Source: Candidatus Altimarinota bacterium | GTDB lineage: Bacteria; Patescibacteriota; Gracilibacteria; JAUYGZ01 | DNA: 64,000 nucleotides | NCBI GenBank assembly: GCA_029233985.1 | Contig: JARGOK010000001.1 | Coordinates: 258,472 to 322,471, forward strand | Direction of reading: 5' to 3' | Shown here: positions 1-64,000 of the stretch, piece by piece | Position numbering within the stretch: the stretch's first letter is position 1 | Layout of the letters: the number at the start of each line of letters is the position of its first letter | The notes under the pieces: model-generated | The model's database searches: none | Told to the model about the DNA's origin: nothing | The model's input: the letters and a program-made list of their open reading frames with translations, nothing else | Position numbers and translations under genes: made by a program

Positions 1-304
1 TTACAAAGGCCCTATTAAAGAAAATGCCTACCCTCGATATGAGGAAGCTCATATGGATTCTCTTGTTTTAACGAAAGGTCCTGAGTTGAATGCGCTCGTC
101 AATAGCGGAGAAATTCCTCCTAAGATGGCTGCTGAGCATATTTCTAAGCGAGATTTTATTGGTCGGTACCTTGATTTCATGATCGTTCAGCTTGGACTTC
201 AGGATGAAATTGGTGATCATCCTCAGCTTCGAAGCAAGCTTCTCAAAGCTTACAAAGGCCCTATTAAAGAAAATGCCTACCCTCGATATGAGGAAGCTCA
301 TATG
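1..304 (+). repeat. Direct repeat of exactly 55 bp, period 249 bp (copies 1-55 and 250-304)
   Basis: Bases 1-55 are identical to 250-304, and the copies diverge at the next base (g at 56, c at 305). The period of 249 bp is 83 codons, so the repeat is in frame with the encoded protein repeat. Because the first copy begins at base 1, its left border cannot be seen. A repeat of exactly 55 bp at a sequence end is what a de Bruijn assembler with k=55 produces at an unresolved tandem repeat, so the copy number may be collapsed. Confidence 0.9.
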
Positions 305-3300
305 CAAAATATTGCGACAAATTACTCTGGGCAACTCACATCTCTTGTTCAAAGCGTAGTAATTCCTCCAGATCTCAAATCAAAAAATATTCCTAAAAGT
401 GAGTTTATTGTACTTTTTTACAGGCAACTGATCACACTGATGCCATCAGTATTTAAAAATGAACTAGAAGATCACAAGGAGCTCGAAAATATCCTCTTTC
501 GCATGGTAAAAGGAGATCTTTCAGACAGGTATAAAGAAATCGAATCCACAAATGGTGAAGGCCTGAGCGAAGCAAAGCAGTCATTGATCAGACTCACTAA
601 CAGCTACACTTTTGATGACCATCAAAAACTTCTTCAACAAGAGTCATTTGATGCAAATGAAGTCATTGATTCAGTCTCATTTCAAATATTTCTCAGTGAG
701 CAAAAGAAAAATCTCAATGACAACGACTACCAAAAACTGCTAAACACTCTCAATAATATTGTTAATAAAAATCTCAAAATCCGTTGGGAACAAGAAAAGC
801 AAAAAGCTCATGAAGCAATGTTTTTAAAAGCCGAAAACAACGTAGCACCACTCCTCGATGGTATCGATTTTGAGAAAAAAATTCTTCTCCATTCAGATCA
901 CTTCGATAGTGAAAAGGTTTTTGAAAAAAAATCTATTCAACAATTTCTTTCTCAACAAAAAAAAATCCTGACACCCGAGCAATACGAGCTCTTAGAAAAA
1001 CGAGTAACAGGCGCTATTGAAAATAATGTACAATTCCGCTTTGAGCGAGAACAAGCTCAGACACGAGACCGAGAGCTCAACCGAATGAAACCTGGGCTTC
1101 TCCAGTCCATGGACATCCGACTAGAAGACATCTCAAATGATGATTTTCATGGACCTCAAGGAAAAAAAATGTTTGCAGAAACTTTTATGAAGCGGTCTCA
1201 AGGGACTTATATAAATGAACATGGTACGGAAAGTCCTTTTGCCAAGCAATTGAAAAAATATTCCGAAGATCTTATTCCAGACCTTTACGATCGCTGGGAA
1301 AAGCTCCATGAGCTACAAGAAGAGAAAGAAGCTCTACAAAAAATGCAAAAGTGTAAAGATAAAGCAAAGACGGTACTTTTTACAAAAGAAGAAGTGGACC
1401 GAAAAATGGAATACTGGAAAAAACCAGAGCTGTTTACAGCCTTTCTACTGCAGAAAAAAATTCAGAACGAATATCAAGATCTCAAATCACTCGAAGATGA
1501 GCACCCGGACCTCTGGAAAGTGGTGGATGTTGAGCTCAAGCAGTCTCTCAAAAAAGAACCACTGGCCCGATGGAAAGAACAGTATGTCCAAATTGAAAAG
1601 CAGCGACTGAATGAACACTTTATTCGATCACAAACACTTTTTACGCTCAAGAATATTCCTGATGACACTGCTGAGCTCAAAGACCCTACTGTATTTGCTC
1701 TCTTGATGAATAAACGAAAAGAATCCCTCAACCTAAAACCACCCTTGGAAAGAGATCAACTGATGGTATTTGAACAGTATTTTCAAAAAAAAAGCTCAGA
1801 GCTCCACTCGCAATGGCTCAAGAATTTTGACACAAAGCAAAAAGAAGATAAGCAGAGTGCATTCAGTGAAAAGAAGGGTTTCAGTGGTGAGAAGATCAAC
1901 AAGATATCTTATTCTTCTTCTGAAAGTCTCAAAACAGATGTAGGTCAAGTTTTACTCAAACGCCTTGGACGTGAGTCTCTTGCGTACATGACCCTCCATG
2001 AGCTATACGGACAATTTTTTGATCCCTTTCTCTCTTCTTGGTCGAGCAATCTTAGTCAGTCAGAACGAAATAATTATCTCTCAGATGTCTCCGGCCCTGG
2101 AAAGACAAGCCTCGATGTTTTGAAAGCCATCTTTAGCTCCCCTTATCGACTTAGGTCGTATTACAAGGTCATTTCACAAGACCAAACCGCCTGGAAACTC
2201 TTCCAATGGGGTCTTAAAATGCAGGGAGTCACATTCAAAGAACTGTTGAGTCCAGCAGTCTTGGAGGAACTCCAGTCTGAAGAAGATCAGGAACTCAAAG
2301 AGTTTTCGGAAGAACTCCTAGAAAACACACCCGAAGAGCAAATCGAAGAACTTTTTGCTGAAGATCAGGAACAAGGTGAAGATGAAGATCAGAAAAATGA
2401 TCCTGATCTTTCGTTCAAAAACAATCAACCGGATCAGACTTCGTCAGGCTCACAAAAAATATCACATAATGCTTCTCTCAAAGATGAGCAAAAAAGTAAA
2501 ATAGCAGAGAAAAACAATAACAATGAAGAAGAACAGCTTATTCAGACGAGAAAAGACCAGGTGTTGCAGCAAAAAACTGAACAACATAAAGAAGAACAAA
2601 AAATTCTGCAAAATAATACAGTGCAGCATGTAGTACGACAGGACTCAGTCGAATTGGATCCATTGATATTAGACAAAGAGATATTTCTCCAAAACCTAGA
2701 GCCACGTGCAATAGATTCCATACGCAAAGAAAATCATCTTTCTCAGCAGACAAACCTGCATACGGGCAATTCTTTTGCGTCACCACTCCCTGGTCAAGAC
2801 TTGGTTCGTGACAATGAAGAGCGTACTATTTCGCTTTTTAGCAATCCGCTCTTTTCAACATCATCTGATTTTGAAGAAAGTCTCATGACGGAAATATCTT
2901 CAGAAATAATCTCAAGTGATTCTCTTTATGATGAGTTTTTCTCGTTTTTGAGCCAACACTCTCAGGTAAATGAGCAATTCCAAAAAGAATTTCCATTAGA
3001 TGATCCTACTGTTCAAGCTCTTGGTATTCTGATGCAAATAGCAGACCCAAAGATACTTCAATCTCTCCTCCTAGACCCAAGTTATTCTGATAAAGAATTT
3101 GATGAGTTACTCAGTGAGATCAATATCCATTTATTGGCAGATCTTACAGGGCATCTCATAGATGAAGAGAAATGGAAAAAACTCCTCCATCTCAGAGCAC
3201 AACAAAAGCAACAATGGTGGAAGCGTCTTGGTATTCGCCTTTCATCAGCTCAAGACTTCGAACATTTTTTTGATGACTTCAAAGGACACCTCTCACTACA

Positions 3301-3787
3301 ACAAGTGCTCAAGCTTTTTGTTCAATATTGCCATGTCACTCATGAGCACAAGTTGTCTGCTAAAGCGCCCATAAGCACTGAGATACTTCAGCTTATTATT
3401 GATAAACCCAAAGACTTGTTTTGGTCATTGATTATTCAATTACAAACCTTTTCACAAAATCATCTATTGGATGGATATATGCTCAAGGCACATCAACCTG
3501 CCGCAACTAATGAAAGAGAAAAAGTGTGTGTCCAGTTGAAGATCCTTGGTGAAAATGCCCAGTCACTTGAGCATCATGAAGCATGGCTCATTCCTACAGA
3601 GCAAAAATCTGACATTCGAGATGTCATCATGCAGGGCTTTAGAGATTATTTCATTGAGAAAAAAAGTTCAAATTCTGAAAGAGCCCTCCAAAATATGAAA
3701 AACTATCTCAAATCGAATGCTGTGAGATCATGTTGGTGTGGAATACGAAAATGTGTGCATACTCTTGTTTTAAAAAAGCCTCAGTAA
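2..3787 (+). CDS. Large helical-repeat protein, 5' truncated at the window edge
   Basis: The frame is open from base 2, so the true start lies upstream; 1,261 residues are visible. I do not recognise a family. The first half is built of imperfect repeats of about 81-92 residues, each ending in a conserved Arg/Gln-aromatic-acidic helix end (RYEEAH, RYKEI, RWEQE, RFERE, RWEKL, RWKEQ, QWLKN). These anchors fall at nt 35, 284, 527, 782, 1037, 1292, 1568 and 1811. Units 1 and 2 share 55 identical bases; the later ones are strongly diverged. A very acidic Glu/Asp/Gln linker lies near nt 2270-2640, followed by a mostly helical C-terminal region. No signal peptide or membrane segment is visible. It converges on the esterase gene with a 50-bp gap. 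A scaffold role is only a guess. Confidence 0.8.
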   Translation, partial: YKGPIKENAYPRYEEAHMDSLVLTKGPELNALVNSGEIPPKMAAEHISKRDFIGRYLDFMIVQLGLQDEIGDHPQLRSKLLKAYKGPIKENAYPRYEEAHMQNIATNYSGQLTSLVQSVVIPPDLKSKNIPKSEFIVLFYRQLITLMPSVFKNELEDHKELENILFRMVKGDLSDRYKEIESTNGEGLSEAKQSLIRLTNSYTFDDHQKLLQQESFDANEVIDSVSFQIFLSEQKKNLNDNDYQKLLNTLNNIVNKNLKIRWEQEKQKAHEAMFLKAENNVAPLLDGIDFEKKILLHSDHFDSEKVFEKKSIQQFLSQQKKILTPEQYELLEKRVTGAIENNVQFRFEREQAQTRDRELNRMKPGLLQSMDIRLEDISNDDFHGPQGKKMFAETFMKRSQGTYINEHGTESPFAKQLKKYSEDLIPDLYDRWEKLHELQEEKEALQKMQKCKDKAKTVLFTKEEVDRKMEYWKKPELFTAFLLQKKIQNEYQDLKSLEDEHPDLWKVVDVELKQSLKKEPLARWKEQYVQIEKQRLNEHFIRSQTLFTLKNIPDDTAELKDPTVFALLMNKRKESLNLKPPLERDQLMVFEQYFQKKSSELHSQWLKNFDTKQKEDKQSAFSEKKGFSGEKINKISYSSSESLKTDVGQVLLKRLGRESLAYMTLHELYGQFFDPFLSSWSSNLSQSERNNYLSDVSGPGKTSLDVLKAIFSSPYRLRSYYKVISQDQTAWKLFQWGLKMQGVTFKELLSPAVLEELQSEEDQELKEFSEELLENTPEEQIEELFAEDQEQGEDEDQKNDPDLSFKNNQPDQTSSGSQKISHNASLKDEQKSKIAEKNNNNEEEQLIQTRKDQVLQQKTEQHKEEQKILQNNTVQHVVRQDSVELDPLILDKEIFLQNLEPRAIDSIRKENHLSQQTNLHTGNSFASPLPGQDLVRDNEERTISLFSNPLFSTSSDFEESLMTEISSEIISSDSLYDEFFSFLSQHSQVNEQFQKEFPLDDPTVQALGILMQIADPKILQSLLLDPSYSDKEFDELLSEINIHLLADLTGHLIDEEKWKKLLHLRAQQKQQWWKRLGIRLSSAQDFEHFFDDFKGHLSLQQVLKLFVQYCHVTHEHKLSAKAPISTEILQLIIDKPKDLFWSLIIQLQTFSQNHLLDGYMLKAHQPAATNEREKVCVQLKILGENAQSLEHHEAWLIPTEQKSDIRDVIMQGFRDYFIEKKSSNSERALQNMKNYLKSNAVRSCWCGIRKCVHTLVLKKPQ

Positions 3788-3837
3788 TGATGTTAGAAAG
3801 TCGGCAAATGTGATTCCTATTGGACAATACTCTTCTT

Positions 3838-4557
3838 TTATTTTTGAAGTAGATTCTCTAGTACTGGCCAGATATTTTTTTTAATAATAATGTTATATCC
3901 TTCCTTATTTGGATGGATTCGATCTGGTAGATTCAGCCCATCAATAGCTGCTACACCTTCGAGAAAAAATGGAATAAAAGGGGTCTTATACTTTTTTGCG
4001 AGCTTTGAGTAGAGATTCTTGAAATCTTTTGTATATGTTTGGCCAAGATTTTCAGTTATTTGCATTCCGCCCAAAACCACTATGACATCGTTACTTTGAA
4101 AGAATTCGATTATTTCGGCGATATTTTTTTCTGTTTGGCTGAGATCAAAACCTCTTAAGGCGTCGTTTGCTCCAATGACGAGTAATATCATGTCTGGTTT
4201 TTGTTTCAGAATCCATTCTAGTCTCGAAAGGACTCCAAGACTAGTATCTCCACTAATTCCTGCGTTTACTACCCTGTAGTCAGAGTATTCTTTTTCTAGT
4301 AAAAAATCCTGAAGTTGAGACGGGTAGCTCTCAGATTGAGGGAGTTGGTAACCTTCAGTGAGACTATCTCCCAAAGCAACGATTGTTTTTGAAGGTAATT
4401 CTGTTTGAGTTTGAATATCTTTGAGAGTTTGGGGTACTGGAGACTGAGTATTACAAGCTGCAAGCACAATTGTGAGCAACGTTACAAGACTTGCTTTGCG
4501 TACGTAGAAAGAAAACATAGTATGAATTGTGTGAAGAATGAATCCGATTTTTTTCAT
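3838..4557 (-). CDS. TesA-like SGNH/GDSL esterase, lipoprotein
   Basis: Probable lysophospholipase/arylesterase of the SGNH hydrolase superfamily. All four blocks are visible: block I GDSLTEG with the nucleophile Ser, block II NAGISGDTS with the Gly, block III GANDA with the Asn, and block V DRIHP with the Asp-His pair. The N-terminus is a signal peptide ending in a lipobox (VLAAC), so the enzyme is probably a lipid-anchored exported protein. I take the ATG at 4557 (MKKIG), which has an AAAAGG motif upstream; an ATG at 4581 would nearly abut the divergent ABC gene. E. coli tesA is likewise divergent from ybbA-ybbP, so the neighbourhood supports the assignment. Family confident, substrate unknown. 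Confidence 0.85.
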   Translation of the reverse strand: MKKIGFILHTIHTMFSFYVRKASLVTLLTIVLAACNTQSPVPQTLKDIQTQTELPSKTIVALGDSLTEGYQLPQSESYPSQLQDFLLEKEYSDYRVVNAGISGDTSLGVLSRLEWILKQKPDMILLVIGANDALRGFDLSQTEKNIAEIIEFFQSNDVIVVLGGMQITENLGQTYTKDFKNLYSKLAKKYKTPFIPFFLEGVAAIDGLNLPDRIHPNKEGYNIIIKKNIWPVLENLLQK

Positions 4558-4583
4558 ATTTACTATACCTTTTCCTATCATAT

Positions 4584-5303
4584 ATGTCTGTAGTCCTTGA
4601 AGCTCAATCTATTGGTAAAGTCTTCCCTCAAGGGAAGAAAAACATTCATGCCTTAAAAAATGTGTCTTTGAAGTTTCAAAAAGGAGAATTTGTTGTTATA
4701 TGGGGTAGCTCTGGTTCTGGTAAATCAAGCCTTTTGAGTATATTAGCAGGCTTGGACAAACCCAGCTCTGGAAAAATATTTCTTGATGGAGATCGTATCG
4801 ATACGATCTCTGAATCAGAACAAGCTCTCCTGAGACGAGACCAAATAGGTTTTGTTTTTCAGTCTTTTCACTTGGTCCCATCACTCACAGCACTTGAAAA
4901 TATCCAACTGCCTCTAGATCTCAAAAAAGATCCTCAAGCCAGCAAGAAAGCACGAGAACTACTCAAAAGTGTTGGACTAGATCATCGTGCGCAAAATTTC
5001 TCATACCAACTCTCTGGTGGTGAACAACAGCGGGTCGCATTAGCTCGTGCACTCATATCAGAACCACAAATATTATTTGCAGATGAACCCACCGGAAGCT
5101 TGGATTCTCAAAACAGCAAAGAAATCCTTGTATTGTTGCAAAAACTTCGAAAGAAAAAAGAAACAACGCTTGTTTTAGTTACTCATGAGCCTGCGCTTGC
5201 TTCACTTGCTGACCGAGTCATTACATTAAAAGATGGTCAACTTGTCGAGGACCAGTCTGGAAAAACTTTTGCTAAAAAAGCCAATATCTATACTCTTGGT
5301 TAA
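4584..5303 (+). CDS. ABC transporter ATP-binding protein, YbbA/LolD-like
   Basis: A 239-residue nucleotide-binding subunit of the LolD/MacB/YbbA class. Walker A is GSSGSGKSS, the signature is [15 protein letters not shown], Walker B is [12 protein letters not shown], and the switch histidine is in VTHEP. Members of this class pair with FtsX-type permeases and move lipids or lipoproteins, or do mechanical work on the envelope, rather than pump across the membrane. The permease gene starts 10 bp downstream, so the two form an operon. The start is only 26 bp from the divergent esterase start, so the promoters must overlap coding sequence. Confidence 0.93.
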
Positions 5304-5313
5304 TCATTTTTCT

Positions 5314-7836
5314 ATGAACCCATTTCGATTTTTTTTCAGAGAGCTAGCCTTTTCCAAAGGGCTTCTTTTTACCTTTGTTCTTTGCACCGCCCTTTCCTTG
5401 ATATCAGTTGTTGGATTAGGGGCATTTGATGCCAGTGTACAAGAGTCGCTTACTTTTGATTCCAAGGAAGTCACTGGGGGAGATATCATCATCAGCAGCC
5501 AGGCGCCCCTACTTGATGCTATGAACAAAAATATTGACAAGATTGTCTCCGATCAAAATCTCAATATAACGGAATGGGTTAGGTTTTCTAGCGTGGTGTA
5601 TCACGCCCTCAAGGATGAATCTGCCTTAGCTCAAATTCAAGCTCACGACGATATTTACCCTCTGTATGGTTCTGTTATTCTTGATAAAGGAGACTTTAAA
5701 AGTGTTTTTCGTCCTGGAACAGCTTTAGTTGAACCAAATATTATGGAAAGACTTCAGTTGCAAACGGGAGATACATTGAGTATTGGAGAAGCGGAGTTTA
5801 TCGTCTCAGCAGTCTTAAAATCTCTTCCTACTGGTTCTTTTTCAGTTTTTAGCTCCGGTCAAACAATCATTATTCACCGTGAAGACCTTGAAAAAACTCA
5901 GCTAATAGGCGCCCGCAGTAGAGTTAATTATACTACGGCTCTTTCAGGTGTTTCATCAGAAAACCTAGATATAAACACAGCATTTTTAGAAAATGTATCA
6001 GAACGACGAGAAAATATTGAGACATACCAGTCCTCAGAAACTTCAACACAAAGGTTCTTGGAAGAGTTTTTGTTTTTTCTCAATGTCATTAGTATTTTTA
6101 CCCTTCTTTTGGCTGGCCTTGGAATATTGACCAGCCTGAGTGCCTACATACGAAAGCGACAAAAAAGTATCGCCATTTTCAAGACTATTGGTATGACCAA
6201 TCAGACTCTTGTCAGGCTTTTTTTGGGAGTTATTCTTATCCTCGCTCTTATTGGAATGATATTAGGAACACTAGGCGGAATTGCAATGATGACATTTCTT
6301 CCTCAGTATTTTTCAGTCTTTCTCCCTGAAGGATTTAAAGCTTCATTGCAATGGGCTCCATTGATACAGGTAGTCCTGCTTTCTTTTATCATGAGCCTTC
6401 TTTTTACAATTACTCCTCTGATGAAATTGAGATCTATCAAACCCGTAGAAGTCTTTCGGAAAGCTGACATTGTCGAACAAACCCCATTGTGGCTGAATGC
6501 AATTATTACCGTTCTTATATTGATGATGTTTTCAGTGTTTGTTTTTCTGGAGGTGGGCAACATGATGATCTCGCTATACCTTATCGCAGGAATTATATTG
6601 CTCATTGGTTTGACTTATCTGACATCACTTGGAGTCTTAAATTGCCTGAGATGGGTTTCTAATAGTAATTCATTTCTCTTGATTCGACTTTCTCTAAAAG
6701 GATTGCTCAGGCATGGAGGCAAGATAGAGCTTATAATGACGGCTATCACTACAGCTTTTGCTGTTCTTATGACGATTAGTCTGCTTGAAAACAATATTTT
6801 GTACCAATTTGTAAATACCTATCCTGAAGGTTTTCCAAATGTGTTTCTGTTAGATATCCAAAAAAACCAGCAAGATGACCTTGCAGATCTGATAGATGAA
6901 AACGTTCAGTTTTACCCTGTTGTAAGAGGGGCTCTTAAAGCCATTGATGGGAAGGATATATCTCTTGAATCAGACAGTGAAGAAGGTCGATATGGAGACC
7001 GCCTAGGGAGAAATTTCAACCTAACATACGATGTCCCCCTCTCCGACAACGAACGGATTATCTCTTCACAAAGACCAAACCAGCTCTTTAATATCTATGA
7101 TGATCAAAGACAGGTTGAACAAGTGTCCCTCTTGGAAGATTTTCAAGATCTCTTGGAGGTTGAGCTGGGTGATACATTAGTATTTTCAATCCAAGGAGTC
7201 GATATCACAGCTGAAGTCAGCAGTATTCGAAAGCGTCTCGAAAACAGAGTTGAACCCTTCTTTTATTTTATTTTTAAAGGAAGTGTTTTGGAAACTGCTC
7301 CTCAAACTCTTTTTGCAACACATCACCTACCACCCGAGGAAATTCCTCAACTCCAAAACTCATTAGCTAAGTCATTTCCAAATATTGCGACTATAGACAC
7401 CACTGAAGTCATTCTGAGGACAGCTGATCTTCTCCAAAAACTCACCATGATCATTCGTTTTTTTGGTTTTTTTAGTCTCATTGCCGGACTTATTTTACTC
7501 ATCACCGCTCTCCTCTCTACCAGCTTAGAGCGCATACGAGAAGTCGTTTATTACAAGTTATTAGGCTTTAGAAATAGGGAGGTGGCGAAAATTGCCCTTA
7601 TGGAGTTTGCCTTCCTCGGATTCTTTTCTGCTTTTCTTGGGACCATGGGATCTCAAATGGCTGTATATGCTATATGTGTTTACCTTCTCGATCTTTCATT
7701 TCAGACATTCTTTGTCGAGACGCTCATTATGAATCTTTCACTTATATCAGTTGTAATGTTCATTGCGACACTCTTTTTGTTTCCTCTTTTGAAAACAAAA
7801 CCAGTGAATTATCTCAGAGAAAATATAATAGAATAG
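5314..7836 (+). CDS. FtsX-family ABC permease, YbbP-like
   Basis: An 840-residue permease with the duplicated YbbP layout: an N-terminal membrane helix, a large extracytoplasmic domain, three helices with the FtsX motif region (around residues 265-400), another helix pair, a second extracytoplasmic domain, and three C-terminal helices. The cytoplasmic loops IRKRQKSIAIFKTIGMT and LERIREVVYYKLLGF are the paired FtsX coupling segments. The start is the ATG at 5314, 10 bp after the ATPase stop; a longer reading frame from 5233 would overlap the ATPase. With the esterase and ATPase it reproduces the conserved tesA-ybbA-ybbP neighbourhood. Confidence 0.9.
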   Translation: MNPFRFFFRELAFSKGLLFTFVLCTALSLISVVGLGAFDASVQESLTFDSKEVTGGDIIISSQAPLLDAMNKNIDKIVSDQNLNITEWVRFSSVVYHALKDESALAQIQAHDDIYPLYGSVILDKGDFKSVFRPGTALVEPNIMERLQLQTGDTLSIGEAEFIVSAVLKSLPTGSFSVFSSGQTIIIHREDLEKTQLIGARSRVNYTTALSGVSSENLDINTAFLENVSERRENIETYQSSETSTQRFLEEFLFFLNVISIFTLLLAGLGILTSLSAYIRKRQKSIAIFKTIGMTNQTLVRLFLGVILILALIGMILGTLGGIAMMTFLPQYFSVFLPEGFKASLQWAPLIQVVLLSFIMSLLFTITPLMKLRSIKPVEVFRKADIVEQTPLWLNAIITVLILMMFSVFVFLEVGNMMISLYLIAGIILLIGLTYLTSLGVLNCLRWVSNSNSFLLIRLSLKGLLRHGGKIELIMTAITTAFAVLMTISLLENNILYQFVNTYPEGFPNVFLLDIQKNQQDDLADLIDENVQFYPVVRGALKAIDGKDISLESDSEEGRYGDRLGRNFNLTYDVPLSDNERIISSQRPNQLFNIYDDQRQVEQVSLLEDFQDLLEVELGDTLVFSIQGVDITAEVSSIRKRLENRVEPFFYFIFKGSVLETAPQTLFATHHLPPEEIPQLQNSLAKSFPNIATIDTTEVILRTADLLQKLTMIIRFFGFFSLIAGLILLITALLSTSLERIREVVYYKLLGFRNREVAKIALMEFAFLGFFSAFLGTMGSQMAVYAICVYLLDLSFQTFFVETLIMNLSLISVVMFIATLFLFPLLKTKPVNYLRENIIE

Positions 7837-7859
7837 TGTTGAACTTTGCTAGTCATTTA

Positions 7860-8948
7860 TTACATCCGAATATACCTCATACCTCCCAGGTTTTTAATTA
7901 GCCCCTTGAGTTCCATCAAAGAAAGGAGTTGGTTGAGAACTTGGATATCGAGTGAGCTTTGTTCTGAGAGATCGTCCATACTTTGGATAGTGGAAAGAAG
8001 GTGGTAGAGATCTTCTTCTTGTTGAGAATCAAAGATGAGTTTACGTTGTATTTTTTGACCGGTGCTTGAATCCAAGAGATTGAGACGTTCGAGCAGATCT
8101 AAGGATGATACAATGGGGTAGGCTCCTTGAGAAATGAGCATATTGGTCCCCTTTTGGTTTGTTTCAAAAATATCTCCCGGTACAGCATAAACGTCTCGGT
8201 TTTGCTGAAGAGCGAAGTCTGCAGTGATAAGAGAACCTGATTTAATACGGGCCTCAATGACGAGAGTTGATTTTGAAAAACCACTGATGATGCGGTTTCG
8301 TGCTGGGAAATTTCTGCGAAGTGGAGCTGTCCCGAGAGCTTGCTCTGAGATCAGAGACCCACCAGACATCAGTATGCGGTTTGCAAGGGCGTGATGCTCT
8401 GCAGGGTAGATCTGATCTACTCCACTGCCAAAGACAGCGATACAGTGCCCCCCATGGTCTAGAGCAATCTCGTGTGCGAGGCTGTCGACTCCATATGCAA
8501 GGCCCGAAACAATGGTTGCTCCTGCTCTGACAAGTGGTGGGATGATCTCGTGAAGAACAGCCTTTCCATAGCTAGAAATCTTTCGACTGCCGACGACAGC
8601 GATAGGAAAGCGACTATTGAGGCAAGAGGTATCTCCACGGACGAAGAGTGTGTGCGGTGTGCCGCTGATTTCCTTGAGCAGAGTTGGAAAATTGGTGTTG
8701 GATTCTGATACGACAGTGATTCCGTGTTTTTTTAGAATCTTTGAGTTGGACTCCAAAACCTGATTTTCTCGTTTGGAGAGGATGTCTCCGAGCTGATTTT
8801 GAAGCTCCTGTGGGTAATCCTTTTGTGGAGTGTTCCAAGCATGCTCCCAGGAATCAAAGGTATCTGCGACAAGGCGGAGCTGTTTATTACTACTACAAAG
8901 ACTGATAAAGCTAGCGAGTGCGGCGTGTTCTTCGAGTGTTGATTTCAT
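7860..8948 (-). CDS. dprA: DNA processing protein DprA
   Basis: A 362-residue DprA/Smf protein, which loads RecA on incoming single-stranded DNA during natural transformation. The Rossmann-like DprA domain is clear: VVGSRKISSYG, SGLAYGVDSLAHE, VFGSGVDQIYPAEH and RNFPARNRIISG. An N-terminal SAM-like region and a C-terminal winged-helix segment (last 60 residues) give the three-part architecture seen in many species. It converges with the YbbP-like gene, 23 bp apart. ComEC and other competence genes are not in the window. Confidence 0.95.
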   Translation of the reverse strand: MKSTLEEHAALASFISLCSSNKQLRLVADTFDSWEHAWNTPQKDYPQELQNQLGDILSKRENQVLESNSKILKKHGITVVSESNTNFPTLLKEISGTPHTLFVRGDTSCLNSRFPIAVVGSRKISSYGKAVLHEIIPPLVRAGATIVSGLAYGVDSLAHEIALDHGGHCIAVFGSGVDQIYPAEHHALANRILMSGGSLISEQALGTAPLRRNFPARNRIISGFSKSTLVIEARIKSGSLITADFALQQNRDVYAVPGDIFETNQKGTNMLISQGAYPIVSSLDLLERLNLLDSSTGQKIQRKLIFDSQQEEDLYHLLSTIQSMDDLSEQSSLDIQVLNQLLSLMELKGLIKNLGGMRYIRM

Positions 8949-9320
8949 AAATAAAGAGAGGTAAACAAATGTCTGCCTCTACTATAAATTTTGAATGGAG
9001 TTTGAGAAGGTTAATATATACATATTAGTACATATACTCTTTGAGTCACTCTTAATCTCATCAAACCGTAGAGAACAGGGAGCATATGAAGAATGATGAC
9101 ACCTGTGTGAAAAATCTGTGTCATCATGTAAATCACCGAAAATCTGTGGTCCTGCCATGGAAGTTGCCTTCAAATAGCGAGGAAGCGAATCCTCTCCTTC
9201 TAGTGGTGGTATTTTTTGAATTGTAAAAACCTATGCCAGCCTATTCATCCGTGCCATCTATGATTCTACCTTCAAAAGAGAAGCAATGAATCGTTGTCTG
9301 TACGAGGACGAAGGCTTCCC
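8949..9320. other. Intergenic region with a 10-bp inverted repeat
   Basis: These 372 bp between dprA and the deacetylase gene hold no convincing gene. The clearest structure is a perfect inverted repeat, ATGATGACAC at 9093-9102 and GTGTCATCAT at 9118-9127, with a 15-base spacer and no adjacent T-run. On the minus strand a TATAGT hexamer near 8981-8986 could be the -10 element of dprA, but no good -35 accompanies it. Confidence 0.5.
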
Positions 9321-10544
9321 CTATCGTCCTCCAAACCATGCACCAAATTGACGAGCGCCTGCAGGTGGGAAAACTCGCAAAGTCGGCAACTGAAAGAATT
9401 CCTTCTTGAGGTATTGACTACCGCTCCGGATTGACCGAGCAAAACTATAGCCTGCTTTTTCAGCGGCAATCATGGCATCAAGAGTGTAACCTCCAGCTGG
9501 GTAGGCAAAAGACACCACTTGTGAGCCGATCTGAGCCTCGATGATTTCTTTTGATTCTTGAAGTTCTTTATCGATATATAGTGCGCTGCTGTAGGCAAGA
9601 TTTGCGCTCGTCACTCCATGGGATCCGATTTCCATACCCCAATCATGCATTTTTTTGACCTGACGCCAATCGAGGTATCCTTCTTTTCCGATATTATCAG
9701 TGATGATATAGAAAACTCCCTTTAGACCTTTTCCATTCATATATTGCGCAGCGATATAAGCATTGTCATATCCATCATCGAAGGTGAGGATGACCTGTTT
9801 TGTTGTCATAGCTTTTTTTCCCTCAGAAATAGCCTTTAGGTCACGGAAATCAAGTGTTTCAAAATCATTGCCTACCAGCCAATCCAACTGAGCAATAAAA
9901 TTCTTATCTGGAAGTGTCAGATTTTTTGCATACACTCCGACTTTATCTGAAATGTGATGATAACTTACAATCGGCACGGTATAGAGATCTATTGGTGCCA
10001 CTATAGGCTCTTGTTTTGTAATGGTTTCTACTTCTGGAACAATCGTTGCCACTTTTTTTTCTTCAACAGGACGAGAGCTGAGATATCTCCGCGCCACAAA
10101 CCCTTCGGTGTTTTGAGGTGATACAATCTTTGCCCAAGATGCTGTCGTGAGCTCGATCACCTCTACTTCATCATTTCTGTTAAGTTTTTCGATGACAGGA
10201 CTCGCAAGTGTTGGGTTTTCTCGGACATTAAGCCACGTGTAATTCACGTATCGAATCATTTTTTCAGCACTTTTCACTGGCATCTTCTTTTCTTCTTCCT
10301 GATCTATTTCTTTGACCTCTATTACGACCTCTTTGTTTTCTTTTTTATTTACAATTTCTCTGTTTGAAGACGACGTAGTTGTTGGCGACACTGTTGTTCC
10401 ATTTCCTATACGTTGAGCAGTCTTCACAAATGAATGACTTTCGATCTTTCCCATTTCATTATTGACCACCACAACAAAATGAATAGTGTACGCTAAAAAG
10501 AAAATACAGAAGACGACGAGTGGCAAAAGAGAAGTTTTTTTCAT
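9321..10544 (-). CDS. Membrane-anchored polysaccharide deacetylase with SH3 domain
   Basis: A 407-residue protein with an N-terminal signal anchor (about residues 5-27), a low-complexity linker, a bacterial SH3 domain (about 90-155, with LNVRENP and GFVARRYL) and a C-terminal NodB-type carbohydrate esterase 4 domain. The catalytic/metal motif TFDDGYD is intact and a YPAGGY motif 3 is present. Motif 2 is altered: the usual His-x-x-x-His is SHGVTS, so Ser replaces the second zinc-binding His. SH3 plus NodB suggests action on peptidoglycan or another surface glycan. Either the metal site is rearranged or activity is reduced. Confidence 0.88.
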   Translation of the reverse strand: MKKTSLLPLVVFCIFFLAYTIHFVVVVNNEMGKIESHSFVKTAQRIGNGTTVSPTTTSSSNREIVNKKENKEVVIEVKEIDQEEEKKMPVKSAEKMIRYVNYTWLNVRENPTLASPVIEKLNRNDEVEVIELTTASWAKIVSPQNTEGFVARRYLSSRPVEEKKVATIVPEVETITKQEPIVAPIDLYTVPIVSYHHISDKVGVYAKNLTLPDKNFIAQLDWLVGNDFETLDFRDLKAISEGKKAMTTKQVILTFDDGYDNAYIAAQYMNGKGLKGVFYIITDNIGKEGYLDWRQVKKMHDWGMEIGSHGVTSANLAYSSALYIDKELQESKEIIEAQIGSQVVSFAYPAGGYTLDAMIAAEKAGYSFARSIRSGSQYLKKEFFQLPTLRVFPPAGARQFGAWFGGR

Positions 10545-10648
10545 ATTTGAGAATAATGATGTGCTTTTGCTAGTGTAGCAAAAAAAGACAGTACTGAATG
10601 GGAATACTGATGCTGAATGAGCAAATTATGGGATTATTTTTTTCTCTG

Positions 10649-11200
10649 CTAAGGAGACTTGGGTTTGAACATCTGAATATAGATTTTCTTCACCGCGTCA
10701 TATGCCATTGAAACAATTTTTTTGAGCATAATATTCTTTTCTCTCAATTGTATGGTGGCTTCGGAATACTTATTGAGATCTGCTTTTCCTGAGAAAAATC
10801 CACCACTATATTTTTTGGCATCTCTTTGGAGAACTTTAATTTGTCCTCTCAATTCTTCTTCGATTTTTTTGATCATTTGAGGAGCTTTTGGGAGCTTGTT
10901 TTCATCAAAAACAAACCCACCGCTTGAACCTGATTGTCTATCGTCCTGAGCATTTTGAGTACTTGATTTTTTTCCTCTACCATCACTTTTTTGTTCTTTT
11001 CCAGCTTCTTTGGATTCAGAAACGGTCTCTGCAATATCCACTCCTTCCGAAGCGGATTCTGATCCATCTGCCAAAGTCTCTGCAATAGCTTCACGACCTT
11101 GATTGTCGATCACTTTCGAAGAATCAAGCGATTCCCGTTGCTTTGGAGCAGAAGGCGATCGTTCAGGTGAAGATTGATTTTCGAGAGATGAATCTGCCAT
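10649..11200 (-). CDS. Hypothetical charged, partly disordered protein
   Basis: A 183-residue product I do not recognise. Residues 1-95 are Ser/Glu/Gln-rich and probably disordered; residues 105-180 form a Lys/Glu-rich helical segment (PQMIKKIEEELRGQIKVLQ and following). No signal peptide or membrane helix. I chose the ATG at 11200 (MADSS) because the longer frame would need a TTG start at 11233. It is divergent from murJ, with about 107 bp between the two starts. Confidence 0.65.
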   Translation of the reverse strand: MADSSLENQSSPERSPSAPKQRESLDSSKVIDNQGREAIAETLADGSESASEGVDIAETVSESKEAGKEQKSDGRGKKSSTQNAQDDRQSGSSGGFVFDENKLPKAPQMIKKIEEELRGQIKVLQRDAKKYSGGFFSGKADLNKYSEATIQLREKNIMLKKIVSMAYDAVKKIYIQMFKPKSP

Positions 11201-11307
11201 GAATTCTGAATAGTATCCTTTATAGTGTACCAAGCAATGCGTGAAAGAGAAAGCATGAAGGAGCAGCCCGAGCCTGTGATATACTCATAAAGATTTTGTT
11301 TTGCCAC

Positions 11308-12834
11308 ATGACCCTTCTCTTAGCCCTATCATCGCTCTTATCCCGTTTTCTAGGGGTTTATAGAAACTATGCTTTGGCAACACTTTTTGGAGCTTCTGAA
11401 CTAAGTGATGCCTACTTTGCAGCCTTTCAAATCCCAGACACGATCTATCGACTGCTTGTTTTTGGGGCTATCTCTGCCTCATTTGTACCGCTCTTTTTAC
11501 AGCTCAAAAAACACAGCCGTGAAGAAGCTTGGGAATTTGTAAACACTACTCTGAATGGATTTCTTGCCCTTATTTTTATCATTTCTGGTCTGAGCTTTTT
11601 CTTTTCAAAATCACTCGTGAGCATCGTCTACCCAGACTTTGGACCCGAACTCCAAGAAACCACCCATCAGCTCCTGCGTATTATGCTTATTTCGCCTATC
11701 TTCTTTAGTTTGTCCTCGATCTTTGCAGGTATCCAAAATGCCTTTCGCAATTTCTGGGGATTTGCACTGGCACCCTTGGTATACAACTGTGGGATTATCT
11801 TTGGGATCCTCTATCTGTCACCCAATTATGGGATCTATGGAGTCGCCTATGGTGTTGTTATTGGAGCCTTTCTTCATAGTCTCGTACAACTAATACCCTC
11901 TTTCTATCTCGGCTTCCGTTGGCGACCACGATTTACCTGGAGTGAACCATTGAAAAAGCTCGTGATTACAGGTATTCCCCGCATCATGAGTATGGCGAGC
12001 TTTCAGCTCAATTTTTTTATTGAAGGAATTGTTGCCAGCACTCTCATTGTAGGGAACCTCACCGTGCTTCGCTACGCCCAAGATATTCAGTCTTTTCCTA
12101 TTGGGATCATTGGGGTTTCCGTAGCGATCGCGAGTTTTGCGATCCTCAGCCAGTACGTCATCGATGACGAACACGCCAAACTCGCCCACTACATCGAGCA
12201 CAAACTCGACCAGCTTCTCCTCCTCATGATCCCAGCTGCTTTTGGTCTGTATGTCCTTCGCGAACACATTATTGAGCTTGTCCTTGCTGGTGGTGTCTTT
12301 GGAGTTGATCAAGTTCAGCTGACAGCCCAAGTCCTGAGCTACCTCTGTTTTGGTCTCATCGGCGCCTCCATTGCACCAATTCTCAGTCGAGTTTTCTTTG
12401 CCTATCATGATACGATTCGGCCTTTCTTCATCAGCTTTTTTACGATCATTCTCAATACGGTACTCGCCATGTATCTCGCAAAAACCATGGGAGTAGCGGG
12501 TATTGGACTCTCAAATGCCATTACAGCGACATTTTCTGCCCTGGCCCTGATCATTGTTCTCAACTGGAAATACTTACCTCACCAACGACTTGTGAACATC
12601 CCGCGACTTGTCCTGTACATGGGAGCTTCAGGATTGATGGCATGGATTGTAAATTGGAGTGCTGGAATGTTGCCTGTACCAGATGGGAAGATTGAGCTGG
12701 GACTTTCGATCGTTGCCCTTACGAGTATTGGAGTCTTGAGCTATGGCTTGATTCTTCTTGTAGTGCTCCGAAGAGATCTTTTCCAGATGCTGAGGACTGT
12801 GAGGCAGCGAGAGATTATTGCGAGGGATGAGTAG
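11308..12834 (+). CDS. murJ: Lipid II flippase MurJ (MviN)
   Basis: A 508-residue polytopic membrane protein with 14 or so hydrophobic segments and the MurJ/MviN signature near the N-terminus: LSRFLGVYRNYALATLFG followed by SDAYFAAFQIPDTIYRLL and GAISASFVPLF. It flips undecaprenyl-linked peptidoglycan precursor to the outer face. The conserved Arg residues of the early helices are present. The ATG at 11308 is preferred; a TTG four codons upstream is the alternative. It converges with the baseplate-J-like gene across a 208-bp gap in which I see nothing convincing. Confidence 0.93.
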   Translation: MTLLLALSSLLSRFLGVYRNYALATLFGASELSDAYFAAFQIPDTIYRLLVFGAISASFVPLFLQLKKHSREEAWEFVNTTLNGFLALIFIISGLSFFFSKSLVSIVYPDFGPELQETTHQLLRIMLISPIFFSLSSIFAGIQNAFRNFWGFALAPLVYNCGIIFGILYLSPNYGIYGVAYGVVIGAFLHSLVQLIPSFYLGFRWRPRFTWSEPLKKLVITGIPRIMSMASFQLNFFIEGIVASTLIVGNLTVLRYAQDIQSFPIGIIGVSVAIASFAILSQYVIDDEHAKLAHYIEHKLDQLLLLMIPAAFGLYVLREHIIELVLAGGVFGVDQVQLTAQVLSYLCFGLIGASIAPILSRVFFAYHDTIRPFFISFFTIILNTVLAMYLAKTMGVAGIGLSNAITATFSALALIIVLNWKYLPHQRLVNIPRLVLYMGASGLMAWIVNWSAGMLPVPDGKIELGLSIVALTSIGVLSYGLILLVVLRRDLFQMLRTVRQREIIARDE

Positions 12835-13042
12835 GGAGTGTTCGTACAATGCGGATTTGTCTGCGATGCACATATCAAATGAGCTGTTGTCCATTAATTC
12901 TTTTCACATAGAACCAAAGAGAATATCTACCTTGTGACATATATCAGCAAAGTGATGTTTGATGAATGGGAATATGGAAATAGAAGATCAGTTTGGTCTA
13001 AAACCTCTTCAGGAGGGAAATTATGCTTTCGTCAAGGACCCC

Positions 13043-14788
13043 TTACCTCACCTTCACGGTAATACTCGAAGTTCTACTTGGAATTTCCTGTTTCCAAAAG
13101 GGCCAGATGGAGATATGAGCTTTTTGGATTTCTTCGAGGTTTGAGATGAAGTAGAGCGCTTCGTTTTTTTCTTTTCCTGGTATGTACCCCATGACACGAG
13201 AGATGAGCTCTTCTCCAGTATCGGATCGCGGATCAAAATTGAACTCTTCGAGACCTCTGACTGTCACGCTGATCTTTATCTTGCTGAGAGAGTCAAGATC
13301 AGAGTCGGAATAGACGATATTGTAGGTAGTGGAGTCGTAATCGATACTCGAGAGGACTTTATTGGGGTGGATCTTTGAAACCAGACCTTCTTCGAGGATT
13401 TCAAAATAGCTGGGTTCTTCGTAAGCAATTCCCATAGCCTTTATTTTCCCTGACACACTGAATTCCTCAGCCCTGGTCCCTTCGATGTTTTCAGGGACAG
13501 TTACTTCTGTTACTTCGTAATTGATAGCCCGAGGGTTGTCGAAGAACTTGAGCTGAACAGAGGCCATTTCTTCATTTTCTTGCTGGGCACGCTTGAGATT
13601 TTTATTCGTCACACTGTCCTGGAGGATTTGCTTTCCCTCACCACGAAGAAGTTCTTTTATTTTCTCTTGAGAAGCACTGATATCGTCTTCAGTCACGACA
13701 TTGTAGGACTCGGTAGTTCCTCCCTGACAAGCTTTTTCGTTTGTGGCGCTGAGCAAGGTTTGATTGAATGGTGATAGTCCTGGGAGAATGAAAGGCGTGT
13801 TTTCGAGTAAGTTTCCGCGGACCCCGATGATATTTCCGTCTTCGTCCTTCTCATCGGCTTCTACACTGACAATGAGTGAGCCATTGATTTTTTGACGTTC
13901 AGCATTCCCTTTTGCATCGCGTACTATTTCGTAGCGTGCAGCTGGCACTTGAATATTTTCCTTTAGTCGAAAGATTTCTTTTGTAGGACTTTGAAAGCGA
14001 GTCTTGCTGACCAGTGTCCAGGCAGAGGTTCGTTCATTGGTGACCTTGAGATTGCAGCGTGAAGACGATCCCGTGAAGATTTTTCCAGTTGATCTGTAGA
14101 CCATCTGGCGTTCATGGGTTTCGTTGAGTGCTAACGATGGGATAATATGAGTATTGGGCTGACGAAAGAGGTCTCTGTTTTTGCTGGGTTCAGCAAAGGT
14201 GATATTGATCGTCTTTTCGACGACGTTTGTTGCAGGAGTAAGGTAAATCGTCGCAGACGGAATGGCGATGTAAACGACAATTAGGAAAAACATGAGTGTT
14301 ATAACCGTGAATCCAATCGTGGTTCGTTTCTTTAGTGTATTGAAAAAGAAAAATTGAGCCCAGTCTTTTTGTTGTTTTCGTTTTTTTTTGCGCTGTGGAG
14401 CCGACATGGCTTTATGAATCGTTTTTTGTCCTTTTTGCTGAGCAATTTGTGTGATGGAGACTCTTTTTTGTTCTTGTTTTTTTACTTCTTTGCCAGGAAG
14501 ATGACCTAGATGAGCTGATCTCGAAGTATTACGTTTTCGAAGAGACCCTTGGTAGAGCTTGAGTCCAGCTTTTTGGATCATGACTTTTCCTTTTTCATCA
14601 TTCGTAAATATCTTGAGCTGCTTTTTATCCTCATCGGATTTTTTCTTGAGTATTTTGAGATTGATAGAGTTCGAAAAAATCTGTGCTTCCTTTGGAATCA
14701 CGAGAAGAACCTGTTGACCTTTCAGTGCCACGATCTTGCTGATCAGCTCTGATACTTCTTCATCAATATCGACATAGAGGGTCTTCAT
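13043..14788 (-). CDS. Single-pass membrane protein of the CPR 'baseplate-J-like' family
   Basis: 581 residues. An N-terminal cytoplasmic domain of about 100 residues (VDIDEEVSELISKI, QVLLVIPKEAQIF) is followed by a Lys/Arg/Gln-rich linker, one membrane helix at about 155-175 (TVITLMFFLIVVYIAIP), then a long beta-rich extracellular part. Segments such as SKTRFQSPTKEIFRLKENI and the recurring TVTV-type strands match proteins that are widespread in Patescibacteria and usually annotated as baseplate J/gp47-like. The match is from family memory, not a search. Function unknown; a surface or envelope role is likely from topology. Confidence 0.75.
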   Translation of the reverse strand: MKTLYVDIDEEVSELISKIVALKGQQVLLVIPKEAQIFSNSINLKILKKKSDEDKKQLKIFTNDEKGKVMIQKAGLKLYQGSLRKRNTSRSAHLGHLPGKEVKKQEQKRVSITQIAQQKGQKTIHKAMSAPQRKKKRKQQKDWAQFFFFNTLKKRTTIGFTVITLMFFLIVVYIAIPSATIYLTPATNVVEKTINITFAEPSKNRDLFRQPNTHIIPSLALNETHERQMVYRSTGKIFTGSSSRCNLKVTNERTSAWTLVSKTRFQSPTKEIFRLKENIQVPAARYEIVRDAKGNAERQKINGSLIVSVEADEKDEDGNIIGVRGNLLENTPFILPGLSPFNQTLLSATNEKACQGGTTESYNVVTEDDISASQEKIKELLRGEGKQILQDSVTNKNLKRAQQENEEMASVQLKFFDNPRAINYEVTEVTVPENIEGTRAEEFSVSGKIKAMGIAYEEPSYFEILEEGLVSKIHPNKVLSSIDYDSTTYNIVYSDSDLDSLSKIKISVTVRGLEEFNFDPRSDTGEELISRVMGYIPGKEKNEALYFISNLEEIQKAHISIWPFWKQEIPSRTSSITVKVR

Positions 14789-14959
14789 AAGGTTGGAAAG
14801 GTGAGAACGGTGAGAGCTTTAGGATGAAACATTCGGACTGAAGTATAGCATCAAGAATTACCGGAGGCGAGAATCGAAATTCTCGACGGTTTTATCGCCA
14901 GTAAGATCTCATTTTCACCGCTGAGAATTTCGATTTTCAGATACGTTTTGAGAAGGCTC

Positions 14960-15535
14960 TTATACTTGATCTTTTTTGAACTCTGGCCACCAATCTGAAA
15001 ACGATGTGTTTTTGAGTTCTTGCATGATTTTCTTTGAGCTGTCAGTATGAAGTGCCCCTTCGATCTGATCGATCCAACGCTGGGCATTTGGGTTTCCGAG
15101 ATCGAGGTATTCTTTGGCTTGAAAAGCTTGCTCGAGCATATCCGCGTCTTTCGAGCATTGAGCTTCTTTCGTCTCGCAGGCTTCACGTTCCTCAAAAAGT
15201 TGCTTCCATTTGTCGGCAATGTGAGGAGGAAGCCATTGTATCTGGTCATTGAAAGCCTTCTGCTCTGCTTTTTTGGTGTCAATATACTGACGAGTGATCA
15301 AGTCATGGTCTCCAATACGTGCCTCACCATTATCGTGAATCAAGGTCATCATCGAGGTCTTGTTTTCATCGGCACCCTCGAGATCTGCCAGAAGATAGGC
15401 GATCTGAGTGGCTCGAAAGACGTGCTCACCTACTCGCTCAGGATCTTTTATACCAGCATGAAGCCAGCCAATATGAGGGATTCTCTTGAGTTGACCTATT
15501 TCAAAAACAAAGTGGGTGAGTTTTTTAATGTTCAT
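14960..15535 (-). CDS. HD-domain phosphohydrolase, YfbR/HDDC2-like
   Basis: A 191-residue HD-superfamily enzyme, probably a 5'-deoxynucleotidase or related nucleotide phosphatase. The metal ligands are visible: His in ERVGEHVFR, the HD pair in LIHDNGEARIGD and a distal Asp in SKDADMLEQ. The ATG at 15535 (MNIKKL) is chosen because an AGG motif lies about 10 bases upstream; a longer frame to 15631 lacks support. Length and motif spacing fit the YfbR/HDDC2 group. Substrate not determinable here. Confidence 0.85.
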   Translation of the reverse strand: MNIKKLTHFVFEIGQLKRIPHIGWLHAGIKDPERVGEHVFRATQIAYLLADLEGADENKTSMMTLIHDNGEARIGDHDLITRQYIDTKKAEQKAFNDQIQWLPPHIADKWKQLFEEREACETKEAQCSKDADMLEQAFQAKEYLDLGNPNAQRWIDQIEGALHTDSSKKIMQELKNTSFSDWWPEFKKDQV

Positions 15536-15726
15536 GATTTGAAACCTAAAATATTTTAATAAATGATTCAATCTTGAACCAATAGCTCTCTTCAAGATCA
15601 CCATTTTTTTCAGAGAGGGCGACTGTCTCAATCCTGTGAGCTTCAGAAGAGTGGCAAAAATAAAGAATTTCCAGAGGTGACATGATGCGATGCTACCGCA
15701 TCAATAACGTGCATCTGAGCTGTTTC

Positions 15727-17265
15727 TTAAGTCTTTTCCTGCTCAATTCGTTCAAACAGGATCTCTCCTTTCTCCACTCTCTTCACTTCATCGAGAAGTG
15801 TGTTGTTTTGGAGTTTTACTAGACCCTCAGCATTGTGTTGATCTGCGAGACCGAAGCAGTCGAGAATTTGTCTTCCTTTATCTGGGCAAAAAGGTTCCAG
15901 CATGAATCCAACGTGAAGGAGAATTTTGAGACAGATACGGAGAACTTGATAAAGCTCTTCAGTTCTATTGTCGTCTTTTGCAATTTCCCAAGGCTTGGTA
16001 TCTGCAATGAGCTTGTTTCCATAATTCACCATTTGAATCATGACTTCTGCCGCACCTGTATGGTCAAAGGCTGTGAAGGCAGCGTGATATCTCTGCCAAA
16101 AGTCTTCTAGCTCAGACGGGATTTCTTGCTTTTGCGAAGGAACGTCTCCGTCGAGATAGCGCTCTGCCATCGACAGCACCCTATTTGAAAAATTTCCGAG
16201 ATTATTTGCTAGATCGGCATTTACCTTGGCTTCGAAGACTTCGTATCCAAAATTCCCATCGTCTCCTGTATTCATCAGAGTGAGGAGGAAGTATCGGATG
16301 AAGCTAATATCGTATTTTTCCAAGACTTCCATTGGATCAATGACGTTTCCTAGAGATTTAGACATCTTGTTTCCTTCGCCATCGAGGATAAACCCATGAA
16401 TGAGTTCGGACTTTGGGAGTGGAAGATCAGCAGAAAGCAGCATTCCGATCCAGATACCCGCATGGAAACGAAGGATGTCTTTTCCGATCACATGAACATC
16501 GCAGGGCCAGTATTTTTGCCATTTACTTCCTTCTTTGGCGTACTCTACTCCCGTGATGTAATTCGAAAGGGCATCGCACCAGACATACATCACTTGGTCC
16601 GGATCATTTGGTACGGGCACTCCCCAAGAGAGCTGTTCCTTTGGTCGAGAAAAGCTCACGTCTTCGAGTCCTCGTTCGCACATCGCGATGATCTCATTTG
16701 CCCGGTAATCAGGCATAATATGGACTTCTTTTGACGTGATTAATTGTTTGATTTGGTCAGAGTATTTCGAGAGCTTAAAGAAATAATTGGTCTGCTCAAC
16801 TTCTTCAATTTCACGGTCTGGATGGTTTTGACATCGTTTTTCCTCAAGGTCTTTTTCTGCTTTGTATTCTTCGCACCCAACACAGTAGAGGCCTTTGTAC
16901 TCCCCCTTGTAGATATCTCCTTTTTCTAGCATTTTATTCCAGATTTTTTGGACACCAGGCCAGTGATTTTCCTGGTCTGAAGTGCGGACGAAATGATCGT
17001 AGCTGACCTGGTAGAGGTCCATCATGTTTTTAAATTTTTGAGCATTCCGATCCACCATTTCTTGGACATCGATACCTTCTTTTTCAGCTGTGTCAAAGAT
17101 TTTAGATCCATGTTCGTCTGTTCCGGTCAGATAATAGACATCCTTTCCGATCAGACGATTGTAACGGGCAATGGCATCAGCCTCAACGAATTCGAGCGCA
17201 TGACCAATATGAGGGGAACCGTTGACGTAAGCAATCGCGGTAGAGATGTAGAAGGTGTCTTTCAT
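15727..17265 (-). CDS. metG: Methionyl-tRNA synthetase
   Basis: A 512-residue class I aminoacyl-tRNA synthetase that charges tRNA-Met. The HIGH signature is SPHIGHALEF near residue 20, and KMSKSLGNVIDP is the KMSKS loop near residue 305. The inserted connective-peptide knuckle carries CVGCEEY and a downstream Cys-x2-His (CQNHP), so one zinc site is likely. The anticodon-binding helical domain is complete, and there is no C-terminal EMAP/Trbp111-like extension, as in the shorter bacterial form. Confidence 0.97.
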   Translation of the reverse strand: MKDTFYISTAIAYVNGSPHIGHALEFVEADAIARYNRLIGKDVYYLTGTDEHGSKIFDTAEKEGIDVQEMVDRNAQKFKNMMDLYQVSYDHFVRTSDQENHWPGVQKIWNKMLEKGDIYKGEYKGLYCVGCEEYKAEKDLEEKRCQNHPDREIEEVEQTNYFFKLSKYSDQIKQLITSKEVHIMPDYRANEIIAMCERGLEDVSFSRPKEQLSWGVPVPNDPDQVMYVWCDALSNYITGVEYAKEGSKWQKYWPCDVHVIGKDILRFHAGIWIGMLLSADLPLPKSELIHGFILDGEGNKMSKSLGNVIDPMEVLEKYDISFIRYFLLTLMNTGDDGNFGYEVFEAKVNADLANNLGNFSNRVLSMAERYLDGDVPSQKQEIPSELEDFWQRYHAAFTAFDHTGAAEVMIQMVNYGNKLIADTKPWEIAKDDNRTEELYQVLRICLKILLHVGFMLEPFCPDKGRQILDCFGLADQHNAEGLVKLQNNTLLDEVKRVEKGEILFERIEQEKT

Positions 17266-17308
17266 AGGGAATTAAAGGTGTAATCGTGAGAAGTATAGAG
17301 GAAAAATA

Positions 17309-18220
17309 CTATTCCTGATAGTGAGCAACTGAAAGGAATTTTTTGCTCTCCAGAATACGATAAGATTTTTTTGCAAATACACTCAATAGATCAATTCCTT
17401 GTGGACATAAGCTATGACCTTGCATTCGTACTTCTCCATTCTTCTTTAGAAACGTTAAGGACTTGAGAATCAACTGATGGGTCAGGAAACTTTTTCCAAT
17501 AACAAAACCTGTAAGGCAATTTTCAGACAGGTAAGATTTTGCTTCTGGGTATTTTACACTCACGTCTTTCATGAACTGAAAGAAGCTCTCAGAGCAATGG
17601 TATTCAATCCCTGCCATAATACATTTCTTATTCAATGGGCTAGAAAGATCGACTATTTTATTGAGTGGGTTCATGAGGCTTACGAGAGATTCTGGAAATA
17701 GAATATAGTCGAACTGCTGCTCGAAGTCTGGCCAATCTTTTGTCATATCGAAGCAAACAAATGGTGATGGGAAGTTTTTGGTACGACTATGCTGATGAAT
17801 ATCGCTTAAAGTCATGTTTTGGTATGGCACTCCATAAGCTCTATGAAGAAACCGCTCGAAATGTGCTGGTCCAGAACCTACTGAAAGCATTTGAGTACCA
17901 GGAACCCTCAAGTGTTGAATATCTTCTGCATCTAGAAATCCAGTCTCTAAATAATGCTTGGCAGAAAATGCAAAGTAACCAGTAAAAGTTGGTGATTTTT
18001 TAGAGTCCGAATAGGTCCCCATAGAAATACTATTGTTGAACTGGGTGTCGAGATCTTCAGTATCACTCCAGGCACATGCTGAATAGCCATCTCCGGGCTC
18101 AAAAAGTGTTTTCATAAGTATTCGAACCTGATCAATAAGGCCATTGGTAAATAATGGAATTTCTCTTTCACGAGCTTCTTTAAGGTTTTTGCCACTGAGG
18201 TGCTGAATGGATTCATTCAT
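17309..18220 (-). CDS. Hypothetical protein with a SAM-methyltransferase-like motif
   Basis: 303 residues, cytosolic. The middle contains MLSVGSGPAHFERFL, resembling motif I of Rossmann methyltransferases (hydrophobic strand, then GxGxG-like loop), followed by MTLSDIH as a possible acidic motif II and DYILFPESLVSL as a possible motif IV. No target-specific domain is recognised, so the substrate is unknown. A TATAAT hexamer lies about 25 bases upstream of the start. Confidence 0.6.
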   Translation of the reverse strand: MNESIQHLSGKNLKEAREREIPLFTNGLIDQVRILMKTLFEPGDGYSACAWSDTEDLDTQFNNSISMGTYSDSKKSPTFTGYFAFSAKHYLETGFLDAEDIQHLRVPGTQMLSVGSGPAHFERFLHRAYGVPYQNMTLSDIHQHSRTKNFPSPFVCFDMTKDWPDFEQQFDYILFPESLVSLMNPLNKIVDLSSPLNKKCIMAGIEYHCSESFFQFMKDVSVKYPEAKSYLSENCLTGFVIGKSFLTHQLILKSLTFLKKNGEVRMQGHSLCPQGIDLLSVFAKKSYRILESKKFLSVAHYQE

Positions 18221-18242
18221 TTGTTATGGATAAGAAGAAAGT

Positions 18243-18263
18243 ATTATACTCTAATTTTTTATT
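18243..18263 (-). promoter_or_regulatory. Candidate promoter for the methyltransferase-like gene
   Basis: The minus strand reads TATAAT at 18248-18243, about 22 bases upstream of the ATG at 18220. A TTTACA hexamer 15 bases further upstream is a possible but closely spaced -35. Confidence 0.4.
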
Positions 18264-18326
18264 TGTAAAAGTATTCCAAATCTCTTCATTGTAGGGGCTT
18301 TAAAGCATCTACAATAAGAAAATGAT

Positions 18327-18342
18327 CTTCTCATGAGAGAAG
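18327..18342 (-). terminator. Weak hairpin downstream of folP
   Basis: The minus strand forms CTTCTC-TCAT-GAGAAG just beyond the folP stop, followed by ATCATTTTCTT rather than a clean U-run. A marginal terminator for the folate operon. Confidence 0.35.
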
Positions 18343-18357
18343 TCGAGGTTCTTGATT

Positions 18358-19179
18358 TTAGAGGAGTGCTTTGTGCTCTGTAACGTGATGTACTCGAAGA
18401 ATATCAGCTCCATGATCCAAACACATCTCAGCAGCTCCCAAGGTTTTTGGGAGTCTTTCTTCTATTGGTCCTCCGAGGAATGATTTCATAGAATGACCGA
18501 CGAGGACCGGGAAACCGAGCTTTTTGAGCTCTCCAAGTCGATCAATAATTTCCCAGCTGACTTTTGGATCTGATGAAACAAAAAAACCGAGTCCTGGATC
18601 GAGGATGATTTTTTCTTTTGGGAAACCCTTTTCGAGGAGTATCTGAGCTTGCTTGAGGAGAAACTCTGAGATGGTTTTAATGATGTCTTGGTACTGGTAA
18701 TTGGTTCTGGAAGCATATGGGGTTTCGTCGGCAGAAAACATGAGACAAATGTATGGTTTGTACTTCATGAGAACATCAATCATTTTTGGATCACCTCGAA
18801 GAGCTGTGACGTCATTGATCATCTGAGCACCCATTTCGAGCGCCTTCTCTGCGATTTCTGCTTTCCAAGTGTCGATAGAAATGAAAGGTGCAGAGCAAAC
18901 CACATCGCTCGTAGGGACGAGCCGAGGCGCTTCCTTACCAGGTTGCTTGTCGAATATTTCACTCAGAATAGGTTTTAAACGAGTCCATTCTTCTTCAGCA
19001 GAAACCTGGGAGTCGGGCCCAAAGGTTGATTCAGCTCCGATATCGATAATATCAGCACCTTGTTCAAGAAGACCCCGAAGGCGGGGTTCATAAACCCCGT
19101 CTTCCTGTCCATCAGAGAATGAATCGGGGGTTACATTGAGAATCCCCATCAGGAGCGGTTTGTCGAAGGTGAGCTTCAT
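18358..19179 (-). CDS. folP: Dihydropteroate synthase
   Basis: 273 residues; condenses p-aminobenzoate with hydroxymethyl-dihydropterin diphosphate in folate synthesis. Signatures: MGILNVTPDSFSDG at the N-terminus, GADIIDIGAESTFGP for the second loop, SIDTWK, ALRGDP, and DPGLGF near residue 185, with VGHSMKSFLG towards the C-terminus carrying the Lys that contacts pterin. The start ATG overlaps the pabC stop as ATGA, so translation is probably coupled. Last gene of the folate cluster. Confidence 0.96.
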   Translation of the reverse strand: MKLTFDKPLLMGILNVTPDSFSDGQEDGVYEPRLRGLLEQGADIIDIGAESTFGPDSQVSAEEEWTRLKPILSEIFDKQPGKEAPRLVPTSDVVCSAPFISIDTWKAEIAEKALEMGAQMINDVTALRGDPKMIDVLMKYKPYICLMFSADETPYASRTNYQYQDIIKTISEFLLKQAQILLEKGFPKEKIILDPGLGFFVSSDPKVSWEIIDRLGELKKLGFPVLVGHSMKSFLGGPIEERLPKTLGAAEMCLDHGADILRVHHVTEHKALL

Positions 19180-19973
19180 GAAGTCTGGGTAAGGTCCTCA
19201 AAGCGCTTCATAAAGCGCTTTGTTTGAGGTCCTATTGTACCATTTCCAATAGAAATGTCATCAATTTGAATAATGGGAACAATGCCCTTACTCGTCTGGG
19301 TGAGAAAACACTCTTCAATTCTTGAGATATTTGAGAGTGGTAGAGTCCCCTCATTTATCTTGTACTCTGCTCCTGCGATTTCGATTACTGCTGCTTGGGT
19401 GATGCCAGGAAGAGCTTGTTTTCTACACGTGAACCACTGCTCATCGATTTTCCAGAAAAGATTTGAATAGGCCCCCTCAGTGATATTTTTTTCTTCATCA
19501 TAAATAAGGGCTTCATAGGCATGTGCTGCTTGTGCTAGCATTCGGGCTTTGTGCTGTGAGATTACATCGAGCTGTTTTATTTCAGGATTTTCACGTACAA
19601 CCGGGGCCGTAATACCTCTCACTCCCTCATAGATTTTATGATCAAACTCTAGCTTTCGTGAAAATACAAAAATATCTTTTGAAGTAGCAACGAGCTTGAT
19701 AAATTGTGGATCAAAAGGCGACTGACCAATCGTGTTTAGAACCCATTCTTGAATAGTGGGAATACTTTGTGGGAGTTTGAGATTCATTTTATCTGCTGAT
19801 ACTTGGAGCCTACCCAAATGTTGATCCAATCGAAAAGGAATACGATTATATGTTCGTATGGACTCATAGACTCCATTATGTGCAGTAGAAGTGTCTAAGT
19901 ATGTCAGAACGTCACTGCTAGGTGAAATGAGGCTATTCTGTCTCGAAATGAGGAGCTCTGGATTTTTTTTCAT
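19176..19973 (-). CDS. pabC: Aminodeoxychorismate lyase, class IV aminotransferase fold
   Basis: A PLP enzyme of the branched-chain aminotransferase/ADC lyase fold, releasing p-aminobenzoate and pyruvate from aminodeoxychorismate. Visible motifs: VYESIRTYNRIPFRLDQHLGRL, the likely PLP Lys in EIKQLD, ITEGAYSNLFW, and a C-terminal ECFLTQTSKGIVPI segment. Fold membership is secure; the ADC-lyase assignment rests on its place between folP and pabB. The ATG at 19973 aligns with the normal N-terminus of the family. A start at 20027 would overlap the upstream gene by 95 bp instead of 41. Confidence 0.85.
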   Translation of the reverse strand: MKKNPELLISRQNSLISPSSDVLTYLDTSTAHNGVYESIRTYNRIPFRLDQHLGRLQVSADKMNLKLPQSIPTIQEWVLNTIGQSPFDPQFIKLVATSKDIFVFSRKLEFDHKIYEGVRGITAPVVRENPEIKQLDVISQHKARMLAQAAHAYEALIYDEEKNITEGAYSNLFWKIDEQWFTCRKQALPGITQAAVIEIAGAEYKINEGTLPLSNISRIEECFLTQTSKGIVPIIQIDDISIGNGTIGPQTKRFMKRFEDLTQTS

Positions 19974-20814
19974 AAGGTGGGTAACTTCTTTGACGTCCTT
20001 GGCGTAAATGCATTTGCCTAATGGCATCTTCGATAGGTATTCTTGCTTCTCTTTGTTGCTGTGCAGCCCGTATGGGCTTTAATTGTACCTCCTCCTTTGG
20101 GTCACACTCTAGGTCTTTTTTCTCATTCATCTCTTCTTCGAGCTCGGTGTAGATATTATCAGGCAGGATCATATCAATTGAGATTTCCATATCTGATGGT
20201 TTTTCATGCTTTTTTGATAGCTCTTTTGTGACTTGCTCTTCTTCCATCATGAAAATAAGTGAATTCTCGAGATCTTGCCCAAGGATTTCAAGGGCTCGCA
20301 GAGCACTCATTTTAGTGTTTTTAAAATGACTCAAGGGAAGTTCATACTCGAGGCTCACGTCGAGTGAGCACTCATTGAGATCTTGAACTAGAGCGAGCCG
20401 GTTTTTGATATGCTGAGGTGTGATCTGTAAGATCTTTTTGTAGATTTCGATAAGGTCAGCTTTTTCCTGATCTATTTCTCGATCGATTTTTTGAATCATA
20501 AAATCAAGGACGTATTGTTTTTGCTTCATATTAAGATCTGAATCAACCACGGAGTTGATCACCTCATAAATATGATGATCCATAATTTTATCAAGTGATT
20601 TGAGAAACACTACACCCCAAAGGCAAGCAGAAAAATAGAGTTCTCTTTCCAAGAGAGCACTCCTGATAATGAGCTTTTCTTTGTGACCTTTTAAGACTGG
20701 GCCTATTTGATCTCTGATTTCTGACTCAACCATTTTAAAGAAATCTCCATTGAGGCGATCTTCCTCGCATTTATCCACCATCTCACTTGTATCACAAAGT
20801 GTTTCGTGAACCAT
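19933..20814 (-). CDS. Hypothetical helical protein inside the folate operon
   Basis: 293 residues, unrecognised. It is almost entirely helical and charged, with Glu/Lys-rich stretches (MQKIDREIDQEKADLIEIYK-like region around residue 105, EELEEEMNEKKDLE-like region near 235) and a basic Pro/Arg tail. No membrane helix or catalytic motif is visible. The ATG at 20814 (MVHET) lies 5 bp after the pabB stop, and its end overlaps pabC by 41 bp, so it is translated with the pathway genes. It could serve the pathway or simply be co-transcribed. Confidence 0.7.
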   Translation of the reverse strand: MVHETLCDTSEMVDKCEEDRLNGDFFKMVESEIRDQIGPVLKGHKEKLIIRSALLERELYFSACLWGVVFLKSLDKIMDHHIYEVINSVVDSDLNMKQKQYVLDFMIQKIDREIDQEKADLIEIYKKILQITPQHIKNRLALVQDLNECSLDVSLEYELPLSHFKNTKMSALRALEILGQDLENSLIFMMEEEQVTKELSKKHEKPSDMEISIDMILPDNIYTELEEEMNEKKDLECDPKEEVQLKPIRAAQQQREARIPIEDAIRQMHLRQGRQRSYPPYEKKSRAPHFETE

Positions 20815-20819
20815 TTTTT

Positions 20820-22172
20820 TTATCCAATTTCTGTTCTCTGGCTTGCCTGACCGCTCTGTGGAGGATGAACTGGCGAACATGAAAAGGTTTGTGATTTTGC
20901 AAAACACTCCTCGTATTCACTCTCAGGAGTGGAATCAAAGACAATCCCACCACCAAAGGAACATTGAAGCGTGTCGTGGAATTGTTCCATTGTGCGAATG
21001 ACAATGCTTTGGTCCATTTTACCATCGTCACTGAGGTATCCGATACTGCCGGTATAGATTCCCCGACGATAGTCTTCGACGTCAGCCAAGAGCTTTACTG
21101 CTCTTCTCTTTGGACAGCCACTGATGGAACCCCCAGGAAACATCGCTTCGATGATATCCCAAGGCTGAATTCCCTCTTTTGTCTCGGATTGGATATGGGA
21201 ATATGTGTGCCAGACTTTTGGGAGCTTTTGCAATGACCGGTGTTGGAGCACCTGCACAGACCCTGACTTGGAAATTTTGGAGAGGTCATTTCGGAGGAGA
21301 TCAGTGATCATACTGAGTTCTGCTTGTTCTTTTTGGTCACTAAGGAGTTCTTCTTGTGCGTTTTTGTCTTCAACTGGATTACTTGAACGCTTTCGAGTTC
21401 CTTTTATGGGCTTGGTTTCCATCCTATTCCCATCCCAATGAAAAAAGCGCTCTGGAGAAAGACTGAGGATAGTACGTGATGGGAGTTCGAGGTAAGAAGC
21501 CATAGGTGATGGATTTTGGAGGTACATCTGTGCGAAGGCTTCACGGGGATCTTCGAATGGATTCGTTTTAAATGGAAACGTGAGACAGGCTTGGTATATT
21601 TCGCCCAGACGGATGTTTTCATGGATGGTTTGGAAGTGGTCCACATAGGATTGTTTGTCCCACTGAGGTTCCAGATCTGTCTGAACCTCTTGTAGAGACC
21701 CGCCGCGGCGCATCCCTACGGGGGTTGGTGATAATTGACAGTTCCCTACTTCGTACCAGGTGTTTTTCTGATGGTCGTAGACCAGAGCATTGTCAAAGAA
21801 GAGATATTCAACGAGTGATGATCCATCATGTTTATATGGCAAATCAAGCAACTCATATCCATACTCATAATCGATTGCCCCTATTCCCCCACCGATAAAG
21901 GGAATATCATATTTTTCATCCCGCTTTCTTTTTTTATGAAGGGTGTGAATAGTTTGTTTGAGAGATTGATTTTGAATCTCATTATCGAGAAACACCTGTG
22001 ATCCATTGTAGCTAAGGATATGATCTGGATGCCAAGCAAGTATCGACCACCGAGAGCTTTCTGATCCATCGCTTGTAAGAAAACACAGGTTTTTGATATT
22101 TTGTGGAAGACTTAAAAAGAGCTCCATTGGGCTGGATATCAAATCTGGACGTAGACATACGGATTTGGTCAT
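20820..22172 (-). CDS. pabB: Aminodeoxychorismate synthase component I
   Basis: A 450-residue chorismate-utilising enzyme; adds ammonia to chorismate to form aminodeoxychorismate. The PabB-type motif PIKGTRKR, with Lys where anthranilate synthase has Ala, separates it from TrpE. Other family motifs are GEIYQACLTFPF, LLSDQKEQAELSMITDLLRNDL (shown here in part: ELSMITDLLRNDL), MFPGGSISGCPKRRA and YTGSIGYL. The N-terminal substrate-binding half is shorter and diverged. The glutaminase subunit PabA is not in the window. The start overlaps the folKE stop as ATGA. Confidence 0.94.
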   Translation of the reverse strand: MTKSVCLRPDLISSPMELFLSLPQNIKNLCFLTSDGSESSRWSILAWHPDHILSYNGSQVFLDNEIQNQSLKQTIHTLHKKRKRDEKYDIPFIGGGIGAIDYEYGYELLDLPYKHDGSSLVEYLFFDNALVYDHQKNTWYEVGNCQLSPTPVGMRRGGSLQEVQTDLEPQWDKQSYVDHFQTIHENIRLGEIYQACLTFPFKTNPFEDPREAFAQMYLQNPSPMASYLELPSRTILSLSPERFFHWDGNRMETKPIKGTRKRSSNPVEDKNAQEELLSDQKEQAELSMITDLLRNDLSKISKSGSVQVLQHRSLQKLPKVWHTYSHIQSETKEGIQPWDIIEAMFPGGSISGCPKRRAVKLLADVEDYRRGIYTGSIGYLSDDGKMDQSIVIRTMEQFHDTLQCSFGGGIVFDSTPESEYEECFAKSQTFSCSPVHPPQSGQASQRTEIG

Positions 22173-23290
22173 GCTTTTTTCTTAGCGACAAGGTCGAGGA
22201 ACTCTGCACGGGTTTCGGGATGCGTTTTGAAGAGGCCTTTGAAAGATGACGTCGTTACAGACGCATTTTGCTTATCAGCTCCACGAGATTTGATACAAAG
22301 ATGCTCTGCTTCGAGAATGACCCCGAGTCCTTTTGGCTTGAGCGCTGAAAAGAGAAAATCGGCAACCTGAGTCGTAAGTCGCTCTTGGTTTTGGAGTCGT
22401 CTGGAATAAATTTCAAGTACACGAGAAAACTTTGAGAGACCAATAATTTTTTCACCAGGAATGTATCCGATGTGTGCCCTCCCGTAAAACGGCAAGATAT
22501 GATGTTCACAATTTGAGAAAAAATCAATATCTCGACAGATCACCATTTCGTCATAGCCTTCAGAATCAAAAAGCGTGATGACATCCATTGGATCTTTTTG
22601 ATATCCAGAGAAGAGTTCTTGTCGGCTTTCTGTAAAACGTCGGTAGGTGTCCTGCAGGCCTTCTCGTTCTGGGTCATCTCCAAAACTCTTGATCCAATGC
22701 TTGAAAACCCCCTCAGAGAATCCGAGCTCTTTAGTTTCAAAGACATTCGTTGCCGTTGTTAGTGTTTCACCTGGGTCAGATCTTTTGCTGGCATTTTCTA
22801 GGTCATCTACACTCCATTTTTTAATACTCAGGCGGTCACCACATTCTTCTTTGAGACTTTGAATAGACTTTCTAAAACGTGGATGGATTTGGTTGGGGAT
22901 AATATCTGCCAAGGGTTGAAGGATAAAGTTGCGTTCGTGGATCCGAGGATGAGGAACCTGTAAGTATGGGTAATCAAGCTGTTGGTCTTTGTAAAAAAGA
23001 AGATCAACATCTATATTTCGAGGACCATTTGGGATACCACGTATTCTTCCCATATCTTCTTCGACATCGAGACATGTTTGCATGAGGTTTTCTGGAGATT
23101 GATGTGTCTCAATAACGATCACTTGATTTAGAAAATCATCTTGATTGGGGTTTCCATAGGGTTCTGTCTCGTAGGTTGGAGAAGTATGAACAATCTTTAC
23201 TCCCCTGTTACTCAGTTTTTTGTGTGCTGTATGGAGATTAGTCATGCGATCACCGAGATTTGAGCCGAGACTGAGGACGATGTGGTCCAT
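22169..23290 (-). CDS. folKE: FolK-FolE fusion: HPPK plus GTP cyclohydrolase I
   Basis: One 373-residue chain with two folate enzymes. Residues 1-155 are hydroxymethyl-dihydropterin pyrophosphokinase (LSLGSNLGDR at the start, PRNIDVDLLFY and VPHPRIHERNFIL). Residues about 185-373 are GTP cyclohydrolase I, with zinc ligands in CEHH and CIKSRG, plus GYIPGEKIIGLSKFSR and QERLTTQ. The fused enzymes act at the first and a later pterin step, not consecutive ones. A FolK-FolE fusion is known from Lactococcus (folKE). The ATG at 23290 (MDHIVL) is the natural FolK start; a longer frame would overlap the upstream gene. Confidence 0.95.
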   Translation of the reverse strand: MDHIVLSLGSNLGDRMTNLHTAHKKLSNRGVKIVHTSPTYETEPYGNPNQDDFLNQVIVIETHQSPENLMQTCLDVEEDMGRIRGIPNGPRNIDVDLLFYKDQQLDYPYLQVPHPRIHERNFILQPLADIIPNQIHPRFRKSIQSLKEECGDRLSIKKWSVDDLENASKRSDPGETLTTATNVFETKELGFSEGVFKHWIKSFGDDPEREGLQDTYRRFTESRQELFSGYQKDPMDVITLFDSEGYDEMVICRDIDFFSNCEHHILPFYGRAHIGYIPGEKIIGLSKFSRVLEIYSRRLQNQERLTTQVADFLFSALKPKGLGVILEAEHLCIKSRGADKQNASVTTSSFKGLFKTHPETRAEFLDLVAKKKA

Positions 23291-23372
23291 GAGGTAAGGG
23301 TAGGATATGAAAGATATTGAGAGAGCAACTAATGGCTCACTTTTTAAAGGAGTCGAGGGTTGAGCCAGGATT

Positions 23373-23723
23373 TTACTTCCCTCTGTACGTGACAAAACAG
23401 GTACTGGTTTCCCAGAGTTTTATTTCATGGAGGTCGAGATCTTCCTTAAGCTGTTCCCACACCCAAACGGCAATGACTTCGGCAGATGGGTTTTCAAATT
23501 TTTCATTGAGATGAGTGTGGTCAAGCTGACTGAGAATCTTTTCTTTGACGATGTTTTTGAGTTCGACGAAATCAAAGACCAGGTCATCTTCTCCTATTTC
23601 ACCAATAACAGAAACTTCTAATTTGTAATTGTGACCGTGAAGGTTTTCGCATTTTCCATGATACTTCGTGAGGAAATGTGAAGCGGCGAATTCGAATATT
23701 TTGGTAACGGAAAGCTGTGGCAC
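23373..23723 (-). CDS. 6-pyruvoyl-tetrahydropterin synthase family protein (possible FolB replacement)
   Basis: 116 residues of the QueD/PTPS fold. Zinc His residues are seen in FAASHFL and in LHGHNY, and the catalytic region reads KCENLHGH. It therefore has both the Cys of the QueD motif (CxxxHGH) and the Glu of the PTPS-III motif (ExxHGH). PTPS-III proteins cleave dihydroneopterin triphosphate to the hydroxymethyl-pterin and so replace FolB. Proteins with both residues can act in queuosine and folate synthesis. No folB is seen in this operon and no que gene is near, so a folate role is favoured. Confidence 0.88.
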   Translation of the reverse strand: MPQLSVTKIFEFAASHFLTKYHGKCENLHGHNYKLEVSVIGEIGEDDLVFDFVELKNIVKEKILSQLDHTHLNEKFENPSAEVIAVWVWEQLKEDLDLHEIKLWETSTCFVTYRGK

Positions 23724-23766
23724 AGGATAAATCTAAAATGGCTAAAGTGCGCTTATTATAGCGCAA

Positions 23767-24585
23767 TTATGACGCTTTTAGAAAGCCCTTTAAGAGCTGA
23801 CATCGGGTTTCGTATCCCATATACACAATAATGCTATGGAAAGGAGATCCCGTAAAGAGATGCGGGTGAATAAGTCCATCGAATTGGGGTTCTTTGATAA
23901 AGCCGAGCTCACGAATAGTTGCCCTTTCACCAGGTTTTATAATGGTTTCTTCTGATTGATGGAGCTCTATTTGATCTTTTTTGAGATACCCTTCTGTACA
24001 GAGAGCACTTTGGTTAATCTTTCCGTTTTCAATCAACCTCTTGCCATCAGCTTTACAGACAAGATCAAAGCCTTTTTCTGTGACTTTTCCTTGGGCTCCA
24101 AAGCATTTGTCCATCATCCCAAAAATAGGGTGACCATGCAGAGGAGTTCCGTTGAACTGGATTCCTTCTGAAGAATGGAAACCAAAATTGATCAGGCTCA
24201 CCTCGATTCGAAAGCCTTTAATCATGGCCTTTAAAATTGGCAACCGTAAGTATTGTTCTTTTGCAGAAGGAGCAAACTGTTGCAGAAGCATGTGATTTGA
24301 GTCTTCGAGATCATCGATAAACTGATCAGTGGATTTCTCTAGATTCTTCCAAAAGTGAGCATTCGGATCGAAGCGATCGTGAAGAAGCAATCGACACTTG
24401 TCTCGGTACGCTTTGACCGGGTTATTTGAGGAAAGCTCAGTGTCGAGATGAGGAAAGAGAAAAGCCATATTCCCATTGCTCTCGATGTGTCCATTTTTTC
24501 GCTCTTCAGCACTCCAAAAACTCTTCACTTCTTGATGACAACGGTGATCTGTATCGCTGTGATGAGACGATGAGAGTTTTTCCAT
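23767..24585 (-). CDS. Hypothetical protein in the folate operon
   Basis: 272 residues, unrecognised. Residues 1-120 are helical and His/Asp-rich at the start. Residues about 125-272 look beta-rich (FRIEVSLINFGFHSSEGIQF, KPGERATIRELGFIKEP, SPFHSIIVYMGY), compatible with a cupin- or jelly-roll-like domain, but I cannot confirm one. It lies 43 bp upstream of the PTPS gene and 36 bp downstream of the homocysteine methyltransferase-like gene on the same strand. The folate steps not otherwise covered here include dihydroneopterin triphosphate dephosphorylation, but no Nudix box is present. Confidence 0.65.
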   Translation of the reverse strand: MEKLSSSHHSDTDHRCHQEVKSFWSAEERKNGHIESNGNMAFLFPHLDTELSSNNPVKAYRDKCRLLLHDRFDPNAHFWKNLEKSTDQFIDDLEDSNHMLLQQFAPSAKEQYLRLPILKAMIKGFRIEVSLINFGFHSSEGIQFNGTPLHGHPIFGMMDKCFGAQGKVTEKGFDLVCKADGKRLIENGKINQSALCTEGYLKKDQIELHQSEETIIKPGERATIRELGFIKEPQFDGLIHPHLFTGSPFHSIIVYMGYETRCQLLKGFLKAS

Positions 24586-24621
24586 AAAAGAGATAAGGCA
24601 TCTTCATTAGTATCATATTTC

Positions 24622-25575
24622 CTACCGGGCAGCTAGTCGGTCAGTCGGAGGAGTGTGGACCTGGACCTCATTGTTTTGTGAAAGATCTGAGATGTTGGAT
24701 TCATCATACCCACAGCAACCTCCTATCACAGCCAACTCCGCAAGGGCTGAAAGATATCTCAAATATGCTGTTGTTTCTTGAGAATTGATAACTCCATGAT
24801 TGACGCCCACATTATTTAGCTCGGCATGTGGTTTTGATGATGCATTCGGATAAATAATCGAGACTCTCTTTTTTTTATCACCTAATTGATTGAGAACCTT
24901 TGCAACCCCCTCGATTGGCCCACAATTGAGACCATGACTAATCATGAGGCCATTTTGATGAGCGTCTACTCGCTTAATAATATCTAAGAATGTTTCTTCT
25001 CCGAGAGGACTTCCTGAATAATTAAAGGGATAGCTCAATATGGCATTCGTCACCCCTTTGTGAAACTTTTTTAGAGCAATCGCTATTCCTTCAGCTTCTT
25101 CTCCAGATGGAAGGGTTTCGAAGAGTGCTGTAACAGGTGTCTGATACTTTCTCGTAAGAGCATCGATCTGACGAATTTGCTTCTCATGGAATTCTGCTGA
25201 TTCTTGAATACTTGGTGCATCTTTTGGATCATAACAATCATTTTTTGGACCTACGCAAAACAGAATCCTTACCTTATCTCTGGTGATGTCGGATCTGTTA
25301 TTTAGCCTTTCAAGGACAATTTGAAAATTTCTCTCGGTGAGTTTATTGTATTCCTTTAGTCCATCGTGTTTGTGAAGTGACCAACGAGCACCAAAACAAG
25401 GGATTGTAATGGCTCTGGCACCTGCATTAAGGTATTCGTCAGCAATGTCCCCTACAGCTCTTGCTACGGCAGCAGAACCAAGAATGTCAGTGGGATCTCC
25501 ATAGGAGAAATGATGTTTTGCTGCTTTTTGTTCAAGACGAGTCCCATAAGGACCAAAGAGTGTTAAAGGTTTCAT
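24622..25575 (-). CDS. Homocysteine S-methyltransferase family protein
   Basis: 317 residues of the Hcy-binding (MmuM/BHMT/MetH N-terminal) family. The zinc-thiolate ligands are visible as GLNCGP (about residue 218) and the C-terminal GGCCGYDES pair. The barrel start LFGPYGTRLEQ and AGARAITIPCFG correspond to the usual opening GTxL and the TNTF region, though both are diverged. The methyl donor cannot be told from sequence. It is the first gene of the folate cluster; a TATAAT hexamer lies 25 bp upstream. Location suggests a link between one-carbon metabolism and methionine. Confidence 0.82.
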   Translation of the reverse strand: MKPLTLFGPYGTRLEQKAAKHHFSYGDPTDILGSAAVARAVGDIADEYLNAGARAITIPCFGARWSLHKHDGLKEYNKLTERNFQIVLERLNNRSDITRDKVRILFCVGPKNDCYDPKDAPSIQESAEFHEKQIRQIDALTRKYQTPVTALFETLPSGEEAEGIAIALKKFHKGVTNAILSYPFNYSGSPLGEETFLDIIKRVDAHQNGLMISHGLNCGPIEGVAKVLNQLGDKKKRVSIIYPNASSKPHAELNNVGVNHGVINSQETTAYLRYLSALAELAVIGGCCGYDESNISDLSQNNEVQVHTPPTDRLAAR

Positions 25576-25599
25576 AATAAGAATGGAGTTAGGATCTAA

Positions 25600-25605
25600 A
25601 TTATA
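25600..25605 (-). promoter_or_regulatory. Candidate -10 element of the folate operon
   Basis: The minus strand reads TATAAT at 25605-25600, between the nusA terminator and the first folate-cluster start at 25575. No convincing -35 hexamer sits 16-18 bases upstream. Confidence 0.4.
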
Positions 25606-25653
25606 AGTGGTATTTTATTTGATCGTGAGAAGGGTGAGAGCAGCTTGAAATAC

Positions 25654-25686
25654 AAAAAAAGCTTCTCTCGGGAAGAGAGAAGCTTT
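25654..25686 (-). terminator. Intrinsic terminator of nusA
   Basis: A perfect 12-bp stem with loop GGGAA on the plus strand lies at 25658-25686. Read on the minus strand it is followed by seven T residues (plus-strand A-run 25654-25660). It is about 135 bp beyond the nusA stop. Confidence 0.9.
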
Positions 25687-25819
25687 AGATTTTACTATAG
25701 CCAACACTCTACCGCTTGAGGCAGATCGTAGAAGACATCATCATAATGATAGTGTTGAGTGTTTGATTCATAAGAGAAAGGAATGTGATGAGTATATGGG
25801 TGAAAGAAATATCTTCAAG

Positions 25820-27430
25820 TTACTTTGCCTCTTCTGAAGCTTCTTCTTGTTGTTCTTCTTTTTCGACAATCTCTGCATCTTCTTTTTTCTTTGCAGCTTT
25901 TTTTGGTTTTTTGGCAGGTTTTTTCTTCTTGTCTTCTACAGCTTCTTCTTTACCTTCTTCTGACGAATCGTTGCTTTCTTCCTCTTCGGGAGATTCTTCC
26001 TTTTTCTTCTTTGGAGACTTCTTCTCTTTCTTTTCTTTCACTTCAGCAGTCTCTTCAGACTCATCGGTGTCTTTTTTCTTGGACACTTTCTTTTTCTTTT
26101 CTTCTTTTACATCTCCTTTCAGAGCTCCTTCTACCAACTCTGCTTCTTCTTGGGAGATCCCTTCGATAGCTGTCATTGCAGCAGCATTGAGACCCATCAA
26201 CTGAATACTCTTTACAAATCCGGCTGCCTCGAGTTTTTCAGCAATATCTGCACTCATTCCTGGGAGGTCTTTGATATCTTCAGCTGCTACTGGCATAACA
26301 ACTTTCTTTTCTTGGATGTCTTCACCCTTTTCAACCTTAATTTTCTTATCCATTTCTGCCTTTTTGATTTCATCCAGCTTTGTGGTATCGAGCTTGTCGA
26401 GATCGATAATATCGATTTCCCACTTGGTAAGATTTGAAGCAAGACGAACATTTTGCCCTCCTTTCCCAATAGCCAATGCTCGTTCTTCAACGGGGACATA
26501 TACTTTTGCTCGACGCCCCTCTTGGTCGAATTCGATATGACTGATTTTTGCAGGCGCGAGTGCTGCAGTAAGCATCTTGAGCTCATCATCGGTATGTTCG
26601 ATAATATCTATTCGTTCTCCATTAAACTCTTCCATAACATTTTGGATACGTACTCCTTTTTGTCCGACACAAGCTCCAATAGGATCGATATTTGGGTCTG
26701 AAGATGCAACGGTTACTTTTGTCCGAACACCAGGCTCTCGCGCAATAGACTTCACTTCGACAGTTCCCTCGCGAACTTCTGGGATTTCTAATTCGAGGAG
26801 GCAATTGACGAGACGAGGGTGCGACCGAGAAATCAAGAGTCGAGGACCTTTTGGTGAAGAGATAACTTTATCCAAGTACACCTTTATCCGTTGGCCATTA
26901 TGATAATTTTCTCTTGGAATCTGATCCTGAGACCGAAGGACAGCCTGAGTCCGGTCGAGATCGACATATACATTCGATCCTTCGACACGATTGATGTATC
27001 CATTGAGGATCTCATGTTCTCTATCCTTGTACATATCGGTAATAATATCTTTTTCGGCTTCTTGGATTCGTTGGATAATTACTTGTTTGGCACTTTGAGC
27101 AGCAATACGCCCATAATCTGCTGGCGTGACGTCAATATCGACTTCGTCCCCAGCCTTAGCGTCTTTTTTGTATTTTTTTGCCTCACTAATCGACATTTGT
27201 TGCTCGAGGTTTTCAATCTCTTCACCGTCAGCGACGACTTCTTTGATCAAGAAAACAGTCGCAACTCCACTGTCTGGATTGAGATCTACGCGGATGTTTT
27301 GGTCACGGTTTCCATAATCTTTTCGATAAGCAGCACGAAGTGCATGAGAAACAATTTCGACAACTCTGTCTTTAGGAAGATTTTTTTCAGTAGCGAGCTG
27401 ATTGATCGCCGCCATAAACTTTGTTTGCAT
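25820..27430 (-). CDS. nusA: Transcription factor NusA with long charged tail
   Basis: 536 residues. NusA N-terminal RNA-polymerase-binding domain (1-125), S1 domain (about 130-200), then two KH domains (IGACVGQKGVRIQNV and ALAIGKGGQNVRLASN), all in normal order. A helix-hairpin-helix module follows (about 375-440, DLPGMSADIAEKLEAAG). The last 95 residues are a low-complexity Lys/Glu tail not found in typical NusA. It acts in pausing, termination and antitermination. The gene has its own strong terminator and follows recX by 111 bp. Confidence 0.96.
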   Translation of the reverse strand: MQTKFMAAINQLATEKNLPKDRVVEIVSHALRAAYRKDYGNRDQNIRVDLNPDSGVATVFLIKEVVADGEEIENLEQQMSISEAKKYKKDAKAGDEVDIDVTPADYGRIAAQSAKQVIIQRIQEAEKDIITDMYKDREHEILNGYINRVEGSNVYVDLDRTQAVLRSQDQIPRENYHNGQRIKVYLDKVISSPKGPRLLISRSHPRLVNCLLELEIPEVREGTVEVKSIAREPGVRTKVTVASSDPNIDPIGACVGQKGVRIQNVMEEFNGERIDIIEHTDDELKMLTAALAPAKISHIEFDQEGRRAKVYVPVEERALAIGKGGQNVRLASNLTKWEIDIIDLDKLDTTKLDEIKKAEMDKKIKVEKGEDIQEKKVVMPVAAEDIKDLPGMSADIAEKLEAAGFVKSIQLMGLNAAAMTAIEGISQEEAELVEGALKGDVKEEKKKKVSKKKDTDESEETAEVKEKKEKKSPKKKKEESPEEEESNDSSEEGKEEAVEDKKKKPAKKPKKAAKKKEDAEIVEKEEQQEEASEEAK

Positions 27431-27541
27431 GGGAGTGGAAATTAGGAGTTAGTTTTTTTTACTTTCGAAGAGTAAGTGATACAAAAAATGACCAAACTCA
27501 GTGTTTGTTCATGTTGTTACTCATCATGTACATCAATATTA

Positions 27542-28057
27542 TCACTCTCTTAGCTCTGATGCAATCTGATTTACCACCTCAAGGACTTCTGTCATCTGAA
27601 AACCTCGACTGATCAAAAAGCGCATGAGCTTCTCTTTTTGTTTGTAAGAATTTTCTTCTCTGCGAAGAATTGATGGCCATTTGCTTTCAGCCAAGTCCCT
27701 CAATTCATTTGAAAAATCGGCGTGTTCTAATTCTGCCTCGATGATGTGAGCAGGGATTCCCTTCATTTGTAATTCTCGCCGCAATGCAAAAGCCCCTCGC
27801 GGACTAGAAATACTACGGTGTCGAACCCAGGCAGCACAAAAGGCTTTATCATCGATGTACTCGAGTTCTTTGAGACGATCCATGACTTCATCGTGATTTA
27901 CATCTGGATAATACTTTTCAATCTTATCTCTGATTTGCTTTTCTGTTTGAAGCTTTGCCGTCACTGAACGAAGGGCGTATTCAATAGCCGTTCCTTTGGG
28001 TTTGAAATCTTTTTTTTGCTTGAAACTAGAAGAGTGTCGGAGCTTGCTCATGGACAT
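27542..28057 (-). CDS. recX: Regulatory protein RecX
   Basis: About 171 residues with three RecX three-helix repeats: ALRSVTAKLQTEKQIRDKI, LKELEYIDDKAFCAAWVRHR followed by RGAFALRRELQMKGI, and a C-terminal LMRFLISRGFQMTEVLEV. RecX binds and restrains RecA filaments. The start is uncertain (ATG at 28057 or 28051). Either way it overlaps the 3' end of the dnaQ-like gene by 26-32 bp, so the two are probably co-translated. recA is not in the window. Confidence 0.88.
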   Translation of the reverse strand: MSMSKLRHSSSFKQKKDFKPKGTAIEYALRSVTAKLQTEKQIRDKIEKYYPDVNHDEVMDRLKELEYIDDKAFCAAWVRHRSISSPRGAFALRRELQMKGIPAHIIEAELEHADFSNELRDLAESKWPSILRREENSYKQKEKLMRFLISRGFQMTEVLEVVNQIASELRE

Positions 28058-28544
28058 AGGTGAAGAGTTCGGCTGTGGCGAGGACATCATCGAGTGCCCG
28101 ATGTCTTCTTTCGATGGTCATTCCAAGATGCTTGGACAGGGCATCGAGATTGTAACGAGGAAGATCGGGGAACTTTATTTTGGCGAGCTTTACGGTGCAA
28201 AGCGAGGAAGGCAAGGAAACGCCCAAATTGAGAAGCTTCAGCTCGTTTTCGAGGAATCCCATATCAAATTCTGCATTGTGAGCGACGAGTGTGTCATCTC
28301 CGATAAATTTGAGAAATTCTGGAATGACTTGCGCTGCATCAGGTGCTGTCTTTAGCATCTCATTCGTTATACCGTGAATATTGATCGCTTCTGTTGGGAC
28401 AATCCGATGAGGATTGATAAGCGCTTCGAAGGTTTCGTCGGTAATGACACCATTGACGACCCTTACGGCTCCTATTTCAATGATTCTGTCCCCCAAAAGC
28501 GGATTGAGTCCTGTTGTTTCGGTATCGAAGATGACGAAGGCCAT
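28026..28544 (-). CDS. DnaQ-like 3'-5' exonuclease
   Basis: 172 residues, a DEDDh exonuclease matching the proofreading epsilon subunit of DNA polymerase III or a related RNase T-like enzyme. ExoI is FDTETTGL, ExoII VAHNAEFDMGFL, and ExoIII RHRALDDVLAT with the catalytic His. ATG 28544 (MAFVIF) starts directly before ExoI as in the family; an upstream extension to 28619 has no support. No polymerase subunit adjoins it. Overlaps recX. Confidence 0.9.
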   Translation of the reverse strand: MAFVIFDTETTGLNPLLGDRIIEIGAVRVVNGVITDETFEALINPHRIVPTEAINIHGITNEMLKTAPDAAQVIPEFLKFIGDDTLVAHNAEFDMGFLENELKLLNLGVSLPSSLCTVKLAKIKFPDLPRYNLDALSKHLGMTIERRHRALDDVLATAELFTYVHEQAPTLF

Positions 28545-28697
28545 ATCAAGAAGATTATTTGAGATAAAGGTCATCTCAAGAGTAGCGATTTGCAGGCGAA
28601 AGTTCAAACTTTGCTGCATTTTTGCTGAAGATCAATAGGAGCTGGTTTATGAACTGTCTGAGACATGACAGAATGCTAGGGTATATTTACCTCTACT

Positions 28698-31397
28698 ATG
28701 AAAAATTTTTCAGGTCTTACTTCTCATCAAGTTCGATCGCAACGTGCCAAGTTTGGCCGAAATATTCTTGACGTCAGCTCCGGTCAAAGTCTGCTAAAAA
28801 AAATTACCAGCCAGTTTACTGACTTGATGGTCATTATATTGATTGTGTCCGCATTTATTGCTTTGCTTTCAGGGTACTATCAAGGAGAAGAAAGTAGTAT
28901 TGTAGATGGATATGTGATCCTTGGGGTCGTGTTTTTAAATGCTGGGATTGGTTTTTTTCAAGAGTATCGGACAGAGAAAGCCCTTCAAGCTCTGAAAAAA
29001 CTTGTCGCTCCTCATGCCATTGTCTTGCGTGATGGAAAAAAAGAGCTGATTGATTCTGCTGACTTGGTTCCTGATGATATTGTGGTTTTGCAAGCTGGCG
29101 ATAAAATTGTGGCTGATGGGATTTTATTGGAGTCTGATGAACTGAAAGTGGAAGAATCAGCACTTACTGGTGAATCTGTACCTGTTCATAAGAAGGAAAA
29201 AAGTGAAGTGTTTATGGGGACTACTGCTGTGTCTGGTGGAGCTCTTCTCCATGTACAAGCTACTGGAATGAAAACAGCATTTGGTCGTATTGCTCATCTG
29301 ACGACTTCGACTAAAAAAGACCTCTCCCCTCTTCAAAAAGAAATGATCCATGTTGGGGTCTTTGTGACCAAGGTGACTTTGGTGATTTCGACTCTCTTGA
29401 TTGTGTTTGGGGTTTTTGTAGAAGGTCGTGGGTTTTTGGATTCTCTGCTTTTTGCAGTGTCAGTGGCAGTAGCGGCAGTCCCCGAAGGACTCCCTACTAC
29501 TCTGACTGTTGCACTGGCTCTGGGAGTACAAAAAATGGTGAAAAAAAAGGCTATGGTAAAGCAGCTTTCTTCTATTGAAACCTTAGGATCGACGACCGTC
29601 ATTTGCAGTGACAAGACTGGAACTCTTACTCAAAACCAAATGACCGTTCGACAGCTCCTGATAGGGCTCGATGATGAGTGTGATGTCACCGGTACGGGGT
29701 ATAGTCCGGAAAAAGGACATATCGACACCTCGCAATTGCAAGTAGCTGATTATCAGAACCTTTCTCTGATGAAAAGTATTTCGATTCATTGCACTGAAGC
29801 GAGCCTCAATAAATCCGGAAATCGATATGAGATACTTGGTGATCCTACAGAAGGCGCCCTTTTGACTCTTGCTGGAAAAAAAGTCATTAAAGAGAAAAAA
29901 AGAGATAAACTCCTGAAAGGAGAAATTTTAAAAAAAATTCCTTTTGATAGTGAACGAAAACTGATGAGTATCGCTGTGGATAATAATGGAAAAAATGAAC
30001 TGTGGGTAAAAGGATCTCCAGATGAAATCGTTCAGCGCTCTACACATGTATTGAGTCAAGGAAAACGCAAGAAACTGACCACAGCACAAAAAATGGCTTT
30101 GATAAAAAAATATGAAAAGATGGCAAGTCGAGCACTGAGAGGTATCGCATTTGCTACTCGAAGTCTCCCAAAAAAACAGAGCATGACGGTCTCTTCTCTT
30201 CAAGAACAAGAATCGAACCTTACTTTTATAGGAATTGCAGGAATGATCGATCCTCCAAGACAAGCCGTTCCAAAAGCTGTTCAGCAGTGCCACAAGGCTG
30301 GTGTACGCACGCTTATCATTACGGGAGACAATGGACTGACAGCAAAAGCCATTGCAGATGAAATTGGTCTTGGAACATACAAAACTCGTATTGTTCTCGG
30401 AACTGAACTCGATAAGATGAATGATCGAAAACTCGATCTGCTCTTGAAATGGAAGCGTCCAGTACCATTTACCCAAGACGATCTCAAATCTGCATCTCTT
30501 ATTTTTTCACGTGTAAGCCCAGAGCATAAGCGCCGTATAGTCGATCGTCTCAAGAAAAAAGGTGAAGTGGTCGCTGTAACAGGAGATGGTGTTAATGATG
30601 CTCCTGCCTTGAAACGTGCAGACCTTGGTATTGCTATGGGTATCTCTGGAACAGAAGTATCGAAAGAAACAGCAAATATCATTCTTTTGAATGATTCCTT
30701 TGCGAGTATCGTAGATGCCATATCAGAAGGACGTCGGATTTATGCAAATATGAGAAAATTTATTTGGTATTTATTTTCCTGCAATGTTGGGGAACTTTTG
30801 GTGGTGTTCTCTTCTGTTCTTTTGCAAATCCCAACCCCTCTTACAGCAACCCTTATTTTAGCGATCAACTTGGGGACAGACATCTTCCCAGCGATTTCTT
30901 TGGGAGTGGATCATGCTCAAGTAGATATTATGCAGAAAAAACCTCGAAATCCTCATTCCCGTATTTTAGAAAAAGACTTTATTTCCCATTTTCTCAGTGT
31001 TGGTCTTTTGATCGGATTTCTTGTGATAAGTCTCTATCTTTGGAAGCTTCAGAGTATGGGGTGGGAGTACGGTATGGTTTTAGGAAAAGACTCTGAAATA
31101 CTCAGAAGTGGGTGGACTATGTCTTTTGCAAGCCTGGTAATCTTTCAGTTGTTCAACAACTCCAATGCTCGTGCTCTAGGGCAGTCTTTGTTTTCTCTTC
31201 GTATACTGTGGCTGCAATGGTTGGCTATTGGTTCATCATTGGTGATTGTCATTTCTATTGTGTATATCCCATGGCTACAAGGCATCCTCAAAACCACTGG
31301 TCTAGCAACAACAGACTGGGTTTTGATTCTCTTCGGCGGTGCTCTTATTCTTGGTTTTGAAGAGGGCCGAAAGTTTATTCTTCGACGGAATCGGTAG
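28698..31397 (+). CDS. Cation-transporting P-type ATPase, Ca2+ (P2A) type
   Basis: 899 residues with the full P-type layout: N-terminal cation ATPase domain, TGES actuator motif near residue 157, PEGLP in membrane helix 4 near 262, phosphorylated Asp 305 in DKTGTLT, and GDGVNDAPAL near 630. Membrane helix 6 carries NLGTDIFPA and a later helix carries QLFNNSNAR, both like SERCA/PMR1-type Ca2+ pumps. It probably exports Ca2+ (Mn2+ is an alternative). Its 3' end overlaps the convergent 1714-aa gene by 23 bp. Confidence 0.94.
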   Translation: MKNFSGLTSHQVRSQRAKFGRNILDVSSGQSLLKKITSQFTDLMVIILIVSAFIALLSGYYQGEESSIVDGYVILGVVFLNAGIGFFQEYRTEKALQALKKLVAPHAIVLRDGKKELIDSADLVPDDIVVLQAGDKIVADGILLESDELKVEESALTGESVPVHKKEKSEVFMGTTAVSGGALLHVQATGMKTAFGRIAHLTTSTKKDLSPLQKEMIHVGVFVTKVTLVISTLLIVFGVFVEGRGFLDSLLFAVSVAVAAVPEGLPTTLTVALALGVQKMVKKKAMVKQLSSIETLGSTTVICSDKTGTLTQNQMTVRQLLIGLDDECDVTGTGYSPEKGHIDTSQLQVADYQNLSLMKSISIHCTEASLNKSGNRYEILGDPTEGALLTLAGKKVIKEKKRDKLLKGEILKKIPFDSERKLMSIAVDNNGKNELWVKGSPDEIVQRSTHVLSQGKRKKLTTAQKMALIKKYEKMASRALRGIAFATRSLPKKQSMTVSSLQEQESNLTFIGIAGMIDPPRQAVPKAVQQCHKAGVRTLIITGDNGLTAKAIADEIGLGTYKTRIVLGTELDKMNDRKLDLLLKWKRPVPFTQDDLKSASLIFSRVSPEHKRRIVDRLKKKGEVVAVTGDGVNDAPALKRADLGIAMGISGTEVSKETANIILLNDSFASIVDAISEGRRIYANMRKFIWYLFSCNVGELLVVFSSVLLQIPTPLTATLILAINLGTDIFPAISLGVDHAQVDIMQKKPRNPHSRILEKDFISHFLSVGLLIGFLVISLYLWKLQSMGWEYGMVLGKDSEILRSGWTMSFASLVIFQLFNNSNARALGQSLFSLRILWLQWLAIGSSLVIVISIVYIPWLQGILKTTGLATTDWVLILFGGALILGFEEGRKFILRRNR

Positions 31398-34300
31398 ATG
31401 ACTGATCACCTTGGGCCTCTTGAAGACGCAAACGAAGGAATTCTTTAGGGTTTTCTTGTGCCCATAAGAGCTCTTTCTTTACCCGCTCTAGTTCAGCTTG
31501 TGTGGTGCTGAGTTCGTAAGTGGCCTCTTCTCGGTCGACTTCACGCTGCCATTGCCCGGCAAGGTTTTTGAAGGTTTTTCCTGCTGATTTTGGGAGTTCA
31601 CCTGATGTTTCATCTAAAAGTGCGATATTGGCTGTTTGTTCTTGAAGGAGGGTTTGTATGATAGCTGTATACATTGCCCTGGTAGTGTTTTGAGCTGCTA
31701 TGATCTCTGATGCCCCCTCTTGTTGAGGGTTTACTTCGAGTGTTGTTTGGATTTTTGAGGTTATTTGACTGAGATTCTGGTCGACTTGTTTGAGTTGCTT
31801 TTCGAGATCTGGAAGAGTGCTTGCTTTATTTACCGAGCGTTGCGTTTTTTTGAGTGCTTCTTGTTGTTGGGCAATCAAGGTTTGAAGTTTTTGTGCACGC
31901 TCTGTGTTTCCATTTTTTTGAGCTGTTTGTTGCTTTTTTTGAAGTTGATCGATGATATCCGATAACGCAGTTACCTTTACTGTATTTTGCTGGACCCGTT
32001 TGAGCTTTGTGATTTGTTGTCTCAAGGTTCTTCTTTGAACCATGAGCTCTTCACTCTCTTGTTTCCAGGTATCGAGGTCGCCTGCCCCATATAAAATTTG
32101 TGCAGACTGAGTATTGAGGTTTGTGATGTAGTTGTAAGCTTCTCCTTGTGTTTCTTGCAGAGTTTCTGTAGATGCTTGACTGGTTTCAAGAGCTTTCTTC
32201 GAACCTTCCAAAAGATCTGTTAAGCGCAATACCTCTAGCTGAAGTCTTTCGAGCTCCTTGCTTTTTTCATCAATTTGATCTTTGATTTCTGCCAACACTC
32301 CCATGAGATCTTCGCTTTCTCCTTCATAGAGCTTTTCCAGTTCATCGCTCTTTTTTTCCAGTTCCTCATATGTTTGGTCATGATCATCACGTTCTTTTTG
32401 AAGTTTATGTTCGACCAATTCACGAGCTGCATCTTTTTCCTCAAGTTCGGCATCTTTTAGCCCAAGAGATTTTTGAATTTCTTTGAGTTTTTTATTTCGT
32501 TTGTCTCGATTTTTGTCTCGTACTTTTCCACCACTTATAAAGGCTACTATTCGTCTTTCTTTATTCTTCAGGTCTTTTTGTGCTTTTTCTAGCTCTAGTT
32601 TGAGCTCTGCTACTTGTTTTTCAAGTACCTCAGAAGCTCCCTTTGAGACACCAGACTGTTCTGCTGCTGCGGTTTGGATTTGCTGAGTAAGCTCTCGTAG
32701 TGTGTGAGTGAGTTCAGTATTCTTATTTCCACTTTCTTGTAGCTCAGACTGAAGTGTTTTGAGCTCTGATTTCACCTGAGCTGCTTCTTGGCGTGATTTT
32801 TTAAGCTCTGATCTCATATCGGATATTTTCTGGTCCATTGAGCTCTGAGCTGAGACAGCCTCGTTTTGAAGAGACTTGATGCTCTCCTCAAGCTCAGATT
32901 TTTCAGACAGAAGAGTGTTCTTCTTTTTTTCTAGTGTTGTGTATTGCTCATTGAGAGTTTTAAACTCTGCTTGCAGTGTTTGTAATTGCTGCTCGGCATT
33001 TTGTTTTTCGATTACTGTTGTGTTTTTTGCTGAATTGAGCTCTTCACCTTGTCTTTGGAGTGTCTCAAGTTCTCCTTGAAGAGTTTGGAGTTGTTGGTGA
33101 ACAGAGGCTTTTTCCGACTCAATAGCCATGTTTTTTTCTTGTAGCTCTTGGTACTGAGTCTGCAAAGTATTGCGTTCCGCCTCAAGCGTTTGGAGACTTT
33201 GCTCTGCACCTGTTTTTTCAGAAAGGAGCGTTGCGCTTTCTGTCTTCAAAGTGTCTATCTGCTCGTTTAAGCTACTTATATTGAGTTGAAGGTTTCGAAT
33301 GCTTTGTTCTTTTTCAGAGTTTTCAGCTTTCAAGGTCTCTACTTGTGTCTTGAGAGATGAAATTTTCTGATTGAATTGTTCTTTTAAAGCGCTGTTTGTC
33401 GCTTGGTCATCGTTTTCGGACTGTTGCTCTAATGCTGTTAGATGAGCTTGCGTAGACTTTAGTTCTTCTTGTAAGGAATTGAGCTGCAGTGTGGACTTTT
33501 CGAGATCTGATTGCGCTTTTTGGAATTTTTGTTTGAGCTCGGTTTTTTCACCTTCTACTTTGAGAAGAGTTTTTTCGTTTTCATCGCATCTCTTTTGAAG
33601 CTCTTCCTTAGATGTTCTGAGCTCTGAGAGCGATGCATTGAGCTGTTCAAACTCTGCAGATTTGCCTTGGGCACGATGAGTTTGTTCTTCTAGCTCTTTT
33701 TTGAGGGTTTCTATCTCTCCTTGGTCAAAAGTAGGACTTCCTGTGAGCACCTCTTGCACACGTTCTTCGGGGCTCTTTGCAAGCTCTGTTTCGTATTGGG
33801 CGAGTCTTTTTTCTAGCTGAATTTTTTCATCTTTGAGTTTTTTTATTTCAGCTTCTAGCAATGCTACTCTGTTTAGATCCCCACTTGCCTCAGCTTCTTT
33901 CTTTTTGCTCACTAGTTGTTGCATTTCAGAAGTCGCCATAGTGATTTGTTCACTTGTGACTTGTTTTCCAATCGTGGAAAGACCTGTCTTACTTTCTAGT
34001 ACAGCATTTTTGAGTCTTTGAATTTCCCCACTATGAGTAATCTCTCCTGTGTTGGCATTCACACGATGAAGCACTTTTCGGACATTTTCCACATGAGGTT
34101 TTACAACGTTTTCTATATACACATCGAGAGACTGGAGTATTTCACGACCTGTATTTTTGTCTTTTCCAATACCGTTTTGCCATTCTGACAGTTTGTTTCT
34201 GATATGGTTTTCATGAGTCGAAGTTTCAGAAAAAAGCTTGGTCCAATCATTTTTTTCGGACTGTGTTATGTTAATTCCTGGCAATCCCTGAAGCTGAAGA

Positions 34301-36519
34301 TTGAGGTCACGATAGCATTCTTGGAGGTAAGTATCGGCATATATGGTTGCCGTATCCATAATGAGTGCTTGGAGTCTCGCGATGGTGTTTTCGTATTTTT
34401 TTTGAGAGTCTTCAAACTTCTCTTTCATTGTTGGATATTTGGTTGCGGCATCGTGGGCATTGAGATGCTGAAGACCAATGTAGTTGTCTATTTGGCTGGA
34501 ATTTTTTTCGGCTTGTAAATAGGTTTTGATGATCCTCTTGATGAACTCATGAGCTCTTTTATCCATTAGCTTCAGTTGCATTTGGACCTCTTGATCTTGT
34601 TGAGTATCGCGAAGTCTTCGAAGAGCATTTGATATGAAGCCCTGCAAAGCCAGAGACTGATCACAGAGTGGTTCGTATTCTTTGAGTGATATCACTGCCT
34701 GCGAAGCGGTAGTGTCTGATACCCAAAAAATATCATTTTTACTTTTCGGTTTTTGCGCACTGTTTTTTGACTCCTTTTGTTGCTGGTGTTTTTCACATAC
34801 TTTTTTATAGTCTGAGATACTCTTGCTGAGCTTTTCCGACATCACTGTCAGATGACTTGCTTTCAGAAGAAGAGACTCATAGGGGTTTTGTTCATTGTGA
34901 CTTTCAAGATATGCAGGATAAAGCGTTTGTTCTAGGCTTTGGATATCTTCACGAAGAGTGTTTAGGGAGGCTACACCTTCTGTTGATCTAGGCTCTACAG
35001 ACTCTTTTAAACGTTCTTTAAAACTGCCTATTACTTTGCCAGATTGCTCTGGGAAAAGGATTTCTAGAGCTTTTATTCTGTTTTCAGTATCATTGAGAAG
35101 TGCTTCTTCAGGATTGCCATTGTTTGGTGATTGCAAGAGACGTAGGTTTTTCATTCTCTGTGTATCATATCGCTCTGTTTGGCCTTTGGTTTTGAAGTAT
35201 TGAATAATGATTGATTTGCTGAGTTTCATAACTTGGTCACCATCCATTCCCATAAATTTAAGTTTCGTTTCTCGTATTTTTGCATCAGTATTTGGACTTG
35301 TATACTTGCAAACTGTATTTGAAAGATTTCGTGTCATAGGCTCCTTTAGATCATCTAACATTTGAACATCTATAGCAGCAAAGGCAAACGCAGATTTAGC
35401 TATGAAAGCACTTTTATCTCCTTTTTTTTCTATCGAAACCATAAATACCTTACTCAATATTTCTCTCAATCTAGTCATTTTTTGACTCTTATTCTGATCT
35501 GTTTCATTTTTTATATATTGAGAAAGCTTTTTAAAAAAACTGTATAGTTTTCTCACTTTTTCTGAGTCTACTTTCTTTAGAACTTCCTCAGGAAATGTTT
35601 TCTGAGGGGTGTTTGCGATCGACTTGATGAGTATTTTTATTTTTCCCATAAGGACCTTTGCAGTTTCGTAATCTCTGTACTCCCTTTGTGAGTCGTTGAT
35701 TGATTTTATTTCAGTTTCTAATTTTTTTTTGGCTTCTTGAATTTTGCTGGGAATGATATTGAGCCCAGGTCCAAAAGTTCTTTGGAGCCGAACATGAACC
35801 TCTCTGACAACTTTCTCCATTTGAGAAGCCTGTTTTCGTGTTACTTTTGCTTGAAGAAAAGGTTTTTCATCTGTTGACTCCACAACTTCCTTTAGAAGAC
35901 CGAGTGGGCTGGTAAGTCTTCCAGAGCTTGTTCTTCTTTGTTCTTCTTTTTTTTGCACACCAAAAATTTCTGATCTTTTCTTGATTAATAGATCGAGGTT
36001 CGCCTTGGTGATGGAGTCATTGGATGATTTATAGCTCTGTGTAAAGGTTTCTATTACCTTATTTATCTGTGCTAGAAGATCTTCTCGTTCTGCTTTAGGG
36101 AGTTGCTCAATGTTTATTCTCTCAAATTTATTTGAGAGTACTAGACTTGGCATAAGGTTTACGCTCGCTTCACTGTCATTGTCTGAAGGAGTAGGAAAAG
36201 ATATTCTTGCGGTAGAGCCGTTTTTCCTTTCGATGAGGATAAGCGTGTTGTCATTTTTTTCTTCCAAAGACTTTATTCTATCACCTGACTGTATGATGTC
36301 TGCGATATCTGGATAAATATCTACAACCAAAGCGAGTACCATAGCTCTCTCTTCATCTGTGATACCTACTCTAGAAAGTCGTTGGCTAATGGCTTTGCTG
36401 GGTTTATTTGTTTTTCGAAGACGACTGAAACCTCTTTTAGTTTTATGAACACCATCATCGATATTCTCGTCGGGTTTATTCACATAACAAAGTCGTTTTG
36501 AGATCAGTTCGTTGGTCAT
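31375..36519 (-). CDS. Giant coiled-coil protein, 1714 aa (cluster gene 7)
   Basis: Last gene of the giant cluster. Residues 1-870 are helical and mixed, with a basic N-terminus (KRGFSRLRKTNKPSKA) and no recognisable domain. From about 870 to 1440 it is an almost unbroken coiled coil of Leu/Glu/Gln/Lys heptads (repeated units such as LQTLQAEFKTLNEQY and LEKQVAELKLELEKAQ), resembling a myosin or SMC tail. A second helical region and an acidic Gln/Ser-rich end follow. There is no Walker motif, so it is not an SMC ATPase. No signal peptide or membrane helix. It starts 53 bp after the AAA+ gene and probably forms long rods. Confidence 0.85.
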   Translation of the reverse strand: MTNELISKRLCYVNKPDENIDDGVHKTKRGFSRLRKTNKPSKAISQRLSRVGITDEERAMVLALVVDIYPDIADIIQSGDRIKSLEEKNDNTLILIERKNGSTARISFPTPSDNDSEASVNLMPSLVLSNKFERINIEQLPKAEREDLLAQINKVIETFTQSYKSSNDSITKANLDLLIKKRSEIFGVQKKEEQRRTSSGRLTSPLGLLKEVVESTDEKPFLQAKVTRKQASQMEKVVREVHVRLQRTFGPGLNIIPSKIQEAKKKLETEIKSINDSQREYRDYETAKVLMGKIKILIKSIANTPQKTFPEEVLKKVDSEKVRKLYSFFKKLSQYIKNETDQNKSQKMTRLREILSKVFMVSIEKKGDKSAFIAKSAFAFAAIDVQMLDDLKEPMTRNLSNTVCKYTSPNTDAKIRETKLKFMGMDGDQVMKLSKSIIIQYFKTKGQTERYDTQRMKNLRLLQSPNNGNPEEALLNDTENRIKALEILFPEQSGKVIGSFKERLKESVEPRSTEGVASLNTLREDIQSLEQTLYPAYLESHNEQNPYESLLLKASHLTVMSEKLSKSISDYKKVCEKHQQQKESKNSAQKPKSKNDIFWVSDTTASQAVISLKEYEPLCDQSLALQGFISNALRRLRDTQQDQEVQMQLKLMDKRAHEFIKRIIKTYLQAEKNSSQIDNYIGLQHLNAHDAATKYPTMKEKFEDSQKKYENTIARLQALIMDTATIYADTYLQECYRDLNLQLQGLPGINITQSEKNDWTKLFSETSTHENHIRNKLSEWQNGIGKDKNTGREILQSLDVYIENVVKPHVENVRKVLHRVNANTGEITHSGEIQRLKNAVLESKTGLSTIGKQVTSEQITMATSEMQQLVSKKKEAEASGDLNRVALLEAEIKKLKDEKIQLEKRLAQYETELAKSPEERVQEVLTGSPTFDQGEIETLKKELEEQTHRAQGKSAEFEQLNASLSELRTSKEELQKRCDENEKTLLKVEGEKTELKQKFQKAQSDLEKSTLQLNSLQEELKSTQAHLTALEQQSENDDQATNSALKEQFNQKISSLKTQVETLKAENSEKEQSIRNLQLNISSLNEQIDTLKTESATLLSEKTGAEQSLQTLEAERNTLQTQYQELQEKNMAIESEKASVHQQLQTLQGELETLQRQGEELNSAKNTTVIEKQNAEQQLQTLQAEFKTLNEQYTTLEKKKNTLLSEKSELEESIKSLQNEAVSAQSSMDQKISDMRSELKKSRQEAAQVKSELKTLQSELQESGNKNTELTHTLRELTQQIQTAAAEQSGVSKGASEVLEKQVAELKLELEKAQKDLKNKERRIVAFISGGKVRDKNRDKRNKKLKEIQKSLGLKDAELEEKDAARELVEHKLQKERDDHDQTYEELEKKSDELEKLYEGESEDLMGVLAEIKDQIDEKSKELERLQLEVLRLTDLLEGSKKALETSQASTETLQETQGEAYNYITNLNTQSAQILYGAGDLDTWKQESEELMVQRRTLRQQITKLKRVQQNTVKVTALSDIIDQLQKKQQTAQKNGNTERAQKLQTLIAQQQEALKKTQRSVNKASTLPDLEKQLKQVDQNLSQITSKIQTTLEVNPQQEGASEIIAAQNTTRAMYTAIIQTLLQEQTANIALLDETSGELPKSAGKTFKNLAGQWQREVDREEATYELSTTQAELERVKKELLWAQENPKEFLRLRLQEAQGDQSSTDSVEE

Positions 36520-36572
36520 TGGGAAAGATTTGAAGTTGTAGGGTAATGAGCTGAAGTTGAGGGAAGAACGGA

Positions 36573-39500
36573 TTATCCAAGATCGTCATCATCGTCGTCG
36601 AAGTTCATGTCTCCTCCTGCGACTTTTTCTGTTTCAAAATCTGGTCGTTCGATATTTCCTCCAGGAAGAACAATAGCGGCTTCGGAAATTTTTCCGATAT
36701 AGGCTACCATTTCCGTGAGCTTTTGTGTTTGTGTAGTAATGTGCTGGAGCTGTACTGCTCGTTCTTCTTTTCCAGCGCTTTCTCCGTTTGTCGCCATGCT
36801 GGTCATTTCTTTGAGTGCCGCCAACATTGCTTTTGCTTGTATTGGAGCGGCCTGTTGGATGGTTTGGATGTGTTGTTGGAGGTTTATGAAAATTTTCTCA
36901 ATACTCGTATTGAACTGCACTTGATTGCTTGTATTTTGAGTAGCAGTACCTGCAAAATCTGAAATCTTTTCATTGAGCGTATCCAAGCGGTTGGTGATGA
37001 GTTTGAGAGACGCGACTGTTGGGTTTGGTGCTTCACCGATGATCTTTCGATCGATAGCTTCTTGCTTGGCGTTTTCGAAATCAACTATTCCAAATTCATC
37101 GTGACAACCCGTTATTCGAGCCAGAATGAGAAGGTCTTCGGGGCTACAGTTCTTATTCTTTTTGATCGTTTGGTACATCATCCGACCGACATCTGATGGC
37201 TTATCGAGTTCGTAGTTGATGAGCGGCATGATCCCTTGCAGATCACGAGCTCCTACTGAATGGAGATTGCAGGGAGGTTTTCCAAGTTTGTATGGTGTCT
37301 TACGGTACTCGTAGGTATCCCAGGCTTCCATTTGAATTTGAGCGATTATGCGAGCTGCCATCAGACGGTTATCAATGGTTTTGATCACTTCTTCGAGCTC
37401 CTGAGAATCGTAAAAATCGGTCTTCAATTCATCCTTATCGACCTCAAGTGGTGTCTTCCGTACAGGATCGGTCAGACGTTTATAGGCAATAAGTTTGACA
37501 TCGTCTGGATGGAGGCCCAGATCCGACGATGATTTTTCCAGGTAGGAGATGAACCAGGCAGCTTGATGATCACTACAGAGCTTATCGTCATCGATGGTTT
37601 CAACACGGGTTTCGATAACAGGATCAAGTTCGGCTACTTTATTTCCAATCCAGATCCAGTTGATGGACCCCTTCTTATAGGTATTTATTCCTCGTTCGAA
37701 GATATCGATATCCAGGCTTTTCTCTGGGTTTGGGATATCATCGAGAGTAATATTCAATCGACGACGCGCATCGAGCACCTGGTGAGAGGTATTGAAGAGG
37801 TTGAACATAAATGGAGCCTCATCGATGACGACAAAATCACCGTCTCCAAAGCCGAGAAGACCTGCCGAGAGCTGGGTAAGGATTTCTTTTTCGGCAGCCG
37901 TTTCTGCATTTTGAGGATCGAGACTTCTGGCATTTTTGGCATTGTTTCCCTGGACCATCATCATGGTGTTTTTGGAATACTTCGTGAGTGCTAAGAGAAG
38001 TGTCGTCTTTCCAGAACCAGGCGCTCCACAAAAGACGACCACATTTCTATCAGGCGAAAGCTTGATCATTTCGATACGATCATTGAGCTCTTTGAGGCGG
38101 ATAAAATCGTGAATAGTGGGACGATAGGTCTCAACAAGGGTGTTTTGCTTGTTTAAATTTCCGATCATGAAACGGTTTTTGATCCTCTCTTCATTGCGTT
38201 GGATGTACTGGTGCATGTCCATGAGAGGTTCTCCGAAGTCTTCTTCAAACTCCTGTGCACGAGTGAATAATTCTTTACGAGAAATCGTGTACTCTATCCG
38301 ATTGAGAACGGGGTGCTGGGACTTGAGACCTGGAACTTTTTTTTCATGGTCATTTTCTTCTTGCAAGAAACTCTCAAGATCTGATGGAATCTTCTCTGGC
38401 CAAAGTGCCACTACAAGACAGATGATGTCATGAAGATGATCATTATTGAGCTCCATACTGTAGGTGGCGATGATTCCCTTTCCTTTTCCAGTGAGCATTT
38501 TCTCTAGATCACCGTACACTTCTTGGACTTGAGTGCTGCTGGGAGACATTTTTTTATCTCGTTGTAGTTTTACAAGACGACTCATTTTTCTCTTCAGTCG
38601 TTTGCTTCCCTTTTCTGAGAGCAGTCGCTTTATAAGAAAATAGGCAGCCATTTCTTCTCGAGCTATCTTTGGAGTGATGGCTTCCCTTCCTTCTCTCGTG
38701 AGCTCATCACTCATGCCTTCCTTAGCCGGTGACTCCCAGTAAAACACACGTGCGGCATCAAGTGCATCAGTGGTATTGCTGATGTAAGGCATTTCTTTTG
38801 AAAAAGCTGTTCCAAGGACACTCATCTGTAGACTGGGAAGCCCTGAAGCTGTCCAGACAGGCTTTGTTTTGATTTTAATATCACCAGAATACTCTCTCCC
38901 CGACAGCTTAATCTCCAGATCCCCCATGCTCGGTTCGATGGATTTGAAAAACTCAGGAAATTTCATCACGTAGTATCCCGGTTTGTAGTGAAATCCTTTT
39001 TCGATCTCAACGTCTCGTATGGCTTGATTACGAATATAGCGAAGTTGATCCCAGAATTCATCCATTTTTTGTGTTTTCTCGGGATAATCAGATTGGAATT
39101 TTTCAAGAGCCTTAAAAAGGCGAAGCATACTGTCTGAGCACTCAGACTCTGGAATCCGTGATACTCGATTTTGTTTGTTGAGGTCGAACCCCCGGAAGAG
39201 AGCTGTCACTCTTCGCATAGCTTGCATGGAAAGCTGGTCTGCGGTGGCTCCTTCCCGTTTTTCGTACTGGACAGCAACTGCTGCTTCTTTTCCAAAGGCT
39301 TTGATATCGGTAAACAGTTGTTTTTCTCGTGTTCTGGCTCGCTCAGTCTTCATTTCTCCTGCGATTTCCTTGGCCCGTTGGACTGAGCCTTCGAGCTGGT
39401 CTGATATACGGGTCAGCTGCTCGGAGAAGAGCCGGGAGTCCTGGCGGTATTGATTGAGTTCGGTGAGTTCTTTTTGAATATCTCGTGCTGCTCTCTCGAT

Positions 39501-41684
39501 ATCGGCCTCAGAGTCCTTGTCGGCGAGGGTTTCGATCTGTCCGGCCAGGTACTCCATTTGCGACGTAAAACGCTGTTCGCGATCGGGATCGATATTTTGT
39601 TCACGGGCGTCGAGCAGTATTTCTTCTGCAAAGGCTTGGATATGCGCTAGTGTAAACTTCTCAATATCCGTCTTTTTGATCCCATCAGTGCGCGTTTTGG
39701 TAAAGGCGGCTTTGAAGAGGTCTTTGGCCTTTTCGATTTTTGTTTTCCTACGGAACCGTTGCGTAGCACTGGGGTCTTTTCCTTCTACTTTATCATCGGG
39801 AGACCCGAAAAATACATCGAGATCGGACTGGATTTTGAGGAAGACTTGCTGGAAGCCTTTCCAGGCTTCGAATTGTTGAATGGCCTCTTGAACACGAATG
39901 TATCCATTGGGAGGAGTGGCAGTCATTGCATTCGTCAGAATCTTTTTTCCTTCTTCCAGATGCCGTTCGAGTTCTCCATCTAGTCCCACGAGGAGTTCAG
40001 TCAGGTTTTTTCTGTCCGTGTGAAGGATTTTGTCCCCCTCGAGAGTCAGCTGCTCGAAGAGCTCTGCCCTTTCTGCTTCTGGAATAAGGTCCTGATCGCT
40101 GATTTCGGTTTGCAGGGTGTTTCGGAGACGAACATACTCTTGGATCCTTTGCACGGTTGTCCCGACTTGATCATTTTCTTCTGGGAGCATCTCGTAGGCA
40201 GAGAGAAAAGTTTCTTTGAATTCTTTGAGTTTTTCTCGTTGACCATTGCGCTTGCTCAAAAGCCCTAAAGAAGTCCGAACGAGACGTTCAATTCTTTTGG
40301 AAGTCTCGTCTACTACTGCATAGATTCTTTTGACACGAATATCAGAAATAAAGGGTTTCAGTTCATTTTTGAAATCGAGAATTGAAGTCGTTCTGCTGAA
40401 TTGCTCTGATGCATGAGGGAGAGATCCGTTGGAGGAAATAATGCGTAGTTGTGACTCAGCAAGCTCCTGAATGCGCTTTTCCTCCTCATCTTCGAGGATG
40501 ACACTTCCTCTGTCAATCTTCTCTGGAAGGGTAATGGCAATGAGTGATTTTAATCGTCCTTTCTCATCTGCTGTCCCGAGCTGATAGAAGGTCCTTTCCG
40601 ATTCATCGTGGAAAAACCCAGCTGCGCTAACCAATCTGGTCTCGTAGTTGAAGGATTTCTCTATTTTGCCTGATTGAGTATTGTAAAACACAGAGATTTG
40701 CCCCTGACCTGAACAGGAAAACACATAACAAACGACATCCCCTAAGGTGAAGCTTTTTTCAAAGCCGGTGATTATTTCTCCATTGGTATTGAGGATTTCT
40801 GGTACCCCGTTGTTGAGGATGTAGAGTGAAGGCCCCAATGAGACGAACTCGAGTGATGTTGATACCTGGCACTTTTCAAAAGTGTTTTTTGATTCATCAC
40901 AAATCTGAAGAATCTTTCCGCTAGAATCAATGACGGCAATAATGTCGTCAGACTGAATATTGGTTTCATCATCTACTCCAAAGTTAGCTTCCGCATGCTC
41001 AATAGTGAGTCGAACAATGCCTCCTTGTTCATTGATAGCTCCTGACTGTTCGATCTTTAGGAGGACTCGACCTTGTTTTTTCCAGAGGGTGTCTCCGGTA
41101 TTTCCAGCGGATTTAAGGACAATGCTGTCCTGAGGATCTTCACTCGGACCTGTAGTTTTGGGAAGTATTTCGACCCCAGTATTTCCTAATTTAAGACCCT
41201 CTACTGGGCTAATACGGGATGCATTCCCTTTCCACTCCTTACTGTCGGTGAAAAGGTAAATGTTTTCGGCAAACTCAATAATGGATCTGATATCTGCTTT
41301 ATCAGCCCCTAAGGTGAGTTGAGGAACACTAAGAGGATCGGAACAGTTCAGCTCTTTGAGTTCGAGATCTCTTTCTCTTAGCAGAAACTTCTGCTGCCCT
41401 TTTTCTGATGAGATATAGAGATGATTTTGGTCTAAGACAATACGACGAACTTCTTCTCCAGGAAGGGCTACCTCACGAGGTTCGTGATGGGTAGGGCTCT
41501 GTGATGCCTCGAGCTCAGCAATATCAGCACTGAGTGCAGATGTGGCTGTTTCGAGTTGTGCACGAAAGTTCTGCAGGCATTCATTGAGCTCTGCGAATGA
41601 CTCATCAGACATGACCCGAAGAAAACAATCCTTATCTTGGATTGCCTCCTCAAGTGATGGTACAGGAAGTGTATTAGATTTCAT
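36573..41684 (-). CDS. Giant AAA+ ATPase protein, 1703 aa (cluster gene 6)
   Basis: Residues 1-60 are helical. Residues about 65-400 are beta-rich with repeating strand pairs (VRRIVLDQNHLYISSE, SLGPSLYILNNGVPEIL), compatible with a beta-propeller. Residues 430-960 are helical/coiled coil. A C-terminal AAA+ module has Walker A GAPGSGKT at 1220-1227, Walker B FVVIDEA at about 1284-1290, sensor-1-like WIWIGN near 1348 followed by Arg 1360, and a possible sensor 2 in GARDLQGIM. This resembles MoxR-type ATPases. The protein ends in a poly-Asp tail. The start has an AAAGGG motif 9 bases upstream. It is the only evident energy-using member of the cluster. Confidence 0.88.
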   Translation of the reverse strand: MKSNTLPVPSLEEAIQDKDCFLRVMSDESFAELNECLQNFRAQLETATSALSADIAELEASQSPTHHEPREVALPGEEVRRIVLDQNHLYISSEKGQQKFLLRERDLELKELNCSDPLSVPQLTLGADKADIRSIIEFAENIYLFTDSKEWKGNASRISPVEGLKLGNTGVEILPKTTGPSEDPQDSIVLKSAGNTGDTLWKKQGRVLLKIEQSGAINEQGGIVRLTIEHAEANFGVDDETNIQSDDIIAVIDSSGKILQICDESKNTFEKCQVSTSLEFVSLGPSLYILNNGVPEILNTNGEIITGFEKSFTLGDVVCYVFSCSGQGQISVFYNTQSGKIEKSFNYETRLVSAAGFFHDESERTFYQLGTADEKGRLKSLIAITLPEKIDRGSVILEDEEEKRIQELAESQLRIISSNGSLPHASEQFSRTTSILDFKNELKPFISDIRVKRIYAVVDETSKRIERLVRTSLGLLSKRNGQREKLKEFKETFLSAYEMLPEENDQVGTTVQRIQEYVRLRNTLQTEISDQDLIPEAERAELFEQLTLEGDKILHTDRKNLTELLVGLDGELERHLEEGKKILTNAMTATPPNGYIRVQEAIQQFEAWKGFQQVFLKIQSDLDVFFGSPDDKVEGKDPSATQRFRRKTKIEKAKDLFKAAFTKTRTDGIKKTDIEKFTLAHIQAFAEEILLDAREQNIDPDREQRFTSQMEYLAGQIETLADKDSEADIERAARDIQKELTELNQYRQDSRLFSEQLTRISDQLEGSVQRAKEIAGEMKTERARTREKQLFTDIKAFGKEAAVAVQYEKREGATADQLSMQAMRRVTALFRGFDLNKQNRVSRIPESECSDSMLRLFKALEKFQSDYPEKTQKMDEFWDQLRYIRNQAIRDVEIEKGFHYKPGYYVMKFPEFFKSIEPSMGDLEIKLSGREYSGDIKIKTKPVWTASGLPSLQMSVLGTAFSKEMPYISNTTDALDAARVFYWESPAKEGMSDELTREGREAITPKIAREEMAAYFLIKRLLSEKGSKRLKRKMSRLVKLQRDKKMSPSSTQVQEVYGDLEKMLTGKGKGIIATYSMELNNDHLHDIICLVVALWPEKIPSDLESFLQEENDHEKKVPGLKSQHPVLNRIEYTISRKELFTRAQEFEEDFGEPLMDMHQYIQRNEERIKNRFMIGNLNKQNTLVETYRPTIHDFIRLKELNDRIEMIKLSPDRNVVVFCGAPGSGKTTLLLALTKYSKNTMMMVQGNNAKNARSLDPQNAETAAEKEILTQLSAGLLGFGDGDFVVIDEAPFMFNLFNTSHQVLDARRRLNITLDDIPNPEKSLDIDIFERGINTYKKGSINWIWIGNKVAELDPVIETRVETIDDDKLCSDHQAAWFISYLEKSSSDLGLHPDDVKLIAYKRLTDPVRKTPLEVDKDELKTDFYDSQELEEVIKTIDNRLMAARIIAQIQMEAWDTYEYRKTPYKLGKPPCNLHSVGARDLQGIMPLINYELDKPSDVGRMMYQTIKKNKNCSPEDLLILARITGCHDEFGIVDFENAKQEAIDRKIIGEAPNPTVASLKLITNRLDTLNEKISDFAGTATQNTSNQVQFNTSIEKIFINLQQHIQTIQQAAPIQAKAMLAALKEMTSMATNGESAGKEERAVQLQHITTQTQKLTEMVAYIGKISEAAIVLPGGNIERPDFETEKVAGGDMNFDDDDDDLG

Positions 41685-41717
41685 ATTTGCTACCCTTTCA
41701 AAAAATGTTCTTCAAGA

Positions 41718-44105
41718 TTATTGGGAGATTTCAAATACCTTTGCGGTATCAAACATCTCTGAGGCGTGCTTTGGAGAATAAGTCTGGGTTCCAGCATTAC
41801 TCACGACCACCTCTTCTTTATTCTTTGTTCCATTGTCACCATTCGCGATGCTATATCTGACCCCATGAGGCTTTACTGAAATATCTTCATCCTTCTTTGC
41901 CTCGAGCTCGAGGTATGTGAGTGCTACGGAGTCTCGAACAGATTTTGCACGCTCTTCAGCTTCCCCAATAAACTCTTTGAGGTCTGCTTGTTGGAGCAGG
42001 TTGTTGAAGGCAGCTTGGCCAAGTTTTTCTGCAAGGGATGAGAGGTCTTCGATGATACTTTCGGTTGTTTGGATCTCAGCATTAATTTTTTTAATTTTCT
42101 TGAAGTTTTTGTGCTTACCTGATTCCTTTTCTTTGGTAATACTGTCGTATTTTTTGTTGTTTTCTGCTATTTGTTCTTCAATCGCTTCTATTTTTTGTTC
42201 GTTGAGAATGTCCTCCGTACTCAATTGTGCCAATTCCTCGATCAATCGTTCATTTTCTTGGTCGATCATCTCGAGTTCTTTATCAATGGCTTCTTTCAGT
42301 GCCTTAATTTCAGCTTTTTTTCCTTCGATTTTTGTTTCGGTCTGGACAACGACCCCTTTGAGCTTGATATGATGGGCTTTATAGCGTTCGAATTCGTTTT
42401 GAAGTCGTTCCAGCTGTTGAGACATTCCAGAAATACCTGAATTGAGTCCTCGGTCAGCTTCTTTTCGCTTGTTGTTGGCACTAATTCTCTCGGTAATATA
42501 TCGGGAGATGACCGGACGAAGGACACGATTTCCTGCGTGGTGTTCTGGAGTCCCAAACTGAGCGGGGTTTGCGATATCCTGTTGGACTTTTTGGGTGAGT
42601 TGTTCCCATCGTTTGTCGTTTTCCTTTGTTTTCTTTCCTTCTTCTGGCAACACATCCTTTCGGACCTCACTGAGCCCCTCCTTACTGACCTGACTCTTGA
42701 GGGCACCAGCTAGCTGATCGGCAGAAGCTTTTTGGAGCTGAAGCTCTTTTATTTTTCCTTGAATATGCTTGAGGATTTTGAGCAGCTCTACTCGTTCGAT
42801 CCCATTGAGGTTACTCTCCAGAAAGAGTTCTTGGAGTTTTCGAATGCGTTTTTTCTCATCACCAATGAGTTGGTTTGAGAGTGCTGAAATCTTATTGACA
42901 GTAGACTGAATAGTCACCAGTACTGCAGCGGTCTGCATATGTCCTATGGAAGTGGCTTCGAGTTCATCGAGATTGATGTGGCTTGTAAATGGAGCTTTTT
43001 GGGCTTCTTCCTTGAGGCTTTCGTAGACTTTTTGGAGATCTTTCTCTTGTGTCTCGAGTTGGTTTCGATCTGCCTCATTAGACTTAGGATTAAGAATGTT
43101 TTGAGTATTTTCTAGGATATTTCGAGCCTCCGCGATGAGCTTGTGGTTGTTGAGAAACCCTTTCATGGTGGCTAACGCTGTTTCGTTTGGATCCTCCTGG
43201 AGTCTATTGGCATCGATTTTCTTTTTTTTGGCTGTACTGACTGCAAGTGGATTGGCATTCTTGTAGTGTGCTGTGAGACTTTTATCGAAGGACTCAGAAG
43301 AGGATCCCTGCTTTGTCTTGTCCATGCTGACATACTTATCAGTCGCGTCTTCCACAGTACTGACGAGGGTTTTGAGATCGCTCACGAGTTCTACCATTCG
43401 CGTCTTGTCTTCATTTGTCATTTCTCCTAAATCTTCTCCATTTGCTGAAGCGTCGCTACCAGACAAGTCGGATTGTTCTTGTCGGAGCTGGGCTTCTTGC
43501 GATGCGATCTCTTTCATCATTTCATCCTCCATGATCTCTTTTGTTGTGATCTTAGAGTTTTCATCCTTCAGTTCTTTGCTTCTTTCTTTTTTTTGATTGC
43601 TCAATTGCTGGAGCTCACTTTCGATCTCTTCAACTCTTTTTGAATTGGCAGTAGAGACCTTGGAAGACTGATTTTTCTTGAGGAGTCTCTCGAGCTCTGT
43701 CCCATCACCCAATTTCTTTTTCATTGAGGAGATCGTCTCAAGGGCGTGCTTAATCTTCATAAGATCTGGCCCAAGCTCAGCGTTCTCATCCTTATTGACC
43801 TTTTCCCGTAGTGTCTTGAGGCTTTGTGCTCCTTCTTTAAGGGCTGTGCAGAGCTGCTGAACAGCCTTCTTGTCCTCATCGGAGAGGGTTTTGTCTGCTG
43901 TTACTACTGCCTCCATGCTTGCTGCGAGCTGTTCTTCTTTGGAAACACTGGTGTCGATTTTGTTGGCGATACGGATGTCTTCGTCTACTGCTCCATAGAT
44001 TTGTTGAATTTGTGATTCGAGCATATCGAAATAGATCTGGGCGTTTATACTTGGAGCTTCTTCTTGTTTGGTTTCTGCTGTAGGGGCTGAGGTGGGTTTA
44101 GACAT
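41718..44105 (-). CDS. Coiled-coil protein, 795 aa (cluster gene 5)
   Basis: Unrecognised, highly charged and predominantly helical. A Pro/Thr/Gln-rich N-terminus leads into several coiled-coil blocks, clearest at about 145-215 (RVEEIESELQQLSNQKKER) and 555-690 (LERLQNEFERYKAHHIKLK and IDQENERLIEELAQLS). The C-terminus ends KVFEISQ, which loosely resembles the end of the 598-aa protein (KVFDTQ). It is 33 bp upstream of the AAA+ gene and has no Cys-rich or catalytic motif. Likely a structural partner of its neighbours. Confidence 0.82.
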   Translation of the reverse strand: MSKPTSAPTAETKQEEAPSINAQIYFDMLESQIQQIYGAVDEDIRIANKIDTSVSKEEQLAASMEAVVTADKTLSDEDKKAVQQLCTALKEGAQSLKTLREKVNKDENAELGPDLMKIKHALETISSMKKKLGDGTELERLLKKNQSSKVSTANSKRVEEIESELQQLSNQKKERSKELKDENSKITTKEIMEDEMMKEIASQEAQLRQEQSDLSGSDASANGEDLGEMTNEDKTRMVELVSDLKTLVSTVEDATDKYVSMDKTKQGSSSESFDKSLTAHYKNANPLAVSTAKKKKIDANRLQEDPNETALATMKGFLNNHKLIAEARNILENTQNILNPKSNEADRNQLETQEKDLQKVYESLKEEAQKAPFTSHINLDELEATSIGHMQTAAVLVTIQSTVNKISALSNQLIGDEKKRIRKLQELFLESNLNGIERVELLKILKHIQGKIKELQLQKASADQLAGALKSQVSKEGLSEVRKDVLPEEGKKTKENDKRWEQLTQKVQQDIANPAQFGTPEHHAGNRVLRPVISRYITERISANNKRKEADRGLNSGISGMSQQLERLQNEFERYKAHHIKLKGVVVQTETKIEGKKAEIKALKEAIDKELEMIDQENERLIEELAQLSTEDILNEQKIEAIEEQIAENNKKYDSITKEKESGKHKNFKKIKKINAEIQTTESIIEDLSSLAEKLGQAAFNNLLQQADLKEFIGEAEERAKSVRDSVALTYLELEAKKDEDISVKPHGVRYSIANGDNGTKNKEEVVVSNAGTQTYSPKHASEMFDTAKVFEISQ

Positions 44106-44179
44106 GATGATAAGATGAAAAGGTAAGACGAATTAAGTTGGGACCACATTATAGGTCGGTAATTTCCAGTGTCAAAAGG

Positions 44180-45976
44180 TTATTGGGTATCGAACACTTT
44201 TTTTATTTGTAAGGTTTCTGTACAAAGGAACTGGGTATCCTGAGACTGTGTATGGAGCTGAAAGACAAAGGCGTTTATTCTGATGAGCGCATTGATATTA
44301 TCGGTCTGATCATTTTGATCTCCACCACCGATATCTTCTGGAAGCCGTGAGCGAATACTCAATTGGCTAATACTGTTGGAAAGGGTGTCTCTGGTGTACT
44401 CGATATAGTCCTTCATATCTCCTGAATGTGCTCCATTGTTGCTGAGGTAGAGATTTGCGAGTCCTGATATAGACTTATAAAGGAGATTGAGTTGGACGAG
44501 TACTTCTGTCGATGGTTTGGACTGGGAGAGAGGAAAGTCGTTTATGGTCCATTTTCTATGAGCGCTTCTGAGGAGGCGAAGCTTAGCATCATTAAGAGTA
44601 GAGATCTTGCCTTCAAAGTCTTCCGTTTCGACTATCACCACCTGAGCATTGTCGACATAAATTGGAGACTGTTCTCCAAAGGGGTTTTCTATTCCGAGTT
44701 CATTTTTGAATCGATTATGAAGTTCCTCGAGTCTGCTGAGGGTTTGCTTGCGGGCGAAAGAGATCTCTACGAAGGCACTTGATTCTATACCATGCTCACC
44801 TTTTCGTCCCCATGGAATGTGGGTCTTTAAGAATTCTGAAAGAATTGCAAATAGTTTTTGTGCTGTTCTCCAGTTGTTTTCTGAGGCGATGCTTTCGAAC
44901 AGAGACAAGTCGTTGCCCTTATGCGCTCTGACATACGACGGGAGAGTGACGTCGTTTTTTGAGATGAGACGGTGAATATCCTGAAGAAATAGGACCCCAC
45001 AGTCGCCCTCTTTTCCGGACAAGTCATTTGCATCACGATTAAACTTTAGGATTTTCACGGCATCTTTTGGATGGATATGTCCATCAAACACCTCGTAATG
45101 CTCATACAACTCATCGACGAGGGCCGAAAATTCATCGAGGTCATCATCTCCAAACAAGTTGGTAAAGCCCTCGGGATCTTTTGAGGTGTATTCGTCGCAC
45201 ATGAGATGGAAAGGCTGGTCGAGCTTGAGAATATTTTCCTGGATAAAGTTCAGAAACCAAACGATGTCCTCCATGCTCACCCCATCTTTCTTATAAAAAT
45301 GCTCTATTATCGTCAGCGTGCGGATCCTCCGGTCTGTGATAGCATCGATGTTTGGTTCATCTACTATTTTTGTTGCTGATTCACTTCTCGAGATCTGAGA
45401 CCCAATAATCGGTGTACTTATAGACCCCCTCTCATCTTGACGCAATATGCTTCCGGTTTGCGTGGGTAAGTTTTCAGCTCTTTGGGTTCGACCAATGCTT
45501 CCAACTTTCCTCACTGACAGACTGGAGCTCTGTTGAATTGGTTTAGTACCCGATTTATTAATTTTTTCCTCTGACTGAGTGCTTCGAAGAGCTTCAGTAA
45601 GATCCTGAAGAGCATTTGCGTCGAGATTTTCTCTTTGAGGTAGATTAATACCAGGAACAAGGGATTTAATAAGAGAATGAGACGCACCACCTAGTGCTCC
45701 AGATGATAGGAGTTGAGTGAGGAGGTCTACTTTTGCATTCAAGGCGATGATATCTGGGTTCTTTGATGAAGCTGAGGCCGTTTGATTTTCTCTTTCTAAA
45801 ATGCTCTTTATCTGTAGTAAAGTGTCTTCTTTTCTTCTTTCTTGGTGTTTCTCAAGTTCTTGCTTAAGCCCAGAGATTCCTTTCGATGTTTCCTCTGACA
45901 CCTTTTTTAATTCTTCTATTTGAGCCGAAAGCTTCACTTCTCTCTTACCGGTGTTGTTGATCTTTTCTGAACTCAT
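44180..45976 (-). CDS. Coiled-coil plus globular domain protein, 598 aa (cluster gene 4)
   Basis: Residues 1-60 are a short coiled coil (LSAQIEELKKVSEETSKG). Residues about 80-205 are a Ser/Gln-rich linker. Residues 215-598 look like a folded, mainly helical domain with aromatic residues (IIEHFYKKDGVSMEDIVWFL, FLKTHIPWGRKGEHG). No known family is recognised. A possible TATAAA -10 lies at 46000-46005, with a poor -35. It is the most globular of the non-ATPase members and so a good candidate for partner binding. Confidence 0.82.
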   Translation of the reverse strand: MSSEKINNTGKREVKLSAQIEELKKVSEETSKGISGLKQELEKHQERRKEDTLLQIKSILERENQTASASSKNPDIIALNAKVDLLTQLLSSGALGGASHSLIKSLVPGINLPQRENLDANALQDLTEALRSTQSEEKINKSGTKPIQQSSSLSVRKVGSIGRTQRAENLPTQTGSILRQDERGSISTPIIGSQISRSESATKIVDEPNIDAITDRRIRTLTIIEHFYKKDGVSMEDIVWFLNFIQENILKLDQPFHLMCDEYTSKDPEGFTNLFGDDDLDEFSALVDELYEHYEVFDGHIHPKDAVKILKFNRDANDLSGKEGDCGVLFLQDIHRLISKNDVTLPSYVRAHKGNDLSLFESIASENNWRTAQKLFAILSEFLKTHIPWGRKGEHGIESSAFVEISFARKQTLSRLEELHNRFKNELGIENPFGEQSPIYVDNAQVVIVETEDFEGKISTLNDAKLRLLRSAHRKWTINDFPLSQSKPSTEVLVQLNLLYKSISGLANLYLSNNGAHSGDMKDYIEYTRDTLSNSISQLSIRSRLPEDIGGGDQNDQTDNINALIRINAFVFQLHTQSQDTQFLCTETLQIKKVFDTQ

Positions 45977-46042
45977 ATATACTAAAAATATGTGTAGCCT
46001 TTATACACTAGTTTTTTCTTATGAGAAAGCCGTTTGTTTCTA

Positions 46043-46726
46043 TTATTCAAAGTATTTGACTAATTTCTGAGAAAGATCAATTTTGGTAACTTGTGGTAAA
46101 AATTTCATCTCTGATACTGCTCTAGAAATAAGTTTCTGCTCATGTTCGCATCTCCAACTCTCTTGAATGACTGCAACCAAGCTTTGAAGCATTTTATGAT
46201 TGTGAATCAGTATTGTAGCAAGCTCTGAAATAGTATTTTCGAGTATGGTCAATTCGTCTGTTATTTGGTCTTGGCCTTCATCTTCACCATCTTCTGCGTC
46301 GTTGCCTTGGACTTGAGCCTCAGTTTTCCCACCATCTATATCTGAAAAATCCTGAGTCCTACGTTTTATTTTGTTTTTGTCTTCCTCATCACCCCCCCCT
46401 GTATTGTTTTTCTTCAACTCTCTAGCTTCCTCGGTACACTCATCTATATCCTTTTTCTCATTTACTGTGGCTTCTTCCCAAACTTCCACTTTTTTATCCA
46501 TAAATCTGAAGTCTTCATAAAAACCCTCTCCTCCATCCTTATCTTTTACTGTGTTTATAGCTCCAGATGTAGCTCCTCTTAAGTCATGAACGACATTATA
46601 AATCTTAGCGATCTCATCTTTTGCATCGTTTAGCTCATTCAAATAACCCTGTAAATCAAAACTTTCAATGGCTTCTATTTCAGAGTTATCATACAATTTC
46701 GTTTTTGTTTGTTTAGTGGTTGTCAT
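46043..46726 (-). CDS. Acidic helical protein, 227 aa (cluster gene 3)
   Basis: Small acidic product with a helical N-terminal half (EIEAIESFDLQGYLNELNDA), a Gly/Asp/Glu-rich spacer around residues 105-150, and a C-terminal helical segment (LTILENTISELATILIHNHK and on). Unrecognised. It is the first gene after an internal promoter with a palindrome, so this and the downstream genes may be expressed separately from genes 1 and 2. Confidence 0.75.
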   Translation of the reverse strand: MTTTKQTKTKLYDNSEIEAIESFDLQGYLNELNDAKDEIAKIYNVVHDLRGATSGAINTVKDKDGGEGFYEDFRFMDKKVEVWEEATVNEKKDIDECTEEARELKKNNTGGGDEEDKNKIKRRTQDFSDIDGGKTEAQVQGNDAEDGEDEGQDQITDELTILENTISELATILIHNHKMLQSLVAVIQESWRCEHEQKLISRAVSEMKFLPQVTKIDLSQKLVKYFE

Positions 46727-46733
46727 AAAAATT

Positions 46734-46781
46734 GAAGTATTGTATATACTTCTTTATATCGAATTTTTGGACTGAAATCAA
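46734..46781 (-). promoter_or_regulatory. Internal promoter with downstream palindrome in the giant cluster
   Basis: On the minus strand TTGATT (46781-46776) and TATAAA (46758-46753) are separated by exactly 17 bases. Directly downstream is a perfect inverted repeat, GAAGTAT-N5-ATACTTC (46752-46734), just before the ATG at 46726. The palindrome is placed like a repressor operator and would also form a 5'-leader hairpin. Confidence 0.55.
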
Positions 46782-46787
46782 GTCAAT

Positions 46788-49325
46788 TTATGAAAAACCA
46801 TGCAATCCTTCTTCCAAAAGCCCCAGTCTTACTTCTATAGCATCCAATGTATCCTTTTTGAAATCGTTGCTATCATCTAATCTTTCTGCTTTTAATTTTT
46901 CTTTTTTTATTCTCTCAATTGCCATTTCTACTTCTGATTTACTCATTTGATTAATTTGCTGGGGCGTCAAAGACTGAGCCTGTCCTGGCTGTGAGCTAGG
47001 GTTTGGAGTCGGTGTTTGTTGTTGATTTACACTCCCCCTCAACACAATCTCCCCTGTCTCTTCTCTTATCTCAAACCGACGGAAAATCACCTCAAGAAGA
47101 TTGTGGATCAATTTCAGATCAGTAGTTTTTGTGAGCCTATTAATTGCTCCTATGAATCTCTCATCAGCATACTCTATTTTCAAAGGAACATTAAAGCTAA
47201 ACTGATGTGATTTCATGTTCAATTCTTTCATGGCTTCATTTAGCACAACTGCAGGATTTTTATTGAGAAACTTCTTAATAAGGGTAATTCTTTTATTATC
47301 ATTTTCCCCGTCATACTTTGTTTTTTCATAGACATTTTTGATTCTTAGCCTGAGATTCTGAGTCGTACTGACTTCTTTCTTAATAATCCCACTCAATTGA
47401 AACATAATATCTTTTCTAAACTGGGTATTTCGAGGGCGCTCAGCATTCAAAGACTCGAGGAGCTTATACAGTGTTGGTGTCTTCATCATAATTCTATTTT
47501 TGTTCATATTATTTTTTTGATCCATGTTGCCTATCTCTTTGATTTTTTTGAAACTCTCAGGATCATCCTTTTTTAGAAAATTTAGTATCAATTCAATTTC
47601 AGAATTTTCTTTATCTTTGCTTTGATCCTCATCTTCATCTTCAAGAAAATGAATTTCCTCAAAAATACTTGCACTGTAAGGCATGTCCAAAATTGCTTTC
47701 TGAGAATCAATTTGTCTCTGATCTTCTCGTTTTGCTAATTCAAGAGCTTGATTAAATTTTTCAATTCCGATAGGTAAATCACTCAGACGTTTCACTATTT
47801 CTGAGGTGTCGATAATTTTCCCAGAAACTGTGTCTCTTGTATTTTTCAAGAGCTTGAGCTTATTTGGATGTGAGGCAGAGTAAAGATCCATAAGTGTTGT
47901 TAACCCTGTAATGGCTTCAATAATTTCCTTTGGAACTGGTTGCCCACTATTTTTCAATTGATTCTTTTCTTCTTCATAATACTCCCTGTCTTGTTTTAAT
48001 CTATTATATGTTGCTTCACACTTTGATCTTTGAATTTCTAGTTCTTTTTCTGCGATCAACAAATGCTCATTAAGCTCATCAGGTGTTAGTTCTTCTTCTC
48101 GTTTGTATTTATCACCCAAACCTTTCTTCCCGACCCACCAATGTTTTGCTCTTCCATAAATATTCTTTATGCCAGACCACTGACCCTCAAATGCTTCGAA
48201 TTTTTTGGGTACTAATTCTCTTACATTCACTCTGTAAGACTTCTTCTTTTCATCTTCAATTTCTTCAATCATATTGTCTTCTTCGAGTTTGGCATTGTCT
48301 TTGTCACTTCTGAAGAATGGAAACCTGTGGGAATAATTATTAATGAAATTTTTTGTCTTCACAGCCGCTAATACAGACCCCCATACTGGAAAGGTTTTAA
48401 TAATTGAGTAATTAGCGAGTGTTGTGACAGCTGTTATTGGCCATGTACTCATAAAGACTACTGATGTTGCTAGTGTTACTCCAGACACCAATAAACTGCC
48501 TTTCACAATACTCCTAGTATATTCTTTCCATTTTGAAACTGTTCTTTTAGTAAGCCCGTGTGTTTTTCGGTGTTCTTCAATCTTATCTTGCATCTTTTTT
48601 ATTTTTTGAAGCTTTGCATTTCGTGCAATTTTGAGATGATCTATCTCCTCAATGAGTCTTACGAATTTTCGAGCACTGTTTTTTTCATCGATACTATCTT
48701 TTTGCAAATTTAACGTTTTGAGATATTCGTTGGTTTCTCTAGTATCAATTGATTTTCCATCAACTTTCTTTTCAGCTAGGTTTGCAAGACTCTCAAGAGC
48801 TTCACTAAGGTTTCTTTTTTTTTGTGACCTTTCAGGTAGTATCGATTCTATTTCCCTCGCGGTCGTATCACTCACCGAAGTTTTAAATCTCCTAAGCTCC
48901 ATCTTTCTAATGTAGTTCAGACGCTCTTTTAGAGAGGGATTACTATTGTTCTCAAATTCACCATTTGCTAATTGCTCATTAACATGACAAAGCTCGTCAT
49001 CTTTAAATTCTAAAACATTAGAATACCTTGTTCCGTACATTTTTAATACCTCCTGTATATCAATCTTTCCATCTCGAATGGTTTTGAGATTTTTGATCAA
49101 TTCCTCTCTTGATCCATTCATTCCACCTTCTTCCTTCAGATTAATAGCACTCAGATGTTCGATACGCTTGTGCTGTCCAAGTTTTTCAGGCTGAGAAGGC
49201 TCTTCTGGCAGCGCCAAAACTTTGTCCTCTTCATGAGCTCTTCCGCCTTGAAGCGAATTCTGCGACATAGCTAGATACAACATCCTCTTCGGCAAAAGTC
49301 CGTTCTGGTACCAGAATGGGTTCAT
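46788..49325 (-). CDS. Membrane-anchored coiled-coil protein, 845 aa (cluster gene 2)
   Basis: Unrecognised. Charged helical regions flank a hydrophobic hairpin at about residues 268-315 (GSLLVSGVTLATSVVFMS and SIIKTFPVWGSVLAAV), the only clear membrane segment in the cluster. The C-terminal part has a Pro/Gln-rich linker (about 762-790) and a final short helix pair. I place the start at ATG 49325, one base after the stop of gene 1 (TAAtATG), which implies coupled translation. A longer frame to 49415 would overlap gene 1 by 89 bp. Probably tethers the complex to the inner face of the membrane. Confidence 0.8.
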   Translation of the reverse strand: MNPFWYQNGLLPKRMLYLAMSQNSLQGGRAHEEDKVLALPEEPSQPEKLGQHKRIEHLSAINLKEEGGMNGSREELIKNLKTIRDGKIDIQEVLKMYGTRYSNVLEFKDDELCHVNEQLANGEFENNSNPSLKERLNYIRKMELRRFKTSVSDTTAREIESILPERSQKKRNLSEALESLANLAEKKVDGKSIDTRETNEYLKTLNLQKDSIDEKNSARKFVRLIEEIDHLKIARNAKLQKIKKMQDKIEEHRKTHGLTKRTVSKWKEYTRSIVKGSLLVSGVTLATSVVFMSTWPITAVTTLANYSIIKTFPVWGSVLAAVKTKNFINNYSHRFPFFRSDKDNAKLEEDNMIEEIEDEKKKSYRVNVRELVPKKFEAFEGQWSGIKNIYGRAKHWWVGKKGLGDKYKREEELTPDELNEHLLIAEKELEIQRSKCEATYNRLKQDREYYEEEKNQLKNSGQPVPKEIIEAITGLTTLMDLYSASHPNKLKLLKNTRDTVSGKIIDTSEIVKRLSDLPIGIEKFNQALELAKREDQRQIDSQKAILDMPYSASIFEEIHFLEDEDEDQSKDKENSEIELILNFLKKDDPESFKKIKEIGNMDQKNNMNKNRIMMKTPTLYKLLESLNAERPRNTQFRKDIMFQLSGIIKKEVSTTQNLRLRIKNVYEKTKYDGENDNKRITLIKKFLNKNPAVVLNEAMKELNMKSHQFSFNVPLKIEYADERFIGAINRLTKTTDLKLIHNLLEVIFRRFEIREETGEIVLRGSVNQQQTPTPNPSSQPGQAQSLTPQQINQMSKSEVEMAIERIKKEKLKAERLDDSNDFKKDTLDAIEVRLGLLEEGLHGFS

Positions 49326-49326
49326 A

Positions 49327-49746
49327 TTAGTTGTCTGAAAGTTTTTTTTGAATATCTTGAATTTCGGCGTGTTCTTCCTCGCCTTGGATCTTCTCAGCCT
49401 CTCCATAGGCTGCATTTACCAGCTTCTCAGCATTCTTTTCAAACTGAATGGCGTGCTCGAGTTCCATGTCGAATTTTTGGTCTTCGAGTTCAGCTAACTC
49501 AAGCTCAATTGCGTCTAATTCGGCTTGTTCCTTGGCGATAACTGCTTCGAGGTCTTTTCCTGCTTCTTCCATCTCCACATTGATCTTCTCGAGCTCCGCG
49601 AGCGTGAGAGTCCCTTCGGCCAGCATATAAATATAAGCAATTTTCTTGCCCTCTGGCAGCGCCGAGGATTCAATGGCGCCAGCAAGGGCATTGATATCCA
49701 CAACGGGGGTATTGTCGTCCTTTTTTGTTTTGGTTTTTTGAGCCAT
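49327..49746 (-). CDS. Small acidic coiled-coil protein, 139 aa (cluster gene 1)
   Basis: First gene of the giant cluster. A short basic N-terminus (KTKTKKDD) is followed by a helical region and a strongly acidic coiled coil of about residues 50-130 (LAELEKINVEMEEAGKDLE, ELELAELEDQKFDME). No family recognised. Its stop is one base from the next start. A TATAAT box lies 22 bases upstream of the ATG, so the leader is short. Confidence 0.78.
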   Translation of the reverse strand: MAQKTKTKKDDNTPVVDINALAGAIESSALPEGKKIAYIYMLAEGTLTLAELEKINVEMEEAGKDLEAVIAKEQAELDAIELELAELEDQKFDMELEHAIQFEKNAEKLVNAAYGEAEKIQGEEEHAEIQDIQKKLSDN

Positions 49747-49767
49747 TTTTTATGGTTATATCATGTT

Positions 49768-49773
49768 ATTATA
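49768..49773 (-). promoter_or_regulatory. -10 element of the giant coiled-coil/AAA+ cluster
   Basis: The minus strand reads a perfect TATAAT at 49773-49768, 22 bases before the ATG at 49746. The hexamer 17 bases upstream is TACAAA, a poor -35 match. The predicted leader is about 15 nt with no Shine-Dalgarno motif. Confidence 0.5.
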
Positions 49774-49796
49774 GCATATTTAGAGGAGGATTTGTA

Positions 49797-50224
49797 GGGA
49801 TTTTAAGGATGGGGACTTTGAGAACAGTGGGAATTGGGGAACGGTGGAGAAAAATCTGTGATTCAGACAACAAGAGTCGGTGATAATAATGGCGAGTGCT
49901 GAACTCATGCCTGTGGAAGAGATTTCTCCGCTGAGTTTCATTCCGGTCGAAATGCCAAGCAAAATTTTGCGTTTTTATTTGTTCCCGGAAGGGCCTCCCC
50001 TATTAATGGGCCGGAGGTCAGGGAGGAGCTCGCTAATTTCATCAAAAAAAACCTGAGATTCACGTCATTCCTATGCTCCCCTCCAACCTACGCTAAAGCT
50101 TCGGCAGGCTGACTGAATGACGATCATATTTCTTCTTTTTGCCCTTGTCCTCTGTGTTATTCCCCCTTTCAAGGGGGTTTGGGGGTCTGTTCGGTTCTCC
50201 TTTTAAAAGAGGTAGGGGTTCCCA
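49797..50224. repeat. Intergenic stretch of repeat-like palindromes
   Basis: No gene is seen here. The stretch contains repeat-like sequence: a GAGATTTCTCC...GGTCGAAATG segment at 49919-49956, a 58-bp element bounded by GTCATTC (50064-50070) and GAATGAC (50115-50121) that encloses AAGCTTCGGCAGGC, and a CCCCCTT/AAGGGGG hairpin at 50163-50178. Similar motifs are familiar as dispersed noncoding repeats in other bacterial genomes. The last hairpin may also end ftsQ transcription. Confidence 0.5.
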
Positions 50225-51499
50225 CTACCGATAAAACACCTTCTTCCCTTCAATACTCAGATCAATCCGGTCAGTTTCAGCAAAATTAATGACTTCCCCA
50301 GCTTTTCTGAGCTTTTTAAACTGTTTATTGAGGTCTCGTTTGAGATCCAGGAGGATTTCGAGCTCATGATCGGGGTTTTCTTGAGGGATTGGTGGGTTTG
50401 GAACCTCTGTCCCCTCCTCACTCTCAGGGGCGACCTCTGGCCCCTTGAAAAGAGAGACCTCTCCTTCCCCTGCTTCCACCTCCTTCATGTCCTCCACATC
50501 CTCAATGGCAATGTACTTACTCTTCAACGACAACTCCCCAGCTACCTGGACATACTGAGCTTTACTTACCTTTCGTTTGAAATCATTTTCAAGCTGATTG
50601 ATGGACTCTAGGATGGTTTTGAGCTCATCAGTATCGAGTATTTTCTTCCCTTCTTCGACTTCGAATGGGTCTCGCTCTGGTTCTTCGATAAGAGATTGTG
50701 CTTGGATAAGGAAAATTTCGTCAGGCTGGATAAAGGTCAGGAGTTCTCCTTCGTCAGGAAGAGGTTGTGGTTCGGGTTCTGGTCCGACTTCAGCATTGAG
50801 GTCGAGTGTTGGTTCTGGGAGCTCGAGGAGAGTCCCTTCGGATCGTTGACGGAGGATACTCGCGGTAGGAGAAAGATCGGCAAGGCTGAGTTTTTGGGGT
50901 TCGAGAACAGGTACTTCAGGAATAACTTCTTCTTTGGGGTCCGTAAGGATTACTCCTCGGTCATTAGAAAAAACAGGATTGAGGATGAGATCAAGAATTG
51001 GGAGGCCGAGTTTTCGGCTGTCAAAAGCGATAATGACTCCATTTTCATTGATGTAATATCGCTCCCCTTCGTGTTTGATTACAGCTACCAGCTCGTATCC
51101 GTACGCATTACAGGTAAAGAGTTTTCTAAAAATATTTCGACCACAAACAACTGAAGAGACCTCTGGGAAAGCTTCATAAATTTCTTCTTCGATAATTCCT
51201 GCTGTGATCAGCAGCGTGTTTTTATTGAGGACGAGGTCTGCCATAAAGGCTTCTACGTCTTCAGTTTTGACGTCTTTGTATTCTGTCGTGGCTTCGATGT
51301 TTTGAACCGTCAGGACAGGAGTGAAGAATACTGCATAACACGCAGCAACTACTGCAGCTGAGGTTCCTAAAAAGATCCAAAATTTCTTATTGATCCGCTG
51401 TTTGAACTTCAATGAATGTGATCTTTTTCTTCTCACTCTCCAGTTGGATTGCTTGCCCTGAAGCTGCCGGCGCCGTTTTTTGAATCGAAAGAGGCCCAT
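50225..51499 (-). CDS. FtsQ/DivIB-like cell division protein with acidic Pro-rich insert
   Basis: 424 residues. A strongly basic cytoplasmic N-terminus (FRFKKRRRQ) precedes a single membrane helix (about 35-58), then a POTRA domain (VLTVQNIEATTEYKDVKTED to YYINENGVIIAFD). This is the FtsQ layout. The C-terminal closing segment (INFAETDRIDLSIEGKKVFYR, here given in two parts: INFAETDRIDLS and IEGKKVFYR) also fits. Between them is a Pro/Glu-rich insertion of about 150-200 residues not typical of FtsQ. It would link FtsB/FtsL and the septal synthase. ATG 51499 is preferred over 51556, which would overlap csaB. Confidence 0.78.
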   Translation of the reverse strand: MGLFRFKKRRRQLQGKQSNWRVRRKRSHSLKFKQRINKKFWIFLGTSAAVVAACYAVFFTPVLTVQNIEATTEYKDVKTEDVEAFMADLVLNKNTLLITAGIIEEEIYEAFPEVSSVVCGRNIFRKLFTCNAYGYELVAVIKHEGERYYINENGVIIAFDSRKLGLPILDLILNPVFSNDRGVILTDPKEEVIPEVPVLEPQKLSLADLSPTASILRQRSEGTLLELPEPTLDLNAEVGPEPEPQPLPDEGELLTFIQPDEIFLIQAQSLIEEPERDPFEVEEGKKILDTDELKTILESINQLENDFKRKVSKAQYVQVAGELSLKSKYIAIEDVEDMKEVEAGEGEVSLFKGPEVAPESEEGTEVPNPPIPQENPDHELEILLDLKRDLNKQFKKLRKAGEVINFAETDRIDLSIEGKKVFYR

Positions 51500-51533
51500 G
51501 AATACGAATAAATCTGAATATTCCTGAAGAATT

Positions 51534-52601
51534 CTAGTGTCCGACTGGTTTCTCATCAACTAGTTTCTCAAAAAGATCTTGTAGCTTTTGTTGATTAAGG
51601 TCTGGAAGCGGTATGAGATGGTCTGAAAGTCCTCTTTCTGTCATCAAGGCTGTCACTTTACTCTGGTATGGCAAGGCAATGACAGGAACTTTGAAATGAA
51701 GCGAAAGAAGAATGGCATGAAAACGCATTCCAATAAGGATACCTGAGGATTGAAGAGTGGTGAGAATGTCGTTTATTTTTGTGAGAATTGGAACATTAAG
51801 TCCGAGCTCTTGATACACTTCACGATCATCGTCACCGACTGTTTGGAATGCGAGGGCTTTGACCTGGTACCCTTCGGATTGTTTTTTTGTGATGAATTCT
51901 CGGAGGATGTGCAGACGAGATGTATCGAGCATCCAGCGGTTGAGAGCGAGAGAGATGGTGGGGATCTTAAAGAGGGCAACTACTGGCTCCATGTCTCCTG
52001 ACTGGAGCCTGGAGTTGGGGGTGATGTGATGGGCCCTAGTACGGAAACCTAGAGCGAACTTCTTTATGGAAGATGAAGAGAGTGCCAGGTCTTCAACCAA
52101 CTTAGATTCTATCCCCATCCTGCTCAACAAGTCCTGAGAAGCTTTGTCACGGACACTAATACTCACAGCTGATTGCAAGAATGGTTTGAAGAGACGCTGA
52201 CTTCGTTTTGTGCGAAGCTCGAGAGAATTAGAGATGAAGTGGTAAGATTTTTTACTTTTCTTAATCTCGGCCAGTTGAGCCCGCCAGAGGTAGAGAGCCT
52301 TGAAGTGTCGGTCGACGAGGATTCCCCCACCACCGACGAAAACCTTGTCGCAGTCCCGGAGGACGTGCTGTGCCGTTTTCACCTCTTGTCGATATTCCGA
52401 ATTGAACCAGTACTTCAACAGCGACCTGAATCCTCCAGGGAAGAATTGGTGTGCGTCGATGCTGAACTGTTGCTTCACTTGTTTAGGATACCCGCAAAAT
52501 ACCACGACCTCATCGTTTTCGTATTGATTGAGGAAGCCTTCGAGGATGAGGTCATCGCCGAGGTTGTGAACACCGTAATTTCCGAAGACTGCGATTTTCA
52601 T
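51534..52601 (-). CDS. csaB: Polysaccharide pyruvyl transferase, CsaB-like
   Basis: 355 residues with the GT-B-like pyruvyl-transferase pattern: FGNYGVHNLGDDLILEGF at the N-terminus, KVFVGGGGILVDR, SVRDKASQDLL in the middle, and GMRFHAILLSLHFKVPVIALPYQSKV near the C-terminus. CsaB adds ketal pyruvate to a secondary cell-wall glycan, the anchor for SLH-domain S-layer proteins. The presence of this gene hints at an S-layer attached through a pyruvylated polymer. Upstream of and adjacent to ftsQ. Confidence 0.88.
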   Translation of the reverse strand: MKIAVFGNYGVHNLGDDLILEGFLNQYENDEVVVFCGYPKQVKQQFSIDAHQFFPGGFRSLLKYWFNSEYRQEVKTAQHVLRDCDKVFVGGGGILVDRHFKALYLWRAQLAEIKKSKKSYHFISNSLELRTKRSQRLFKPFLQSAVSISVRDKASQDLLSRMGIESKLVEDLALSSSSIKKFALGFRTRAHHITPNSRLQSGDMEPVVALFKIPTISLALNRWMLDTSRLHILREFITKKQSEGYQVKALAFQTVGDDDREVYQELGLNVPILTKINDILTTLQSSGILIGMRFHAILLSLHFKVPVIALPYQSKVTALMTERGLSDHLIPLPDLNQQKLQDLFEKLVDEKPVGH

Positions 52602-52893
52602 AGGATGGGATGGTTGGGATAGGCGGGATTATCGAGATTGTAGGGACCTAAGAACCTTTACGATTTTAGAATAGGGATTTAGGGTGAGAATGGCAATTTG
52701 AAACAATATAACTGAAGGAGAGGATTCGTTTCCTCACCGGCCTAATTGCACCCAAATGCGGTATATGTTTTGGTGTACTGAGGATTTTGATTCTCAGCTA
52801 CGGAGAGAGACTCGATAAATCGACGTCTCTACGGGTAGTTTTGTAAAAAAAATCTGAGTCTTTCCATTCATCTGTGTCACGAGAGTTCCTGTA
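52602..52893. other. Intergenic region with a dispersed-repeat-like hairpin
   Basis: No gene is visible in this stretch. The main structure is at 52798-52834: AGAGAC-TCGAT pairs with ATCGA-GTCTCT around an AA loop with one bulged base, and CTACGG/ACGGGTAG flank it. The GTAGAGACG...CGTCTCTAC form resembles dispersed hairpin repeats known in other genomes. Confidence 0.45.
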
Positions 52894-52926
52894 TAAAAAA
52901 AGGCGAGGAATCAATTCCTCGCCTTT
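52894..52926 (-). terminator. Intrinsic terminator of rplS
   Basis: AAAGGCGAGGAA (52899-52910) and TTCCTCGCCTTT (52915-52926) form a perfect 12-bp stem with a TCAA loop. On the minus strand a T-run follows (plus A-run 52895-52901). It starts 25 bp beyond the rplS stop. Confidence 0.9.
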
Positions 52927-52950
52927 ACGTATTGCTTGAATGAGTCTGTA

Positions 52951-53592
52951 TTATGCTTCTTCGCTCTTCTCTTCTTCTTTTGGAGTTTCCGCTGGAGCTT
53001 CTTCAGCAGCTGGCTCTTCAACTTTTGCATCTTCAGTTGGTTCAGACTCCTCTGTCTTTTCCTCAGGAGCAGCAGCTTGTTCTGCTGGTGCCTCTTCTGT
53101 AGCAGCTTTCTCAGCTTCTGCAGCGGCCTTTGCAGCCTCTTCTTCTGCTTTCTTTGCTTCAGCTTCTGCAACCTTTGCTGCTTCAGCTTCAGCTTTTTCA
53201 GCTTCGACTTGTGCCACTGACTTTGGTTCGAAAACTTGATCTGTTAGCTGTGTTGTTTTTAATCGAGCAGACTTACCACTTCTTTCACGCATGTAGTATA
53301 GCTTGCTTCGTCGCACCTTCGCCTGCTTGGTTATTTCGATCTTCGCAAGAAGAGGTGAATGGATTGGATAGACTCGTTCAACTCCGATTCCATCAACTAC
53401 TTTTCGTACTGTGATGGTTCCATCGACACCTTTTCCATTTCGTACTTGGATAATCAAGCCTTCGAAGACTTGAATCCGTTCTTTATCTCCTTCTTTAATA
53501 CGTTGGTGAACACGAACAGTCTGACCAACTTTAAATTCTGGGAGGTTTATACTGAGACTTGAGTTACTAATCTGTAGGAGAGCTTGATCCAT
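52951..53592 (-). CDS. rplS: Ribosomal protein L19 with long Ala/Glu tail
   Basis: 213 residues. The first 115 are a normal L19 (VGQTVRVHQRIKEGDKERIQ, FEGLIIQVRNG, GVERVYPIHSPLLAKIE, RRSKLYYMRERSGKSARLK). A C-terminal tail of about 90 residues, Ala/Glu/Lys/Pro-rich (AEKAEAEAAKVAEAEAK), nearly doubles the size. L19 sits at the subunit interface of the ribosome. The start is ATG 53592; a GTG two codons upstream is the alternative. A strong terminator follows. Confidence 0.96.
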   Translation of the reverse strand: MDQALLQISNSSLSINLPEFKVGQTVRVHQRIKEGDKERIQVFEGLIIQVRNGKGVDGTITVRKVVDGIGVERVYPIHSPLLAKIEITKQAKVRRSKLYYMRERSGKSARLKTTQLTDQVFEPKSVAQVEAEKAEAEAAKVAEAEAKKAEEEAAKAAAEAEKAATEEAPAEQAAAPEEKTEESEPTEDAKVEEPAAEEAPAETPKEEEKSEEA

Positions 53593-53643
53593 AGACACGA
53601 AAAAAAGGGATTGATGGAAGATATTGAGGCTGAAATGGTGTAT

Positions 53644-54225
53644 TTACGAGCCTAGATGCTTTTCTAGCTGACCTTTCAGCTTATTGAGCCCTAAGATATT
53701 ATCAGGGTCTTTTAGCATGTCAATGATAAATTTGTCGTTGAGCTTTAGCCTGTAAAGGAAATCGTCTTTTGAGAGAATCCCGTATTTGACGTCTTTATAC
53801 TCTTTCAGTTCTTCTTTTATAAAATCTGTGAGATCTTCTTTCTTTAAATCACCGATAATAAGCAGATCAAGAGATTTATCCTTTTTTTGCATAAAGCATC
53901 CAGAAAACAGTACGAGTGAAAGATCACCCAGCTTTTGCATTTTCTTGATCAGTTCTTTCTTTGGATCAGTACACTTGCTGATCATAGATCGAAGATCTTC
54001 TAAGATAAGAAAGTCCTCATTTACGAAATAATACTTTTTTCTGTTTTTTGATCGAGACTTCAAAAGTCCGATCTTTTTTAAGTTATTCAGCTCACGTCGG
54101 ATTGAATTAATCTGTTCGTTAAGCTTCCGAGTCAGCTCACGTATGAAAAACTCTTCACCTGGGGAGGACAGAAAAGTGATGAGCAACTTGACGCGTGTAT
54201 TGGAACTGAAGAGAGCTTTTAACAT
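53644..54225 (-). CDS. Winged-helix protein with degenerate nucleotidyltransferase-like domain
   Basis: 193 residues. An N-terminal winged helix (about 1-75; FIRELTRKLNEQINSIRREL is the recognition region) is followed by a domain with LVLFSGCFMQKKDKSLDLLIIGD. That resembles the GSxxx(G)...DxDLLI core of minimal nucleotidyltransferases, but the first catalytic positions are altered, so it is probably inactive. Proteins of this build are common in Patescibacteria and archaea. A palindrome 15-32 bases upstream of the start may be its operator. Confidence 0.75.
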   Translation of the reverse strand: MLKALFSSNTRVKLLITFLSSPGEEFFIRELTRKLNEQINSIRRELNNLKKIGLLKSRSKNRKKYYFVNEDFLILEDLRSMISKCTDPKKELIKKMQKLGDLSLVLFSGCFMQKKDKSLDLLIIGDLKKEDLTDFIKEELKEYKDVKYGILSKDDFLYRLKLNDKFIIDMLKDPDNILGLNKLKGQLEKHLGS

Positions 54226-54240
54226 AAGTCATTTATTCAC

Positions 54241-54257
54241 GTATACACAATTTATAC
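54241..54257. promoter_or_regulatory. Candidate operator of the winged-helix gene
   Basis: GTATA-N7-TATAC is a perfect short palindrome 16 bases upstream of the start at 54225. Upstream, on the minus strand, are a TTGACA hexamer and a second overlapping TTTGACA copy, consistent with an AT-rich autoregulated promoter. Confidence 0.4.
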
Positions 54258-54385
54258 ATGACCAGATTTATTATTCAAGAAGAAAATTTGTCAAATTGTC
54301 AAGAATGGCTTTTTCAAGGCTTTGAATGTTGCATATTTGGATATTTTAATACTCCAAAATCAGCCCATAATTTTGTTCACTTTTT

Positions 54386-55366
54386 TTATTCATGTAGTGA
54401 ATACAGGAATTGATCTATCTTGATCTGAAAGGGTGCTGTTTTGTCATTACTAAATGGAATTTTTCCGGTCTTGATCTGCAGATCTATTTCAGCCAGCTGG
54501 CGATAAGCTTTCTTGAGCACGGCCAAACTCAATCCTCTGGCCTGGTTCGTCAACATACTGACCTGAAAAGGCGCAAGCTTGATACGTTTTTGAATGACTG
54601 CAGGTGGCGATCCTGAGTCAAGAAGAGACTTAACCTGAAGAAGAAGCCTGAACTGTCGAACGATCATAAAGAAGATCAGCGGCAGTGCTTCACCGCTTCT
54701 CACCAGTTGGTCGAAGGCTTTGAGAAGATACTGAGGTGACTCGCTACCGATCTTGTCGAGAGCTTGGAAGATTTTTGCTTCTGGAGTCATATCGACCAAC
54801 CTCTTTACATGTTCTTGAGTAATATGTGGCGCGTCGAGGAGCGAGAGCTTGTCGAGTTCGCCTGCAATGCGTCCATTGTTGTCCGCGCAGGAGTACATCA
54901 AAAGATCAGCTGCTTGAGAGTCGATAGTTTTCCCTAACTGCTGAGCTCTCTGAAGAATCCAGCTACGTAGCTGCACACCTTTGAGAACAGGAAACTCCTG
55001 AATAGTCGCTGATTTTTTGAGGAACTTGTAAAACCGCCCCCTCTTATCTGGCTTCGCTGAGACGAAGATCACAAAAGAGCTCTCAGGAAGTGATTTTTCT
55101 AGAGAGCTCTGAAGATGATCGAGATCGAGCTTCGCTTTTTTTTCTGCTGACTGAGGAAGATCCCTGATAATAATCATTCTCTTTTCTGCGAGGAAAGGCT
55201 GGCTTTCGATCCCATTGATAATAGTGGGTACTTGGTTTTGTTTCACATCAACAAATTGCTCAATATTCGTCTCAGAATGTTTCTTTTCGAACTCTTTCTT
55301 CCAAAAACTGAGCTTCTCATTGAGAGCCTGAAAGTTTTCACCGGTGAAAAGGTAGAGATTGGACAT
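54386..55366 (-). CDS. holA: DNA polymerase III delta subunit
   Basis: 326 residues matching HolA, the clamp-loader subunit that opens the beta clamp. The N-terminal LYLFTGENFQALNEKL, RMIIIRDLP and the SFVIFVSAKPDKRGRFYKFLKK segment, plus the central LLMYSCADNNGRIAGELDKLSLL, fit the three-domain delta layout. The C-terminal collar domain is present (FFMIVRQFRLLLQVKSLL). No functional Walker motif is expected in delta and none is seen. Confidence 0.93.
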   Translation of the reverse strand: MSNLYLFTGENFQALNEKLSFWKKEFEKKHSETNIEQFVDVKQNQVPTIINGIESQPFLAEKRMIIIRDLPQSAEKKAKLDLDHLQSSLEKSLPESSFVIFVSAKPDKRGRFYKFLKKSATIQEFPVLKGVQLRSWILQRAQQLGKTIDSQAADLLMYSCADNNGRIAGELDKLSLLDAPHITQEHVKRLVDMTPEAKIFQALDKIGSESPQYLLKAFDQLVRSGEALPLIFFMIVRQFRLLLQVKSLLDSGSPPAVIQKRIKLAPFQVSMLTNQARGLSLAVLKKAYRQLAEIDLQIKTGKIPFSNDKTAPFQIKIDQFLYSLHE

Positions 55367-55490
55367 AGAAGAAGGATTGAGTAGATTTGGAGGATTGCCA
55401 GAATGGAAGAAGAGAATGACTTGAGCCTATAGGAACACTTTGGGGACCTTTAAAACACAACAAATGAACGATAGCATATTTTGTTTTTGG

Positions 55491-55524
55491 CATCTCGACC
55501 GAAGTGAAGTGAGAACGGAATGAC
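55491..55524. repeat. Repeat-like noncoding motif
   Basis: The stretch opens CATCTCGACCGAAGTGAAG and closes GAACGGAATGAC. It shares the CGACCGAAG/GAATGAC elements with 49919-50121, as expected of a dispersed noncoding repeat. It lies between holA and tRNA-Ser. Confidence 0.4.
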
Positions 55525-55564
55525 AAGGTTAGTCCGGGATCTTTGGAAAAATTTTGATTTGTGC

Positions 55565-55593
55565 TAGACATCAAAATGAACTGTTCCTATACT
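55565..55593 (+). promoter_or_regulatory. tRNA-Ser promoter
   Basis: TAGACA (55565-55570) and TATACT (55588-55593) are separated by 17 bases and lie about 40 bases before the tRNA. Five of six -35 bases and five of six -10 bases match the consensus. Confidence 0.65.
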
Positions 55594-55633
55594 CTATCTG
55601 CTTTTCTTCGGAAAGGTCAGCCAATATAACCAT

Positions 55634-55725
55634 GGAAGGGTACTCAAGTGGCTGAAGAGGCGGCTTTGCTAAAGCTGTAGGGGGATTATATCCCCGCGAG
55701 GGTTCGAATCCCTCTCCTTCCGCCA
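55634..55725 (+). tRNA. tRNA-Ser (anticodon GCU)
   Basis: A 92-nt tRNA with CCA encoded. The acceptor stem GGAAGGG pairs with TCCTTCC (one G-T pair), discriminator G. The anticodon loop is CTTTGCTAAAG-like (GCT), the T arm contains GGTTCGAATCC, and the long variable arm (GGGGATTATATCCCC-like) marks a class II serine tRNA. It reads AGC/AGU codons. Confidence 0.97.
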
Positions 55726-55780
55726 TTTCTATCGATTTACAAGACTTCTTTTCATGAGACTTTCTTCTCCTTGTCTTTAG

Positions 55781-55912
55781 ATGACACCCCACCCCTTGTC
55801 ATATCTCTCTCCCATTGAAAAATACGCATTTTCTTCCTTATATTGGTGGGCTTTCATTGCTATAGTAAGTGCAGTTTATTATCTTCTCTCAAAATTTGAG
55901 CGTTTTCCTTGA
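55781..55912 (+). CDS. Possible 43-aa membrane protein overlapping the VirD4/TraG-like gene
   Basis: An ATG-initiated frame with one likely membrane helix (SSLYWWAFIAIVSAVYYLL). Its last 44 nt overlap the start of the next gene in another frame, as seen with translationally coupled small partner proteins. No Shine-Dalgarno motif is visible. The alternative is that it is the displaced N-terminus of the next gene, split by a frameshift. A gap-closing assembly error could also explain it. Confidence 0.45.
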   Translation: MTPHPLSYLSPIEKYAFSSLYWWAFIAIVSAVYYLLSKFERFP

Positions 55913-58457
55913 ATGGCTATCGAACTCCCCTCTTATTGCAAGCTTTCTTGCGATGATTTTATTAGCTCTTGGGCTGTTTGTTTCCTCATACCTCATAGAA
56001 TGGTGGTACAACAAAAAAAGAAGCCTTGAGATGATTTTTCTAAAAGTAATGGTTCCGAAACTCGAAGGAAAAGAAGATAAAGATATAGAAGGTGAACAAT
56101 TCGGAAGCTCTAAAGACTTTACAAAACAAATTGGTGTAATGACCCAGTGTCTTGAATCTCTTCATTCACTCGCCTCATCCCGTTACTGGTATCGTTATAT
56201 TGCTGGACAGGATTTCTTTTCTCTAGAAACTGTTTCTAAAAATGGTCAGATCTTTTTCTATGTTGTGATCCCATTTAAGCTCAAGAGTTTATTTCAGAAA
56301 ACACTTACTTCATTTTATCCGAATGCACTTGTAGAAGAAGATGCGGAATACAATATTTTTCGAGCAGGAAATAAAGCTTCTGCAAAGCTGATGAAACTGT
56401 CTTCGACCTATGCCCTCCCAATCAAGACCTACCAGCACACGAATACTGAGCCCATGAACTCGATCCTGAATGCGATGTCAAAGCTCAAACCAGAAGAGAC
56501 GGCCGCTATGCAATTGGTGATTCGTCCAGAAGAAGGTGGTTGGCAAGAAAAATGCAAAGCTGTTTCTGAAGAGATGTATGACAACAAACAAGGGGGTGGA
56601 TTCATGAGCTACATCAATCCTCTAAGCTGGATCAAAACTTTTGTGAAGATCTTTGCTGTGGGAACAGATGACAAATTGAATGACCCATCATCTCAGCCAA
56701 GCAGTCGAACAGCTCCTCATATTGAAGAAGCTGTAAAGGCTATTGGAGAGAAAGCATCTCATAACGGATGGCGCACAGTGATTCGATTAGTTGCGACTGC
56801 ACCGACGAAAGCGAAAGCTGATGATATCGTAGGAGTGATCGGTGGAGCTTTTGGACAATTCACTGGTCCCGCAATCAATTCTTTCACTTTTATTAATTAT
56901 TTTTCTGAGCGTCTGGCTCTCCTGAACTTTATTTCTCGCTCACTGTGGAGGAATTGGACTTCTCGTTTGGGATTTAATCCGATGATCCTTAGTTCTGAGG
57001 AAATTTCATCGATATGGCACGTCCCATCTGCTACTTACAACAATGTCCCGAGTGTCGCATGGCAACGATTTAAAATCGCGGCACCACCAGATAATATGTC
57101 ACCCACAGGAGACATTTTACTCGGGTACAATATGTTCCGAGGAGAACGGACTGATATCCATATGCAACTAGAAGATCGCTTCCGTCATCTGTATCTCATC
57201 GGGCAAACGGGTACTGGTAAATCCGTTTTCTTGGACTCTTTGATCAAACAAGACATTCGAAATGGAAAGGGTATCTGCGTGGTGGATCCTCATGGAGATC
57301 TTGTAGAAGATGCGTTGGGCTGGATCCCTCGTGAACGAGCTGATGATGTTATTGTCTTTGATCCAGCTGATACAGAGCGCCCTATCGGAGTAAATATGCT
57401 GGAAGCGGACACTCCTGAAGAACGAGATTTCATAGCTTTGGAGGCGATGAATATGATGATTGGAATGTTTGGAAACGAGATCTTTGGTCCACGTATTCAG
57501 GATTACTTTCGAAATGGTTGTCTAACGCTCATGGAAGACCCACAAGGTGGAGCTCTCACAGACATAGTGCGACTCTTTACAGATGAGCCGTGGCAGCAGG
57601 AGAAGGTAAAGCATGTCAAAAACCCGATTGTGAAGAGCTTTTGGGTCAATCAGATGGCGAATACAGGTGAGCGAGAAAAGAAAGAAATGATCCCCTACTT
57701 CTCGGCGAAATTCGGATGTTTTATTACGAACAGCCTAATGAGAAATATCATAGGTCAAACCAAGTCGGCTTTTAGTTTTGATGAAGCGATGGACAATAAC
57801 AAAATCCTTTTGGTGAAGCTCGCGAAAGGGCTCGTCGGAGATATCAATGCGAACCTGCTGGGGATGATTTTTGTGAACAAAATCCAAGTCGCGGCAATGA
57901 AACGACAGATGATCGCTGATAAATCAAAGCGAACGCCATTCTTTCTCTATGTGGATGAGTTTCAAAACTTTATTACCGATAGTTTTGAATCCATTCTCTC
58001 GGAAGCACGGAAGTACAAACTGGGCCTCGTCATTGCGCATCAGTATATCGACCAGCTAATAAAAGACGGGAAGGATGAGAAGATCAAGAACGCGGTCTTT
58101 GGAAATGTAGGAACGATGATGAACTTGAAGATTGGAGCGAAGGATGCCGAATATATTGCAAAGGAGATGGGGCCCGTTTTCACCGAAACAGATGTGATCA
58201 ATCTGGAAGGATTCAATGCTTGCTTGAAGCTCAATATGAACAACCAGATCACTCGTCCTTTTAGCCTCAAGACCATTAAATGGTGGGAAGAGACACCAGA
58301 TGATACTCGCAACAAAGATGTTGCTGAGGCTCTCGTACAGCTCTCACGCCTGAAGTATGGTCGCGACAAGGAGTTTGTTAGTCGCGAGATTATTCGTCGA
58401 ATAGGTGCGTCTGTAGCACCCGACAGTGGGCCAAATAGCAATCCTTTGGGGATTTAA
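55869..58457 (+). CDS. VirD4/TraG-like membrane ATPase
   Basis: 862 residues. One N-terminal membrane helix (LIASFLAMILLALGLFVSSYL) is followed by a large Patescibacteria-type N-terminal domain. The ATPase domain has Walker A GQTGTGKS at about residue 445, VVDPHGDL, and Walker B FFLYVDEFQNF near 695, followed by ARKYKLGLVIAHQYIDQL. This is the conjugative coupling-protein/TraM-recognition family. In these bacteria its substrate (DNA or protein) is not known. The start is a GTG because a stop codon lies just upstream in frame. No other secretion genes adjoin it. Confidence 0.88.
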   Translation: MQFIIFSQNLSVFLEWLSNSPLIASFLAMILLALGLFVSSYLIEWWYNKKRSLEMIFLKVMVPKLEGKEDKDIEGEQFGSSKDFTKQIGVMTQCLESLHSLASSRYWYRYIAGQDFFSLETVSKNGQIFFYVVIPFKLKSLFQKTLTSFYPNALVEEDAEYNIFRAGNKASAKLMKLSSTYALPIKTYQHTNTEPMNSILNAMSKLKPEETAAMQLVIRPEEGGWQEKCKAVSEEMYDNKQGGGFMSYINPLSWIKTFVKIFAVGTDDKLNDPSSQPSSRTAPHIEEAVKAIGEKASHNGWRTVIRLVATAPTKAKADDIVGVIGGAFGQFTGPAINSFTFINYFSERLALLNFISRSLWRNWTSRLGFNPMILSSEEISSIWHVPSATYNNVPSVAWQRFKIAAPPDNMSPTGDILLGYNMFRGERTDIHMQLEDRFRHLYLIGQTGTGKSVFLDSLIKQDIRNGKGICVVDPHGDLVEDALGWIPRERADDVIVFDPADTERPIGVNMLEADTPEERDFIALEAMNMMIGMFGNEIFGPRIQDYFRNGCLTLMEDPQGGALTDIVRLFTDEPWQQEKVKHVKNPIVKSFWVNQMANTGEREKKEMIPYFSAKFGCFITNSLMRNIIGQTKSAFSFDEAMDNNKILLVKLAKGLVGDINANLLGMIFVNKIQVAAMKRQMIADKSKRTPFFLYVDEFQNFITDSFESILSEARKYKLGLVIAHQYIDQLIKDGKDEKIKNAVFGNVGTMMNLKIGAKDAEYIAKEMGPVFTETDVINLEGFNACLKLNMNNQITRPFSLKTIKWWEETPDDTRNKDVAEALVQLSRLKYGRDKEFVSREIIRRIGASVAPDSGPNSNPLGI

Positions 58458-58524
58458 ATCATTTAGAACCTGACGAACATCAAACACGTATTCAGCCTCA
58501 TATTTTTGTACTCCCCCTACATAT

Positions 58525-59145
58525 ATGTTTCAACTCAACCGTATTGACCTTGATAGTGCTCAAATGAAAGATGCAAAATATCAAGCTCTGGTCGACATGG
58601 CTCAGAATACATTGCCGAAAGAGCACAAAGCGTTGGCTATCAATATTCGGAAAATCACTCCTTACTTTCGAGCACATCTCTATGACTTGTTGTGGGAGGC
58701 GGAAAAAAGAAAGACTTGCAATGTCAACGCTGTCTTCGATCGGCTTTCTTCCATGGCACCTATGGATGTTTTTTGGGATAATGACCGTCAATTACGATCA
58801 CTTTTGACCCTGGTCTATTTAAAAAGAGACATCAATCTCTTAATTGTATTTTGTGAAGTTCTTCTTCAGCTCTTGAAGTTTTACAACGAGGTGGCACTCA
58901 AGTCGAGTAAAACTGCAAACCAAAGAATTATAAAACTACTCGAACAAACCTTTGAGAACAAGCTACCAAACAGCACCTTTGTTCAGATTCAGACTCTTGA
59001 AAAGATTCGTGAGATTTGTCAGATGAAATACACTATGGACGAGTCCTTTAGTATGAAGGGTCAATTTAGCCGGATATCCCGTGAAATAAAAAAAATACTC
59101 CCGACGACCTCTGACAGTGGACGACAGTCTGCAGTACAAATATAG
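58525..59145 (+). CDS. Hypothetical protein, 206 aa
   Basis: Unrecognised, soluble and mostly helical. A central segment around residues 90-125 is amphipathic/hydrophobic (LTLVYLKRDINLLIVFCEVLL). It follows the VirD4-like gene by 67 bp and may be co-transcribed with it. A bidirectional terminator ends it. Confidence 0.7.
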   Translation: MFQLNRIDLDSAQMKDAKYQALVDMAQNTLPKEHKALAINIRKITPYFRAHLYDLLWEAEKRKTCNVNAVFDRLSSMAPMDVFWDNDRQLRSLLTLVYLKRDINLLIVFCEVLLQLLKFYNEVALKSSKTANQRIIKLLEQTFENKLPNSTFVQIQTLEKIREICQMKYTMDESFSMKGQFSRISREIKKILPTTSDSGRQSAVQI

Positions 59146-59157
59146 TGCCCTGAATAC

Positions 59158-59191
59158 TAAAAAGACGAGGTGTGATCACCCCGCCCTTTTT
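59158..59191. terminator. Bidirectional terminator
   Basis: An A-run, an imperfect GC-rich stem around the TGAT loop (GGTG/CACC core) and TTTTT lie between two convergent genes. Read either way, the hairpin is followed by a T-run, so it can serve both the plus-strand 206-aa gene and the minus-strand lipoprotein gene. Confidence 0.75.
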
Positions 59192-59212
59192 ACTTTGATG
59201 GAATCTTTTGAT

Positions 59213-59581
59213 TTACTCTGTTTTTTCTTCAGCACTTTCATCAAGAGTTTCTCCCTTAAGAGAACATCCGCTTAATTCTGCTAATTCGCTTAGGCTTTTT
59301 CGTCCTGTAGTTTGTTCACCATTAATTTCCCAAGTTGGGTAGGCTTCGATTCCTGCCTCCTGACACTTGGTTGGGTTTTCATTACATTCAACATAATCAA
59401 TGAGATCAAACGATCCTTTGAAGGCTTTCTTTTGAGACAAACAGTGAGGACATGTATTGGCACCATACATTTTAGCTCCACCATCCGTCATACATTGAGC
59501 AAGCTGATCAAAAGAAGCAGCAGTTCGACCACAGGCCGTGAGAGTGAGCAGTGCAAAGGCACAAGCAGCTATTTTTTTCAT
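59213..59581 (-). CDS. Thioredoxin-fold lipoprotein
   Basis: 122 residues. A signal peptide ends in the lipobox LTAC, so the protein is probably lipid-anchored outside the membrane. A CPHC redox motif follows (ANTCPHCLSQKKAF), with the cis-Pro region YPTW of the thioredoxin fold and a final conserved Cys. It looks like the soluble thiol-disulfide partner domain often found alone or fused to VKOR-type membrane oxidases. Likely forms or isomerises disulfides; the membrane partner is not in the window. Confidence 0.85.
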   Translation of the reverse strand: MKKIAACAFALLTLTACGRTAASFDQLAQCMTDGGAKMYGANTCPHCLSQKKAFKGSFDLIDYVECNENPTKCQEAGIEAYPTWEINGEQTTGRKSLSELAELSGCSLKGETLDESAEEKTE

Positions 59582-59696
59582 AAGACATGATTAAGAAATT
59601 CTGAGCCAAGCTTATCAAGAGACGTCCATCGCAGCAAGCATTGGTTGCACTTTGAGATAGATTGCCCTACCGTATGCAGGAATAATCTTGTTTTCT

Positions 59697-60764
59697 ATGT
59701 TGGAAAAGCTCAAAACGATCGTGGCTGAATTTGATGCCATCAATCAAGAACTGATGAAACCCGAAACGGCTTCTGACCAGAAAACATACGTAAAGCTAAC
59801 CAAACGACGGTCACACCTCGAGAAAATTGTACATCTCGCCAATCAGTATGAAACCTGTCTAACGACTATTACAGATAGTGAAGAAATGTTGCAAGCTGAG
59901 TCTGATGAGGAGCTTTTGGAAATGGCCAAAGAAGAATTGAAGGGTGCCAAAGATCAAAAAGATGTCCTCGAAGAATCGATCAAGATGGAACTCCTCCCCA
60001 AAGACCCTAATGATGAAAAAAATGTCATCGTTGAAGTCCGTGCTGGTGCAGGAGGTGATGAAGCTTCACTCTTTGCATCTGAAATAATGCGAATGTTGAT
60101 GAGGTATGCTGAACAAAAAAACTTTCGAGTGGAAATCATGTCAAATAGCGAATCGGATACTGGTGGGATCAAAGATGCCTCGTTTCGAATCGAAGGTGAT
60201 GGTGCTTATTCGATCTTTAAGTATGAATCAGGAACCCATCGTGTTCAACGGATCCCCGTGACTGAAAGCCAAGGACGTGTGCATACTAGTGCTATTACGG
60301 TAGCCGTACTGCCAGAAGCTGAAGAAGTAGATCTTGAAATCCGTTCTGAGGACCTCAGAATAGATGCTTTTCGAGCCAGTGGAAACGGAGGACAAAGTGT
60401 GAATACTACAGACAGTGCTGTACGAATTACTCATATTCCGACAAATACTGTTGTGACCTGTCAAGATGAGAAATCTCAACTAAAAAACAAGAATAAAGCG
60501 ATGAAAATCCTTCGGTCGCGTCTTTTGGTAGAAGAAGAAGAACGACTGGCAAAAGAACGAGGAGAAGATCGGTTATCTCAGATCGGTTCAGGAGACAGAA
60601 GTGAAAAAATTCGAACCTATAATTTTCCACAAGACCGGGTGACAGATCATCGGATAAAGAAGAGCTGGTCGAATTTGCCTTCTATCATGGCCGGTGGGAT
60701 CGACGATATTATGGAGTCGCTGATGATTGAAGATCAAGCGAAGAAATTGGCACGGGCGACTTAG
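59697..60764 (+). CDS. prfA: Peptide chain release factor 1
   Basis: 355 residues; ends translation at UAA and UAG. The GGQ motif is in [11 protein letters not shown] near residue 230, and the RF1 stop-codon recognition tripeptide PxT is present as PVT ([13 protein letters not shown]). The length is normal. The start is ATG 59697 rather than the TTG at 59688. The ATGA overlaps elsewhere show that UGA also terminates here, so RF2 should be encoded elsewhere in the genome. Confidence 0.96.
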
Positions 60765-61179
60765 GACAAAGTAGAGAAAGTTCATATCATTTCACATATT
60801 GCAGGATTGGAACATCTATAATGTCGTATAAACCTCCATTTATGGTTTTTTTTAAGTGTTTTGAAAGTACTATGGGAGCTCTTGACGAATGAAACGCCTG
60901 GAACAATAGTTCTTTGAAATGAGTCTGGCTCAAGAGCTCCAGTCATCTGCGATAAAGTCGAGCCCTCAGAGTCTTCTATATAATCGAAACCTGTTATCCT
61001 TACTTGAAAAGAGACGCTATAAATAGACGCCACTACGGAGGAATTCATGCTGATATAATGGCTTTACAACACGTCTTAACTCGCTATACTGGTTTAGCTG
61101 TCTTTTGCTGTGCCTCTCGTGACCGGAGCCAATAAAAGCAGTCATAATTATTCTTATATGGTCACGGACTCTTTTTATT
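60765..61179. other. Intergenic region with long inverted repeat, possible leader RNA
   Basis: A 415-bp stretch between prfA and rpsA without a clear gene. A weak terminator lies at 60830-60853. An 11-bp perfect inverted repeat, GGAGCTCTTGA (60875-60885) and TCAAGAGCTCC (60930-60940), encloses 44 bases. A minus-strand frame of 88 codons here has no family features. The long stretch could hold the promoter and structured leader of the rpsA-like gene. Confidence 0.45.
60830..60853 (+). terminator. Weak terminator downstream of prfA
   Basis: AAACC (60830-60834) pairs with GGTTT (60844-60848) and is followed by a continuous T-run to 60853. The stem is only 5 bp. Confidence 0.4.
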
Positions 61180-62565
61180 ATGAGTGATAACTCTGCTATG
61201 GATGCGGCTGTACAAGCTGCTGAACAAACAAAGTTTCCCCAATTGGGTGAACTTATTTCGGGAAAAATTCTTTCCCTCCACAAAAACCGGTGCCTGCTCG
61301 ATCTCTGTGATGGTCAAGCGGTTGGTATGATTTCTGGTCGTGAAACCCACGATACTGCAGGAACATTTAAAACGCTCGGTGTCGGTGACGACGTCAATGC
61401 GGTTGTCGTAGAAGATGAGAACGATGAAGGTTTCTTCGTTTTGTCTCTCCGAAAAGCAGCACAAAATACTGCTTGGGATCGTTTCGAAGACAGCTTTGAA
61501 AATGGAACGATGTTTGGAGTAAAAGTAACAGAAGCCAACAAAGGAGGTCTTCTCCTAGAAATGGATTCTATTAAAGCGTTCTTGCCAGTATCTCAATTGG
61601 CTCCAATGCATTACCCACGTGTAAACGAAGCAAACTCTCAGGAAATCCTCCGACGTCTTCAACGTCTGATTGGACTGAAGTTTGATGTAAAAATTATTGC
61701 TCTTGATCGAGAAAATGGAAAACTGATTCTTTCTGAACGTGCTGCTCAAGCAGACGGACGAAAAGAACGTCTCGCAAAACTCACTATCGGAGACAGCGTG
61801 AAAGGAAAGATCTCTGGTATTGTAAAATTTGGACTCTTTGTCGCGTTTGAAGGACTAGAAGGTCTGGTACATATCTCTGAGATTGCTTGGGGGCATGTCC
61901 GAAATCCTGCTGATTACGGAAAACTCGGTGATGATGTCGAAGTCATGATCATTGGAATCGACGGTGAAAAGATTTCTCTTTCTATCAAGCGTCTTCAACA
62001 AGATCCTTGGAAGGAAGCAGCTAGTAAATTTAGTATTGGTGAAAGAATCACTGGAAAGATCAATCGGATCACTACATTTGGTGCTTTTGTCACTCTCGAT
62101 AAAGATATCAATGGATTGATTCATCTCTCTGAAATTTCTCATGACAAGGTAGAAGATATTGAGAAATTTATTCGAGTTGGACAAGAAGTCGATGCTGAAA
62201 TCATCAATGTTGACCTCGATGACCACCGTATCGGTCTCTCTATAAAGAAACTCACACCAGCTCCTGAAGTACAAGAAGTGGAAGAAATGGTGGAAGAAGC
62301 TCCTGCTGAAACCGAGCCAGTTGAAGAAGCTGCAGAAGCAGCTCCTGCTGAAGCAAAAGAAGAAGCTTCAGTCGAAGAAACGAAAACAGAAGGTGGAGAG
62401 GATCTCACAGCTCTCGATGGAGTAAGTGAAAAGATCGCTGCTCATCTCGTAGAGTCTGGACTCGATACTGTTGAGAAAATCAAGGCAGCAAGCCTCGATG
62501 AACTCAAAGCAGTAGATGGAGTCGGAGAAAAGACGGCTCAGAAGATTCACGACGGAGTGCAGTAG
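61180..62565 (+). CDS. rpsA: S1-domain protein, ribosomal protein S1-like, with C-terminal HhH module
   Basis: 461 residues. Four S1 RNA-binding repeats occur at about residues 20-90, 105-175, 205-275 and 290-365. The third and fourth are the clearest (FGLFVAFEGLEGLVHISEIAWG and FGAFVTLDKDINGLIHLSEISHD). A linker of Ala/Glu/Pro repeats (375-410) leads to a C-terminal helix-hairpin-helix domain (LDGVSEKIAAHLVESGL, VDGVGEKTAQKI). This module is like that of NusA and is unusual in S1. It binds mRNA on the ribosome. Four repeats is fewer than the six of E. coli. Confidence 0.92.
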   Translation: MSDNSAMDAAVQAAEQTKFPQLGELISGKILSLHKNRCLLDLCDGQAVGMISGRETHDTAGTFKTLGVGDDVNAVVVEDENDEGFFVLSLRKAAQNTAWDRFEDSFENGTMFGVKVTEANKGGLLLEMDSIKAFLPVSQLAPMHYPRVNEANSQEILRRLQRLIGLKFDVKIIALDRENGKLILSERAAQADGRKERLAKLTIGDSVKGKISGIVKFGLFVAFEGLEGLVHISEIAWGHVRNPADYGKLGDDVEVMIIGIDGEKISLSIKRLQQDPWKEAASKFSIGERITGKINRITTFGAFVTLDKDINGLIHLSEISHDKVEDIEKFIRVGQEVDAEIINVDLDDHRIGLSIKKLTPAPEVQEVEEMVEEAPAETEPVEEAAEAAPAEAKEEASVEETKTEGGEDLTALDGVSEKIAAHLVESGLDTVEKIKAASLDELKAVDGVGEKTAQKIHDGVQ

Positions 62566-62603
62566 TAGGACTGTTAAAAACTTTAAGGCAGTTAGGAAAT
62601 GAT

Positions 62604-62647
62604 GACCCTGTAGATGTAATCCTAGGATTGTATCTACAGGGTCTTTT
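62604..62647 (+). terminator. Terminator of rpsA-like gene
   Basis: GACCCTGTAGAT (62604-62615) pairs perfectly with ATCTACAGGGTC (62632-62643), followed by TTTT. The loop contains the palindrome AATCCTAGGATT, so the hairpin is nearly continuous. 39 bp after the stop. Confidence 0.85.
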
Positions 62648-62748
62648 GATTACTATTGTCCAGATATGGAAGCGTGGAGCCATTCAAAAAGATTTGCTAT
62701 ACTCCTAATCGTCCTACCGTTCTTAATCGTCTTAACCATCCTATTCCT

Positions 62749-63711
62749 ATGAAGAAGATCCTCGTCACTGGCGGAGCAGGCTTTATTGGCTCAAATTTTT
62801 GCAATATCAACAAAGACCTGTACGAAATCACAGCCTTGGACAATCTTTTTTTGGGTGACCGGGACAATTTGGATCCTGATGTGAGGTTTATCGAAGGTAA
62901 TGCGTGTAATCTGAAGGATTTGGAAAAAGTTGGACCAGTAGACTATGTCCTTCATCTAGCGGGAACCTCATCTGCGCCAATGTTTATGAATGAAGGTTTT
63001 GTGGATGGGTATGTGAACTCGGTAGAGTCTTTTTGTCGGACTTTGGAGTGGGCTCGGAAGAATGGCACGAAGCGCTTTTGCTACGCTTCAACATCTTCTT
63101 TGTATGGAAACAATCCGATGCCACTGATGGAAAACCAGCATGTGCGGCCATTGAACCACTATGCTGTAACCAAGGAAGTCTATGAGCATGCTGGTGAATG
63201 TTATAATCGTGTATACCCAGAAATGGATATCGTTGGTTTTCGATTTATGAGTGTGTATGGGCCTAATGAAGAGGCCAAAGGAAAGTTTGCCAATATCATC
63301 TCTCAGTTTGCTTGGGATATGCAGCGAGATCTCTCCCCTATTATTTATGGTGATGGAACACAGTTTCGAGATTTTACAAACGTGAGGGACGTGGTGCAAG
63401 GTATCACCAAAGCTTTTGAGCATGAAGGGCAGATCGGTGCTGATGTGTTTAATATTGGGACAGGAGAAAGCTCGAGCTTAAACGAAATTGTGGAGGCTTT
63501 GAAGAAGGCTTTTGAGAAAGATATTGAGGCGAAGTATATCCCCAACCCTGTAAAGGAGGGATATATCAAAGGGCAACATGCCGATATCTCAAAGATACAG
63601 TCTACACTTGGTTACGAACCCACAGTGAAGCTCGCAGATGGGATCAAAGAACAAGTCGAGAATTTACGGCCAGAAAAGATACGACAGACCAGTTCGGATG
63701 ACTTTCGGTAA
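62749..63711 (+). CDS. NAD-dependent sugar-nucleotide epimerase/dehydratase
   Basis: 320 residues of the extended short-chain dehydrogenase family. The dinucleotide-binding motif is VTGGAGFIGSN at the N-terminus; the catalytic triad appears as STSSLYG and YAVTKE (Tyr-x3-Lys). The C-terminal part has RDFTNVRDVV and a GTG(E)S segment as in UDP-glucose 4-epimerase-type enzymes. Substrate specificity is not readable. I start at ATG 62749 (MKKILVTGG); a longer frame to 62656 has no family support. Probably supplies sugars for the cell-surface glycan. Confidence 0.92.
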   Translation: MKKILVTGGAGFIGSNFCNINKDLYEITALDNLFLGDRDNLDPDVRFIEGNACNLKDLEKVGPVDYVLHLAGTSSAPMFMNEGFVDGYVNSVESFCRTLEWARKNGTKRFCYASTSSLYGNNPMPLMENQHVRPLNHYAVTKEVYEHAGECYNRVYPEMDIVGFRFMSVYGPNEEAKGKFANIISQFAWDMQRDLSPIIYGDGTQFRDFTNVRDVVQGITKAFEHEGQIGADVFNIGTGESSSLNEIVEALKKAFEKDIEAKYIPNPVKEGYIKGQHADISKIQSTLGYEPTVKLADGIKEQVENLRPEKIRQTSSDDFR

Positions 63712-63802
63712 CAGTTTCTATTTGCAATACGAATATTTCAATTCCTCTGGGAACACATGGAAACACCAAAAAGAAGATCAAGTACAAAAAAAATGAAGAA
63801 AA

Positions 63803-63988
63803 ATGAAAAAAACTTTTCAGCTATGCTGGGATGATCAGAAAAGACTCTTGAAAGAGGCTTGTGAGACTCTTGATAGTGAGTCTCTTTTTAAGCTTATAGA
63901 GCAGGTAAAATGTATTCTTGTATCTGCTGCACCAGCAGATTGCGTGGGGATAACACTTCGAAAAACGTATGGATCGAATAATGGATAG
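63803..63988 (+). CDS. Doubtful small ORF, 61 aa
   Basis: A frame of 61 codons, no recognised domain. A terminator-like hairpin lies inside it at 63863-63890, and no Shine-Dalgarno motif precedes the ATG. It could be a short real protein, but the terminator suggests noncoding sequence. Confidence 0.3.
   Translation: MKKTFQLCWDDQKRLLKEACETLDSESLFKLIEQVKCILVSAAPADCVGITLRKTYGSNNG
63863..63890 (+). terminator. Hairpin with T-run after the epimerase gene
   Basis: GAGACTC (63863-63869) and GAGTCTC (63878-63884) form a 7-bp stem with an 8-base loop, followed by TTTTTA. It is 150 bp past the epimerase stop. Confidence 0.45.
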
Positions 63989-64000
63989 TTGTTCTTTGTA

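Follow-up and report, generated by a model that had tools for sequence, protein, structure and literature searches.

The locus described here may encode a lineage-specific, membrane-tethered intracellular scaffold of coiled-coil proteins. This reading, whose function is deduced from sequence features, is held with a probability of about 0.35. It concerns seven genes, G7 to G1, in a stretch of 64,000 nucleotides (the window) from a Candidatus Altimarinota bacterium. Evidence for it includes the recurrence of the G7–G6 pair in the other genera of the family and a rare N-terminal tag common to G6, in the first probable transcription unit, and G1, in the second.

Gene cluster and transcription units

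Contig C3, which contains the window, has 1,036,255 bases and is one of the five contigs of a 1.66-Mb genome; to the same class belongs genome G012, in which in-frame TGA codons are numerous (three-digit numbers denote genomes, G1 to G7 the cluster proteins). Relatives reached through a neighbouring 193-aa gene include Peregrinibacteria, Gracilibacteria and other Patescibacteria. The first-pass annotation had described seven open reading frames (ORFs) at 31375-49746, all on the minus strand, with about 6,000 residues in total and gaps of 1-74 bp, and the number, sizes, positions and spacing are all borne out (Table 1). It had also been right to allot a single ATPase and a single membrane segment to the set: in a scan of G1 to G4 and G6, the Walker A motif occurs only in G2, and G6 alone among the seven proteins rises above the hydrophobicity threshold. 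An N-terminal hydrophobic signal was absent from all seven in a 19-residue scan. Heptad coverage reaches 0.17-0.39 in G1, G3, G5, G6 and G7, far more than the 0.03-0.14 of shuffled sequences; by this measure G4, with a coverage of 0.00, is not a coiled coil.

The further proposal that the seven genes form one machine keeps part of its ground. An anchor, rods and one AAA+ protein are present, but a single co-transcribed unit is not supported: a perfect sigma-70 promoter lies between G4 and G3. Because of this promoter, two transcription units are probable, G7–G4 and G3–G2–G1, the latter probably with a promoter of its own, as judged from the sequence. Perfect sigma-70 sites number 9 on the 1.04-Mb contig, against 1.2 expected from base composition. 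GC content is uneven over the cluster, with 0.36 in G5/G6 and 0.43-0.45 in G2–G4.

Table 1. Features of the cluster and its borders (positions in the window)
Feature	Position	Strand	Remarks
Left border: 444-aa single-pass membrane protein, outside cluster	50225..51559	-	conserved in 3/3 genera
G7, 139 aa, small acidic helical protein	49327..49746	-	pI 4.35
G6, 845 aa from M31 of 875-aa ORF	46788..49325	-	coiled coil-hydrophobic hairpin-coiled coil
G6 N-terminal tag (FWYQNGLLPKRMLYLA)	49269..49316	-	
G6 hydrophobic hairpin-like stretch	48336..48509	-	~residues 303-360 of 875-aa ORF
G5, 227 aa, acidic helical protein	46043..46726	-	
G4, 598 aa, N-terminal helix and region without recognised fold	44180..45976	-	
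Perfect sigma-70 promoter TTGACA-16-TATAAT (12/12)	44148..44175	-	43 bp upstream of G3
G3, 795 aa, coiled coil	41718..44105	-	
G2, 1703 aa, beta-rich (possibly propeller-like) N-terminus, helical middle, AAA+, acidic C-terminal tail	36573..41684	-	
G2 AAA+ region	37125..38159	-	~residues 1176-1520; Walker A GAPGSGKT
G1, 1714 aa, long coiled coil without ATPase motif	31375..36519	-	
G1 N-terminal tag (ELISKRLCYV)	36481..36510	-	
Right border: convergent P-type ATPase	28698..31397	+	kept beside slot in G001 and G002

Elsewhere, the window carries folate genes at 18358-25575 (a pterin-binding enzyme, a chorismate-binding enzyme and an HPPK/GTP cyclohydrolase fusion) with a homocysteine methyltransferase, and this folate-pathway gene set is unusual for so small a genome. 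Outside the window, C3:815657-855709 is a single ORF whose 13,350-aa product has a hydrophobic segment at the N-terminus, and C3:95609-118329 holds same-strand giants of 1531, 1739, 2602 and 1570 aa. SNF2-type helicase and methyltransferase domains were found in the 1739-aa protein; the 1531-aa (1463 aa scanned), 2602-aa and 1570-aa proteins matched no Pfam family.

The G7–G6 pair and its slot in related genera

G7 is the founder of a small-partner family with members beside G6 in all three genera of the family. The start of G6 is placed at M31 (genomic position 49325) because the motif that follows it, LLPKR.., is common to both G6 copies of genome G001, and this start falls 1 bp after the G7 stop. 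Counterparts of the hydrophobic stretch of G6 were read directly in the relatives.

Genomes G001 and G002 represent the other two genera, and G001 is the sole relative with a complete slot. Its flanks keep a conserved order, with the 444-aa gene on one side and the P-type ATPase on the other, and its interior holds large helical proteins, encoded on both strands, without detectable similarity to G1–G5. Two G7 homologues are found in G001 (1.7e-15 and 1.5e-8 with a two-row G7 profile), each followed directly by a G6-like coil–hairpin–coil protein, one pair per strand. In G002, a 157-aa G7 homologue and a partial G6-like protein come after the 444-aa gene. The order and orientation of G7 and G6 are kept beside this border gene in both genomes, and the second G001 copy is inverted. 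A G6 profile from four sequences matches only this family among 341 class genomes. When the cluster proteins were compared with G001 and G002 proteins by hhalign, only 549 versus 810 of G001 was prominent, besides weak G6-type pairs. Weak G7 matches in other genomes, such as G057 and G270, were discarded, their neighbourhoods being dissimilar on inspection.

The G001 slot also contains a MazF-like protein, recognised by eye (C7:105532-105891), a HEPN protein (C7:126229-126714; Pfam, 1.3e-16), and a 421-aa protein (C7:120434-121699) in which a PD-(D/E)XK-nuclease-like pattern can be made out by eye and Pfam finds nothing.

Recurrence of the gene order had been named beforehand as a test able to refute the single machine, and its outcome is divided: the G7–G6 head recurs, but the rest does not. 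The genes other than this pair do not recur at a detectable level. Neither the 60 relatives nor 380 genomes of the phylum yielded a relative of full-length G2, and for its AAA part 353 class genomes gave just two marginal matches, which contain internal stops. Close-relative scans of viral and genome contigs and tblastn against phages likewise returned nothing for G2, and G4 has no relative among the 60 relatives. Beyond the G7–G6 pair, searches across genomes with single proteins covered G2 and G4; within contig C3, all seven proteins were compared. As G2 and G4 are without accepted relatives, the full seven-gene set has been seen once.

The AAA+ protein and its neighbours

The first-pass annotation had recognised no family in the cluster. 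This holds for six of the seven proteins, for which no family lies above cut-off in Pfam, NCBIfam, PHROGs or PADLOC; the exception is the AAA+ domain of G2, which matches the phage clamp loader PHROG 168 over residues 1176-1433 (E 2.2e-9). Pfam AAA models reach E values of 6e-5 to 0.1 on G2, all below curated cut-offs, and its PDB sequence matches, RFC among them, are weak. Besides Walker A, the region carries a Walker B-like FVVIDEA and a sensor-2-like GARDLQ, both found by eye. By these profile matches and its Walker A/B and sensor motifs, G2 is classed among the AAA+ ATPases. A propeller-like N-terminus is weakly suggested by modelling: for residues ~70-390 the AF2 model has a poor pLDDT of 40, and the best Foldseek matches, mostly beta-propellers, reach a TM of 0.13. 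The models of G4 and of G2 residues 1-420 were made without homologues and were too poor to use; that of G4 shows one fairly confident helix, at the N-terminus.

The heptad coverage of G3 is the highest among the 377 ORFs of at least 300 aa on contig C3. A scan with [AG]x4GK[ST] finds no Walker A motif in G1, and its SMC/Rad50 matches are far below cut-off, all in coiled-coil stretches.

A shared N-terminal tag

G6 and G1 start with similar peptides, GLLPKRMLYLA and ELISKRLCYV, so that the two probable transcription units have a tag in common. Its strict form, KR[LM].[YWF][VLM], was shaped on G6, G1, the G6 proteins of G001 and matches noticed while the contig was scanned. It has exactly five matches in 547 ORFs (245,368 residues), all within the first 55 residues, against 0.25 expected from shuffled N-termini, a count to be read with the tuning of the pattern on its first members, two of the five proteins included. 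The carriers are G1, G6 and proteins of 1166 aa (C3:364533), 494 aa (C3:628326) and 592 aa (C3:631331), all of them long and charged, with no signal peptide detected in the scan. The association of the tag with long charged ORFs has a Fisher p of 6.6e-8, obtained post hoc and with a looser pattern. The strict tag is absent from the 103 ORFs in the rest of the contig, a figure that gauges false positives, not sensitivity, and G6 of G002 is also without it. A degenerate DNA pattern for the tag was abandoned when its reversed control did equally well.

Small partners and further tagged proteins

A small acidic ORF on the same strand adjoins four of the five tagged genes (G7 and ORFs of 120, 151 and 192 aa); no small partner gene adjoins G1. 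One profile family joins G7, the 151-aa protein and a 143-aa protein of genome G192, and the 120- and 192-aa proteins are weakly linked to it. A jackhmmer search from G7 drifted into a protein resembling ribosomal S13, and for this reason the results relied upon come solely from a search started with the 151-aa protein and from a six-row profile, A7. In 85 class genomes, A7 found members at other loci of G001 and G002 and in G177, G243 and G014 (E 4.6e-19 to 1.1e-8). There were also many weaker matches; several of these are a protein of different appearance, which in some cases is encoded next to a GreA-like gene.

By these searches the G7/151-aa family was traced to other families of the class, where similar pairs of small partner and long protein occur. 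Nine long neighbours were inspected, eight reached through A7 and one, in G192, found before. A looser tag, R[LMV].[FYW][VLMFA], lies within the first 60 residues of four of the nine, compared with 16 of 1,123 background ORFs (1.4%); the p-value of 8.5e-6 is indicative only, since these N-termini were already known when the pattern was composed. Relatives of the tagged 494-aa protein are clear in G001 (4e-56) and weaker in G002 and G177.

Several further observations concern these proteins. At a second tagged locus, C3:623335-633109, the 592- and 494-aa proteins occur with the small partners of 192 and 151 aa, and a neighbouring 1360-aa protein contains many hydrophobic stretches. G192 encodes a 1409-aa helical protein (C10:35284-39513) with a hydrophobic stretch at its centre and a long tail of Pro/Thr-rich repeats, an architecture that resembles the 749-aa G6 of G001. 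Small acidic proteins with an 'LTPPEKQYW..LLPSM' or 'ESMDDDERQYWFDIMPSMT' core are encoded at C3:683141-683491 and in several class genomes; in the source genome and in G019 they adjoin a GreA-like gene.

Comparison with known systems

G1 resembles SMC, MukB and Rad50 proteins, including JetC of Wadjet and LmuB of Lamassu, in its long coiled-coil rod and weak profile matches, but it lacks the Walker A motif of their ABC-type ATPase head. An assignment of G1 to SMC or defence proteins was rejected, its matches being driven by the coil only. For cognate Wadjet or Lamassu subunits, PADLOC returned only sub-threshold coil and P-loop matches in the seven proteins and the 444-aa neighbour. The likeness of G2 to clamp loaders (RFC, PHROG 168) is confined to its AAA+ core; in contrast to them, this core sits within a 1703-aa protein whose N-terminus is rich in beta structure. 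A DNA polymerase III delta of the genome's own is encoded at 54386-55366.

The attachment-organelle cytoskeleton of Mycoplasma, with its HMW proteins, is an internal structure of giant coiled-coil and acidic proteins in a reduced bacterium. The cluster may be likened to it by analogy of how the two would work, and no AAA+ protein is known to define the Mycoplasma system. G6 and its small partner gene G7 recall, by analogy of layout, type III translocator–chaperone pairs such as IpaB–IpgC, but there is no profile match. With regard to a bacterial scaffold of the intermediate-filament kind, the cluster sequences show heptads only. No described system with these parts was found in the family libraries or in the open papers searched, and no known kind fits the cluster, whose function and unity are putative.

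Interpretation

In the proposed scaffold, for which we infer membrane topology, tag docking, partner binding, joint action of both units, AAA+ remodelling and a cellular role, G6 would be the anchor, with its hydrophobic hairpin between two coiled-coil arms. G7, made together with G6, would bind and position it. The rods G1 and G3 and the adaptors G4 and G5 would attach to this anchor, and the AAA+ protein G2 may remodel or load the assembly. The N-terminal tag of G6 and G1 could then be a common docking peptide, which other long proteins would use as well, each with a small helical partner of its own.

The strongest rival to the scaffold holds that there is no seven-gene machine: G7–G6 would be a conserved pair in a slot that gathers unrelated, fast-evolving genes for large helical proteins, with G5, G4 and G3–G2–G1 as mere neighbours. 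The promoter between G4 and G3, the different genes on both strands beside two G7–G6 copies in the G001 slot, the GC variation over the cluster and the other giant signal-less proteins elsewhere on contig C3 all favour this view, which is a possible one at well below even odds. The main argument against it is the rare tag common to G1 and G6, which belong to different units; seven genes on one strand with short gaps also speak against mere neighbourhood.

The same tag lends itself to another explanation, in which the tag is a non-Sec signal for export, the proteins that bear it are the cargo and the small acidic helical proteins serve as chaperones; the long proteins would then act at the cell surface or inside a host cell. 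Pairing of chaperone and cargo is known from type III and type VII secretion, and an N-terminal tag with an adjacent small acidic helical partner would match its logic; the coil–hairpin–coil layout of G6 is like that of translocator proteins, as a resemblance only. In a Gracilibacteria genome, 104 proteins have been predicted to be secreted without a signal peptide (PMC6851277), which would also suit export. However, a clamp-loader-type AAA+ protein is no known export ATPase, and this explanation appears doubtful. Still less probable is a conflict or defence island, suggested by rapid turnover at a fixed slot and by the combination of an AAA+ protein, an SMC-like rod and a membrane effector. 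The MazF-like toxin and nuclease-like protein (both by eye) and the HEPN protein in the G001 slot agree with it, as do weak PADLOC matches of G1 to JetC/LmuB. These matches, however, are limited to coiled-coil, P-loop or HTH stretches, G1 is without an ATPase motif, and G7–G6 appears to have been kept vertically in three genera, not exchanged.

A wider system may, tentatively, be proposed at the level of the class. Gracilibacteria-like bacteria would possess long, signal-less helical proteins that bear the tag R-[LM]-x-aromatic-hydrophobic at the N-terminus, together with small helical partners able to recognise this tag, and the seven-gene cluster would be a membrane-anchored, AAA+-driven expansion of this system. 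Should the tag act in docking or sorting, it would open a way into the extensive dark proteome of bacteria that are reduced and mostly uncultured: from a short motif and a small partner gene one could then predict the giant proteins that group. It would also provide a first internal or envelope-linked scaffold to seek by imaging in such cells.
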